A DNA stretch of 45,532 nt from Bacteroidota bacterium. GTDB taxonomy: Bacteria; Bacteroidota; Bacteroidia; Bacteroidales; Paludibacteraceae. The stretch lies in assembly GCA_030706465.1 (NCBI GenBank), contig JAUZOM010000008.1:1-45532 (forward strand). Direction: 5' to 3'. The first letter of the stretch is position 1. Each line of letters starts with the position of its first letter. Both the position numbers and the translations under genes were made by a program. Positions 1 through 45,532 of the stretch are shown here, one piece after another. Below the pieces are notes generated by a model that saw nothing but the letters and a program-made list of their open reading frames with translations, did not search any database and had not been told where the DNA came from.

Positions 1-35
1 ATCTTTTCAATGCAAATAATGTTGTATTGCGCTTC

Positions 36-56
36 AAAATTATGAAACATAATTTT
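36..56. repeat. 9-bp perfect inverted repeat
   Basis: The arms AAAATTATG (36-44) and CATAATTTT (48-56) are perfect complements around a 3-nt spacer. The dyad is AT-only apart from one pair and has no T-tract, so it looks like a protein-binding site more than a terminator. The gene it would serve lies outside the window or is not visible. Confidence 0.35.
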
Positions 57-185
57 AAACAACAAATGTCATTTTTATAAAAATCAGAGCTTCTGTCGAA
101 AAGCAGGACTAGGTGGTCAAAAAGCATGGCTATGTTGCAAATAAAGTGACTAAGTTTTTCGGCGGAAATTTCTGAATTGCATTTA

Positions 186-218
186 AACTTATCCAAAGGT
201 TGGAACTTTGGATAAGTT
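186..218. repeat. 13-bp perfect inverted repeat
   Basis: The arms AACTTATCCAAAG (186-198) and CTTTGGATAAGTT (206-218) pair without mismatch around a 7-nt loop. It sits next to the terminator at 225-262 but has no following T-run on either strand. It could be a second hairpin protecting the mRNA 3' end, or a binding site. Confidence 0.5.
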
Positions 219-224
219 GACAAT

Positions 225-262
225 AAAAAAAGGAGCTTCCAATTGAGGAAGCTCCTTTTTTT
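225..262 (-). terminator. Rho-independent terminator, bidirectional
   Basis: The stem AAAAAAAGGAGCTTCC / GGAAGCTCCTTTTTTT has a 6-nt loop. The A and T runs make it work in either direction. It lies 16 bp past the stop codon of the minus-strand outer-membrane gene and most likely ends that transcript. Confidence 0.9.
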
Positions 263-277
263 ATAAAATATCTGATT

Positions 278-757
278 TTAAAATCTGTAACGAGCTGCTA
301 AGCAAATGCCATCAACAGAAGGATTGAATCCGTTCAACACATAGATTCCGGGACGGTAATCCAACGAAAGTGTAATCGGTATTTCAAATTTATATTCAAT
401 GCCTATCTGGCCAAGAATACCCAAGCCCGCAACATGGCCAGCATTACGATTCGTGTTGTAATCAAAGTTATAGGAACCTATTCCGGCACCTACACCGGCG
501 TACCAATTAAAACCATCGGCCAGGTCGGATAAATTCCAAACCCATTGGTAGACTCCGTTTAACCCAAACCCCCAACTATTCAGACCTAGGTCAACTTCCA
601 ACCGATGATCTTTATTAAGAGGCTGCTGATAGGATATTTCGCCTCCATATCCGAATCCTCCGCCAAAACGAATACCAATTGCCTTATTATCCGCCTGAGC
701 CCTGAGAGCTCCTACCATACTCACAAACAACGTGAGTGTTAAAAAAAATCTTTTCAT
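278..757 (-). CDS. small outer-membrane beta-barrel protein
   Basis: This is a 159-residue exported protein. Residues 1-20 form a signal peptide ending at LRAQ. The mature part is a run of short glycine- and aromatic-rich beta strands alternating polar and hydrophobic residues, and it ends in the aromatic residue F (AARYRF), as outer-membrane barrels do. The size fits an eight-stranded barrel of the OmpA/OmpX/PorT-like type. There is no peptidoglycan-binding domain and no enzymatic motif, so the function is unknown. A TAATTTTG box on the minus strand lies about 55 bp upstream and a strong terminator follows, so it is probably transcribed alone. Confidence 0.75.
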   Translation of the reverse strand: MKRFFLTLTLFVSMVGALRAQADNKAIGIRFGGGFGYGGEISYQQPLNKDHRLEVDLGLNSWGFGLNGVYQWVWNLSDLADGFNWYAGVGAGIGSYNFDYNTNRNAGHVAGLGILGQIGIEYKFEIPITLSLDYRPGIYVLNGFNPSVDGICLAARYRF

Positions 758-810
758 ACCTTTTTTATATTTAAATTGTTACTATATTAAAATTAGGGAT
801 ACTGATTGTG

Positions 811-818
811 CAAAATTA
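811..818 (-). promoter_or_regulatory. Bacteroidota -7 box for the barrel gene
   Basis: Read on the minus strand this is TAATTTTG, matching TAnnTTTG. It lies 54 bp before the ATG at 757. No convincing -33 TTG sits at the expected distance, so the assignment rests on the -7 box. Confidence 0.45.
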
Positions 819-1090
819 AACAAAATCAATAAAACGATTGTTCAAACCGGTCATTGATTCGCGTTTTTTAGTAGGATTTTGTTGATTTCTATTTTTATTA
901 TATACTCCGGTTTGTCTATTAAACAAACGTTCATAACTGGTCTCTTAACAGAGAAGAATTATATCCGGATTATGAACGACAAACAGATAGTTATTATTAC
1001 ATCACAAAACAAAAATTTAGTCCCATTAAGTTGTTTTCTTGCTAATGTTCTTCAAACCAAATGTAATGTTCTATAAAAAAGGGTGTAATA

Positions 1091-1113
1091 ATCTATTTTT
1101 TGCAAAAATAGAT
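1091..1113. promoter_or_regulatory. perfect palindrome, probable operator upstream of the PerR-like gene
   Basis: The arms ATCTATTTTT (1091-1100) and AAAAATAGAT (1104-1113) are exact reverse complements around TGC. The site ends about 33 bp before the -7 box of the regulator gene. Fur and PerR proteins bind AT-rich dyads of about this size, and autoregulation is common in the family. Binding here is inferred from position and symmetry. Confidence 0.5.
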
Positions 1114-1145
1114 AACGGTAGAATTACCAACTATTGGAAACTTTC

Positions 1146-1153
1146 TATCTTTG
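1146..1153 (+). promoter_or_regulatory. Bacteroidota -7 box for the PerR-like gene
   Basis: TATCTTTG matches TAnnTTTG and lies 42 bp before the chosen ATG at 1196. No canonical TTG is found 19-21 bp upstream. That would fit a promoter assisted or controlled by a factor bound at the nearby palindrome. Confidence 0.5.
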
Positions 1154-1195
1154 TAATTGTTTCAAATAATAAAAGCTTACAAAACAATAGAGAAC

Positions 1196-1603
1196 ATGTT
1201 AGAATCTCATCAGTATCTGCGTCAATTTTCCATTAAGCCATCGGTACAACGTTCGGCAGTCATGAATTTTTTGTTGAAAAACCGTATTCACCCAACCATT
1301 GATGAAATCTATATGGCATTAAGTCCCACTATGCCTACTTTGTCGAAAACAACAGTCTATAATACACTTGACTTATTTGTTGAGCGAGGGGCAGTACGCG
1401 CTTTGTCCATTGACGAAAAGAATGCCCGGTATGACGTGGATATATCAGCTCATGCCCATTTCAGGTGCCGTCGTTGCGGTGCAATCCATGATATTTTCAA
1501 TTTAAATGCCGCCCTGTTCCAGGCGCCTGAAACTACCAAATTCAAAATCGATGCAGTAGAAATTTTCTATTTGGGTACTTGCGAAAAATGCAGTGGAAAT
1601 TAA
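1196..1603 (+). CDS. Fur-family transcriptional regulator, PerR-like
   Basis: The product has 135 residues from the ATG at 1196; an upstream in-frame start at 1157 would fall directly on the transcription start and is less likely. An N-terminal winged helix (VQRSAVMNFLL, then TLSKTTVYNTLDLF) is followed by the dimerisation and metal domain. Two CxxC pairs (CRRC, CEKC) form the structural zinc site. The regulatory metal ligands of B. subtilis PerR have counterparts here: the H of HPTIDEIY, the D of RYDVD, both H of HAH and the D of IHDI. That favours a peroxide-sensing PerR role over an iron-sensing Fur role. No target gene such as rubrerythrin or catalase lies next to it in the window. Confidence 0.88.
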   Translation: MLESHQYLRQFSIKPSVQRSAVMNFLLKNRIHPTIDEIYMALSPTMPTLSKTTVYNTLDLFVERGAVRALSIDEKNARYDVDISAHAHFRCRRCGAIHDIFNLNAALFQAPETTKFKIDAVEIFYLGTCEKCSGN

Positions 1604-1683
1604 CTTCACAAAGACGTTACTAACCGACATCATCTTTCCTTGTGTAGTGACTATGTTTCTTATCCGAGAAGATTTAAATAAAG

Positions 1684-1718
1684 AAAGGCAATTGCATAAA
1701 AATGTAACTGCCTTTTTT
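1684..1718 (+). terminator. Rho-independent terminator after the PerR-like gene
   Basis: The stem AAAGGCA / TGCCTTT, extended by further partial pairing, encloses an AT-rich loop and is followed by a run of T. It lies 80 bp past the stop codon. Confidence 0.75.
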
Positions 1719-1857
1719 TATTCGGAACATCACCTTCCATGTCAAGGCATCCCCCATTCTTTGCTCCTTCAACAGACATATTAAGAGCAAGGATAATAGT
1801 AATCGGTACTTCTTATTAAATGCAAGTCGTTGCAACGAATCTTGTATCAGAATCAGA

Positions 1858-3507
1858 TTAATCCTTCACACAACGGACATACAACCCGTTTAGTCGTTGG
1901 CTGCCGCTCCTACCTACTCCGGAGCCATTACAGCCTACGCTTCTGAAATATGAATATATACCGTCTTGCTGGGTAGAAGTCCACCAAAAAACTCCGATAC
2001 CAATAGCATCGAAAGTCCCATCATTATTGCCCCGGTTACCCCCCGGAAGGGCTGTAAAGCCGGTTTCATTTGTAGCCCCAATATTCGGGCTCATCCAATG
2101 AGTAGTACCGGTTTCCTTTAGCTTTCCACCTGCTACATCGGCACCCAAAAAGGTTGTAAGCGTAGTCCATTCGGCATCGGAAGCTACATGCCATCCAGCA
2201 GGAGCTAACTTGCCGGTGTTTACGGCATACCAGTTGTACAGCGCCCCGTAGGTATTTTTATAAGAAATGGAATCATTATTATACCAACAATATCCCGGCG
2301 TTGACAAATTCGCCCAGTCACCTTGATTCCTTGCCAAAGGAATACCCGTGCCATCATTAAATTTTGTAGTTTTCAGATTTTCTACCATCCATGTTTGCGT
2401 GCCAATTCTAACACTGTTGTAGACATTGCCATCTGCATCGATAACCGTTTGCGTTGTTGTAAAGCTAACCGAATCGCCATATGCCGTTCCGACACTATTC
2501 GTTGCATAAGCTCTTGCATAATAAGTAGTATTAGCCGTCAAACCCGTGATAAGACTTGGATATGCGCCGATGCCTGTTCCGTCTGTTGTTTTGCTGTCTG
2601 TTATAGTTGGATTAGGCGATGTGCTCCAACAAACACCACGTGCTGTAATGGTTGTTCCTCCATCAGCCGATATATTACCCCCGCTGATAGCGGATCTATT
2701 GCTTAGTGAAGATGCCGCTGTGGTGATAAGCGTAGGAAGTGCCAATGTATCCTTAACACAACGCAGGGAGAAGCCGGCTGACTTATTATAGCGGTTTCTG
2801 CCCACATTGATAAAATTGAAGCTCATGCCCCTGTTCCAACCATTGCAAGTACCGTCATCGGAAAAACCCCACCAGTAGCCGTAGTTACCTATGCCATAGA
2901 ACCCGCCATCATAGTTTCCACGATACCCACCCGGAAGTGCAGAGAAACCGACTCTGTTCGTAGCATTTGCATTCGGGCTCGCCCAGTCTGTGGTTCCTGT
3001 TTCTTTTAGTTTTCCTCCGGACATACTTTCACCACCCAGAAAGGTGGTCAGCGTTGTCCACTCTGCATCAGAGGGTACATGCCAACCTGCGGGAGCAATA
3101 TTACGGCTGTCAGCTAGAGCATACCAGTTATACAGTTTACCGTATTTTGCAACATTCACGGCATCATTGTTGTAATTACAGCAAGCGCCGGTACCCAACA
3201 ATAACCAGGTGTCATTATCCGTAACATTCGGGATACTTTCGCCGTTACGATATTTTGTAACTTTCAGGTTCTCTACCATCCACGTTTGGGTTCCTATCTT
3301 TACGCTATGATACACATTCCCATCGATGTCGGTCAGTGTCTCCTGAACGGGAGCATTATAATCTTTATAAAACGTAATACTGTCGATTTCGGAAACTGCC
3401 CGCTTTGTGACTACAACACCGGATTTATACACGTATAAGGTATCTTGAGCCAAAGCAAACTGGCAACTTAAAAATAAAATCAGGAAGAAGGCTCCAACTA
3501 TTTTCAT
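1858..3507 (-). CDS. secreted protein with two FISUMP domains and a fibronectin-like domain
   Basis: The product has 549 residues with a signal peptide at 1-20 (cleavage near FALA/QDT). Residues about 60-253 and 357-549 are two copies of the FISUMP domain (Fibrobacter succinogenes major paralogous domain), with shared landmarks DGNVY, IGTQTWMVENLK, LYNWYA, APAGWHV, SDAEWTTLTTFLG and a closing RCVKD. Between them, about 256-352, is a fibronectin type III-like segment (GVCWSTSPNPT, GLTANTTYYARAYATN) common in Bacteroidota surface proteins. The ligand of FISUMP domains is unknown. No T9SS sorting tail is visible. The gene is 16 bp downstream of the T9SS-tailed gene and shares its transcript. The two copies differ in several loop residues and so are not a recent duplication. 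Confidence 0.85.
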   Translation of the reverse strand: MKIVGAFFLILFLSCQFALAQDTLYVYKSGVVVTKRAVSEIDSITFYKDYNAPVQETLTDIDGNVYHSVKIGTQTWMVENLKVTKYRNGESIPNVTDNDTWLLLGTGACCNYNNDAVNVAKYGKLYNWYALADSRNIAPAGWHVPSDAEWTTLTTFLGGESMSGGKLKETGTTDWASPNANATNRVGFSALPGGYRGNYDGGFYGIGNYGYWWGFSDDGTCNGWNRGMSFNFINVGRNRYNKSAGFSLRCVKDTLALPTLITTAASSLSNRSAISGGNISADGGTTITARGVCWSTSPNPTITDSKTTDGTGIGAYPSLITGLTANTTYYARAYATNSVGTAYGDSVSFTTTQTVIDADGNVYNSVRIGTQTWMVENLKTTKFNDGTGIPLARNQGDWANLSTPGYCWYNNDSISYKNTYGALYNWYAVNTGKLAPAGWHVASDAEWTTLTTFLGADVAGGKLKETGTTHWMSPNIGATNETGFTALPGGNRGNNDGTFDAIGIGVFWWTSTQQDGIYSYFRSVGCNGSGVGRSGSQRLNGLYVRCVKD

Positions 3508-3523
3508 ACTATCTCTCCTACGT

Positions 3524-4042
3524 TTAATATTTTATAAACTTATGAATTTCAATCTTGTCCCCCTTTTGTACCCGGCATAGATAAAGCCCCTTCTGAAATG
3601 ATTCCATGGGAATATCGAAATAATTAACCCCAGGTTGGCTTTTCAGGGATTGTTGGTATAATACCCGGCTCTGAATATCTATTAACTGGAGTTGCACATT
3701 TTCTTCCGTTGCCGATTCATATCTTACTTGTAGCTTGTCTTGGACCGGATTTGGATAAAGCATCACATCCGTCTCCGCGGGGTTAACTTCATTATTGGAA
3801 GTTATTTCTGTAAAGGTCAGATTACGGATATTCAGCAATGCAAAATCAGTATTGCTACCATCTTTCTGACTGACCGTCATGTTTCCGGAAGTAAATACAA
3901 GCTTATGAAGGTTGCTTAAAACAAATGATGCTTGCGTCCCCGATTTCTCGTTTACGTTGAGCGTTGTTTGCCCTCGCAATCCTGGTAATCCAAGGACTAA
4001 CAGAAAGACAATGGTCGTCCAAGTTATTTTGTTCTTTTCCAT
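3524..4042 (-). CDS. secreted protein with type IX secretion C-terminal sorting domain
   Basis: The product has 172 residues with a signal peptide at about 1-25 (VLGLPGLRGQ). Residues about 26-85 contain two repeats of a short pattern ending in LHKLVFTSG and IRNLTFTE, a segment often found before these tails. Residues about 95-172 match the T9SS type A sorting domain: a YPNPV motif, a D-LQV strand, the segment LQLIDIQSRVLYQQ, and a C-terminal GLYLCRVQKGD and KFIKY. Known T9SS substrates are exported by the Por/Spr machinery and usually anchored to the cell surface after the tail is cut. So little sequence precedes the tail that the cargo is tiny. It is the first gene of a two-gene operon with the FISUMP gene. 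Confidence 0.88.
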   Translation of the reverse strand: MEKNKITWTTIVFLLVLGLPGLRGQTTLNVNEKSGTQASFVLSNLHKLVFTSGNMTVSQKDGSNTDFALLNIRNLTFTEITSNNEVNPAETDVMLYPNPVQDKLQVRYESATEENVQLQLIDIQSRVLYQQSLKSQPGVNYFDIPMESFQKGLYLCRVQKGDKIEIHKFIKY

Positions 4043-4281
4043 AATCTGATTTATTATATTCCTAACTTTGAAAATCAGCCTTAAAAGTTTTGTCCGGCTA
4101 AAAAACAGCTAACAGTCATCATTAAAGCCGTATTTAAATCCTTTTAAAACAACTATATAAACTCTTTATAGCAGGTCTTTATTTCCTCACGTTACTCCCT
4201 GGTAGAAAACAGGAAAGCAAAAACACATTCCTTATTTTCTTATTTTGAAAGTGTTCACTACTAATTCAATGATAGCCTGTG

Positions 4282-4312
4282 CAAATATACAAAACAAAAA
4301 GAAATGGTACAA
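4282..4312 (-). promoter_or_regulatory. promoter of the T9SS/FISUMP operon
   Basis: On the minus strand TTG (4312-4310) is followed after exactly 20 bp by TATATTTG (4289-4282), the Bacteroidota -33/-7 arrangement. It implies a leader of about 230 nt before the ATG at 4042. Confidence 0.55.
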
Positions 4313-4528
4313 TTTTTTATAAAAATATTTCTAAAAAATCTAAACAAACACGCTCTTAAGAAGGTGGAATAACTGAATGTCCTGTTTTATACAGCTGGAC
4401 AATTTATGTTGACTATTGATCCGGCACCCGGCCATCGGACGAAGTTGGCGGGGCGTTGGGCTCGATCCTTCACCGGATTCCAGCTCGTTAACTGATGTTA
4501 TTTCATTTCGGGTCCTTCCTCCCCGGGT

Positions 4529-4747
4529 AGTATTCTCTTTCTTCAGTCTTACTTCTGCCGAGGCTCATGTTAGGTATAGAGGTATTTCAACAGGAGTATA
4601 GATAGGGTTTGGATAGGGTTCAGTTAGGTCTACCTATCCGAACCCTATCCGAACCCTATCCGAACCCTAACTGAACCCTAACTGAACCCCCTCTATACCT
4701 AAACTAGAATAAGACTGGAATAAGACTGCATCAAGACTGAGAATACT
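4529..4747. repeat. 219-bp folded element with 11-bp period (locus A)
   Basis: The outer arms AGTATTCTC (4529-4537) and GAGAATACT (4739-4747) are perfect complements. Inner arms TTAGGTATAGAGG (4571-4583) and CCTCTATACCTAA (4690-4702) also pair without mismatch. At the centre TAGGT-CT-ACCTA (4625-4636) closes the fold. Both halves are written in 11-bp steps. On the left TAGATAGGGTT, TGGATAGGGTT and CAGTTAGGTCT run from 4599 to 4631. On the right are the AACCC units at 4635-4689 and four CTgaAATAAGA-like units from 4704 to 4747. No coding frame or known insertion sequence explains it. Confidence 0.85.
4635..4689. repeat. tandem 11-bp repeat array, five units
   Basis: Three perfect copies of TATCCGAACCC (4635-4667) are followed by two perfect copies of TAACTGAACCC (4668-4689). 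The five bases AACCC are constant and the first six vary. The minus strand reads as GGG tracts separated by 8-nt loops, slightly longer than the usual G-quadruplex limit of 7. It is the core of the larger fold at 4529-4747. Confidence 0.95.
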
Positions 4748-4818
4748 CCCTCTTTTGATAGAAGAACAGTGGATAAAATAGCTCAAAGCATAAATTTACA
4801 CAAATAATATAATTCCAC

Positions 4819-4853
4819 AACTATAACTGTTGATAAAGTCAACAATTATAGTT
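4819..4853. promoter_or_regulatory. 15-bp dyad at the marR promoter, probable MarR operator
   Basis: AACTATAACTGTTGA (4819-4833) and TCAACAATTATAGTT (4839-4853) pair at 14 of 15 positions around a 5-bp spacer. The right arm ends on the first base of the -7 box. A bound dimer would cover the -33 region. MarR proteins bind such dyads and often repress their own gene. Confidence 0.65.
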
Positions 4854-4860
4854 ACCTTTG
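4853..4860 (+). promoter_or_regulatory. -7 box of the marR gene
   Basis: TACCTTTG fits TAnnTTTG, 22 bp before the ATG at 4882. It shows that an in-frame TTG at 4858 lies inside the promoter and cannot be the start codon. Confidence 0.6.
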
Positions 4861-4881
4861 CCGCGTACAAAAGTTAAGACC

Positions 4882-5322
4882 ATGAAAAATCAAAAAGCGC
4901 CTTTTGGGATGACCGTTGCAGGAATGATGCGTGAAGTGCTGCGCTTACTAAAAAAATCGACTGCAGAACATGCTGAAATAAAGATTACCCTTGAACAACT
5001 TGGATTATTGCTTGTTATTTTCAGCAGCGAAAACGAAGTGATCCAACAGGATCTGGCCTGTTCTATGGGAAAAGACAAATCGGCCATACTACGCACGATC
5101 GATATGATCGAATCGAAAGAACTGGTTAAGAGAGTATCGGACACGACGGACCGGCGGAAAAAATACCTGATGATTACCAAAAAAGGAGAACGGGTCATTG
5201 AACAATATCTCGAAATTGAGCTTGAATTAACCACTGAACTTCAAAAGGGCCTGACCGAAGAAGAAATGGCTACTTTTTACAAAGTGGTAAATCATATTAA
5301 AGACAAAGCAAAAACAATTTAA
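4882..5322 (+). CDS. MarR-family transcriptional regulator
   Basis: The product has 146 residues from the ATG at 4882. A winged helix-turn-helix lies at about 45-110. The helix pair IQQDLACSMGKDKSAILRTIDMIESKELV is split by the usual turn, and the wing reads DTTDRRKKYLMITKKG, with the DxRxK pattern of MarR proteins. Flanking N- and C-terminal helices would form the dimer interface. MarR proteins sense small aromatic or oxidising compounds and repress efflux or detoxification genes. No ligand can be read here. The following gene on the same strand is 0.5 kb away, and a promoter in between makes a shared transcript unlikely. Confidence 0.88.
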   Translation: MKNQKAPFGMTVAGMMREVLRLLKKSTAEHAEIKITLEQLGLLLVIFSSENEVIQQDLACSMGKDKSAILRTIDMIESKELVKRVSDTTDRRKKYLMITKKGERVIEQYLEIELELTTELQKGLTEEEMATFYKVVNHIKDKAKTI

Positions 5323-5835
5323 TATTTTCAGGCAACTGGTTGACTTAATCAATAATTGACAGATAAAACAATTTAAAATTGAAAAAATTGAAGTAACAAA
5401 GATTGAAGTAACGGAGTATTCGAAGTAATTTTGCATCCCGATTATCCAATCTGCTAACCGGGGTATCAAAAAATTCAGTATCGCCTTAAATCATTGCGAA
5501 GGATGGAGAAAGAAATAATGTTGCCTTTCCGGAATTTATGACATTCAGTTCTCTCCCGGTCTCTTCCAAACCTTAAATCGACATCTTTACAGCTATTTTT
5601 CGCGAAGTAAGAATATGGATCGAATACTTCCGGATAACAGAGTTGGAAGCAAGAAAAATAATCTCCGCCTATACGGGATATTGTTTATTTTCTATTATTT
5701 CTATAACGCGTTATTTTAAGTAACTTATACCTGTCTGCACGACAAAACTCCTCTGAGTAATGATTTTGCCGAGGACTATTAAGAAAATAGTTTTTAATCA
5801 GGACTGTAACTGCCAGTCATTAACTATATAATTGA
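5323..5835. other. 513-bp intergenic region, possible long leader
   Basis: It contains a 15-bp near-tandem repeat (ATTGAAGTAACAAAG at 5387-5401, ATTGAAGTAACGGAG at 5402-5416) and, overlapping it, a promoter at 5403-5433. From there to the next start codon is about 400 bp with no open frame that can be supported. It is either a long leader or a separate small RNA. Confidence 0.5.
5403..5433 (+). promoter_or_regulatory. promoter upstream of the DUF5686 gene
   Basis: TTG (5403-5405), 20 bp, then TAATTTTG (5426-5433) is a full Bacteroidota promoter match. The start codon of the next gene is about 400 bp downstream. Confidence 0.5.
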
Positions 5836-8394
5836 ATGATTTTTAAATTGATGAGAATAAGAATAGCCATTCTGTTCATTTTTCTATGTTTTACCCCACT
5901 ACTGGTTTTTTCTCAAGCAGATAAACAAGAAGTTTTAAAAGGAATTGTATATGATGCTCAAACTAATGAGCCCATACCATCTGCTTCTATTAGCTTGCTG
6001 AACCAGGAACAAGGTACCCGGGCCAACAAATATGGCAAATTCAGTTTGCCCCTAAATTCGTCCGCATTGGCAAAGGGGCAACTAAAAGTCTCTTGTGTAG
6101 GTTATAAAACCGAAATCCTATCATTACCCAACAACAATAAAGAACTCGAAATACGGCTAACGCCCCAGACACAGGATCTTAAAGAGGTAACTGTCAAAAA
6201 GCAAAAGTACATCAACAAAAACAATCCGGCCGTAGAATTGATTCAGCAGGTGATTGCAAATAAAAACAGAAATAAAAAGGAAGCTCTGGACTATTACGAA
6301 AATGAAAAATACGAGAAAGTCCAGTTTGCAATAAACAATATCACTCCTGATTTAAAAAAGAAGAAAATATTTAAACATTTCCAATTTGTGTTTGACAACA
6401 TCGACTCCCTTAAGAATAATGGGAAGAAAATATTGCCCATTTACCAAAAGGAAGTGATTTCAACTTACTATTACCAACGATCGCCGCAAAAGGTAAAAGA
6501 AATTGTGAAAGCTCAAAAAGCGGTATCATTTGCCGGACTCGACAACAAGGGGATCGAAGATAATATTAAGTACCTGTATCAGGATATCAACATCTACGAC
6601 AACAATATATCCTTTTTATCCAATCAATTTTTAAGTCCTATTGCCGGTTCGGCACCGGTCTTTTACCGGTATTACATCCTGGATACTATTCAATCCGGAG
6701 CCGACAAATGCGTAAGGATGTATTTCGGATCCCGGAACAAGGTGGATATGCTTTTCCAGGGATATTTGTATATTATGCTGGATGGAAGTTATGCTGTCAA
6801 GAAAATTGAATTATCGGTCAGCAAAGACATAAACCTAAACTGGATAAACGATGTGAAGATCGTCCAGGAATTCGAAAAGACACCAAGCAATAATTGGATG
6901 TTGGCATCGGACCAGATATCCATCAACTTTGGATTGACGAAGAAAAGTCGCGGGCTTTTCGGGCAGAAAATAGTGTCGTATACAAATTACAAGTTTAAGC
7001 CGGAAAAGCCAGAGAACGTGTTCAAGGGACAGAGTCTTCAGATACTCGACAGCGCCAAACGAAGGAGCAATGATTATTGGGATTTGCACCGGCAGCTCAA
7101 ACTTAGTAATTCAGAAGCCGGAGTTTATACCGCGATGGATAGCGTTCAAAAAGTTCCGGTCTTTAAACGGGCAATGAACATTGCCACCGTTGTATTGTTT
7201 GGATATGAAGACTTAGGCAAATATGAGATCGGACCTGTCAATACATTTTATATGTATAATCCGATTGAAGGGGTCCGGTTACGGTTTGGGGGAAGAACCA
7301 CGGATAAATTCAGCAAAAAGATAAATCTGGAGGACTATGTGGCGTATGGATTCACCGATAACCGGTTTAAGTATTATCTGGGTGCTTCCTGGTCGTTTAC
7401 AAACAGAGGATTATTGGAATTTCCCGTTAAATCGCTCAAGGTGAGTTATCAGAATGAAACACAGTTACCTGGACAGCAAATGCAATTTTTAATGGAAGAT
7501 AATTTTCTTTTATCCATAAAAAGAGGTGTGAATGATAAACTGTTTTACAATAAGACCCTCAAAGTGGAACATCTGAATGAGTTTGAAAACCACTTTTCGT
7601 ATACGCTGGGCTATAAGTTTACCAACGAAGCTCCCGGAGGAACTTTACGTTTCAATTACACCGACTATTTGGCCCAACGCAACGATGTGAATAGCCTTAA
7701 CATATCGGAGTTTTACCTTAATTTGCGCTATGCACCAAACGAAAGTTTTTATCAGGGAAAAACTTTCAGGATACCCTATTTCAGTAAATATCCTATTTTC
7801 GAATTAAGATACAACGTCGGATCCAAGCTTTGGAAAAATGATTACAATTATCAGCTACTCCGTTTCTCAATCCGAAAGCGGTTCTTATTATCGGTTTTAG
7901 GTTATTCGGACGTTGTATGGGAAGCCGGAAAGCTATTTGGAAAAGTACCCTATCCACTTTTGAACATGCCGCAAGCCAACCAGACCTATTCCTATCAAAT
8001 AGAGTCATACAATATGATGAATTTTCTGGAGTTTGTAACCGACCAATATACTTCGTTGTTGATAGACCACACATTTAACGGATTCTTCTTTAATAAGATA
8101 CCCTTAATTAAGCATTTAAACTGGAGGGAAATTGTCACCTGCAAGGTTCTGTACGGAGATGTAACAAAAAACAATGATCCACGGAATAACAGTGATTTAT
8201 TCAGATTACCGGTCGAACCGGATGGCACCCCGACGACCTACACCCTGGGCAAGATTCCTTACATTGAAGGAAGCATAGGGATTGGCAATATATTCAAGTT
8301 TTTCAGGGTTGATTTTGTAAAACGGTTTACATACCTAACCAATCCGCATGTATCGGAATACGGGCTGAGGATGCGATTCAGGTTTGATTTCTAA
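5836..8394 (+). CDS. DUF5686 outer-membrane protein with carboxypeptidase-regulatory-like domain
   Basis: The product has 852 residues. The signal peptide ends at VFSQ around residue 26; a start at 5851 (MRIRIAIL) would give a more usual n-region and is equally possible. Residues about 32-112 form a CarboxypepD_reg-like beta-sandwich (LKGIVYDAQTNEPIPSAS, then VSCVGYKTE), as in the plug region of SusC-type proteins. The remainder matches DUF5686, rich in beta strands with alternating aromatic residues. The chain ends in RMRFRFDF, a C-terminal aromatic typical of outer-membrane barrels. There is no TonB-dependent receptor plug domain. The family is widespread in Bacteroidota and without a proven function. 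The gene appears to be monocistronic. Confidence 0.85.
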   Translation: MIFKLMRIRIAILFIFLCFTPLLVFSQADKQEVLKGIVYDAQTNEPIPSASISLLNQEQGTRANKYGKFSLPLNSSALAKGQLKVSCVGYKTEILSLPNNNKELEIRLTPQTQDLKEVTVKKQKYINKNNPAVELIQQVIANKNRNKKEALDYYENEKYEKVQFAINNITPDLKKKKIFKHFQFVFDNIDSLKNNGKKILPIYQKEVISTYYYQRSPQKVKEIVKAQKAVSFAGLDNKGIEDNIKYLYQDINIYDNNISFLSNQFLSPIAGSAPVFYRYYILDTIQSGADKCVRMYFGSRNKVDMLFQGYLYIMLDGSYAVKKIELSVSKDINLNWINDVKIVQEFEKTPSNNWMLASDQISINFGLTKKSRGLFGQKIVSYTNYKFKPEKPENVFKGQSLQILDSAKRRSNDYWDLHRQLKLSNSEAGVYTAMDSVQKVPVFKRAMNIATVVLFGYEDLGKYEIGPVNTFYMYNPIEGVRLRFGGRTTDKFSKKINLEDYVAYGFTDNRFKYYLGASWSFTNRGLLEFPVKSLKVSYQNETQLPGQQMQFLMEDNFLLSIKRGVNDKLFYNKTLKVEHLNEFENHFSYTLGYKFTNEAPGGTLRFNYTDYLAQRNDVNSLNISEFYLNLRYAPNESFYQGKTFRIPYFSKYPIFELRYNVGSKLWKNDYNYQLLRFSIRKRFLLSVLGYSDVVWEAGKLFGKVPYPLLNMPQANQTYSYQIESYNMMNFLEFVTDQYTSLLIDHTFNGFFFNKIPLIKHLNWREIVTCKVLYGDVTKNNDPRNNSDLFRLPVEPDGTPTTYTLGKIPYIEGSIGIGNIFKFFRVDFVKRFTYLTNPHVSEYGLRMRFRFDF

Positions 8395-8741
8395 AAAAAC
8401 CATAAATTAATATTACTAAAAGGGCTCAACATAAAAACGCTTCTTGAGAGCAGCCGGTATAAAAACAACAGGTTAATTAATTATTTTACAAAGTTTTAAT
8501 CATTATCAGATATTATAACTGCAACTTATTAAAAAATAGCATCACGCTATAAAAGCAAACTAAAGATGAAGTCAACTGAAATATTTAGAAACATATCAAA
8601 ACTTTTTTTTGTACCTTTATGTGGTTTTTTTACATATATCGGGAACGCAATAGGAGTTTGTCCAATCCTAAGAAAAACAACATTTTACAATAAAAGAAAG
8701 ACTCACCCAAAATAATTTATATACGTAACACGATTAATAAC
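8395..8741. other. 347-bp intergenic region
   Basis: It is AT-rich, with no open frame and no strong hairpin. A weak -7-like TACCTTTA (8612-8619) lies 122 bp before the next start codon. It is the only promoter candidate seen and departs from consensus at the last base. Confidence 0.4.
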
Positions 8742-9443
8742 ATGGAATCAGAAAATAATCAGTCGATTAGCGACGTTTTAAAAACCATTTCCCAGGACAG
8801 GGGACGAACCAATATACTCAGAAAATACGAACAAAGGGCTCTTGCTTACTTGGTTCAACGGATTCCGTCGTGGATGAGTTCTGATATGCTGACAGCAATT
8901 GGATTCTTAGGAAGCATCATTATTTTTGTAAGTTTTATTTTGGCGACTTACTTTGGTGGAGTGTACCTTTTATTAGGCGTTTTGGGTTATCTGGTCTGTT
9001 GGTTTGGCGATTCACTTGATGGCCGGGTGGCTTACTACCGAAACAAGCAACGAAAATGGTACGGGTTTGCACTCGACCTGACAACCGATTGGATAGGTAT
9101 TGTTCTGATGGGTTGGGGATTTGTAATTTATGTTGACAACCAATGGGAAATACTGGGTTTCTGTTTTGTCGTTTTATATGGTTGGGAGATCCTTACAACC
9201 TTACTCCGCTACAAAATCACCGATAAATACTCCATCGATTCGGGACTATTGGGGCCAACCGAAGTGAGGATTGTCATTTCGCTCATATTAATACTGGAAG
9301 TTCTCGTGAAAGGCTCAATTTTGTATTCTACAGCACTAGCCTGTGCAATACTATTTATTACAAATTTTTCAGACACTAACAAATTATTAAAGTTGGCCGA
9401 TGTTCGCGATAAAGAAGAAAGAGAACACAATCATAACAAATAG
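8742..9443 (+). CDS. CDP-alcohol phosphatidyltransferase family membrane protein
   Basis: The product has 233 residues. Hydrophobic segments at about 50-70, 75-92, 122-145, 150-165 and 180-215 suggest an integral membrane enzyme. The family signature D-x2-DG-x2-A-R-x8-G-x3-D-x3-D is present around residues 90-116 as DSLDGRVAYYR, then GFALDLTTD. All four aspartates are kept, but the arginine after the alanine is tyrosine. Members join a CDP-activated lipid or alcohol to a second alcohol to make phospholipids or related lipids; the acceptor cannot be told. The stop codon lies 44 bp inside the following gtrA-family gene, so the two are translationally linked. Confidence 0.8.
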   Translation: MESENNQSISDVLKTISQDRGRTNILRKYEQRALAYLVQRIPSWMSSDMLTAIGFLGSIIIFVSFILATYFGGVYLLLGVLGYLVCWFGDSLDGRVAYYRNKQRKWYGFALDLTTDWIGIVLMGWGFVIYVDNQWEILGFCFVVLYGWEILTTLLRYKITDKYSIDSGLLGPTEVRIVISLILILEVLVKGSILYSTALACAILFITNFSDTNKLLKLADVRDKEEREHNHNK

Positions 9444-9936
9444 ATTATTTGAAAGAATAGCCTTCTCTGGCAAAGTACTAGAGAACAAAACAGTATCAAA
9501 TAAATTATTTGAAAAAATATTTATTTTTGGCAAAGCCCAAGTTTCAGCGTTTATTGGTGGTGTATCTGATTATGCGATAATGGTTTTTGCCACCGAATTC
9601 TTTCATGTTCATTACACTATATCTATAGCCATTGGAGGAACTATCGGCGCTATCGTAAACTTCAGTTTAAACAGGAAATGGACATTCCAATCGAAGGGAT
9701 TCACCTATAAGCATTCAATCAACAAACAACTGATAAAATTTGTACTGGTGGTATTAAACAGCATTCTACTAAAATCATCCGGCACTTATTTTATTACTAA
9801 TTTTTTGAAGATTGATTATAAAATAAGCCGAATCTTTGTTGATCTGGTAGTTTCCATTGCCATAAATTACACTCTTCAAAAATATTGGGTTTTCAAAAAT
9901 GTCAAAAGAGTCAAAAGTATTGAGAGTGTAAAATGA
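9400..9936 (+). CDS. GtrA-family membrane protein with duplicated N-terminal segment
   Basis: The product has 178 residues. Residues about 47-170 match GtrA: four hydrophobic helices, the motif NFSLNRKWTFQS after helix 2 and a closing INYTLQKYWVFKN. GtrA proteins are thought to move lipid-linked sugars across the inner membrane. The start at 9400 overlaps the upstream gene by 44 bp; the next in-frame ATG is inside the first membrane helix. Residues 8-27 and 28-47 are a 20-residue tandem repeat, with LFERIAFSGK matched by LFEKIFIFGK, placed just before the first helix. Pairing with a CDP-alcohol transferase suggests a lipid- or glycan-export role, which is inference. Confidence 0.82.
   Translation: MFAIKKKENTIITNRLFERIAFSGKVLENKTVSNKLFEKIFIFGKAQVSAFIGGVSDYAIMVFATEFFHVHYTISIAIGGTIGAIVNFSLNRKWTFQSKGFTYKHSINKQLIKFVLVVLNSILLKSSGTYFITNFLKIDYKISRIFVDLVVSIAINYTLQKYWVFKNVKRVKSIESVK
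9421..9540. repeat. 60-bp imperfect tandem duplication inside the GtrA gene
   Basis: Bases 9421-9480 and 9481-9540 align without gaps at 44 of 60 positions. The period is a multiple of three, so the frame is kept. The first copy contains the stop codon of the upstream gene. Confidence 0.85.
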
Positions 9937-10026
9937 TTGTTCCATTTCACAGCTCTTTTTGCCTCTTCTTTTTGGCAGTTAAAATTTGGTTCTTACAAAA
10001 CAACCTTTCCGTTTGACATTTTTCGT

Positions 10027-10034
10027 TATCTTTG
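10027..10034 (+). promoter_or_regulatory. -7 box of pepD
   Basis: TATCTTTG lies 46 bp before the ATG. The -33 element is weak. Confidence 0.45.
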
Positions 10035-10080
10035 TCGATAACTCAGCTTATCTTCAAATAAACACAAACATTCGATTGAT

Positions 10081-11526
10081 ATGAAGACACTCACTCCTTC
10101 GCCACTATGGAACTATTTCCATGAAATAACGCAAATCCCAAGACCCTCAAAAAAAGAAGAACGTATCATTGCTTATCTGAAGGATTTTGGCGAAAGACAT
10201 CAACTTGTCACTACAGTTGATGAAACCGGCAATGTTTTAATCTGCAAGCCGGCTACCGCAGGTTACGAGAAACACAAAACCATCATATTGCAATCGCACA
10301 TCGACATGGTCTGTGAGAAGAACAGCGACGTGATTCATAATTTTGATACCGACCCGATACAAACTTATATTGATGGAGATTGGGTGAAAGCCAGGGGAAC
10401 AACCCTGGGAGCGGACAACGGCATTGGCATATCCATGATGCTGGCTATTCTTGCTTCAGATGAACTGCCCCATCCAGCTTTAGAATGTTTATTTACCGTG
10501 GATGAAGAAACCGGACTGACAGGTGCTTTTGCCCTGAAACAAAATTTCCTAAGCGGCGAACTCTTGATCAATCTGGATTCGGAAGATGATGGGGAGATAT
10601 TCGTTGGTTGTGCCGGTGGAATTGACACCGTGGCGGTTATTACCTACAAACCGGAAAAAACACCGGAAAATTACTTTGGTTTTACAGCTTCCGTCAAGGG
10701 TCTACTGGGGGGACATTCAGGCGATGACATTGATAAAGGGAGGGGGAATGCCAATAAAATCCTGAACCGCTTCCTCTGGAGCCTGAATAAAAAAATGAAT
10801 CTACGCTTACATAGTTTCGATGGAGGAAACCTGCGTAATGCTATTCCCCGTGAAGCGACAGCGGTAGGTTGCGTTCCCTTCTCTGAAAAAGAAAATATAC
10901 GGGTACTGTTCAACCTTTACGTCAATGACTTGGAAATTGAAATGGGAGATGTGGAACCCTACATGAGCCTGACGTTGGAATCTGAGCCATTACAGGGGAT
11001 CGTTCTTGACAAGAAGTCTTCAACTACCTTACTAAATGCACTCTATGCCTGTCCACACGGTGTTATCGGCATGAGCCGCGATATGCCCGGCATGGTGGAG
11101 ACTTCTACCAACCTTGCTTCCGTAAAAACAAAAGCGAATAACACGATTGAGATTACCACCAGCCAACGCAGTTCGGTAGAATCGTCAAAACATGACATTA
11201 AACAACAGGTAGAAGCTGTCTTTACGCTGGCAGGAGCAACCGTAACTCAGGGGGATGGTTATCCGGGCTGGAAGCCTAATTTGAAATCGGAGATATTAAA
11301 AACGGCAACAGCCAGTTATGTAAAACTCTATAATGACCAGCCGAAAGTTCGTGCTATACACGCCGGACTGGAATGCGGTTTATTCCTTGAGAAATATCCC
11401 TGCCTGGATATGATTTCCATTGGCCCTACCATGAAAGGGGTTCACTCTCCGGACGAACGGCTGAGCATTTCCTCTACACAGCGATGTTGGGAATGGCTGA
11501 AGGCGATACTGGCTTTTCAGGACTAA
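10081..11526 (+). CDS. pepD: aminoacyl-histidine dipeptidase (peptidase D)
   Basis: The product has 481 residues, the usual length for PepD. It is an M20-family metallopeptidase, a cytoplasmic di-zinc enzyme cutting Xaa-His (carnosine-like) and other dipeptides. Metal-site motifs are clear: HIDMV (H73), GADNG, DEETGLTGA (E142/E143), the LDSEDDGEIFVG segment and a late H in GVHSPDER. The lid or dimerisation insert runs from about 190 to 380. It has its own promoter and there is no operon partner. Confidence 0.95.
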   Translation: MKTLTPSPLWNYFHEITQIPRPSKKEERIIAYLKDFGERHQLVTTVDETGNVLICKPATAGYEKHKTIILQSHIDMVCEKNSDVIHNFDTDPIQTYIDGDWVKARGTTLGADNGIGISMMLAILASDELPHPALECLFTVDEETGLTGAFALKQNFLSGELLINLDSEDDGEIFVGCAGGIDTVAVITYKPEKTPENYFGFTASVKGLLGGHSGDDIDKGRGNANKILNRFLWSLNKKMNLRLHSFDGGNLRNAIPREATAVGCVPFSEKENIRVLFNLYVNDLEIEMGDVEPYMSLTLESEPLQGIVLDKKSSTTLLNALYACPHGVIGMSRDMPGMVETSTNLASVKTKANNTIEITTSQRSSVESSKHDIKQQVEAVFTLAGATVTQGDGYPGWKPNLKSEILKTATASYVKLYNDQPKVRAIHAGLECGLFLEKYPCLDMISIGPTMKGVHSPDERLSISSTQRCWEWLKAILAFQD

Positions 11527-11602
11527 CCGTTATTTTTTATATAAATAATCAAACAAGTATTAAATACAGCCAAGGCTTTAAATTTTTAGTTTTTTATTTA
11601 TG

Positions 11603-11610
11603 TACTTTTG
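11603..11610 (+). promoter_or_regulatory. -7 box of the tetR gene
   Basis: TACTTTTG fits TAnnTTTG and ends one base before the operator at 11612-11629, so a bound repressor would cover the transcription start. Confidence 0.55.
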
Positions 11611-11611
11611 C

Positions 11612-11629
11612 ATACCGATCGTTCAGTAT
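11612..11629. promoter_or_regulatory. TetR operator copy 1
   Basis: The 18-bp site ATACCGATCGTTCAGTAT is symmetric at 14 of 18 positions. A near-identical copy lies at 12246-12263 before the efflux genes. Its position directly downstream of the -7 box suggests autorepression. Confidence 0.75.
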
Positions 11630-11640
11630 TTTTTATTTAT

Positions 11641-12228
11641 ATGGATACAAGAGAATATATTATTGACAAAGCAATTGCTTTATTTTTAACAAACAGTTAC
11701 GAAGCTGTGTCAATAAGTGACATTAGCGACGCTATCGGTTTTACAAAAGGTGCTTTATATCATCACTTTAAGAATAAAGAAGAGTTATTTAAAGCGGTTA
11801 TCGATAAGTGCTTTGTCATAAAGGAAATAGAGCTGAATGAAGAGACCACCACTTTACTTGATTTTAGCGAAGCTTGTTTAAACAATGCTAAACAAACACT
11901 GCAAAAACTTTTTTCTCATACACAAGGATTTGAAGTAATAAACTACATGTCGCTTATTGCAGATAGTTTCAGACATTATCCCGGTTTTGCAGACCAAAAA
12001 ATAAAGTTTGTGTTGGCTGAGACCAATAAAATCAGAAATATTATAATTAAATCCATTGAAAGGGGCGAAATTCGTTCAGGCATTGACACATCATTAATTG
12101 CTCAGAGCTATTATTCAATCATGATAGGTATGGCTTTACCAATTATTCAGAATCAATCCATAGAACAGGCTATAGCGAATCTTAGAGGACAACTCGACCA
12201 GATGTATTTATTGCTAAAAAGAACATAA
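11641..12228 (+). CDS. TetR/AcrR-family repressor of the adjacent efflux locus
   Basis: The product has 195 residues from the ATG at 11641; an earlier in-frame ATG at 11608 overlaps the promoter and operator and is rejected. The N-terminal helix-turn-helix at about 20-48 reads ISDISDAIGFTKGALYHHF followed by KNKEELF, the hallmark of the family. The C-terminal helical domain would bind an inducer, probably a substrate of the pump. Two copies of one 18-bp dyad, one at its own promoter and one before the efflux adaptor gene, support control of both. All genes of the locus point the same way, with 305 bp between this gene and the adaptor. Confidence 0.9.
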   Translation: MDTREYIIDKAIALFLTNSYEAVSISDISDAIGFTKGALYHHFKNKEELFKAVIDKCFVIKEIELNEETTTLLDFSEACLNNAKQTLQKLFSHTQGFEVINYMSLIADSFRHYPGFADQKIKFVLAETNKIRNIIIKSIERGEIRSGIDTSLIAQSYYSIMIGMALPIIQNQSIEQAIANLRGQLDQMYLLLKRT

Positions 12229-12245
12229 TTTTTTTGCAATAATAC

Positions 12246-12263
12246 ATACTGATCGTTTAGTAT
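12246..12263. promoter_or_regulatory. TetR operator copy 2
   Basis: ATACTGATCGTTTAGTAT differs from copy 1 at only two positions (C/T at position 5 and C/T at position 13). It starts 18 bp past the tetR stop codon and 288 bp before the adaptor gene. Confidence 0.75.
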
Positions 12264-12311
12264 TTATAATGGATTTATAGAATTAACTATAAAAGCAGAC
12301 TTAAATCTTCA

Positions 12312-12328
12312 GCCATAGTTGCTATGGC
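12312..12328 (+). other. 7-bp perfect hairpin in the efflux leader
   Basis: GCCATAG and CTATGGC pair around TTG. There is no T-run, so it is not a terminator. It lies in the presumed leader of the adaptor mRNA. Confidence 0.4.
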
Positions 12329-12533
12329 AGCTCTCCATCAATCATACAGAGAAGTCACACCTCATTTGTCTTATTTTTTCTTAAACAATTGAATACGAAC
12401 ACTGTCATTCAAAATTTTCAAGTCTGAGATTTACAGACAGGACAAAAAACTAATGGCTAATGCTATGCACTAATGAATCATAATAAAAAATCAATAAAAT
12501 AGAAATTTTATATTAATCATTTTTTAATAGAGT

Positions 12534-13556
12534 ATGAAAAAGATTTTTTTATTAACAATGACAATCTTGTCATTTGTAAGTTGTAATCGCAAAACCAATG
12601 TAGAGAGTTCGACTGATCCTTTGGTAGTATTAAATGAAGCGACCAAAACAGAAAGCTCAGGGGACTTACATTACAGTGGTAGTATTGAGGCATATCAAAC
12701 AATACCATTGGCCTTTCAAACATCAGGGACCGTACTTCGGGTATTGGTAAATGCCAGTGATGCCGTGCATAAAGGACAACTGTTGGCCACAGTAGACAAA
12801 GCCGATGCCCAAAGTATGTACGAAATGTCAAATTCGAAATACCTGCAAGCCAAAGATGCTTACGACCGGTTAAAAGAAGTGCATGATAACGGGAGTTTAT
12901 CTGAAATTAAATGGATCGAAATGGAATCGAACCTGCAACAGGCAAAATCGTCGGTAGCCATAGCTAAGAATAATTTAAAGAAAACCAGTTTATATTCCCC
13001 GGATGATGGAATTATTGGAAAACGCAACATTGAGCCGGGGATGTCATCTCTTAGTGGCACAATAGTTCCGTTAGAATTGATTAAGATCGGAAGTGTATAT
13101 GTGAAAATTGCCGTACCAGAGAATGAAATTGGTAAAATAAAAAAAGGATTAAGAGCTAACTTTAAAGTCTCAGCTCTCGACGATAAGATCTTTAATGGCA
13201 TTGTTACCAACGTAGGTGTAGTAGCCGACCAAATATCACGTACTTACGAAGTGAAAATAACCGTTAAGAACCCGGGATTATTACTAAAACCGGGTATGGT
13301 TTGTGATGTAAATCTGGGTATAACCGCCACTAAAGAATTGTTAACGATACCCTATCAAGCCGTGGATAAAGATCTGAATAACAATAACTTTGTTTTTGTA
13401 GTAGACCCAGCACAAAAGATTGCAAAAAAAAGGATTATTCACATAGGTAATTATGTGAATGACAATATAGAAATACTTGACGGATTGAGTGTCGGAGAGA
13501 AGGTAGTGTGCGAAGGGAAACAAAAATTATCGGACAACTGTAAAGTTACATTTTGA
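12534..13556 (+). CDS. RND efflux periplasmic adaptor, lipoprotein
   Basis: The product has 340 residues of the HlyD/AcrA type. A lipoprotein signal (LSFVSC, Cys17) would anchor it in the inner-membrane outer leaflet or the outer membrane. The order is a biotinyl-lipoyl half (SGTVLRVLVNASDAVHKGQLLA, interrupted here), a short alpha-hairpin at about 85-145, the second lipoyl half (SLYSPDDGIIGKRNIEPGM), then beta-barrel and membrane-proximal domains. It would bridge the fused RND/TolC protein encoded 2 bp downstream. Control by the upstream TetR protein is likely from operator copy 2. Confidence 0.92.
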   Translation: MKKIFLLTMTILSFVSCNRKTNVESSTDPLVVLNEATKTESSGDLHYSGSIEAYQTIPLAFQTSGTVLRVLVNASDAVHKGQLLATVDKADAQSMYEMSNSKYLQAKDAYDRLKEVHDNGSLSEIKWIEMESNLQQAKSSVAIAKNNLKKTSLYSPDDGIIGKRNIEPGMSSLSGTIVPLELIKIGSVYVKIAVPENEIGKIKKGLRANFKVSALDDKIFNGIVTNVGVVADQISRTYEVKITVKNPGLLLKPGMVCDVNLGITATKELLTIPYQAVDKDLNNNNFVFVVDPAQKIAKKRIIHIGNYVNDNIEILDGLSVGEKVVCEGKQKLSDNCKVTF

Positions 13557-13558
13557 TT

Positions 13559-16500
13559 ATGAAACAGAAAAAGATTGGTTATATAGGATGGGCAATGCGT
13601 TATCACAACATTGTTTTCATCTTGGTAGGTTTATTCGTTATTTATGGAGCATACGCTTTGTTTAACATGCCTCGAAACGAGTTCCCGAACTTCACAATCC
13701 GACAAGGATTGGTTATCGGGGTGTACCCCGGAGCTACTTCGTCGGAAGTAGAAGAGCAACTTACCAAACAAGTTGAAAATTATATATTTGGATTCAAAGA
13801 AGTAAAGAAAGCAAAGACCTACTCGGAATCGAAAGAAGGCCTGATGATTATTTATGTAGAACTAAATGATAATGTAACAGATGCCGATGAATTTTGGTCA
13901 AAACTGAAGCATGGACTAAATGAATTTAAGTCGACCTTACCTTCGGGAGTAGTTGCTTTAATGGCTAATAGTGACTTTGGGGATACATCGGCTTTGCTGA
14001 TAACCTTATCATCCGACACAAAGAGCTATAAAGATATGGAAAATCAGCTGAAAAAGCTGAAAGCCGAGTGTCGAAAGATTCCTGAAGTTTCTAAAATAAA
14101 AGATTTTGGACTTCAAAAGGAGAAGATCTATGTCAATGTTGAACCTGAAAAACTAAACGAATATAATATAAAATCCATTTCCCTGCTATCATCCTACATG
14201 CCTAACGGCATGATTTCTCCGGCGGGTCAATTGAAAAACGGATCGAGTAATATAGCCGTACACTTTCCTGCTAATTTCGAATCGGAAAAGGATTTATCAG
14301 ATCAGATTGTGTTTGCCGATCCTACAGGCGGTGTCGTACGGCTAAAAGATATAGCCAAGGTCGAACGTCGTAATGAAGACCCGGATAGTTATATCCGCCA
14401 GGATGGAAAGAAAACAATTCTTTTATCACTCGAAATGCAACATGGTAACAACATTGTACAATTCGGGAAAGAAGTGGGCAAAGCAATGGACGTATTTAAA
14501 AAACAATGTCCAAAGGATATTCAGGTTAAAGTAATTTCCAATTTACCTCAGTATGTGGATGATTCGGTAACCAACTTTATGCATGAATTCCTTATTGCCA
14601 TCATTGCTGTTATTTTGGTCGTTATGTTATTATTACCCAAAAGGGTAGCCTCTATTGCAGGAATTACGGTACCAATTGCGGTGCTTATTACAGTCGGAGT
14701 TCTCTACTTTTTAGGAGTCGAACTGAATACAGTGTCGTTGGCGGGGTTAATCATTGTACTGGGTATGATTGTAGATAACTCCATTGTAGTCATAGATAAT
14801 TATGTAGAAAAGAAAGATCACGGCATGTCATCTTGGCATGCGGCTATCAAGAGTGCACGGGAACTGGTAACACCAATTATTACAGCAACGCTGGCCATTT
14901 GTGTGGTATATATTCCATTGGGCTCCATGCTTCCGGGAACAGCGGGTGATTTTGTAAAACCATTACCGTTGACCATTTGTGCTGCATTAGTTGTTTCGGT
15001 ACTCGTTGCATTATTTGTTGTACCCTATCTGAATTTCTTTTTTATCAAAAAAGGGTTGAAATCACCCGATGACAACCCGGATAAGAAAAGTTTTCTGGAT
15101 AGAATGCAGGGAGTTTTTGACAAGATGTTGGAAAAAGCATTCCGACATAAAAAGGTTACCGTTGGCTTAGGAATAGCTTCAATTATAGTGGCAATTATCA
15201 TATTCAAGACTCTGGATCAGCAGCTGTTCCCAACCGTAGAACGCAATCAGTTTGCCGTTGAAGTATTTCTGAACAAAGGAGCTTCACTGGAAAGCACGGC
15301 CAAAGTTATTAGTGTTCTGGAAAACGCGCTAAAGAAAGATGAACGGGTTAGCACCGTAACCAGCTTTATCGGGACCAGCTCTCCCCGCTTCCATGCAGCC
15401 TATGCACCCAATATGCCAAGTCCGAATTTTGGGCAATTAATGGTAAATACAACTACCAATAAGGCGACGGAGAATATTTGCGAAGAATATAACAAGAAAT
15501 TTGCCGGAGTATTTCCAAATGCTCATGTAAAATTCAGGCGAATGGCATTAAACCCTACTAAATACCCTATAGAGTTGCGCATATCGGGCGATTCGATAGC
15601 CGATTTACACCGGGTAGAAGCCAGCATTGACTCGATAGTAAGGCCAATAAAAGAAGTCACGTGGATTCGCTCAGACTGGGAACAAAAAGATCAAAGCATA
15701 TTGGTTAATCTTGACAAGGATAAAGCAACCCGTATGGGATATTCCAAAAGTTTTGTAGCCACATCATTATTGATGGGACTTAATGGAATTCCACTCACGA
15801 CCGTTTGGGAAGGTGACTACCCGGTAGGCGTTGAATTGACACAAGATAAGGGAGAAAAAAAAGACATCAACTTTTTAGGAAACCAAACGGTTACTTCTCC
15901 GATGAGTTTTGCTTCAGCACCATTACGCTCTTTTGCCAAATTTTCGCCACAATGGACAGAAGGAAACATCGTTCACCGAAACGGCACCCGTACACTGACA
16001 GTTCAGTTGGATATGGATGCAAAAACGATTTCGTCCAACGTTCTGAACAAGATAAAACCACAACTGGATAAGCTGAAACTTCCTGAAGGAGTATCATTGA
16101 CTTATGGCGGTGAAGTAGAAGGACAGACAGAGACTTTCGTACCAATGGGCATCGCGTTAGGGTTGAGTATCCTGATTATTTTCTTCATATTATTATTTCA
16201 ATTTAAGAAAATAAAACTTGCTTCACTGATTATGTCCACCATGTTACTAGGGTTACCGGGTGCTGCTATCGGGTTATTTGTTATGAGGTATCCGTTTAGC
16301 CTTACCGGCTTTATCGGCATTACCAGTTTATGTGGTATCGTGGTGCGTAATGGAATTATTCTCATTGATTATCTGCAAGAGTTGAGAACAATAAATGGAA
16401 TGAGCGTAACAGAAGCAGCTTTAGCTGCCGGTAAACGACGAATGCGCCCAATCTTCCTTACTTCTGCAGCAGCAGCTGTTGGTGTAATCCCCATGATTTT

Positions 16501-18025
16501 AAGCCGATCTCCACTTTGGGGACCACTGGGGACAATTATTTGCTTCGGATTGTTGATCTCCATGGTACTTACCCTGTTTATTCTCCCTATTTTATACACC
16601 ATCATTTATCGTGATAAAACAAAAGGGAAGATTGCAAAGAAACATATTCCTTACAGCAATATCGTCAAAGAAAAAATTCCAATAATCGCAGTCATTATTA
16701 CAATTGGAAGTTTTATTTCTGCTAATATCCAGGCTCAAAGCCATGTGCTCTCAATCGATTCATGTAAGACCCTTGCAATAAAAAACAATAAAACAATTAA
16801 GAATGCAGATTATGACGTACAAACCTCATTAGAAACGAAGAAAAGCGCTTTTACTAACTATTTTCCGAAGATAAGTGCGATGGGTTTGGCTATGCAATCT
16901 ACCGATTACTTAATTAAAGGAACGATACCATCCATGAATCTTCCCGTATATGATGGTAATTTGGCTAATCTGGCAACAGCGAGTCAATACGCCTATATTC
17001 CAAGTATCCCCATAAAGGCCCTGGATTATATGAATATGGCAAGTATCTCAATTGCTCAGCCTATTTTTGCGGGTGGGCGTATTGTAAATGGGAATAAGTT
17101 GGCTAAGCTCGGTTATGATGTTAATCGGGAAAAGAAGTTGATGACTACCACCGAAATACTAGTAAAGATAGAAAATCTATACTGGAATGCTATTTCACTA
17201 CAAGACAAGCTAATGACATTGAATAGTTATGAGAAGCTACTTAATCAATTACTTTCGGATGTCACCGTTTCAATAAAAGCAGGGTTGACTCAACGAAGTG
17301 ATTTGCTTAAAGTTCAACTAAAACTGAATGATGTAGAAATGAATAAACTGAAACTAAAAAACGGAATCGGTTTATCAACAAGAGCATTGTGCCAACACAT
17401 TGGAATTGCTTATGATAGTACGTTGGTCCTGGTTCAACCATTAGTTCCAACCGAATTACCTCAACAATCAACCAATGATAATAGTACTGTTATAAAGGGC
17501 AAGCATGAATACCAATTATTGAATAAAGCATTAGAAGCCGAAAAATTACAAAAGAAAATGGTTTTAGGAGAATATCTTCCTCAGGTTACACTTGGGGGAG
17601 TAGGCTTCGTAAATGATGCAATGCACACAACAACCACTAATGCAATGGCTTTTGTCTCAGTGTCTGTTCCTATTTCTGATTGGTGGGGAGGCTCACATAA
17701 AATAAAAGAAAGTCAGATTAAAATTCAGCAAGCAAATAACAAGCTAAATGAAACAGCTGAGTTGCTCAATCTTCAGATAGAGCAAACAAAAAATGAACTT
17801 AATGAAGCCAACTTCCAAATTAAAATAAGCCAAGCTTCCATTGACCAATCCAAAGAAAATTTGAAAATGGTGAATGACAATTATAAAGCAGGAGTTTCAT
17901 CGTTATCCGATTTGCTTGAAGCTCAGGCATTGTATGAGGATGCGCAAAATCAATTTAACGATGCTGTTTGCATGTATAAAATTAAGAAAGCAAATTATTT
18001 ATTGGCAATAGGGAGTTATAAATAA
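13559..18025 (+). CDS. RND efflux permease fused to TolC-type outer-membrane channel
   Basis: The product has 1488 residues from the ATG at 13559 (a TTG at 13553 overlaps the preceding stop and is less likely). Residues 1 to about 1030 form a complete RND permease: first helix at about 15-35, two periplasmic porter domains, and helix bundles near 340-500 and 870-1020. The residues aligned with AcrB D407, D408 and K940 appear to be D406, N407 and R930 (VDNSIVVIDN and VVRNGIILID). After a short linker, residues about 1040-1060 look like a signal peptide (IPIIAVIITIGSF ... IQAQ). A TolC-family channel of about 425 residues follows, beginning LSIDSCKTLAIKNN and ending in a long helical repeat. 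Such a fusion puts all but the adaptor in one frame; cleavage at IQAQ/SH could separate the two parts after export. Confidence 0.92.
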   Translation: MKQKKIGYIGWAMRYHNIVFILVGLFVIYGAYALFNMPRNEFPNFTIRQGLVIGVYPGATSSEVEEQLTKQVENYIFGFKEVKKAKTYSESKEGLMIIYVELNDNVTDADEFWSKLKHGLNEFKSTLPSGVVALMANSDFGDTSALLITLSSDTKSYKDMENQLKKLKAECRKIPEVSKIKDFGLQKEKIYVNVEPEKLNEYNIKSISLLSSYMPNGMISPAGQLKNGSSNIAVHFPANFESEKDLSDQIVFADPTGGVVRLKDIAKVERRNEDPDSYIRQDGKKTILLSLEMQHGNNIVQFGKEVGKAMDVFKKQCPKDIQVKVISNLPQYVDDSVTNFMHEFLIAIIAVILVVMLLLPKRVASIAGITVPIAVLITVGVLYFLGVELNTVSLAGLIIVLGMIVDNSIVVIDNYVEKKDHGMSSWHAAIKSARELVTPIITATLAICVVYIPLGSMLPGTAGDFVKPLPLTICAALVVSVLVALFVVPYLNFFFIKKGLKSPDDNPDKKSFLDRMQGVFDKMLEKAFRHKKVTVGLGIASIIVAIIIFKTLDQQLFPTVERNQFAVEVFLNKGASLESTAKVISVLENALKKDERVSTVTSFIGTSSPRFHAAYAPNMPSPNFGQLMVNTTTNKATENICEEYNKKFAGVFPNAHVKFRRMALNPTKYPIELRISGDSIADLHRVEASIDSIVRPIKEVTWIRSDWEQKDQSILVNLDKDKATRMGYSKSFVATSLLMGLNGIPLTTVWEGDYPVGVELTQDKGEKKDINFLGNQTVTSPMSFASAPLRSFAKFSPQWTEGNIVHRNGTRTLTVQLDMDAKTISSNVLNKIKPQLDKLKLPEGVSLTYGGEVEGQTETFVPMGIALGLSILIIFFILLFQFKKIKLASLIMSTMLLGLPGAAIGLFVMRYPFSLTGFIGITSLCGIVVRNGIILIDYLQELRTINGMSVTEAALAAGKRRMRPIFLTSAAAAVGVIPMILSRSPLWGPLGTIICFGLLISMVLTLFILPILYTIIYRDKTKGKIAKKHIPYSNIVKEKIPIIAVIITIGSFISANIQAQSHVLSIDSCKTLAIKNNKTIKNADYDVQTSLETKKSAFTNYFPKISAMGLAMQSTDYLIKGTIPSMNLPVYDGNLANLATASQYAYIPSIPIKALDYMNMASISIAQPIFAGGRIVNGNKLAKLGYDVNREKKLMTTTEILVKIENLYWNAISLQDKLMTLNSYEKLLNQLLSDVTVSIKAGLTQRSDLLKVQLKLNDVEMNKLKLKNGIGLSTRALCQHIGIAYDSTLVLVQPLVPTELPQQSTNDNSTVIKGKHEYQLLNKALEAEKLQKKMVLGEYLPQVTLGGVGFVNDAMHTTTTNAMAFVSVSVPISDWWGGSHKIKESQIKIQQANNKLNETAELLNLQIEQTKNELNEANFQIKISQASIDQSKENLKMVNDNYKAGVSSLSDLLEAQALYEDAQNQFNDAVCMYKIKKANYLLAIGSYK

Positions 18026-18129
18026 TTACTAAATGCTGATACACAAGTTTAAATTAATACAAGAGAAACTGAATACGCTAAATTTAGAAATGCCATATTT
18101 CTTCTATTCCCAAAATAAACAACAAAAAA

Positions 18130-18378
18130 ATGGAATCAACACTTCTGAAAGACGATAATACACATACATCATTTGTCCAATTAAACGTCTACGCATGTAC
18201 AGCCTGTTGGGAATGCATTAATATGTGTCCCAACAAAGCAATTGACAAATCGTTTTTATTTAGTGCCAACACATTAATAAACGAACATGTACTCATATAC
18301 AATGCAAGCAAATGTACAGGTTGTCTTAATTGTATACAAGCCTGTTCATTCGACGCAATTAGCATTTATAAACAATAA
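18130..18378 (+). CDS. 2x[4Fe-4S] ferredoxin-type protein
   Basis: The product has 82 residues. Two cysteine sets CTACWECINMCP and CTGCLNCIQACS each give the CxxCxxCxxxC pattern for a [4Fe-4S] cluster, one extra residue chain of about 30 separating them as in bacterial dicluster ferredoxins. There is no signal peptide, so it should be cytoplasmic. It begins 104 bp after the efflux gene and has no visible promoter of its own, so it may be the last gene of that operon. No redox partner lies nearby. Confidence 0.85.
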   Translation: MESTLLKDDNTHTSFVQLNVYACTACWECINMCPNKAIDKSFLFSANTLINEHVLIYNASKCTGCLNCIQACSFDAISIYKQ

Positions 18379-19001
18379 ATTAAAGAATTAGATTGTGGAG
18401 GTCTGATTTACGACTCAATTTTGAGAGTAAAATTGACCAAAAGAAAACGAGTTTAATTTAAAAAGAAGGGAATCTAAAACAAAAAAAGAATACTATTTAC
18501 GTAAGAAAAGCTTATTGTCAGTAAATTTCACATGGGGGAATTGGAAATCAACCAATAAAAGTTGATTTTGGAGATAGATTGACTACACTCTAAATGATAT
18601 AAATAGTCATAGTTGATAAAGTAATCATATAAACTCTAACAAACATTCATTTAAAGCAATTTTACAGCAGTAGGGATCAATATTTTAGAAAATTTATTGC
18701 ACATTTTGATTCTATTTTATTGATTTCTACTTTTTTTCAAGTAGAATTTCGCGAATAATGCAATGTGTCACAAAATATAGTTATAATATCTACAGAATAC
18801 TTAAAATTGAATCCGAGAGATAAAGTTATAAATGTTGACTTATTATTTCCTATAATTTGTATCTTTGCAAACTTGCGATTAAAATTAATATAAGTCCTGA
18901 TGTCCATTAAATCGAAGTAAATATCTAAAAAAAGAAATGTTTAGAAAATGTTGACTTAGTAAATCCTAAATTACTGGCGAAGTTTACAATAAAACTAAAG
19001 A
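18379..19001. other. 623-bp AT-rich intergenic region
   Basis: It contains a hairpin TTCTACTT (18725-18732) with AAGTAGAA (18739-18746), two copies of AAATGTTGACTTA 116 bp apart (18830-18842, 18946-18958), and the promoter of the HD gene. No open frame of supportable quality and no clear terminator was seen. Confidence 0.5.
18860..18867 (+). promoter_or_regulatory. -7 box of the HD-domain gene
   Basis: TATCTTTG lies 135 bp before the start codon, with a TTG at 18835-18837 as a possible -33 (22 bp apart, slightly long). Confidence 0.45.
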
Positions 19002-20231
19002 ATGAAGAAACCCAATAAGCGTAAAATCATCAACGATCCCGTTTTCGGATTTATCAATATCCCGAACGACTTTTTGTTTGATATCATTCAACATCCCTAT
19101 TTTCAACGAATGAACCGCATCAAACAGTTGGGATTGACCTCAACAGTTTATCCCGGAGCGCAGCATACGCGGTTACAACATTCATTAGGCGCCATGTTTC
19201 TGATGGGGGAAGCTATAACACAGTTACGCATGGAAGGCCATGAAATTACAACATCCGAGGCAGAAGGTGTTCGTGCCTGCATGCTGTTGCATGACATTGG
19301 TCACGGTCCCTTCTCGCACGCTTTGGAACATAGCTTGGTCAGTGAGATCAGCCACGAAGAAATATCGCTTATCATGATGCAGAAAATAAACCGGGAAATG
19401 GATGGAAAACTGGATATGGCTCTGGATATTTTCACCAATACATATCCTAAAAAGTTTCTGCACCAACTCGTTTCGGGCCAACTTGACATGGACAGGCTGG
19501 ATTATTTAAGTCGTGACAGCTTTTTTTCGGGTGTCAGTGAAGGGATTATCGGTTCCGCGAGAATCATAAAGATGTTAAACATTCACAACGATCAATTGGT
19601 CGTTGAAGCCAAGGGAATTTACTCTATAGAAAAGTTTCTGGTGGCACGACGCCTAATGTACTGGCAGGTCTATTTGCACAAAACAGCCGTAGCAGCGGAA
19701 AAAATGTTGATGAATATATTAAAGCGAGCTAAAGAACTTGCCGACAAGAATATTGAACTATTTGCCTCCCCTGCTTTGCGTTATTTTCTTTATAACGAAA
19801 TAAATAAACCTTTCTTTTTGAATACTTCCGAAGCTTTGTATCACTTTGCCATGCTCGACGATTCGGATGTAATCTGCGCCATTAAAGTCTGGTCTACTCA
19901 TTCGGATATCGTTCTGTCGGAGCTTTGTAAATCTTTTACAAACAGACGATTATTTAAAGTTGAAATTAGCACCGATACAGTAGAGGAATCAATTCGCCAG
20001 CAACACTTAAAGCAATACCAACAGCATTTTGGCGTTAGCATACCCGAAGCCGAATACTTTATGGGCGATGAAACAGTGAGTACCGACACCTACAGTCCGG
20101 AAGACGACAATATTAATATTCTATACAAAGATGGCACCATTAAAGACATTGCCGAAGCATCTGACATGCTGAATATAAGCATTTTGACAAAAAAAGTGGA
20201 GAAACATTTCTTCTGTTATTATCGTTTGTAG
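19002..20231 (+). CDS. HD-superfamily phosphohydrolase (dNTPase-like)
   Basis: The product has 409 residues. The HD metal site is clear in the N-terminal third: RLQHSLG for the first histidine, LLHDIGHGPFSHALEH for the HD pair, and MDRLDYLSRDSF for the last aspartate. This pattern is that of COG1078 proteins related to dGTPases and SAMHD1, which cut dNTPs to nucleosides and triphosphate. The substrate of this one is not known. The gene directly precedes lpxD, an order common in Bacteroidales, but a promoter lies between them. Confidence 0.88.
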   Translation: MKKPNKRKIINDPVFGFINIPNDFLFDIIQHPYFQRMNRIKQLGLTSTVYPGAQHTRLQHSLGAMFLMGEAITQLRMEGHEITTSEAEGVRACMLLHDIGHGPFSHALEHSLVSEISHEEISLIMMQKINREMDGKLDMALDIFTNTYPKKFLHQLVSGQLDMDRLDYLSRDSFFSGVSEGIIGSARIIKMLNIHNDQLVVEAKGIYSIEKFLVARRLMYWQVYLHKTAVAAEKMLMNILKRAKELADKNIELFASPALRYFLYNEINKPFFLNTSEALYHFAMLDDSDVICAIKVWSTHSDIVLSELCKSFTNRRLFKVEISTDTVEESIRQQHLKQYQQHFGVSIPEAEYFMGDETVSTDTYSPEDDNINILYKDGTIKDIAEASDMLNISILTKKVEKHFFCYYRL

Positions 20232-20334
20232 TATTTTAGTAACATTTGCACTACTAAGCACAAAAAAGAACTAAATTCATGGGGCGTTTGTCATGTTCTG
20301 GGATAGAAATTATGGTTAATTGAAAATTGTTTAG

Positions 20335-20342
20335 TACTTTTG
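20335..20342 (+). promoter_or_regulatory. -7 box of the lpx operon
   Basis: TACTTTTG is 115 bp before the lpxD start codon, indicating that the lipid A genes have a promoter separate from the HD gene. Confidence 0.45.
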
Positions 20343-20457
20343 CAACCAATTTTTTAATAAGTTATCGAAAATTAGATTGAAATATTTGTTATTCAGATTG
20401 ATTATGATTAACTTACAGATTCAATTTTAATTGTTCATTATTAATAATTAATCATCT

Positions 20458-21510
20458 ATGGAGTTTACAGCTCAACAAATTGCAGATTTTTTAGGAGGAG
20501 AAGTACAAGGCAACCCATCCGTAAAAGTATCTGACTTCTCCAAAATTGAAGAAGGGAAACCAGGCACATTGAGTTTCTTATCGAACCCAAAATATAGTCA
20601 ATATCTATACGAAAGTCAGGCAAGTATCATTCTGGTAAATAAAGATTTCCACGAAGAAAGAGAGGTTCAGTCAACTTTAATTCGGGTTGACGATGCTTAT
20701 CAGTCACTGGCAAGGTTACTTACCTTGGTGGATCAGACTAAACCAAAAAAAACAGGAATTTCGCCATTAGCCTATTTAGCACCCAGCGCCCAGATCGGTG
20801 AGGATGCTTACATAGCACCGTTTGTTTATATTGGTGAAAATGTGACAATCGGCAAAAATGTTAGTTTACAGGCACATTGCAGTGTGGAAGACGGTGCTAA
20901 GCTGGGCGATAGTGTAACGTTGTTTTCCGGAGTTAAAATCTACTATAATTGTGTGATTGGTAATCATTGTACGCTGCATTCTGGGTCAGTGATTGGTTCA
21001 GACGGCTTTGGATTTGCGCCTACCGAAGATGGCAGTTACAAAAAAATTCCTCAAATGGGAAATGTTATTTTAGAAGACAACGTTGAAATAGGCGCAAATT
21101 CAGTTGTTGACAGAGCAACAATGGGAAGTACTATTATTCGAAAAGGCGTAAAAATAGATAATCTGGTTCAAATAGCACATAATGTGGAAATTGGAACGAA
21201 TACGGTTATTGCTGCTCAAACAGGGATCTCCGGTTCAACCAAATTAGGAAAACAATGCGTTCTGGCCGGGCAAGTTGGAATAGCCGGACATTTACACATC
21301 GCAGAGGGCACCATCTTTGGTGCTCAAACGGGCGTTCCGAACTCCATTAAACGACCTAATCAAGTTCTTCAGGGTTATCCGGCCCTACCTATTATGACTT
21401 TTCACAGGTCGTCAGTTGTATATAAAAATTTACCTGAACTTCAGAAAACAGTTTACACTTTACAAAAGAAAATTCAGGAATTAGAAAATAGAATCAGTAG
21501 TATTTCTTAA
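20458..21510 (+). CDS. lpxD: UDP-3-O-acylglucosamine N-acyltransferase LpxD
   Basis: The product has 350 residues. The N-terminal uridine-binding domain (1-100, with LSFLSNPKY) is followed by a left-handed beta-helix of hexapeptide repeats at about 105-320 and a C-terminal helix at 330-350. The catalytic histidine is in [10 protein letters not shown]. The enzyme adds the second hydroxyacyl chain in lipid A synthesis, from acyl-ACP in the cytoplasm. It is the first gene of the lpxD, lpxC-fabZ, lpxA operon, with only 6 bp to the next gene. Confidence 0.96.
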
Positions 21511-21516
21511 GAAAGT

Positions 21517-22899
21517 ATGTCGAAACAAAACACTATTAAAAAAGCCTTTACGCTTACCGGAAAAGGATTGCACTCCGGGTTGGAAATTACCTTAACATTC
21601 GTGCCGGCTCCCGAAAACCATGGAATTAAAATTAAACGGATTGATTTGCCGGAACAACCAGTAATGGATGCTGTAGCTGAATATGTTGCTGAAACCACGC
21701 GAGGGACCGTATTAAAGAAAGGCGACGTACAAGTAAGTACTATTGAGCATGTACTTTCAGCCTTATATGCATTAGGGATTGATAATTGTATGCTGGAAGT
21801 GAATGCCCCGGAGTTCCCGATACTGGATGGTAGTGCGAAATACTTTGTAGAAGGAATTCAACAAGTTGGAATTGAAGAACAAACTGCGGAAAAAGACTAT
21901 TATATTGTCCGTAAAAAAATTGAATTCAGTGTTCCTGAGACAGGAGCTAAGATTATTATCCTCCCTGACGACACGTTCAGTGTTGATGTACACATTGGTT
22001 TTAAATCCACTGTACTAAACAATCAGTTTGCCAGTCTTTCGTCCCTGGATAATTATGTGAAGGAAATTTCATGTGCACGAACATTTGTCTTTGTGCACGA
22101 AATTGAGCCTTTAGTTAAGATGAATCTGATTAAAGGGGGTGACTTAAAAAATGCCATTGTTATTTACGACAGACAAGTTTCACAATCTGTTTTTGATAAT
22201 TTGGCCGATCTAATGGGGCAGCCCCACCAGGATGCATCTAAATTGGGATATCTGAACGGAGGCATTAAATTTGATAATGAGCCGGCTTCCCATAAATTAT
22301 TGGATATTATAGGGGATTTAGCCTTAATAGGCAAGCCCTTAAAAGGAAAAGTAATTGCCACTTTCCCCGGACATAAAATCAACACGGACATTGCAAAAGT
22401 TATCCGGAAAGAAATAAAAAAGCAAGAGATTCAAGCTCCGGTCTATGATGATACAGTCCCTCCAATTTTGGATGTGAATGCTATCCGTAAATTATTGCCT
22501 CATCGTTGGCCATTTCTACTGGTAGATAAAGTCATTGACATGCGCAGCAAAGTGGTTGTAGGGGTAAAAAATGTAACGGGAAACGAAACTTTTTTTGTAG
22601 GGCATTTTCCTGAAGAGCCTGTAATGCCGGGAGTTTTGATTGTGGAGGCCATGGCACAAACCGGAGGACTATTAGTTTTACACGGGTTGGAAGATGCGCA
22701 TCGGTATTCTACTTATTTTTTGAAGATTGATAATGTCAAATTTCGTCATAAAGTTGTTCCGGGCGATACACTTGTATTTCACCTTGAAATGACGGATGAA
22801 ATTCGCCGCGGTTGCGCCTTAATGCGTGGGCATGCCTTTGTTGGAGGAAAGGTAGTGTGTGAGGCGGAATTTATGGCACAAATTGTAAAAAACAAATAA
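21517..22899 (+). CDS. lpxC-fabZ: bifunctional LpxC deacetylase / FabZ dehydratase
   Basis: The product has 460 residues. Residues 1 to about 305 are LpxC, the zinc deacetylase committing UDP-acyl-GlcNAc to lipid A; zinc ligands are H78 in STIEHVLSAL and the H and D of SHKLLDIIGD. Residues about 315-460 are FabZ, the hotdog-fold hydroxyacyl-ACP dehydratase, with LLPHRWPFLLVD and the active-site histidine in GHFPEEPVMPG. The fusion is characteristic of Bacteroidota and ties lipid A synthesis to fatty-acid elongation, which compete for the same hydroxyacyl-ACP. It is the middle gene of the operon. Confidence 0.97.
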   Translation: MSKQNTIKKAFTLTGKGLHSGLEITLTFVPAPENHGIKIKRIDLPEQPVMDAVAEYVAETTRGTVLKKGDVQVSTIEHVLSALYALGIDNCMLEVNAPEFPILDGSAKYFVEGIQQVGIEEQTAEKDYYIVRKKIEFSVPETGAKIIILPDDTFSVDVHIGFKSTVLNNQFASLSSLDNYVKEISCARTFVFVHEIEPLVKMNLIKGGDLKNAIVIYDRQVSQSVFDNLADLMGQPHQDASKLGYLNGGIKFDNEPASHKLLDIIGDLALIGKPLKGKVIATFPGHKINTDIAKVIRKEIKKQEIQAPVYDDTVPPILDVNAIRKLLPHRWPFLLVDKVIDMRSKVVVGVKNVTGNETFFVGHFPEEPVMPGVLIVEAMAQTGGLLVLHGLEDAHRYSTYFLKIDNVKFRHKVVPGDTLVFHLEMTDEIRRGCALMRGHAFVGGKVVCEAEFMAQIVKNK

Positions 22900-22964
22900 C
22901 ACGAATACTTAAAGAAGCAAAAAAAATAAAGATAGTATAGATAATAATTGATATAACAAAAAGA

Positions 22965-23744
22965 ATGAAACAACCTTTAGCTTACATCCATCCGGACGCA
23001 AAAATTGCACCATCAGTAGTAATAGAACCTTTTGTTACAATTGATAAAAATGTCGTTATCGGCGAAGGTTCACGAATCGGTTCTAACGCGACGATCCTGG
23101 AAGGAGTCCGGATCGGCAAAAATTGCACCATTTTCCCTGGAGCTGTAATAGGAGCTATACCACAGGATTTAAAATTTAAAGGCGAAGACACATTGGCGAT
23201 TATAGGCGATAACACCACCATTCGCGAATATGTGACTATTAACCGGGGTACTGCAGCTAAGGGCAAAACAGTTGTAGGAGATAATTGTTTAATAATGGCC
23301 TATTGCCATGTAGCCCACGATTGCGTAGTGGGTAACAATGTTATCATGGGAAACGCTTGTCAGCTGGCTGGTGAGGTTGAAATAGATGATTTTGCCATTT
23401 TAGGTGGAGGTAGTTTAGTCCATCAATTTACACGTATTGGCTCGCACATCATGCTGCAAGGTGGTTCCAAAGTTGGTAAAGATGTTCCTCCGTTTGTTAA
23501 AGCTGGTCGGGAGCCTTTATCATATGCAGGAATTAACTCCATAGGCTTACGTCGCCGGGGATATACGAACGAACAAATTCGTGATATTCAGGACATATAT
23601 CGTTACCTGTATTTATCAGGAATGAATACTTCACACGCTATCGAGCGCATAGAAGCAGAATTACCTGCAACCAAAGAACGCGACGAAATTTTACTTTTCG
23701 TACGTAACTCACCTCGTGGGATTATCAAAGGATACTTCGAGTAA
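22965..23744 (+). CDS. lpxA: UDP-N-acetylglucosamine acyltransferase LpxA
   Basis: The product has 259 residues, the family length. Hexapeptide repeats (VVIGEGSRIGSNATI) form a beta-helix to about residue 190, followed by a helical C-terminus. The catalytic histidine is H118 in CHVAHDCVVGNN, equivalent to E. coli H125. It carries out the first lipid A step, O-acylation of UDP-GlcNAc. It follows lpxC-fabZ by 65 bp with no terminator between and is the last gene before the glnS promoter. Confidence 0.96.
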   Translation: MKQPLAYIHPDAKIAPSVVIEPFVTIDKNVVIGEGSRIGSNATILEGVRIGKNCTIFPGAVIGAIPQDLKFKGEDTLAIIGDNTTIREYVTINRGTAAKGKTVVGDNCLIMAYCHVAHDCVVGNNVIMGNACQLAGEVEIDDFAILGGGSLVHQFTRIGSHIMLQGGSKVGKDVPPFVKAGREPLSYAGINSIGLRRRGYTNEQIRDIQDIYRYLYLSGMNTSHAIERIEAELPATKERDEILLFVRNSPRGIIKGYFE

Positions 23745-23820
23745 TTCGATCTATTGAACGCGGAACTGTTGAATTGTGCAATCGCACTAATGAATATTTT
23801 ACGATTAAACTTATATTCAA

Positions 23821-23851
23821 TTGTTCACTTCCAAATTTTCGACTATTTTTG
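23821..23851 (+). promoter_or_regulatory. promoter of glnS
   Basis: TTG (23821-23823), 20 bp, TATTTTTG (23844-23851) is a full match to the Bacteroidota consensus. The leader to the ATG at 23940 is about 80 nt and contains a hairpin. Confidence 0.6.
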
Positions 23852-23890
23852 CACAGATACTTAAAGGCAAAATTTAGTTATAATAAGTAG

Positions 23891-23909
23891 GACGTATATT
23901 TTATACGTC
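23891..23909 (+). promoter_or_regulatory. 8-bp perfect hairpin in the glnS leader
   Basis: GACGTATA (23891-23898) and TATACGTC (23902-23909) pair perfectly around a 3-nt loop, followed by TTTATTT. It lies between promoter and start codon, so a weak attenuator or an RNA-stability element is possible. No T-box-like long leader is present. Confidence 0.45.
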
Positions 23910-23939
23910 TTTATTTGTAAAATGTAATTCGTAAAATTT

Positions 23940-25628
23940 ATGGAAAATATTGATGAATCACCTAAAAAAAGTTTGAATTTCATTGAAGCTTTTGTGGAGC
24001 AAGATTTAAAGGATGGTAAAAACGGAGGAAGAATTCAAACTCGTTTTCCACCAGAGCCGAATGGCTATTTACATATAGGTCATGCTAAAGCGATTTGTCT
24101 TGATTTCGGCATTGCCGACAATTACGGTGGCGTATGTAACTTGCGTTTTGATGATACAAATCCAGTCAAGGAAGACGTTGAATATGTCGATTCCATTCAG
24201 GAAGACATCCAATGGCTTGGATACCAATGGAAAGAAATTTATTACGCATCCGATTATTTCCAACAACTCTGGGATCTGGCTGTTGAACTTATAAAACAAG
24301 GGAAAGCGTATGTAGACGAACAATCAGCAGAGACTATAGCCAAACAAAAAGGCACTCCGACTATTCCTGGAACTGAAAGTCCGTTTCGTAACCGGCCTAT
24401 TGAAGAAAATCTGGAGCTGTTCAATAAAATGAACACAGGTGAAATTCCGGAAGGAGCTATGGTTCTTCGTGCTAAAATTGATATGGCATCATCGAATATG
24501 CATTTCCGCGATCCGCTGATGTACCGAATCATTAATTCGCATCCTCATCACCGCACAGGTTGGACCTGGAAAGCCTACCCAATGTACGATTATGCACACG
24601 GCCAATCGGATTATTTCGAAGGCGTGACCCATTCTCTTTGCACCCTGGAGTTTGAAGTGCACAGGCCGTTATATGATTGGTTTATCGACCAGTTCAAAGA
24701 TTCCGGTTATCGTCCGCGACAAATAGAATTCAATCGCCTTAACCTGACTTATACCGTGATGAGCAAACGTAAAATGCTCCAACTGGTACAGGAGGGGCTG
24801 GTAAGTGGTTGGAATGACCCCCGCATGCCTACTATCTGCGGATTACGTCGTCGAGGTTATTCTCCGGAGTCCATTCATCATTTTATCGACAAGATCGGTT
24901 ATACGAAATTTGAAGCGCTCAATGATATTGGGTTACTGGAACATTCGGTACGTGAAAGCCTGAATAAAACATCTGTTCGCGTTAATGCCGTTCTTGACCC
25001 TGTGAAGCTAATTATTACTAATTATCCGGAAGGCCAGGTTGAGATGATGGAAACGGTGAACAACCCTGAAGATGAATCTGCAGGAACACGTGAAATAGCA
25101 TTCTCGAAGGAATTGTATATAGAACGGGATGATTTCATGGAAGAAGCTCCAAAAAAATACTTCCGGATGACTCCGGGACAAGAAGTGCGGTTGAAAAGCG
25201 GATATATTGTAAAATGTACCGGTTGTAAAAAAGATGCGGAAGGTAACATTGAAGAAATCTACTGTGAATATGACCCACTGACCAAAAGTGGAATGCCTGA
25301 ATCAAACCGGAAAGTAAAGGGAACACTCCACTGGGTATCTGCAGTTCATAGCTTATCCGCAGAAGTGCGTCTGTACGATCGCTTATTTAGTGTGGAAAAT
25401 CCGTCTGCTGACGAACGTGACTTCCGCGATTTATTAAATCCTGATTCATTAAAGGTTTTGACCAACTGTCGCGTAGAGGCTTCCTTGAAAAATGTAAAAC
25501 CGTTGGATCATTTCCAGTTTCAACGTATCGGATACTTTAACGTTGATTTGGATTCTACTCCGGATAAATTGATTTTTAACCGCACGGCATCATTAAAAGA
25601 CAGTTGGGCGAAAGAACAATCAAGATAA
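23940..25628 (+). CDS. glnS: glutaminyl-tRNA synthetase
   Basis: The product has 562 residues, a class I synthetase in the cytoplasm. The HIGH motif is at 45-48 (YLHIGHAKA) and the KMSKS equivalent reads VMSKRK. The catalytic domain is followed by the two beta-barrels of the anticodon-binding domain (from about 345). Having GlnS means charging of tRNA-Gln is direct and need not use the GatCAB route. Both tRNA-Gln genes it would serve lie in this window at 36.8 and 37.0 kb. It has its own promoter and terminator. Confidence 0.97.
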   Translation: MENIDESPKKSLNFIEAFVEQDLKDGKNGGRIQTRFPPEPNGYLHIGHAKAICLDFGIADNYGGVCNLRFDDTNPVKEDVEYVDSIQEDIQWLGYQWKEIYYASDYFQQLWDLAVELIKQGKAYVDEQSAETIAKQKGTPTIPGTESPFRNRPIEENLELFNKMNTGEIPEGAMVLRAKIDMASSNMHFRDPLMYRIINSHPHHRTGWTWKAYPMYDYAHGQSDYFEGVTHSLCTLEFEVHRPLYDWFIDQFKDSGYRPRQIEFNRLNLTYTVMSKRKMLQLVQEGLVSGWNDPRMPTICGLRRRGYSPESIHHFIDKIGYTKFEALNDIGLLEHSVRESLNKTSVRVNAVLDPVKLIITNYPEGQVEMMETVNNPEDESAGTREIAFSKELYIERDDFMEEAPKKYFRMTPGQEVRLKSGYIVKCTGCKKDAEGNIEEIYCEYDPLTKSGMPESNRKVKGTLHWVSAVHSLSAEVRLYDRLFSVENPSADERDFRDLLNPDSLKVLTNCRVEASLKNVKPLDHFQFQRIGYFNVDLDSTPDKLIFNRTASLKDSWAKEQSR

Positions 25629-25676
25629 ACTTAGGTTGTATTAAAACTTTAAATCATACAAAGCGCTCTATTTAAT

Positions 25677-25709
25677 AAAACCGTTGCAACTTCTTGCAAC
25701 GGTTTTTTG
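25677..25709 (+). terminator. Rho-independent terminator of glnS
   Basis: The stem ACCGTTGCAA / TTGCAACGGT has a 4-nt loop and is followed by a T-run, with a matching A-run before it. It lies 49 bp past the stop codon. Confidence 0.92.
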
Positions 25710-25740
25710 TTTTAACCGGAAAAAGCAATTTGATCTTCCA

Positions 25741-26928
25741 ATGACTAAATCACTTCAATACATATCAATCTCTTTCTTCCTGATATTCGCACAAGCCGGA
25801 TTTTCCCAAACAACGATCTTATTTTCAGACATCGGATTGAAGTTCGCATTAAAAAAAGCAAAAACAGAAAACAGACCTGTACTCCTGTGGTGTTATGCCA
25901 CCTGGTGCCCGCATTGCAAGGCAATGAAAGCGGAAGTTTTCACAAACCAAACAGTAGTAGATTACTTTAACAAGACCTTTATTTGTGTGGAACAGGATAT
26001 GGAAAAAGGCGAAGGGATTGGACTTAACAAAGAATTAAAAATCAGTTCATTTCCGACCTTTATTTTCTATGATCCGGACGGAACAATGGTTTACCGGGTT
26101 GAAGGCGAATTAAAATCAGAGGCATTTATTCAGGAAGGGAAAAGCGCACTAACGCCTAAAAAGCAACTACCCTATTTAAAACATCAGTTTGAAAAGGATG
26201 TCAGTAATTCAGCTACCTGTTACGAGTACGTGCGTGCTCTCAAGAAAGGAGGGATGGATCTTTCAACAGTAATAAAACAGTATTTTGCCACTCAAAGCGA
26301 CAAGCAATTATTATCGGAAGTAAACTGGAGAATCATTTCCAACGGAGTTTCAGACATCAACTCCCGCGAAATGCGATTCGTAATTAACCATCAAAAAGAA
26401 TTTTCTAGGATTACTTCTCCCCTGAGGGTAAAACGCAAATTGGATTATCTGGTGAAAGAATTGCTGGGTCCTTTGGTTGAAGCAAACGATACGGTGAATT
26501 ACCTGATTAATCGTAAACTGGCAACAGAGATACATTCCTACAGCACGGATTCATTGATTTTTAATTATGATCTAAAAATATGGGGGTTAAACAAAAACTG
26601 GTATGCATACAGCAAAATCTGTTTGCGGTCGACAGAAACCTATGCCTGGAATAATCATACTCAACTTAACGACATTGCCGGCAATTTTCTAAAAAATATT
26701 CCGGACACAAAAGCTTTAGCTGCGGCCATCCGTTGGGTCCAAAGATCGCTGGCGTTAGATCCCGAATATGACACTTACCTGCTTTGTTCCAAACTTTATC
26801 AGAAAATAAATAATATCCCAGAGGCTATTCGAATGGCAAAAAAAGCGAAAGATTTATCGGCTAAATATGGCTGGGAAGGCACTGAAGCAGAAGAAAAATT
26901 GAAGGAACTGAATGACCTGAACAAATGA
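25741..26928 (+). CDS. secreted thioredoxin-fold protein
   Basis: The product has 395 residues from the ATG at 25741; an earlier in-frame start would lie inside the glnS terminator. A signal peptide occupies 1-23 (AQAGFSQ). The thioredoxin domain at about 25-135 has WCPHC (C56, C59) and the cis-proline strand SSFPTFIFYDPDG. The C-terminal 200 residues are helical and end in a tetratricopeptide-like stretch (AIRWVQRSLALDPEYDTYLLCSKLYQ). It would work in the periplasm as a disulfide reductase or isomerase; the substrate is unknown. No cytochrome or Dsb partner lies nearby. Confidence 0.85.
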   Translation: MTKSLQYISISFFLIFAQAGFSQTTILFSDIGLKFALKKAKTENRPVLLWCYATWCPHCKAMKAEVFTNQTVVDYFNKTFICVEQDMEKGEGIGLNKELKISSFPTFIFYDPDGTMVYRVEGELKSEAFIQEGKSALTPKKQLPYLKHQFEKDVSNSATCYEYVRALKKGGMDLSTVIKQYFATQSDKQLLSEVNWRIISNGVSDINSREMRFVINHQKEFSRITSPLRVKRKLDYLVKELLGPLVEANDTVNYLINRKLATEIHSYSTDSLIFNYDLKIWGLNKNWYAYSKICLRSTETYAWNNHTQLNDIAGNFLKNIPDTKALAAAIRWVQRSLALDPEYDTYLLCSKLYQKINNIPEAIRMAKKAKDLSAKYGWEGTEAEEKLKELNDLNK

Positions 26929-27087
26929 GTTCTTTTAAGATAGAATCTGAGCAAGGCTTTAACAGGCTCTCCAGTTACGTAAAAATTGCTGCGAGATTTA
27001 TTTTCTTGCAGCGATTTTTGTATCATGATATTCGAATAAATTACTTGTTTACGCATCAAGCAATCATTTTATCCGTTTGCTCTTCCC

Positions 27088-27582
27088 TTACAGGTAAGTA
27101 CTAAATTTATCTCCGTCTTGTGACATTTCAAATTTAGTCTTCATTGTTTCATTGTCAAGCAAAGTATAAGTCAGGCGGAAAACCGGAACATTCGGAATTT
27201 TATTGCTGGTAAACGTTATTGTGTCCTCAGAGCACAGAACAGTATAATTAATTGTGTGCCCTTCATTGTCGAAGTAAATTGCTTTTGAAGGGTTGCCTGA
27301 GTAATCCGGATAAATCACCGTTAAATCATCATGTATAATTGCCGCTTTATTTTCAGTCTTTGGAAATTCCGTATGGCTTTTCCTGACAAGTATCTTTTTA
27401 TCCAGATCATATTTAAACGTAAAAGATCCGTTTCCTTGGCCTGGAAGTCCGGCTCCTTCCCCAACCCATTCACCCAGTAGCCCATCGAGTTTATTCCAGG
27501 TTGCACTTGGTTGCCCAAAACAAAAAGAGTAGAATCCGAATAACAGAATGACTAACAACAATTTCAGTTCCAAATCTTTCAT
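27088..27582 (-). CDS. small secreted protein, lipocalin-like
   Basis: The product has 164 residues. A signal peptide ends near FCFG/QPS (residue 24). The rest is a single domain of beta strands with LDGLLGEWVGEGAGLPGQG near its start and SFTFKYDLDKKILVRKSH, which resembles the calycin-like proteins related to DUF1579. The ligand is unknown. It is the last gene of a minus-strand group, 13 bp after the beta-propeller gene. Directly after the stop TAA the frame continues as GKSKRIK before a second stop, so the present stop may be a recent change that removed a short tail. Confidence 0.65.
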   Translation of the reverse strand: MKDLELKLLLVILLFGFYSFCFGQPSATWNKLDGLLGEWVGEGAGLPGQGNGSFTFKYDLDKKILVRKSHTEFPKTENKAAIIHDDLTVIYPDYSGNPSKAIYFDNEGHTINYTVLCSEDTITFTSNKIPNVPVFRLTYTLLDNETMKTKFEMSQDGDKFSTYL

Positions 27583-27595
27583 AATAAACTCCGAA

Positions 27596-28666
27596 TCATT
27601 TCAATCCGACTTCAAGGACGGTAAAAGTGCCCGGTTTAACTGATGCTCTTGGATGAGGATTTTGCGCTGTCGCTGCCGGAGCTTCATTGTATTCTGCTGT
27701 CGGCAAATAGAGTTTGTGGGTTTTCGAGTTCGCGGTAATTGTCCGGGCTCCCTTCTGAGTCGGGAAGTTTTCCAGAACTGTAAATGTGTTTGCATCTTTT
27801 TCCTGAACTACCGTCAGGGTTCCTTCACCGTTCGATGAATAAATTCTTTTTAGAACGGAATCGAACGAAACGCCATCACAGCTTTCCCCTATCTTGAGTG
27901 TAGCGACAACTTTCCCGGTTTCACAATTAACAACCGTCATTAATTTATTATCACAAACTGCGAATAAGCGATTGTTTTTTAGATCAATTGCCAGGCCGCT
28001 TGGTGATTCTCCCGGTGCTATCGGCCAGTTTTTTTCTACTTTCAGCGTATTGGCATTGATGACACTGATGGAATTTTTATCTTCTATATTTACAAATATT
28101 TTCCCTTTTAAATTACTAACCGGAAATTCCGGTTTCCCGGCTAATGCAATAGTTCCTATCACTTTATTCGTCCTGGCATCGATCACCGTTGAATTAGAAC
28201 TTCTTCCGTTAAAGGTAAAAACCCGATGAGAGAAGGGATCATAAAGTATACCATCCGGGTTGTTGCCTGTCACTTTTACTTTGGCAATCAGTTTCAATGT
28301 TTTCAGGTTGAAAATGGTAACGGAAGTGTCACGCCCATTGCTGATAAATCCCTTTCCAAGTTCCCCGGCAAGTGTAATCCCGTGCACTCCCTTTGTGTCC
28401 GGAATGGTTCCAATAAGCTTATCGTTGGTAACATCCACCACCTGTACTTCATTTCCGTGCGAAACATACAACCTGGAGGCTGCTTCGTCCAGGGTGATAT
28501 AATCCCAGCCGCCATTCCCTTCGAGATGTATTTTATTAACTACCTTATAGCTTGATTGTGCTGATGATGTAGCTATACAAAAAAACATCAATAAAATGAG
28601 TACGAAATTTAAGTTTTTCACATTATATGATTTAAAATGAATGATAGGAAAACACCCGGTTATCAT
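27596..28666 (-). CDS. exported YVTN/YncE-like beta-propeller protein
   Basis: The product has 356 residues from an ATG at 28666 that overlaps the upstream stop (TAATG). A GTG at 28621 would give the more usual signal peptide KNLNFVLILLMFFCIATSSAQ in shortened form, so the true start is uncertain. The mature protein has about seven propeller blades with recurrent YVSH/VFTFNG, TNKVIGTI and LFAVCDNKLMTVVN motifs. These are typical of 40-residue YVTN repeats. Propellers of this kind act in binding or as structural modules; no enzyme site is evident. It is translationally coupled to the HAMP sensor gene. Confidence 0.8.
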   Translation of the reverse strand: MITGCFPIIHFKSYNVKNLNFVLILLMFFCIATSSAQSSYKVVNKIHLEGNGGWDYITLDEAASRLYVSHGNEVQVVDVTNDKLIGTIPDTKGVHGITLAGELGKGFISNGRDTSVTIFNLKTLKLIAKVKVTGNNPDGILYDPFSHRVFTFNGRSSNSTVIDARTNKVIGTIALAGKPEFPVSNLKGKIFVNIEDKNSISVINANTLKVEKNWPIAPGESPSGLAIDLKNNRLFAVCDNKLMTVVNCETGKVVATLKIGESCDGVSFDSVLKRIYSSNGEGTLTVVQEKDANTFTVLENFPTQKGARTITANSKTHKLYLPTAEYNEAPAATAQNPHPRASVKPGTFTVLEVGLK

Positions 28667-29631
28667 TATGATTTTATTGCTTTCGACAATTCGTGTTCTA
28701 TCTCCTTAATTGTCAAAGATTGCTTTTTCAATGCTTCGTCATGATTCGACTGCGAAATAGAATCAATCAACTCACTCACCGACCCCAGTAAAGTCTGGAT
28801 ATTTTCAAGAACCAGGTTGTTATCTATTATTTTTTTTTCTGCAACAGCCGGCCTTATAATAGCAACCTGCTGGGAAGCCAGTTCCAATTTTTCGGCCATA
28901 TAATTAATCGCTTCGGCCAATTCTTTAAACTCATCCTTTGTGGAAATAGTTATCCGGCTTCTAAAATTGTTATTGGCTATTTCTTTAATATCTTCCGTTA
29001 TTTTCTTGATAGGTCCCGCGATAATGTTTGGAAAATTAATCATAAAGGAGAATGTAATCAGGAAACAAATCGCCAGAACGATCGAAAGGTTCTTGTAGGT
29101 ACGTCTGATCATTTCATTCACACTTTGGTTCTTCTGAACGATTGATTGCATATTTAGTGTCGATACCGTAAATATCTTTGCTTTTAATTCATTGGCCAAT
29201 GGCAGAATGTTCATCGAATAATAACCGGCCTTGTCGGTTATATTAGCGGTCTTTTGATCCGTCACCAGGGATTTATAGTTATAGTACTTCTGCCGGATGG
29301 ATTGCACCAACTCTTTTTCCCCAAATTCAGTGATATTTTTTTCTTCCAGGTTTAAATTTTCCTCAAACTTATTGAAAGAAACATCCAGTGAACTTCTATC
29401 AAAATGATCCTTTTTATTTAAAAGAAATGAATTTACGGTTGTATTCGATTCATCGATGGCCTGGATCATGTTTTCCGAATAATGGACAGACCAGTAATTG
29501 TTTTTAATCATCATTTCCGAGCTATATTTGATGGACGAAATATAATAAATGCTCAGCGCACCGATTAATACAAATTCAACAAAAAGAAAGAGGATCCCAA
29601 ATAATACTTTTGTTCTGATTTTAAATTTCAT
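28666..29631 (-). CDS. membrane sensor protein with HAMP domain and no kinase
   Basis: The product has 321 residues. TM1 is at about 9-32, a helical extracytoplasmic sensor at 33-180, TM2 at about 183-205. A HAMP domain follows (NIIAGPIKKITEDIKEIANNNF, shortened here, then DEFKELAEAINYM) to about 258, then a 60-residue coiled coil. The sensor half resembles four-helix-bundle sensors of chemoreceptors and KinB-like kinases. No histidine-kinase, cyclase or methyl-accepting tip is present, so the output is missing or is a partner protein. Its stop codon overlaps the start of the propeller gene by 1 bp, so the two are made together. Confidence 0.82.
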   Translation of the reverse strand: MKFKIRTKVLFGILFLFVEFVLIGALSIYYISSIKYSSEMMIKNNYWSVHYSENMIQAIDESNTTVNSFLLNKKDHFDRSSLDVSFNKFEENLNLEEKNITEFGEKELVQSIRQKYYNYKSLVTDQKTANITDKAGYYSMNILPLANELKAKIFTVSTLNMQSIVQKNQSVNEMIRRTYKNLSIVLAICFLITFSFMINFPNIIAGPIKKITEDIKEIANNNFRSRITISTKDEFKELAEAINYMAEKLELASQQVAIIRPAVAEKKIIDNNLVLENIQTLLGSVSELIDSISQSNHDEALKKQSLTIKEIEHELSKAIKS

Positions 29632-29678
29632 GACTTGCGGATTTTAATGATTGGATTTTTACTAAACATTTTTCGAAG

Positions 29679-29686
29679 CAAAGATA
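29679..29686 (-). promoter_or_regulatory. -7 box of the HAMP-sensor operon
   Basis: On the minus strand this reads TATCTTTG, 48 bp before the ATG at 29631. The -33 is unclear. Confidence 0.5.
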
Positions 29687-29719
29687 ATTTAAATTAATCA
29701 AATGTCTAATTTAAAACGC

Positions 29720-29755
29720 AAAAATCCCGCTTGAAGTTTTTCAAACGGGATTTTT
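29720..29755 (-). terminator. Rho-independent terminator of rsmA
   Basis: AAAAATCCCG and CGGGATTTTT form a stem extended by TTGAA/TTCAA around a short loop, with A/T runs at both ends. It lies just past the rsmA stop codon and before the HAMP-sensor promoter. Confidence 0.9.
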
Positions 29756-29792
29756 ACTATCATTTATTCAGAAAAAGTCGGAATCTTATACG

Positions 29793-30575
29793 CTATTTTG
29801 ACGCAAGCGCCGCTTCCACCCGATTGGTTAGGTCAATAAAGGCAGCCACATCCAACCGTTCCGGACGTAAATCAAATAACGGATCGGCATACATGGGATG
29901 ACCCTGTTCCACCAACGGTTTTAACGAATTTCGCAGGGTTTTCCGCCGTTGATTAAAGGAGGTCTTTACAACTGCTTTAAAGAGTTGCTCATTACACTTG
30001 ATCTGAGACACTTCATTCCGGGTAAAGCGTATTACCGCTGATTTTACTTTGGGGGGCGGATCAAACACATGCTCGTGCACCGTGAACAGATATTCTATTT
30101 TGTAATAGGCCTGCATCAAAACACTCAGGATACCATAGGTTTTACTTCCTGCCGGGGCAGCAATCCGTTCGGCCACTTCTTTCTGAATCATCCCGGTCAG
30201 GCAGGGGATCGAATCCTTGTTATCGAGCATTTTAAAGAAGATTTGACTGGATATATTATAGGGGAAATTGCCAATAATACAAAATTTATCGGGGAAAAGG
30301 GCTTTTAAATCCATTTTTAAAAAGTCCGCCTCAATCACTCTTAACTGCGGATAATGCTGATGCAGATATTCCACCGACTCACCATCCAGTTCAACAGCCG
30401 TCAGATCAATAAGCGGATTTTCAAGTAAGAATTGGGTCAGCACACCCATACCCGGTCCTATTTCTAGCACGGAAGTCCGGCCATCGAGTATCAGGCTTTC
30501 TGCAATCTGGCGGGCAATCCCCATGTCTTTCAGGAAATGCTGTCCCAGGTATTTTTTGGCTCTTACTTGTGTCAT
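29793..30575 (-). CDS. rsmA: 16S rRNA dimethyladenosine transferase RsmA (KsgA)
   Basis: The product has 260 residues. The SAM-binding motif I is LEIGPGMGVLTQFL (about 37-50) and the catalytic motif IV is NFPYNISS in place of the usual N(L/I)PY. The C-terminal domain includes FNQRRKTLRNSL. It dimethylates two adjacent adenines near the 3' end of 16S rRNA in ribosome assembly. It is transcribed away from the GtrA gene and ended by its own terminator. Confidence 0.96.
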   Translation of the reverse strand: MTQVRAKKYLGQHFLKDMGIARQIAESLILDGRTSVLEIGPGMGVLTQFLLENPLIDLTAVELDGESVEYLHQHYPQLRVIEADFLKMDLKALFPDKFCIIGNFPYNISSQIFFKMLDNKDSIPCLTGMIQKEVAERIAAPAGSKTYGILSVLMQAYYKIEYLFTVHEHVFDPPPKVKSAVIRFTRNEVSQIKCNEQLFKAVVKTSFNQRRKTLRNSLKPLVEQGHPMYADPLFDLRPERLDVAAFIDLTNRVEAALASK

Positions 30576-30641
30576 TTAGTTTATTCTTGTTGTAAATCCG
30601 GATTATATCTGAAAAAATTGAAAATGGTTAAAATCAGTGCT

Positions 30642-30670
30642 TTTGAGTTTGTAAAATTAATGTATCTTTG
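30642..30670 (+). promoter_or_regulatory. promoter of the second GtrA gene
   Basis: TTTG (30642-30645), 17 bp, TATCTTTG (30663-30670). The -7 is perfect and the spacing slightly short. The leader is about 110 nt. Confidence 0.45.
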
Positions 30671-30784
30671 CAGGGTAAACAAAAAACCATTTTTTTTAGA
30701 GACGCACAAAAGTAACAAAAATTGTTCGTCCATACTACATTTACCGGCTGAATATCCTTTAACAAAACAGATTTAGATAACTGA

Positions 30785-31291
30785 ATGAGAAAAGTTTTTA
30801 TATCCATTGGTGGTCGAATTCGTACAATTATCGATTTTTTTTATCCCCTTTTCCGGAAACACATGACAATTCAATTCTTCCGTTATGGAGTTTCCGGAGT
30901 TGCCAATATGATTTTCGACTGGATCTTATACTTTCTTGTTTTTCATTTTGTGTTGCGTCAGGGTATGTTATACCTGGGTATTGTCACATTTAGTCCGCAT
31001 ATCGCGGCATTGTTCCTAACCTTCCCCGTTACATTTCTCTCCGGGTTTCTACTTCAGAAATACGTTACCTTTTCCTCTTCTTCATTGCGCGGGCATGTTC
31101 AGCTTTTTCGCTATTTTCTGGTCCTGTTGGCCAATTTGCTGCTGAACTACCTCGGATTAAAAATAATGGTCGAATTTATTCATATTTTCCCGACACCGGC
31201 TAAAATGATTGTCACCATCTTCACCACTATGTTCAGCTATTTCTCCCAGAAGAAATATACTTTCAAGAAAGCTAAACACCAAATCAGCTAA
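30785..31291 (+). CDS. GtrA-family membrane protein
   Basis: The product has 168 residues. Four hydrophobic helices lie at about 36-58, 72-95, 110-130 and 138-158, with FLLQKYVTFSS after helix 2 and FSQKKYTFKK at the end, the GtrA pattern. It probably moves an undecaprenyl-linked sugar or other lipid across the inner membrane. It lacks the N-terminal duplication of the GtrA gene at 9.4 kb. It is 13 bp upstream of a flippase-like gene with which it likely forms an operon. Confidence 0.82.
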   Translation: MRKVFISIGGRIRTIIDFFYPLFRKHMTIQFFRYGVSGVANMIFDWILYFLVFHFVLRQGMLYLGIVTFSPHIAALFLTFPVTFLSGFLLQKYVTFSSSSLRGHVQLFRYFLVLLANLLLNYLGLKIMVEFIHIFPTPAKMIVTIFTTMFSYFSQKKYTFKKAKHQIS

Positions 31292-31304
31292 GGTGGCCTT
31301 TACT

Positions 31305-32294
31305 ATGGAAAGTCCAGGTGTTGTTACCAGCGGTAAACAGGAAAGATTGCTCACGTTTAAACCTTCCCTTAAGAGCCTGAAACTACTGGTGGTGGCTGCT
31401 TCCTGGTCATTCCTGGTCTATAAGCTTCTCACATTCCATCAATACGAAGATCTCGCCACACAATGGAGACAGCTGCCGTTATCGCATCTGGGATGGTTGG
31501 CGGCGGTTTTCGCCTTATTGCCCTTAAACTGGTATCTGGAAGCGTTGAAGTGGAAGATGCTGACCTCCGGAGTTCAACACATCAGCCTGACCACATCGAT
31601 CAAAGCGGTTTTATCCGGAATATCCACCGGCTTCTTTACCCCGAACAGGGTGGGCGAACTCGTAGGCAGGGTTGCTTTCCTGGAACCGGAGAACCGGAAA
31701 GCCGGTATTACCTTGAGTGCAGTGAATAGCCTGACGCAGAATATAATTATGGCCTGTTGCGGAATTCCGGCCTGTATCTTGTTTTTTCAGTATACCGCTG
31801 GCACCCTGAAACCGGACCTGGTGCATTTTATCGGATTAACCGGTATAGGTATCCTGATAACCGGGTTGATCTATTTTACCCTGCCACGCTGGAGCCGGCA
31901 ACTAAAAAGCAGCAGATTATCCGGTAAGATAAAAGCATTTACCGATTGCCTGTCCGGTTACAGCCAGAAAGAGTTATTGCAAATCCTGGGCGTTTCCTTT
32001 ACCCGTTACGTCGTTTTTTGTACGCAATTTTACTTTATGTTACGGTTCTTTGACATTGAACTAAGCATTCCGGTTGCTTTACTGGCCATTCCGACCAATT
32101 ACCTGTTTGTAACCTTCACCCCTTCGCTGGCGTTTTCCGAAGCCGCAGTGCGAAGTTCCTATGCCGTGCTGATTATCGGTGCACTTTCCGGTCAGGTAGT
32201 CAATATCGCCCTGGCTGGTGTTTGCATCTGGGCGGTGAATTTTGTTATCCCCATGCTGGTTGGATCGGTTGTGGTCGTAAGAAAACACATATAA
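31305..32294 (+). CDS. lysylphosphatidylglycerol synthase TM-region family protein (UPF0104)
   Basis: The product has 329 residues from the ATG at 31305, preceded by AGGTGG; an upstream in-frame ATG at 31209 would overlap GtrA by 83 bp. About eight hydrophobic helices are seen. The motifs TGFFTPNRVGELVGR and TPSLAFSEAAVRSS are the conserved halves of the flippase-like domain of MprF and its relatives. The aminoacyl-transferase half of MprF is absent. A role in lipid or lipid-linked intermediate handling is likely; the substrate is unknown. It converges on the minus-strand nucleotidase genes. Confidence 0.82.
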   Translation: MESPGVVTSGKQERLLTFKPSLKSLKLLVVAASWSFLVYKLLTFHQYEDLATQWRQLPLSHLGWLAAVFALLPLNWYLEALKWKMLTSGVQHISLTTSIKAVLSGISTGFFTPNRVGELVGRVAFLEPENRKAGITLSAVNSLTQNIIMACCGIPACILFFQYTAGTLKPDLVHFIGLTGIGILITGLIYFTLPRWSRQLKSSRLSGKIKAFTDCLSGYSQKELLQILGVSFTRYVVFCTQFYFMLRFFDIELSIPVALLAIPTNYLFVTFTPSLAFSEAAVRSSYAVLIIGALSGQVVNIALAGVCIWAVNFVIPMLVGSVVVVRKHI

Positions 32295-32401
32295 GACAAG
32301 GACCTGAAAGCATATACGTAAGGGAAGGATAATCTGAATTCAATCTTTCTGGCTACGGCTTGCGCGGGTTAGAGTTATTGAAAGACTAATTTTCACTTTG
32401 C

Positions 32402-32462
32402 CCGCAGGGCATCTGGGCCAATAGAAAAGATTGGTAATGTATCTGTTTTATCCGTAGGGCAT
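32402..32462. repeat. short direct repeat, 50-bp period
   Basis: CCGCAGGGCAT (32402-32412) and CCGTAGGGCAT (32452-32462) match at 10 of 11 positions, 50 bp apart, between two convergent genes. CCGTAGGG-type repeats spaced about 50 bp apart are frequent intergenic elements in Bacteroidota, so this could be a decayed one. Confidence 0.4.
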
Positions 32463-32539
32463 GAACAGCCGCATATTGGCATAAATCCCCCTCGAGCCTA
32501 AAAATACAGGTGTTCCTTTCTATAAGCCTCTCAACAATC

Positions 32540-33430
32540 TCATTTCTTTTTAATCTCCAGCTCCACTCTTCCCAGATACAATCCGCTTTTCCCCATTTGG
32601 GCAATCACCATCGGTTTCCCGGCTGCGTTCTTAACGGTGGTGTTAGTAATCATACTATGGGAATGCCCCCCAATGATCACATCGATATACCTTGTTTTAC
32701 GCGCTATCTCGAAATCGTTTACTTTCTTACTGGTACTATCACCTCCCAGGTGTGACAAACAGATTATCACATCGCATTTTTCCCTTTTCTTCAACAGGGC
32801 AGAAACCTCATTGGCCTTTTCAACAGGATCCTGGTATTCCATACCTTTATAGTTCTTCTCAAAAATCAAACTTACCGGGTTCACATCCAGCGCCAGAATG
32901 CCAATGCGCAATCCGGACCGTTCGAGCACCACATAAGGTTTTACCAACCCTGACAAACTGGTATGGTCCAGCTTGTAATTGGAGCTTATCATAGGGAATT
33001 TCGCATTTCTCAACACAACCGCCAACGTGTCGATCCCGTTATCAAACTCATGGTTTCCCAGGGTTCCGGCATCGTATTTCATCCGGTTCATGGCATCAAT
33101 CTCCACCCGCCCATTCAGGAAATTAAAGTACGGCGTTCCCTGCGAATAATCCCCCGCATCCACCAACAGGACATTTTCTTCTTTCGCACGAATTTGGTTA
33201 ATTACTCCCATCCTGCGGGCATATCCACCCATATCGGACGTTTTTAAAGACGATTTATCCGTAGGCTCCACCTGACTGTGGGTATCATTGGTATGCAGGA
33301 TCACCAGTTTTATCTTCGACTGTCCAAGAACCGTAAGGATGGAGAACAACAAAATAAAAACGGCAATCCCCCCCTTCCATTTCATCTGATTATCCGAATA
33401 TCTATAGATTTGTGTTGACATGTTTTTCAC
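32540..33430 (-). CDS. 5'-nucleotidase family metallophosphatase, catalytic half
   Basis: The product has 296 residues. A signal-like segment ends at LTVLGQ (an internal ATG at 33385, MKWKGG, may be the real start). Di-metal motifs of the calcineurin-like fold are HTNDTHSQ, VDAGDYSQGTP, GNHEFDNG, CLSHLGGDS and GGHSHS, in that order. It removes phosphate from nucleotides or related esters outside the inner membrane. The nucleotide-binding C-terminal half usual in UshA-like enzymes is absent here and encoded by the gene just upstream. The two were probably one gene once, or act as a pair. Confidence 0.9.
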   Translation of the reverse strand: MKNMSTQIYRYSDNQMKWKGGIAVFILLFSILTVLGQSKIKLVILHTNDTHSQVEPTDKSSLKTSDMGGYARRMGVINQIRAKEENVLLVDAGDYSQGTPYFNFLNGRVEIDAMNRMKYDAGTLGNHEFDNGIDTLAVVLRNAKFPMISSNYKLDHTSLSGLVKPYVVLERSGLRIGILALDVNPVSLIFEKNYKGMEYQDPVEKANEVSALLKKREKCDVIICLSHLGGDSTSKKVNDFEIARKTRYIDVIIGGHSHSMITNTTVKNAAGKPMVIAQMGKSGLYLGRVELEIKKK

Positions 33431-33465
33431 TGTTAATTGTTGATTATAAATTTATGTATTGTAAA

Positions 33466-34230
33466 TTATTTTACAATTCTTCCATCCAGTTTCGATTGGA
33501 TCTTATTTCCCTTTTTTGTCTCGCCTTTGATATACTCCAGCAGCATGTCCCGCACTTTGATACCTGTATTTACTTTTTTTTCATATTGGGCCAATTGAAA
33601 CATGTTGTCGTTCCCAGCGGCCAAATAATCATTGGTAGCAATGCTGTAAAGTTTTTCGGTATCCAGCGGCTTTCCACCTACCGTTATGTGGATCGCTTTC
33701 CTGTTTTCTATCTCCAGGCGCAAACCAGAGACTCCTTCCCCACCCATGCCGGCAAAGTACTGGAGCAGTTGTTCCAGTTTGTCCCCTTTCAACCAAACAA
33801 TGACCAGCTCATTTTCGAAAGGCATTAATTCAAACACCTTCCCGACAGTAATGTTTCCCGCCGGTACGACCGTGCGCAGTCCCCCCAGGTTCACAACCGA
33901 AATATCCACCTGTTCACCCAAGAACTTCGATGCCGCTTGTCGGTACACATCGGCACTAAAATTAGAGAGTAGACTCTCAGGGGCATGGCCTTTCATGGTC
34001 TCTGCCACCTGCCCGATCACCACATTCATCCGGGCATCAACCCGTTGCTTTAACGGCTGCAACAGCTTTTCGTAATCCTTATCGGCGATCACTTCCGTAG
34101 TGCTGTCAATCGCAATTTTGGAAGAAGTGGCCTGAGTGATTACCCATGCTTTATGACTGCAGGATACCGCTGCGACCATAAAAAGCGGTATAATTAAAAT
34201 ACTTTTGATGTTCATCCTGTTTTGATTCAT
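33466..34230 (-). CDS. 5'-nucleotidase C-terminal domain lipoprotein
   Basis: The product has 254 residues, or 249 from MNIKSILI. A lipobox (AAVSC) makes it a lipoprotein. The body matches the substrate-specificity domain of 5'-nucleotidases: SNFSADVYRQA, NLGGLRTVVPAGNITVGKVFELMPFEN (shortened) and IATNDYLAAGNDNM. This domain normally stacks on the nucleobase. It has its own export signal and lies 35 bp before the catalytic half on the same strand, so it works as a separate subunit. The stop codon is not followed by an overlap, so a simple frameshift does not explain the split. Confidence 0.88.
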   Translation of the reverse strand: MNQNRMNIKSILIIPLFMVAAVSCSHKAWVITQATSSKIAIDSTTEVIADKDYEKLLQPLKQRVDARMNVVIGQVAETMKGHAPESLLSNFSADVYRQAASKFLGEQVDISVVNLGGLRTVVPAGNITVGKVFELMPFENELVIVWLKGDKLEQLLQYFAGMGGEGVSGLRLEIENRKAIHITVGGKPLDTEKLYSIATNDYLAAGNDNMFQLAQYEKKVNTGIKVRDMLLEYIKGETKKGNKIQSKLDGRIVK

Positions 34231-34365
34231 GAAAATATACGTCTGATAAAATTGAAAGTACGAAAGTACTGAAATTTAATTTACAGGCAAAAGAAAGCAA
34301 AAGATTGTTGCTTTTCAAATGTCGCGCAAGCAAAATGATGATTGAGCCGGCATTTAAATAGCATT

Positions 34366-34577
34366 TAATTCTACTTTACTAAATTAAAACAAAGCTAATA
34401 ACTCTGACCACAATAGACACAATAGAACACACAAATTAATCAAAAAAGTACACAATAGTCAACTACATAAGGATATTTTAAGATTATAAATTCAGAAAGA
34501 TGGCTAAAAAAAATGTCTTCTATTGTGAACTAGTGTGTCTATCGGGATTCGTTCTTTATTTTGGTAAAGTAGAATTA
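34366..34577. repeat. 212-bp inverted-repeat element, MITE-like
   Basis: Terminal arms TAATTCTACTTTACTAAA (34366-34383) and TTTGGTAAAGTAGAATTA (34560-34577) pair at 17 of 18 positions. Nested inside, ATAGACACA and CACA on the left have counterparts TGTG and TGTGTCTAT on the right. The middle is AT-rich. It is the size and shape of a miniature inverted-repeat element or a long hairpin RNA gene. No target-site duplication is obvious. Confidence 0.6.
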
Positions 34578-34802
34578 GTAAAGTAAAATGACTGCGTATT
34601 TTAAAATTATCTTCGAGTTAACCGTTTATAATCCGGTTCCGCAAGCTGCACGCGGGATATTAAATCCGGCTTTCCCAAACCGGGAAATGAATTAACCCTG
34701 TATTTCTTTTTCAAACGACCTGAATTTTGGGATCACTATTGCCCGATCATTGATAACTGATGACTGCTGACCGATCGCCTTTCATTCGGCTTTTGATATT
34801 CC

Positions 34803-34969
34803 TTCATTCTATGTATAATGGGAATTCAGAGGCACTTCCCTGGGGGTTCAGATAGGTATATCCCTCTGAACCCCCTCGCAACCCCCAGGAAACCCCCAGG
34901 CAACCCCCTCTGAACCTTATCTGAAATGCGGACCAGCCACGAAGCCAGTTACTCCCGGTATAGAGTGAA
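34803..34969. repeat. folded element with 11-bp period (locus B)
   Basis: Outer arms TTCATTCTAT (34803-34812) and ATAGAGTGAA (34960-34969) pair at 9 of 10. The left half carries 11-bp blocks GAATTCAGAGG, CACTTCCCTGG and GGGTTCAGATA (34822-34854). The right half carries the AACCC array and a final TTATCTGAA arm. The layout parallels locus A at 4529-4747 although the sequences differ. Confidence 0.75.
34862..34916 (-). repeat. 11-bp array with four G5 tracts, G-quadruplex motif
   Basis: C-runs start at 34871, 34882, 34893 and 34904, each five bases long and exactly 11 bp apart, with a CCC before them at 34862. On the minus strand this is G5 tracts joined by the 6-nt loops TTGCCT, TTTCCT and TTGCGA, meeting the strict G3+N1-7 rule four times over. 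Each unit ends in AACCC, as at locus A. Confidence 0.95.
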
Positions 34970-35290
34970 GAATGGAAAGATCATATATTGCTTTTCAATC
35001 TCGGTTGGCAATGACTCATGTTCACAAAATGACTGGTGAGTAACTCCGCCAGCTCTCCATTCCGGATGCAATCCGGGTAATTTCTTCCCATACCTTAGCT
35101 TTTGCTTTCAGACCTCATTCCTTTTTATTGCAAAGGTAAAGTCTACCTATTGTTCCTGGGAACCGGGAATCACCGAAGACTTAGAATGATAACAGGCAAC
35201 ACGCGATCACGGGTAATTCACGAATAATAGCCTAAAGAACCGGTCTAAAGGGATTGAAAGCACTTAATTGACACAACATCAGGTTTTAGT

Positions 35291-35323
35291 TTTTGGGGGT
35301 AAAAGCAAATTGTCGTATATTTG
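35291..35323 (+). promoter_or_regulatory. promoter of tyrS
   Basis: TTTTG (35291-35295), 20 bp, TATATTTG (35316-35323), a complete consensus match 54 bp before the ATG. Confidence 0.65.
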
Positions 35324-35376
35324 CATGTTGATTGAGAAAACAGAAATTAAACATCTTATAATTAGCATAAATACAA

Positions 35377-36669
35377 ATGAATTTTATTGAAGAATTGCAA
35401 TGGAGGGGTATGATCCATACCATGATGCCGGGGACGGAAGAACAATTGGCAAAAGAAATGACGGCAGCCTATGTGGGGATTGACCCCACAGCCGATTCGC
35501 TCCATATTGGCCACCTGGTAGGTGTCATGATGCTGAAACATTTTCAACGGGCGGGACACAAACCGATTGCTTTGGTGGGTGGTGCCACCGGTATGATCGG
35601 CGACCCATCAGGCAAATCGGCTGAACGGAATTTATTGGATGAACAAGCCCTCCGCCATAATCAGGAGTGCCTGAAGAAACAGTTGGAAAAGTTTCTGGAC
35701 TTCACCAGCGATTCACCCAACGCAGCTGAATTGGTAAACAATTACGACTGGATGAAAGGATACTCTTTCCTGAACTTTATTCGTGACATCGGGAAACATA
35801 TCACCGTCAACTACATGATGGCCAAAGACTCGGTAAAAAAACGCCTGAGCAACGAATCGAACGTCGGCATGTCGTTTACCGAATTCTCCTACCAGCTGTT
35901 GCAAGGATACGACTTTTTGCACCTGTACCAGGAAAAGAACTGCAAACTTCAAATGGGAGGTTCCGACCAATGGGGGAACATCACCACCGGAACCGAACTG
36001 ATCCGCCGGAAAACCGGAGGAGAAGCCTTTGCATTGGTTTGTCCGTTGATTACCAAAGCCGATGGTGGTAAATTTGGCAAAACAGAAAGTGGTAATGTTT
36101 GGCTCGACCGCCGGTATACATCACCTTACAAATTCTATCAGTTCTGGCTGAACGTGAGTGATGCGGATGCTGAAAAATATATCAAAATCTTTACAGCCAT
36201 TGGCAAGGAAGAAATCGATGCGTTGGTTGCCGAACATGCACAAGCCCCGCATCTGCGCCTGCTTCAGAAACGCCTGGCTCAGGAAGTAACCGTGATGGTG
36301 CACTCCGAGGAAGATTACCAGACAGCGGTGGAAGCTTCGGGCATTCTATTTGGAAACGCAACCTCCGAAGCCTTGAAAAAGCTGGACGAAGACACCTTGC
36401 TGGCTGTATTTGATGGGGTACCGCAATTCAAGGTTTCAAAGGAAATGCTCGGACAGGGCGTTAAAGCCATTGACCTGTTGACTGATGCAGCAGCTGTTTT
36501 CCCTTCGAAAGGCGAAATGCGCAAGCTGGTACAGTCGGGTGGAGTGAGCATTAACAAAGAAAAACTCGAACACCAGGATGAAATCATCGGCAGCACAAGG
36601 CTGCTCAACGACAAATATTTACTGGTTCAGAAAGGTAAAAAGAACTACTTCTTACTGACTGCCGAATAA
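35377..36669 (+). CDS. tyrS: tyrosyl-tRNA synthetase
   Basis: The product has 430 residues, a class I synthetase. HIGH is at 43-46 ([10 protein letters not shown]). The KMSKS loop reads KFGKTESG near 230, the form usual in bacterial Tyr[10 protein letters not shown] and GGSDQWGNI are further tyrosine-pocket motifs. The C-terminal S4 RNA-binding domain lies at about 365-430. It has a promoter of its own; the next gene is tRNA-Gln, also with its own promoter. Confidence 0.97.
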
Positions 36670-36707
36670 GGGATACCGGACTATTTCTGAATAATATTCC
36701 AAAAAGG

Positions 36708-36738
36708 TTTTGACGAAAAGAAAAAATTCGTATCTTTG
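36708..36738 (+). promoter_or_regulatory. promoter of tRNA-Gln(TTG)
   Basis: TTTTG (36708-36712), 18 bp, TATCTTTG (36731-36738), with the tRNA beginning 29 bp further on. Confidence 0.55.
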
Positions 36739-36766
36739 CACCGCTTTAGAAATAAAGCCCAACGAT

Positions 36767-36837
36767 TGTCTCATGGTGTAATGGTAGCACTGCAGTTTTT
36801 GGTTCTGCCTGACCAGGTTCGAGTCCTGGTGAGACAA
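36767..36837 (+). tRNA. tRNA-Gln, anticodon TTG
   Basis: The gene is 71 nt. Acceptor arms TGTCTCA and TGAGACA pair fully. The D-arm holds GTGTAATGGTAGCAC, the anticodon loop TTTTGGT gives TTG (reads CAA and, with wobble, CAG), and the T-arm is CCAGGTTCGAGTCCTGG. Discriminator A; the CCA end is not encoded. GTAATGGTAGCAC and the stem TGCAG are shared with the tRNA-Gln 175 bp downstream, so the pair arose by duplication. Confidence 0.95.
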
Positions 36838-36847
36838 CAATCAAGGT

Positions 36848-36888
36848 AATCGGTTGAATTTCAAAAATGAAGTTCAACCGATTTTTTG
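36848..36888 (+). terminator. Rho-independent terminator after tRNA-Gln(TTG)
   Basis: AATCGGTTGAA (36848-36858) and TTCAACCGATT (36873-36883) pair perfectly, followed by a T-run. It separates the two tRNA genes into separate transcripts. Confidence 0.92.
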
Positions 36889-36901
36889 TTTTCCAAAAAG
36901 C

Positions 36902-36932
36902 TTTGTTGTGAAGAAAATTTTTCTTACTTTTG
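36902..36932 (+). promoter_or_regulatory. promoter of tRNA-Gln(CTG)
   Basis: TTTG (36902-36905), 19 bp, TACTTTTG (36925-36932). The tRNA starts 80 bp later, an unusually long leader. It contains the short hairpin GTCC-TCAA-GGAC (36951-36962) followed by CTTTTT. Confidence 0.6.
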
Positions 36933-37011
36933 CAGCCTGAAAGTCGCACAGTCCTCAAGGACCTTTTTCGACGAATGTGTTTTCCACACGTAAAAAAGGA
37001 AAATAAACCAT

Positions 37012-37082
37012 TGTCTTATGGTGTAATGGTAGCACTGCAGTTTCTGGATCTGCCTGTCTAAGTTCGAATCTTAGTAAGACAA
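37012..37082 (+). tRNA. tRNA-Gln, anticodon CTG
   Basis: The gene is 71 nt. Acceptor arms TGTCTTA and TAAGACA, anticodon loop TTCTGGA with CTG (reads CAG), T-arm CTAAGTTCGAATCTTAG. Discriminator A; no encoded CCA. It complements the TTG isoacceptor upstream and differs from it in the acceptor and T stems by paired changes, so the fold is kept. Confidence 0.95.
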
Positions 37083-37100
37083 CAGTATTTAAATTAGAAA

Positions 37101-37133
37101 GCCTGATTATCAAATTGATAGTCAGGCGTTTTT
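37101..37133 (+). terminator. Rho-independent terminator after tRNA-Gln(CTG)
   Basis: GCCTGATTATCA (37101-37112) pairs with TGATAGTCAGGC (37116-37127) apart from one position, followed by GTTTTT-like Ts. Confidence 0.88.
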
Positions 37134-37273
37134 AGCTTCAGACATTCAATAAAAAAGGGACTGTCTTCGGATCAGCTAAAATAGGCATACAATCGGATTT
37201 TTGTTGCATTTTAATTAATTAAGAAAACGCAAAACAATTTGTTCTTCCACACGTTAAATAGCATAAATACTCA

Positions 37274-37303
37274 TTGTATGTGTAAATAATTTACTTACTT
37301 TTG
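37274..37303 (+). promoter_or_regulatory. promoter and dyad of the Panacea toxin-antitoxin pair
   Basis: TTG (37274-37276), 19 bp, TACTTTTG (37296-37303). ACTTAC and GTAAGT flank TTTT across the -7 box, a small perfect dyad placed where an autorepressor would bind. Confidence 0.55.
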
Positions 37304-37375
37304 TAAGTTATTAAAACACATACCCTTCCTATATAATTGAAACCCGATATTTTCAACAATCAAACAACCCATAGT

Positions 37376-37939
37376 ATGACACAAGATGAAATTCTTAAGT
37401 TAAAGGCGGTTGCTCTCTATATTATTAGCAAATTCGGAGAGGTTGATATTTTGCGCATATTTAAGATATTATATTTTGCTGAAAAAGAACATTATGCTAA
37501 ATATGGTCGTCGCATTGTAAACGACACTTATTTTGCATTAGAGAGAGGCCCTGTCCCTTCAGCTTTATATGATGCTATAAAAATATCTCAAGGGAAAAGT
37601 TCACTAACAAAGTTTCCACAATTAGGCGTAATTTCTAATTCTATTTGTGTTGGCAGTGATGTTTCTCTTGATTATATAATTACGGCAAATGAGCTTCCTG
37701 ATATGAGTGAACTTTCAAAGTCAGATATATTGTGTTTAGATAAGTCTTTTATTGAAAATAAAGATTTAGACTATAATACGTTATCAGAGAAATCACATGA
37801 TATTGCGTGGACCGATGCATGGAGTAAAAGTAAAAATTCAGTAATAAATCCAATTCTTATTGCAAAGGCTGCGGGTGCTAATGATGCAATGATAGAATAC
37901 ATCAAAGAAAAAGAGCTTATCAACGAATTAATTGGCTAG
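37376..37939 (+). CDS. Panacea (SocA/DUF4065) domain antitoxin
   Basis: The product has 187 residues from the ATG at 37376; a TTG at 37337 is the only alternative. The Panacea signature is clear in residues 1-80: LKAVALYIISKFGEVDILRIFKILYFAEKEHYAKYGRRI in pieces, then NDTYFALERGPVPSALYDAI. Panacea proteins neutralise a range of unrelated toxins. The next gene starts 2 bp after the stop codon, the tight spacing of a toxin-antitoxin operon. Base composition is more AT-rich than in tyrS, suggesting recent arrival. It lies 294 bp after a tRNA gene, a common site for mobile DNA, though no integrase or att repeat was found. Confidence 0.87.
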   Translation: MTQDEILKLKAVALYIISKFGEVDILRIFKILYFAEKEHYAKYGRRIVNDTYFALERGPVPSALYDAIKISQGKSSLTKFPQLGVISNSICVGSDVSLDYIITANELPDMSELSKSDILCLDKSFIENKDLDYNTLSEKSHDIAWTDAWSKSKNSVINPILIAKAAGANDAMIEYIKEKELINELIG

Positions 37940-37941
37940 AC

Positions 37942-38418
37942 ATGGCTTCCTTTTCGGATTTGTTGAGTGAAACCACTAAAGGTAAATTAATTGCCAACAC
38001 CATAAAAGTTGGTTCTGTTTACAGAATGAAATTAACTCCAACTGAAGGTGTAATACCAAAGACAATCGAAGATACCAGTCGGAATAAATACTTTGTAGTT
38101 GTTGGTTTTGACAAAGAAGGTAATGCTATTGGTTTCGTTCTTATAAACACCAACATTAACCCCAATTTAACTGAAGAAGTTAAGCTCTTGCACTATCCGA
38201 TTCTTCATAAAAACTATCCATTTTTAGCTAATCAGAACAGATTTGTAGATTGTAATGAAATAAAAAGAATTACAATAGAGAAATTCAACAATTTGCTTGG
38301 ATTAAATTCCGAAGTAGGTCAAATAACAGATGAAGATCTAAGCTACATATTTAGGACGATTAAAGAATCGCCAACAGTAACTACAAAAGAGTTACTAAAA
38401 TATGGAATAATAATCTAG
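37942..38418 (+). CDS. putative toxin of the Panacea pair
   Basis: The product has 158 residues with no signal peptide and no membrane segment. The N-terminal half (KVGSVYRMKLTPTEGV, then RNKYFVVVGFDKEGNAIGFVLINTNIN in part) recalls the small beta-barrel of the PemK/MazF type, but the match is loose and no catalytic residue can be assigned. The C-terminal half is predicted helical (ITDEDLSYIFRTIKESPTVTTKELLKYG). Its place directly after a Panacea antitoxin is the main reason to call it a toxin. It could instead be an accessory protein. It is AT-rich like its partner. Confidence 0.6.
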   Translation: MASFSDLLSETTKGKLIANTIKVGSVYRMKLTPTEGVIPKTIEDTSRNKYFVVVGFDKEGNAIGFVLINTNINPNLTEEVKLLHYPILHKNYPFLANQNRFVDCNEIKRITIEKFNNLLGLNSEVGQITDEDLSYIFRTIKESPTVTTKELLKYGIII

Positions 38419-38485
38419 AATTTAAATGTTTTATTAGTGCCACAATATACTATTCCGTGAATTGTGAAATAGCTTTACAACATTA

Positions 38486-38519
38486 ATATTTAGAATTCAG
38501 CCATTGGAATTCTAAATAT
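38486..38519. repeat. 13-bp perfect inverted repeat
   Basis: ATATTTAGAATTC (38486-38498) and GAATTCTAAATAT (38507-38519) pair without mismatch around an 8-nt loop, 67 bp past the toxin gene. No T-run follows. It may be a mobile-element end, a binding site or an mRNA-stabilising hairpin. Confidence 0.55.
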
Positions 38520-38563
38520 GTAATTGGCGGGAATATGCTAAAAATTGATTATCTTCTACCAAC

Positions 38564-38596
38564 AAAAAACCGCTCCAGATTATGAAGCGGTTCTTT
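38564..38596 (-). terminator. terminator of the AICAR transformylase gene
   Basis: AACCGCT and AGCGGTT pair around a short loop, with A- and T-rich flanks. On the minus strand the T-run is the stronger, so it mainly ends the minus-strand gene. Confidence 0.8.
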
Positions 38597-38651
38597 ATTC
38601 TACATTTTCATTCACAAGCCAGTCGGCTAACGTCTAAACTCTTCCCCATTA

Positions 38652-39821
38652 TTAATGCGTAAACAAGCGGGTTCCGGTATGATACATAATCATATTGTAT
38701 TCATCGGCAGCAGCAATACAGAGGTCATCACGCAGGGAACCTCCCGGGTGGGCTATGTACTGGATATTGGTGCGGGAAGCGCGGTCGATATTATCTCGGA
38801 ACGGGAAGAAGGCATCCGAGGAAAGGCTTATTCCATTGAATTGATTAATAAACAGGTTTTTCTCCTCCTGAGAAACAGGTTCCGGAATTGATGTTAATTG
38901 TGAAGCCATCAATTTCTTTTCATTATCCGAAAGTTCGTTCCACAGAATAAACTGGTCCACAATATTCGCTTTCTCAGGTTTCTTCAGGTTTTCGGCAAAC
39001 TCAAGGCCCAGCACTTTGGGATGTTGTTGCAGGAACCATTTTTCAGCTTTATCACAGGCCAACCGAAGACAATGCACACGCGATTGCTGGCCGGCACCTA
39101 CACCTATAAGTTGCCCGTCATAAGCCACCACCACCGAATTAGACTGGGTGTATTTCAGGGCTATCGTAGCAACGATCAGTGATTGCAGGGCTTCTTCCGT
39201 CACTTTTTTATTGGCTGTAACTATGTTGTTGAAAAAGTTTGCATCTATTACGGCTTTATTCCGTGATTGCTGCACCGTAAACCCATACACATCTTTTGTT
39301 TCCACATCCCCCGGTTCATAGTCCTTGTCTATTTGCAATACCAGATAATTCCCTTTTTTCTTTGCTTTTAGTATCTCCAGGGCTTCGGGATCATACCCGG
39401 GAGCAATGATCAGATCGGATACTTCCGATTTAATAATCTTAGCCAATGAGACATCGACTGTTTCACTCACGGCTGCCGCATCGCCAAAAGCACACATACG
39501 GTCTCCTCCCCGGGCCCGGATATAGGCCGTAGCCACCGGAGACAAATCGGTTACCGTAATAAACTGGGATTTCAGGAACGTAGGATCGAGCGGTTTTGCA
39601 ATGGCAGCCCCTGCCGGACTTACATGTTTAAAAGAAGCGGCACTGGCCACACCCGTTGCAGCCCGTAGCTCCTTTACCAATTGCCAGGCTGCAAGAGCAT
39701 CCAATATATTTACATAACTTGGTACCCCATTCAAAACTTTCAACGGGGAAATGTCGCCATCGAAGTGTACGTTGGCATTCTTCTGATGCGGATTAACCCC
39801 ATACTTTAATTTAATATCCAT
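38652..39821 (-). CDS. stand-alone AICAR transformylase (PurH C-terminal type)
   Basis: The product has 389 residues. The sequence matches only the formyltransferase half of PurH: LKYGVNPHQ near the start, SFKHVSPAGAA with the catalytic K-H pair, and AHPGGSLRD near the C-terminus. The inosinicase (IMP cyclohydrolase) half is missing, so by itself it should make FAICAR from AICAR and formyl-tetrahydrofolate without closing the ring. Bacteroidota often carry this short form next to a full-length PurH elsewhere. It lies alone between two toxin-antitoxin loci. Confidence 0.9.
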   Translation of the reverse strand: MDIKLKYGVNPHQKNANVHFDGDISPLKVLNGVPSYVNILDALAAWQLVKELRAATGVASAASFKHVSPAGAAIAKPLDPTFLKSQFITVTDLSPVATAYIRARGGDRMCAFGDAAAVSETVDVSLAKIIKSEVSDLIIAPGYDPEALEILKAKKKGNYLVLQIDKDYEPGDVETKDVYGFTVQQSRNKAVIDANFFNNIVTANKKVTEEALQSLIVATIALKYTQSNSVVVAYDGQLIGVGAGQQSRVHCLRLACDKAEKWFLQQHPKVLGLEFAENLKKPEKANIVDQFILWNELSDNEKKLMASQLTSIPEPVSQEEKNLFINQFNGISLSSDAFFPFRDNIDRASRTNIQYIAHPGGSLRDDLCIAAADEYNMIMYHTGTRLFTH

Positions 39822-39930
39822 TTTATCTGTATTATAATTTAATAAATTCTTATCTTTATTTTCCTTTATCTGCGCCCCGGGCCGTAACTCTAAAATTGTA
39901 TTGCGAACAAGGACAGGCCCCTTATAAATA

Positions 39931-39962
39931 AAAAAAATAGTTGTTATCTGATCCTAACAACT
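39931..39962 (-). terminator. terminator of hicB
   Basis: AGTTGTTA (39939-39946) and TAACAACT (39955-39962) pair perfectly around 8 nt. On the minus strand it is followed by an A then a T-run. The last pair overlaps the hicB stop codon. Confidence 0.8.
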
Positions 39963-40366
39963 TAAAGCGAAATAGACATTAATTCATGTCCTAAATCGTG
40001 CAAACCTTTTTCGATCTTCTCTATCTGAGCTTTTCTTGGTTTAGTCCTCCCACGTAAATAGCTCCACAATTGTTTTTGATGTATACCGGTTATTTTTTCC
40101 ATTCCGGATAATGATAATATACCCGAATAGTACTCCAGTAAACTCTCCGTGTCAAATTTATAAACAATTTCAAACTCTTCATTTAGAAATTTAGGGTACG
40201 ACAATCCACTCTCAATTGCCGTTTTTTTATAGAAGTCCATTTGTTCAAGCATATTGTTTTTTGCACTTTCAGCCGTTTCTCCCATTCCATTAAACATTTC
40301 ATTTGTACAATACACGCTAAAAGCCCCATCTGACGTCCTTTCAATTATTGCTTCAATTGTTTTCAT
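39962..40366 (-). CDS. hicB: HicB-family antitoxin
   Basis: The product has 134 residues. The N-terminal part (about 1-55) is the HicB RNase H-like fold with ERTSDGAFSVYC, GMGETAESAKNNM and EQMDFY. The C-terminal part (from about 85) is a helix-turn-helix (MEKITGIHQKQLWSYLRGRTKPRKAQIEKI in pieces). It would bind the HicA toxin and the dyad at 40601-40650 upstream of both genes. It follows hicA by 22 bp. Confidence 0.88.
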   Translation of the reverse strand: MKTIEAIIERTSDGAFSVYCTNEMFNGMGETAESAKNNMLEQMDFYKKTAIESGLSYPKFLNEEFEIVYKFDTESLLEYYSGILSLSGMEKITGIHQKQLWSYLRGRTKPRKAQIEKIEKGLHDLGHELMSISL

Positions 40367-40388
40367 ATATTCTTGTTTTATAGAGGGG

Positions 40389-40568
40389 TTATTTTAAATT
40401 CATTTCTTTCTTTATTTTCATTTCTAATCCTTTACCTACTTCCTTACTTCCATGGTAAGTAGCTACGTAAGTAATTCCATTTTTCTCGTAAATTATATGA
40501 CTTCCAGATTGCCTAAAAACTTTCCATCCGTTTCTCAAGATCAGTTTATTTAACTCACTCGATTTCAT
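40389..40568 (-). CDS. hicA: HicA-family mRNA interferase toxin
   Basis: The 59-residue product begins MKSSELNKLILRNGWKVF and contains RQSGSHIIYEKNG. This is the HicA double-stranded RNA-binding fold with its catalytic histidine in GSH; the end reads GKGLEMKIKKEMNLK. HicA toxins cut mRNA and tmRNA in the cytoplasm and are blocked by HicB. The order toxin-antitoxin, tight spacing and shared promoter support the call. The gene is too short for most length cut-offs and is easily missed. Confidence 0.88.
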   Translation of the reverse strand: MKSSELNKLILRNGWKVFRQSGSHIIYEKNGITYVATYHGSKEVGKGLEMKIKKEMNLK

Positions 40569-40595
40569 AACACGGTCATTTGTTATTTCACCTCA

Positions 40596-40603
40596 CAAAG
40601 ATA
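40596..40603 (-). promoter_or_regulatory. -7 box of hicAB
   Basis: On the minus strand the bases read TATCTTTG, 28 bp before the hicA ATG. It overlaps the near edge of the dyad. Confidence 0.55.
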
Positions 40604-40650
40604 GTAATATTTCTATTAATAATAAGGTAAAACAATAGAAGTATTACTAT
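40601..40650. promoter_or_regulatory. 17-bp dyad at the hicAB promoter, probable HicB operator
   Basis: Bases 40601-40617 and 40634-40650 are inverted copies, with one mismatch in 17 pairs and a 16-bp spacer. The spacing puts the half-sites about three helical turns apart. The near arm overlaps the -7 box, which suits autorepression by HicB. Confidence 0.7.
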
Positions 40651-40798
40651 TATATATTTATTAGCCGAAAGATTTAAGCCTTTTTATAAAAAACACCAGA
40701 CAAGTAGAACTGTCATGTCTATCACGAAATATTATTTTTTGCAATAACCGGATTATCTCGTTTTTATCTGCTTATGCGTTTAACTAAAAATAATTTCG

Positions 40799-40806
40799 TA
40801 CATTTG
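40799..40806 (+). promoter_or_regulatory. -7 box of the lipoprotein gene
   Basis: TACATTTG, 8 bp before an in-frame ATG at 40814 and 104 bp before the preferred start at 40910. Use of 40814 would give a leaderless mRNA. Confidence 0.45.
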
Positions 40807-40909
40807 GCACGTCATGAACAAAGAATGGATTATTTATCCTACGATAAAGGAACTATCCTTGTCACGGCCACGAAAAGTATCAACCAAATACGGATTTAAA
40901 AGTCAAAAA

Positions 40910-41965
40910 ATGATCAAGCATAAACAAGCATTCTTAATTGCTGCAATGGCAATTACCCTGACCGGATTACTGACCAATTGTACCAATCCGTCAAAAAAGA
41001 CAACCAAGTCGCCAAACGGACTGGAAAGTAAGGCGGTAACAAACGAGGAAAATACCCCTGAGCCAACAACATTACAGCCTGTTGATACGGCAAAATACAA
41101 TAAAACACTTATTTACCTTGCAAACGGGGATACTACCGGGCGCTGGCCGGTAAAGAAACAACCCTATCCCCTGCCGGGAGCCATACTACCCTTTAAACGG
41201 ATTGTAGCCTTCTACGGTAATCTTTACTCTAAACGTATGGGCATTTTGGGCCAATTGCCGCCTAAGGAGCTGTTAGCCAAATTAGATGTAGAAGTAGCCA
41301 ACTGGGAGAAGGCAGATCCGAAGACCCCGGTACAACCGGCGCTTCATTATATTGCAGTAGTAGCCTCAGGTACTAAAGGAAAAGATGGCAAATTCCGGAC
41401 CCGTATGCCGGACAAACAAATCGATTCTGTGCTGACTATTGCCAAGATGAGGAAGCATATGATTGTTTTTCTGGATATACAGGTCGGTTGGAGCCGGATT
41501 GAAGATGAATTACCCCGTCTGGAGAAATACCTTAAATTGCCGTATGTCCATCTGGGAATTGATGCGGAGTTCTCAATGAAAAATGGGAAAAGACCAAGCA
41601 CCAGCATCGGCACCTTCGATGCCAGCGATGTCAACTATTGCTCCAATTACCTGGCCAAACTGGTCAGGGAGAATCATCTGCCCCCCAAGGTATTCATTGT
41701 CCACCGGTTTACACAACGAATGATTACCAACTACCGGAATATAAAGCTGCATCCCGAGGTTCAGGTTGTCATGAATATGGACGGTTGGGGTGAGCCTTCC
41801 CTTAAAAAAGGGACCTACTATTTCTTTATCTACAAAGAGCCGGTACAATTTACCGGGTTTAAATTATTTTACATAAACGATCTCAAAAAAGCCCCTAACC
41901 ATATGATGACGCCGGCTGAGATATTAAAACTAAAACCAGGACCTGTTTATATTCAGTATCAGTAA
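40910..41965 (+). CDS. lipoprotein of unknown function
   Basis: The product has 351 residues from the ATG at 40910, chosen because MIKHKQAFLIAAMAI leads to a lipobox LLTNC with the cysteine at residue 24. A low-complexity linker (about 27-70, rich in T, P, K) follows. The globular part has FKRIVAFYGNLYS, PALHYIAVVASG, MIVFLDIQVGWS, YVHLGIDAEFSM and VQVVMNMDGWG. Alternating beta strands with D and E residues at their ends suggest a TIM-barrel hydrolase-like fold. No glycosidase family could be named with confidence. The in-frame ATG at 40814 would add 32 residues before the signal and is less likely. Confidence 0.75.
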   Translation: MIKHKQAFLIAAMAITLTGLLTNCTNPSKKTTKSPNGLESKAVTNEENTPEPTTLQPVDTAKYNKTLIYLANGDTTGRWPVKKQPYPLPGAILPFKRIVAFYGNLYSKRMGILGQLPPKELLAKLDVEVANWEKADPKTPVQPALHYIAVVASGTKGKDGKFRTRMPDKQIDSVLTIAKMRKHMIVFLDIQVGWSRIEDELPRLEKYLKLPYVHLGIDAEFSMKNGKRPSTSIGTFDASDVNYCSNYLAKLVRENHLPPKVFIVHRFTQRMITNYRNIKLHPEVQVVMNMDGWGEPSLKKGTYYFFIYKEPVQFTGFKLFYINDLKKAPNHMMTPAEILKLKPGPVYIQYQ

Positions 41966-42076
41966 GCAGGACCTGAAAAGAATTACAGGATGATTCAATA
42001 TCTCACCTATCCGGTGATTGAAACTGCTATTCCTATTAAAAAACAACTGATTTATTCACCTTAAAAAACAACAAAC

Positions 42077-42850
42077 ATGGAATTTATGCCTATCCCCGGT
42101 TTTATTATCGGTCTTCTTGTTATTTTACTTCTTTCAGGGCTTCGGATATGCCAGGAGTACCAACGCTCTATTATTTTTCGTCTCGGACGTTTTCAATCGA
42201 TTAAGGGACCAGGACTTTATTGGATCATTCCATTTATCGATGCCCAACAACGGGTTGACATCCGCACCAAAACCGTGGACCTGGAACAACAGGAAACCAT
42301 CACCAAGGACAGCGTAACCATCAAGGTCAATGCCGTGCTTTGGTTCCGGATAACGAATCCGGAGAACGCTATCATTCAGGTAGCCGATTATTACAAAGCC
42401 GTTTATCAATTCTCCGTAACGGCTTTGCGTAATATCATCGGCCAACATTCACTGGACGAAGTGTTGCGGGAACGTGAACAAATCAATGCAACCCTTCAAA
42501 AGAATGTGGATTCTATTACCGAACCCTGGGGCATAAAAATCGAAATGGTGGAGATGAAAGATGTGGAAATTCCCGAAGCTATGCAACGTGCCATGGCCCG
42601 TGAAGCGGAAGCTATCCGTGAAAAACGTGCCCGGATTGTAAAAGCGGAAGCAGAACTGGAAGCATCCATCAAACTGACACAAGGTGCAACAGTCATGGAA
42701 GGAAGTCCGATTGCCCTCGAACTTCGCCGGATGCAAATGTTATCGGAAATAGGCATTGATAATAATACAACCACCATTGTCCTGGTACCTTCGGAATTTA
42801 CGAATGCCGCGAAGAGTTTTAGTGAGCTAGCAGCAAAGAAAGAGAAGTAA
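42077..42850 (+). CDS. slipin (SPFH/band 7) membrane protein
   Basis: The product has 257 residues. One hydrophobic N-terminal segment at about 7-26 is followed by the SPFH domain: EYQRSIIFRLGRFQSIKGPGLYWIIPFID, shortened here, then VDIRTKTVDLEQQETITKDSV. A long helical stretch rich in A, E and R (AMAREAEAIREKRARIVKAE in part) is typical of slipins and drives oligomer formation. Slipins form rings at the membrane and often pair with an NfeD protease, but no nfeD is next to it here. The gene converges on tal. Confidence 0.92.
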   Translation: MEFMPIPGFIIGLLVILLLSGLRICQEYQRSIIFRLGRFQSIKGPGLYWIIPFIDAQQRVDIRTKTVDLEQQETITKDSVTIKVNAVLWFRITNPENAIIQVADYYKAVYQFSVTALRNIIGQHSLDEVLREREQINATLQKNVDSITEPWGIKIEMVEMKDVEIPEAMQRAMAREAEAIREKRARIVKAEAELEASIKLTQGATVMEGSPIALELRRMQMLSEIGIDNNTTTIVLVPSEFTNAAKSFSELAAKKEK

Positions 42851-42864
42851 GATTTTTTATAAAC

Positions 42865-42906
42865 AAGAAACAAGAACCAAGAGCCAAGACATTAGATTCA
42901 AGAAAA
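42865..42906. repeat. left 7-bp array
   Basis: The units AAGAAAC, AAGAACC, AAGAGCC, AAGACAT, TAGATTC and AAGAAAA run at 7-bp steps. It begins 15 bp past the slipin stop codon. The unit AAGAGCC is the reverse complement of GGCTCTT in the right array, so the arrays can pair: CAAGAGCCAAGAC on the left matches GTCTTGGCTCTTG (43031-43043). Confidence 0.8.
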
Positions 42907-42957
42907 AAAGACGTAGAGAGACAAGACAAGGAGCAATTGTTCCGGATTGGGGTGTAT

Positions 42958-42995
42958 AACAAAAGAGGAAAGCCGGTTGGCTTTCCTCTTTTGTT
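42958..42995. terminator. perfect 17-bp bidirectional terminator
   Basis: The 17-nt arms pair without mismatch around GGTT, with a stem core AGGAAAGCC / GGCTTTCCT and A/T-rich ends. It separates the convergent slipin and tal genes and can stop both. Confidence 0.93.
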
Positions 42996-43033
42996 ACTCC
43001 TATAAACACAGGCGAATAATTGCAATATAGTGT

Positions 43034-43103
43034 CTTGGCTCTTGATTCTTGACTCTTGGCTCTTGGCTCTAAACTCAACGCTCTAAGCTCTAAGCTCTAA
43101 AGT
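43034..43103. repeat. right 7-bp array
   Basis: Ten units at exact 7-bp steps run from 43034: CTTGGCT, CTTGATT, CTTGACT, CTTGGCT twice, CTAAACT, CAACGCT, CTAAGCT twice and CTAAAGT. The last overlaps the tal stop codon. Confidence 0.92.
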
Positions 43104-44053
43104 AGCTCCGCAATATATTTCTCCAGCTTAATCAGGTCTTGTGTAAATTTACGAATTCCTTCTGCCAGTTTCTCCGTAGCCATGGCGTCTTCATTCAGCA
43201 TCCAGCGGAATGTCTTTTCATCCAGACTAAGTTGTTTAATCCCGAGTAATTTAGAATCTCCGGCATCCAGTTTCTTTTCCAGAACGCCTTCAGTATTCTC
43301 AAGTTCCTTTAGGAATGCTGGCGAAATGGTCAAGGCATCACAGCCTGCCAACTCAATAATCTCACCTATATTCCGAAAACTGGCGCCCATAACCGTTGTG
43401 GCATAACCGAACTTCTTAAAATAATTGTATATCTGTTTTACCGAGTTTACACCGGGATCTTCGACTGCCGGGATATCCGTCACGCCACGGTCCTTTTTAT
43501 ACCAATCCAGTATTCGACCGACAAAAGGAGAAATAAGCGTCACCTTGGCCTCGGCACACCGGACTGCCTGGGCAAAAGAAAACAGCAAGGTCAGATTACA
43601 ATGAATACCTTCTTTTTCCAGTTTCTCGGCTGCCTGGATTCCCTCCCAGGTTGAAGCAACTTTAATGAGGATCCGCTCACGCGAAATACCATTGGCCTCA
43701 TACAACTGGATCAATTCACGTGCCTTGCCCATACTGGCTTCGGTATCAAACGAAAGCCGCGCATCCACTTCCGTTGAAACACGCCCGGGAACAATCTCCA
43801 GTATTTTCAGACCAAAATTAACCGCCAGCTTATCCATAGCATGGCTTAGCTGAATGGTTCTATCGTTTGATATACCTTTGGCATATTGAATGGCGTCGTC
43901 GATCAGCGCACTGTACTTGGTATCCATTGCAGCGGCAAGGATCAGGGAAGGATTGGTGGTGGCATCAACAGGTTTATAGGCCATCATGGAATCAAAGTCG
44001 CCCGTGTCGGCTACGACTTTTGTGTACGTTTTTAGTTGTTCCAGTAAGTTCAT
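43097..44053 (-). CDS. tal: transaldolase
   Basis: The product has 318 residues, TalB-type length. [11 protein letters not shown] near the start and [13 protein letters not shown] hold the catalytic lysine (K131), which forms the Schiff base with the sugar. [11 protein letters not shown] is a further family mark. It moves a three-carbon unit between sugar phosphates in the non-oxidative pentose-phosphate route. The gene points toward the slipin and ends at the right 7-bp array. Confidence 0.96.
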
Positions 44054-44147
44054 ATTATTGATTTTAAAGTGTTCTCATTTTAAAATAAACTAACTGATTT
44101 GAAGTACCATTTGTTCGCTGGGAACAAAACATACTTCAAACTTAGCT

Positions 44148-44642
44148 TCAGTTGGCTTTCGATCTGCTTCGAACAAGTTGATCGATGATCAGAAAGATGA
44201 CGCCAAAAGTAACCGATATATCTGCCACGTTTAATATCCCGGTACGTAGCCGGCCGATACCGAAATTAAGAAAATCAACCACCGCAAAATCATTCAATAA
44301 CCGGTCGATTAAATTTCCCAGTCCTCCTCCGATCATACTGACAAAAACAATAATCATTTTTTTATCCGTCAATTTGAAAGCGCAATAATACAGTCCGTAT
44401 AAACAGACTAAAATTGGAAGGATGATAAACAGGATGTACTTCACAGAATCCGGCCAGTCGGAGCCGAGACTGAGGAAGGCTCCCGTATTTTCCGTATATT
44501 TTAAGATGACGGTATTGTAAAAAAAGGATAGCTGATCTTTCCCGGTCAGGTAGGTTGTTGCAAGGATCTTGGTTATTCTGTCCAGCGAATAATTAACCAA
44601 TAAAACTATCAATGTCAGGATTAGTTGTTTTTTTCGTTTCAT
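44148..44642 (-). CDS. lspA: lipoprotein signal peptidase
   Basis: The product has 164 residues from the ATG at 44642; a longer in-frame opening has no membrane start and overlaps the upstream gene. Four hydrophobic segments lie at about 6-20, 65-88, 95-112 and 138-155. The aspartyl-protease motifs are GNLIDR with VVDFLNF (D123) and LNVADISVTFG (D141), and the NTGAFLSLG loop is present. It cuts prolipoproteins at the inner membrane, which fits the lipoproteins seen in this window. It lies 31 bp after the transporter gene on the same strand, so they may share an mRNA. Confidence 0.93.
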   Translation of the reverse strand: MKRKKQLILTLIVLLVNYSLDRITKILATTYLTGKDQLSFFYNTVILKYTENTGAFLSLGSDWPDSVKYILFIILPILVCLYGLYYCAFKLTDKKMIIVFVSMIGGGLGNLIDRLLNDFAVVDFLNFGIGRLRTGILNVADISVTFGVIFLIIDQLVRSRSKAN

Positions 44643-44673
44643 GTTATTTCTATATTTTAATCGGATCTGTACT

Positions 44674-45532
44674 TTACAATGATTTCCGGTTCTTCCACAC
44701 CTGGTAGGAGTTAATAATGTTTTGCCAGAGCACATACGATCCGGGCCCGATGGAAGCAACCGGATTTAAATACAGTTGGGCCATCCAAATAGCCAGAATG
44801 GTATTCTTTTGCCCTAATCCCTGGCCGCCGGCCACCGTATCATCATAGCGCCTGCCGATGACACGGCCTGCCGCAAACTGACCGGCACAGACAATCAGGG
44901 CCCCTGCTGCAATGAGGGCTTCGGTTAAGTAGGACTCTTTCTGTCCGATAATAAACACAACCATGCGTCCGGTAACGATACACAAAGCCACAGACCACAA
45001 ATAGAAAGAAAGTCCCGAAAAGGAAGCAATTTTAGCGTTCATCCCGGGTGTGAATTTTTGCAGCGCCATTGCCAGGGCAAAAGGAATAAACAATAACACA
45101 AAAACACGTTGCGCAATAGCCAGAAAAGATTCAAAAAAAGGCAAATCCTGATAGTGCCCGATCCGGGAAAAAATCACCGGGGCCGCCAGGGCTACACACA
45201 TATTGCTAACCAGGCTATAGGTAGCCAGGCTGCCGACATTCCCTTTCAACATGCCTGTTATAACAGGAGCAGCCGTTCCGGTAGGAGCCAGTACACAAAT
45301 CATAGCCCCTTGCGCCAGGGTAATATTGAAGGGGGAAAGCACAAAAAAAACAGAAAGGCTGCCCAGGAGTTGGATCAGTATTAACCAGATATGCAGACGG
45401 GACAGGCGCAGTTGGCTTAATCGCAGGTTACAATACGTGAGAAACAACATGGCAAAAATCAGGTAGGGTGTCAGAAATGACAACTGAATAAAAAATCTAT
45501 AAAAGACAGCCCCCACCGTAATGGCAATGGGC
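44674..45532 (-). CDS. BASS/SBF-like membrane transporter, 5' end cut by the window
   Basis: At least 280 residues are visible; the frame is open to the window edge with PIAITV before the first valine-coded start at 45516, so the true start is outside. About nine hydrophobic segments are seen. The segment CVLAPTGTAAPVITGMLKGN (residues near 75-95) matches the conserved crossing region of bile-acid:sodium symporter-like proteins, and GGQGLGQKNTILAIWMA resembles the second. The substrate is not predictable and need not be bile acid. Confidence 0.72.
   Translation of the reverse strand, partial: PIAITVGAVFYRFFIQLSFLTPYLIFAMLFLTYCNLRLSQLRLSRLHIWLILIQLLGSLSVFFVLSPFNITLAQGAMICVLAPTGTAAPVITGMLKGNVGSLATYSLVSNMCVALAAPVIFSRIGHYQDLPFFESFLAIAQRVFVLLFIPFALAMALQKFTPGMNAKIASFSGLSFYLWSVALCIVTGRMVVFIIGQKESYLTEALIAAGALIVCAGQFAAGRVIGRRYDDTVAGGQGLGQKNTILAIWMAQLYLNPVASIGPGSYVLWQNIINSYQVWKNRKSL

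Follow-up and report, generated by a model that had tools for sequence, protein, structure and literature searches.

Two fold-back arrays between divergent genes

What are the two arrays of 11-bp repeats that lie, each folded back upon itself, in gaps between divergent genes of this 45,532-nucleotide stretch of DNA (the window), and how might they have come to sit there? The preliminary description had reported two loci with an 11-bp period, AACCC at the unit end and a fold-back layout; both arrays were found where it placed them, with period 11, AACCC in the units of the right arm and a GGGTT arm opposite.

At locus 1 an outer left arm (4529-4551) pairs with 4710-4750 (inverted repeats I7-I9), and an inner left arm of GGGTT units (4570-4628) pairs with 4644-4702 (inverted repeat I1). 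The dyad, GGTCTACC (4627-4634), has a GGGTT-to-AACCC span of 30, and is followed by an inner right arm of 11-bp AACCC units (4633-4698) and an outer right arm of 11-bp units (ACTGGAATAAG; 4703-4745), both with period 11. Locus 2 comprises a left arm (34820-34852; inverted repeats I1 and I4), the dyad GGTATATC (34855-34862), again with a span of 30, and a right arm of AACCCCCNNNN units with period 11 (34862-34921); all arms are given on the forward strand. The predicted fold of locus 1 has a z-score of -8.7, with 0 of 200 shuffles equally good, and that of locus 2 a z-score of -2.5, with 1 of 200.

Divergent neighbours flank both loci, as had been proposed: a Por_Secre_tail protein (3524-4042, reverse strand) and a MarR-family regulator (4882-5322, forward strand; start codon chosen by us) around locus 1, and a 5'-nucleotidase C-terminal-domain protein (33466-34230, reverse strand) and tyrosyl-tRNA synthetase (35377-36669, forward strand) around locus 2. 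The gap at locus 2 also holds a different, MITE-like repeat at approximately 34364-34578.

The six variable bases, thought to be the same within a locus, come in two variants at locus 1 (TATCCG and TAACTG) and three at locus 2 (CCTCGC, CCAGGA and CCAGGC), from a total of 23 that includes TAACTG. Local homogenisation, as suggested earlier, is nonetheless visible as a tendency, with a mean six-base identity of 0.82 within arrays vs 0.67 between them, but it is not a rule: just 13 of 56 arrays have uniform units.

Locus 1 is a copy of a dispersed element

Locus 1 forms the core of a dispersed ‘type-1’ element, for which we scored 40 places in the genome. Similarity begins at 4355-4359 in 23 of the 43 copies compared and stops at 4756-4767 in 27; both ends could be located in 23 copies, giving lengths of 459-882 bp (median 539). 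The termini, TAAG...CTTA, are imperfectly inverted; T precedes AAG in 21 of 23 copies and the right-end TA is present in 20 of 23. TA belongs to both inverted ends. Alignment of the copies places the one in the window at 4357-4767 (forward strand), truncated at its right end; it starts with TAAG, the first TA being the presumed target-site TA. We found no aligned empty site for the element.

The left arm and dyad are the best-conserved part, and the head (4357-4568, forward strand) has a mean pairwise identity of 0.76 over 37 aligned copies. Neither the head nor the whole of 4357-4767 contains an open reading frame of at least 80 amino acids, making this a short, multicopy element without a transposase gene. 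A structured RNA in the head was considered and set aside, as folding energies in the 8 copies tested, of 29, fell within two standard deviations of those of shuffled sequences on both strands. At gathering scores Rfam identified just two tRNAs, elsewhere in the window; its matches within the element were to miRNA models, all below cut-offs, as expected from a long hairpin. In PLSDB there was no match to 4350-4770, and in the viral_contigs set no exact match to the three-unit TAACTG pattern.

The array at locus 2 is related but lacks the type-1 head and tail: among the 40 of 103 candidates scored, its matches cover mainly the core, with one, on contig 101, extending to 34784. The proposal that both loci belong to one family thus holds for the common core, but a dispersed head and tail exist at locus 1 alone; the idea of common outer arms finds little support, because the locus 2 matches cover mainly the core.

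As to what might have moved the element, its ends match those of an IS630-family element of a congener at 21 of 36 positions for one end and 22 of 30 for the other, scores reached, respectively, by 2 of 294 TAAG windows (the element itself among them) and by none of 294. One copy in the window's genome (G000) directly abuts a fragment of an IS630 transposase, a 66-amino-acid piece of which shares 92% identity with an intact frame in another genome (G030); besides this relict, there is a more distant IS630 in C305. From these sequence comparisons, the locus-1 element is best read as a putative IS630-type MITE carrying a fold-back minisatellite.

A REP-associated transposase, given as an example by the preliminary description, is not supported as partner (Y1/RAYT); PF01797 occurs in 8 of 10 congeners tested, and does not track the arrays, because five of those eight are free of AACCC arrays. 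The ends match the IS630 family instead, yet that IS630 transposase does not follow the arrays either: it is present in 13 of 48 genomes, of which G000 is array-rich and the other 12 are not, and searches with the 66-amino-acid query found none in G005 or G008.

A genome-wide family with sister families

The 11-bp fold-back repeats are a true family that extends across the genome. The pattern AACCCN6AACCCN6AACCC has 238 matches in G000 (125 and 113 on the two strands), far beyond the two loci and well in excess of chance, and the same pattern read backwards has none on either strand; the 100 matches listed, of the 238, correspond to 40 separate places. Of 59 further genomes, just two are array-rich, G005 (221 matches) and G008 (70), and AACCC arrays are missing from most congeners. 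The host is a bacterium related to Paludibacter, and G005 is a close relative. We found no published description of such arrays in the open-access literature, consistent with the earlier view of an undescribed family. The elements are located at many contig ends in the draft genome, and are therefore relevant to assemblers.

In G005 there are several sequence-unrelated families with a common 11-bp period, and 42 of 56 arrays are palindromic. The AACCC families repeat GGGTT at 11-bp intervals; the ATCCATA and TAGATA families have the same period and layout but no such G runs. (One of two hits of the lag-11 scan in G075 is a run of N.) For dyads fitting GGGTT-N6-8-N6-AACCC, arms match at 0.82 within the same element vs 0.85 between different elements in G000, and at 0.80 vs 0.74 in G005. 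Covariation between arms, also considered, was absent in G000 and slight in G005.

Placement relative to genes

Genes were called by our own codon-score script rather than a standard gene finder. In 1.59 Mb of G005, none of 59 arrays lies inside a called gene. Arrays occupy 27 of 91 divergent gaps, whereas among codirectional gaps the count is 22 of 702 and among convergent ones 8 of 97 (2 of the 59 fall outside the gaps counted); about three in ten divergent gaps in this sampled quarter of one genome thus hold an array, unlike other dispersed repeats, which show no divergent bias (8 of 63 divergent, 82 of 504 codirectional and 25 of 79 convergent gaps). Since the family is genome-wide and divergent-biased, neither confinement to the two loci nor indifference to gene orientation, the outcomes named earlier as counting against it, was found.

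The bias extends over unrelated families, with 15 of 32 AACCC, 7 of 11 TAGATA and 4 of 8 ATCCATA arrays in divergent gaps; for the ATGATG family the figure is 0 of 3. Within divergent gaps the arrays lie centrally (mean shorter-side share 0.37 vs 0.25, n=27). Other repeats are present in 8 of 27 divergent gaps with arrays vs 8 of 63 without; general permissiveness of long gaps may therefore contribute. In Pedobacter N36a there is no divergent bias: of 14 unique arrays, 3 are divergent, 9 codirectional and 1 convergent (L125 repeats L346, L336 has no array above threshold, and L344 lacks a neighbour).

Placement counts in G000 cover arrays with two called neighbours. Here, 10 of 23 array-bearing gene sides are matched by an array on the corresponding side of the G005 orthologue, vs 1 of 70 array-free sides; orthologues of at least 60% identity and 70% length were used, and sides where no array was seen were counted only away from stretch ends. 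For divergent gaps with both neighbours, the figures are 7 of 12 vs 0 of 3, compared with 27 of 91 for G005 divergent gaps overall. In two or three species one and the same gap can carry arrays that differ in unit type, and unit types differ by eye in all 8 shared gaps, although those of the L138 pair may have drifted from a single family. Given these differences and the high divergent-gap baseline, we rejected a single inherited array at shared sites, and do not claim that the arrays are orthologous. The tyrS gap is short in the congeners that lack AACCC arrays.

A proposed model and its rivals

On balance, we lean towards a model in which these are fold-back minisatellites of fixed 11-bp period, carried in part by non-autonomous elements, whose divergent placement reflects exclusion from transcribed DNA. 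Small mobile elements would carry at least some of the arrays and build up between genes, locus 1 being a right-truncated copy of an element of ~540 bp, probably mobilised in trans by a transposase of the IS630 family. Tandem slippage may then alter array length and partly homogenise the units, such that each array acquires its own unit mix. Copies outside tolerated sites would be lost through purifying selection, and the mid-gap position of arrays between divergent genes may be due chiefly to a long dyad-symmetric array being tolerated only at sites that no transcript traverses.

The arrays may instead play an active part between divergent promoters. The phased dyad array might bind protein, or absorb negative supercoils as a cruciform, and so separate the two promoters, with selection retaining an array in place whilst letting its sequence drift. 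The central, divergent placement that other repeats lack, the single period and layout of sequence-unrelated families and the conservation of the left arm and dyad all speak for such a divider; the absence of AACCC arrays from most congeners (where the tyrS gap is short), the lack of bias in Pedobacter, and arms that match no better within an element in G000, and only slightly better in G005, speak against it, and we consider it doubtful, if plausible enough to be taken seriously. A broader version, which we think unlikely, is that period and symmetry are conserved rather than sequence: unrelated Bacteroidota families would have converged on, or been rewritten into, dyad-symmetric 11-bp arrays serving as a topological buffer or insulator, since a motif repeated once per helical turn, on a common lattice, may be what works between divergent promoters.

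That different unit types occur in one gap across species, and that other repeats are commoner in gaps with arrays, would also be expected if the elements simply inserted by preference into AT-rich promoter DNA in divergent gaps and no selection followed; a bias common to sequence-unrelated families, yet missing from other dispersed repeats, makes this distinctly unlikely. The regular GGGTT of the AACCC families might suggest that a GGG run per 11 bp on one strand, forming a G-quadruplex, is the functional part. This seems highly improbable, as the ATCCATA and TAGATA families lack G runs and their placement already suggests like behaviour. Eleven bp is about one helical turn, and the arrays offer a natural test of why unrelated minisatellites retain such a period, and of how divergent transcription and local supercoiling respond to long periodic dyads.

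Comparison with known systems

MITEs of the IS630 family are a known class, and the type-1 element resembles them in the TA at its ends, in ends like those of an IS630 element and in the lack of an open reading frame; it differs in its 11-bp dyad array and in the absence of the partner from two of the three array-rich genomes. The parts consulted of a 2024 review of prokaryotic MITEs make no mention of IS630 (PMC10969869). REP/BIME sequences with their RAYT are likewise extragenic, palindromic and present in many copies, but are palindromes of 20-40 bp with a GTAG tag at their foot rather than 11-bp arrays (PMC3733652). Heptamer repeats of TAACTGA, described in Beggiatoaceae, Cyanobacteria and some Bacteroidetes, with Paludibacter propionicigenes named, and in the Beggiatoaceae genome mostly lying directly before start codons, recall the unit CCTAACTGAAC, which contains TAACTGA; they are tandem 7-mers without dyad symmetry, as opposed to 11-bp units (PMC4679880).

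CarA and CarH offer a precedent for how 11-bp arrays could be read. Their 11-bp direct repeats are one-turn phased binding sites, but belong to single regulatory operators, in contrast to the hundreds of dispersed dyad arrays here. The operators themselves have been described as 11-bp direct repeats (PMC9304148).

The nearest described kind is BrickBuilt, a minisatellite within a MITE in Porphyromonas gingivalis, with 23-nt direct repeats and 19 copies (PMC4596501). Its unit of 23 nt and IS5-like ends (GAGACC...) differ from the period of 11 and TAAG...CTTA found here, and the parts consulted do not describe a fold-back array or divergent placement (PMC4596501). The two nevertheless have much in common: both belong to Bacteroidales, are organised as leader, tandem repeats and tail between short inverted ends, are strictly intergenic, and consist of imperfect units that differ among copies (PMC4596501).

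Abundance and architecture of the arrays

The two 11-bp-period arrays of the window (locus 1 at ~4529-4745; locus 2 at 34820-34921) are both flanked by divergent genes, and in each the right-arm units carry AACCC with a GGGTT arm opposite across a dyad. As the preliminary description had proposed, they belong to a genome-wide family: the three-unit pattern AACCCN6AACCCN6AACCC has 125 + 113 matches in the parent assembly (G000; 4.34 Mb, 337 contigs) and the backward-read pattern none. Across 60 genomes including G000, four contain matches, namely G000 (238), Paludibacter sp. STB_57 (G005; 221), G008 (70; identical in counts and places to the record uncultured Bacteroidales bacterium bin-3998) and G018 (1); the backward control matched 10 times in G008 and once in each of G002 and G018. 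G000 is assigned to the same genus as G005. Beside locus 2, at 34364-34578, sits a further MITE-like repeat, whose inverted ends read TAATTCTACTTTACTAAA / TAATTCTACTTTACCAAA and which has related stretches in loci of G000 contigs 39 and 23. Positions 43033-43100, where the minus-strand gene 43097-44053 ends, hold tandem 7-bp units, first TCTTGAC and then GCTCTAA.

Several families share this architecture. A periodicity scan covering roughly one quarter of the G005 genome (1,588,448 bp) found 56 lag-11 stretches, 42 of them palindromic, as against 6/68 at lag 7, 0/28 at lag 8 and 3/46 at lag 9; in the first 400 kb, 13/14 lag-11 stretches were palindromic, with 10/300 random segments passing the same test. 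The G005 families differ in sequence (AACCC, ATCCATA/TTCCATA, TAAGATACATC and ATGATGTC types), and the array-poor congener G075 has one genuine lag-11 array in the 400 kb examined. Across the dyad, the span from GGGTT to AACCC takes one of two values, 30 or 41 bp, in 32/32 G005 dyads, 49/50 in G000 loci, 9/11 in Pedobacter sp. N36a and 2/3 in G008, although copies inside one genome are kin, such that these counts amount to few independent observations. Visual inspection showed similar fold-back arrays in records of Pedobacter sp. N36a, Flavihumibacter, Niastella and Chitinophaga, which were picked from the listed matches to the AACCC pattern rather than by survey. By eye also, 11-bp arrays of other Bacteroidales (L061, L082, L092, L122) shift in unit sequence along the array at constant period, and many 7-, 8- and 9-bp tandem arrays (68, 28 and 46 stretches), mostly non-palindromic, populate G005 loci L197-L216 and L256-L315.

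Placement between divergent genes

The suggested bias to divergent intergenic regions was borne out in G000 and G005. None of 59 G005 arrays (a set defined at a slightly looser threshold than the 56-stretch scan) lies inside a called gene, and arrays occupy 27/91 divergent gaps, compared with 22/702 codirectional (p = 7e-15) and 8/97 convergent ones (p = 2e-4). The divergent share by family is 15/32 for AACCC, 7/11 for TAGATA, 4/8 for ATCCATA, 0/3 for ATGATG and 1/3 for others. Within divergent gaps the arrays are more central than uniform placement predicts (mean shorter-side share 0.37 vs 0.25, n=27), the codirectional value being 0.30 (n=22). In G000, 24/37 two-neighbour arrays are divergent (p = 2.4e-4), for loci picked because they hold arrays and against a base-pair-weighted background that includes array gaps with the element removed; a base-pair-weighted background likewise gives p = 1.7e-3 for 400 kb of G005, where 7/15 arrays are divergent. 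Other dispersed intergenic G005 repeats in array-free gaps, with arrays masked, occupy 8/63 divergent, 82/504 codirectional and 25/79 convergent gaps and thus lack a divergent excess, so that such placement is no general trait of G005 repeats. These repeats are commoner in array-holding gaps (8/27, 8/25 and 2/9, respectively), where they may be element leftovers or the mark of permissive gaps. The bias does not reach Pedobacter N36a, where 14 unique arrays comprise 3 divergent, 9 codirectional, 1 convergent and 1 without a neighbour.

At orthologous gene sides of G000 and G005, arrays co-occur in 10/23 cases vs 1/70 for array-free sides, much of which arises because both genomes prefer divergent gaps; within divergent gaps the figures are 7/12 vs 0/3. 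The gene tyrS was matched in 44/48 genomes, and among 30 loci compared, the tyrS/5'-nucleotidase gap holds an 11-bp array in G000, G005 and G008 only, with three unit types by eye. Thirteen other loci keep the 5'-nucleotidase neighbour across 139-427 bp (between alignment ends); in 14 of the 30 that neighbour was not found within the locus. Judged partly by eye, the gene-adjacent segments align among the three array-bearing genomes and resemble those of array-free species. Inheritance of a single array is disfavoured, as unit types differ by eye in 8/8 shared gaps, and we read these gaps as permissive sites settled repeatedly, or as turnover.

The type-1 element and its putative transposase

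Locus 1 lies within a longer dispersed element, here called type 1. Window positions 4300-4900 gave 79 matches in the best 40 of 136 candidate places in G000, their own included; similarity begins at 4355-4359 in 23/43 compared copies and ends at 4756-4767 in 27/43, where the window copy (4357-4767, plus strand) is truncated. Full copies begin TAAG(C/T)AGGTGGAATAACTGAATG and end TATATTTCCAATTACTTA, and the 23/43 with both ends located by a loose pattern measure 459-882 bp (median 539). Among 37 aligned copies, mean pairwise identity is highest in left arm plus dyad (0.85), followed by the right arm (0.81), the head (0.76), the outer right arm (0.71; in locus 1 also 11-bp periodic) and the tail (0.58), compared with 0.33 in both flanks.

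We infer that type 1 is an IS630-type MITE, since its ends match those of an IS630 element in the congener G030 and a copy on G000 contig 31 (L148, about 1-1600) abuts an IS630-family transposase fragment (PF13358). A stop-free 66-aa piece of this fragment is 92% identical to part of an open 204-aa frame in G030, a genome without AACCC arrays by the three-unit search. The G030 element starts TAAGTAATGG and ends, on the opposite strand, TAAGTAATAGG; 21/36 and 22/30 positions are identical to the array-element ends, scores attained by 2/294 TAAG windows (the element itself among them) and 0/294. Another IS630 element, on G000 contig 305, has perfect 20-bp ends TAAGTAAGTGATCAAAATTA. Beyond the IS630 fragment in L148 lies another repeat, also present in L177 and L137.

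Counting against the IS630-type reading, the 66-aa query found no such transposase in G005 or G008; it found one in 13/48 genomes, G000 being the sole array-rich one among them. A REP-associated transposase, earlier put forward as the spreading factor, fares no better, with Y1 transposase in 8/10 congeners tested, five of those 8 without AACCC arrays. Given this pattern, neither transposase follows array distribution. Judging from the relict transposase fragment, type 1 may now be immobile in G000.

Discussion

The arrays combine mobile-element anatomy, a fixed period and a dyad layout with divergent placement in G000 and G005. The view that the variable six bases are homogenised per locus holds as a tendency (identity 0.82 within vs 0.67 between arrays), but just 13/56 arrays are uniform. 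In G000, the first units of an element's two arms are no more alike than those of arms from different elements (0.82 vs 0.85; 48 elements); in G005 they are slightly more alike (0.80 vs 0.74; 15 elements). This argues against selection for a conserved RNA or cruciform stem, but would still allow the units to be recognised individually as double-stranded DNA.

We propose that type 1 spread by IS630-type transposition, that units change through slippage, as the within- and between-array identities and the scarcity of uniform arrays would suggest, and that placement results from array loss from transcribed DNA. It is possible that the arrays act between divergent promoters, to us their most interesting reading.

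No description of 11-bp fold-back arrays was found in the open-access literature; the excerpted text of a 2024 prokaryotic-MITE review (PMC10969869) names BrickBuilt and lacks the terms 'IS630' and 'divergent'. BrickBuilt of P. gingivalis, judged from part of its description (PMC4596501), is the nearest described system, likewise an intergenic minisatellite inside a MITE in Bacteroidales; on that same partial account, the present elements differ from it in period, symmetry, ends and placement.
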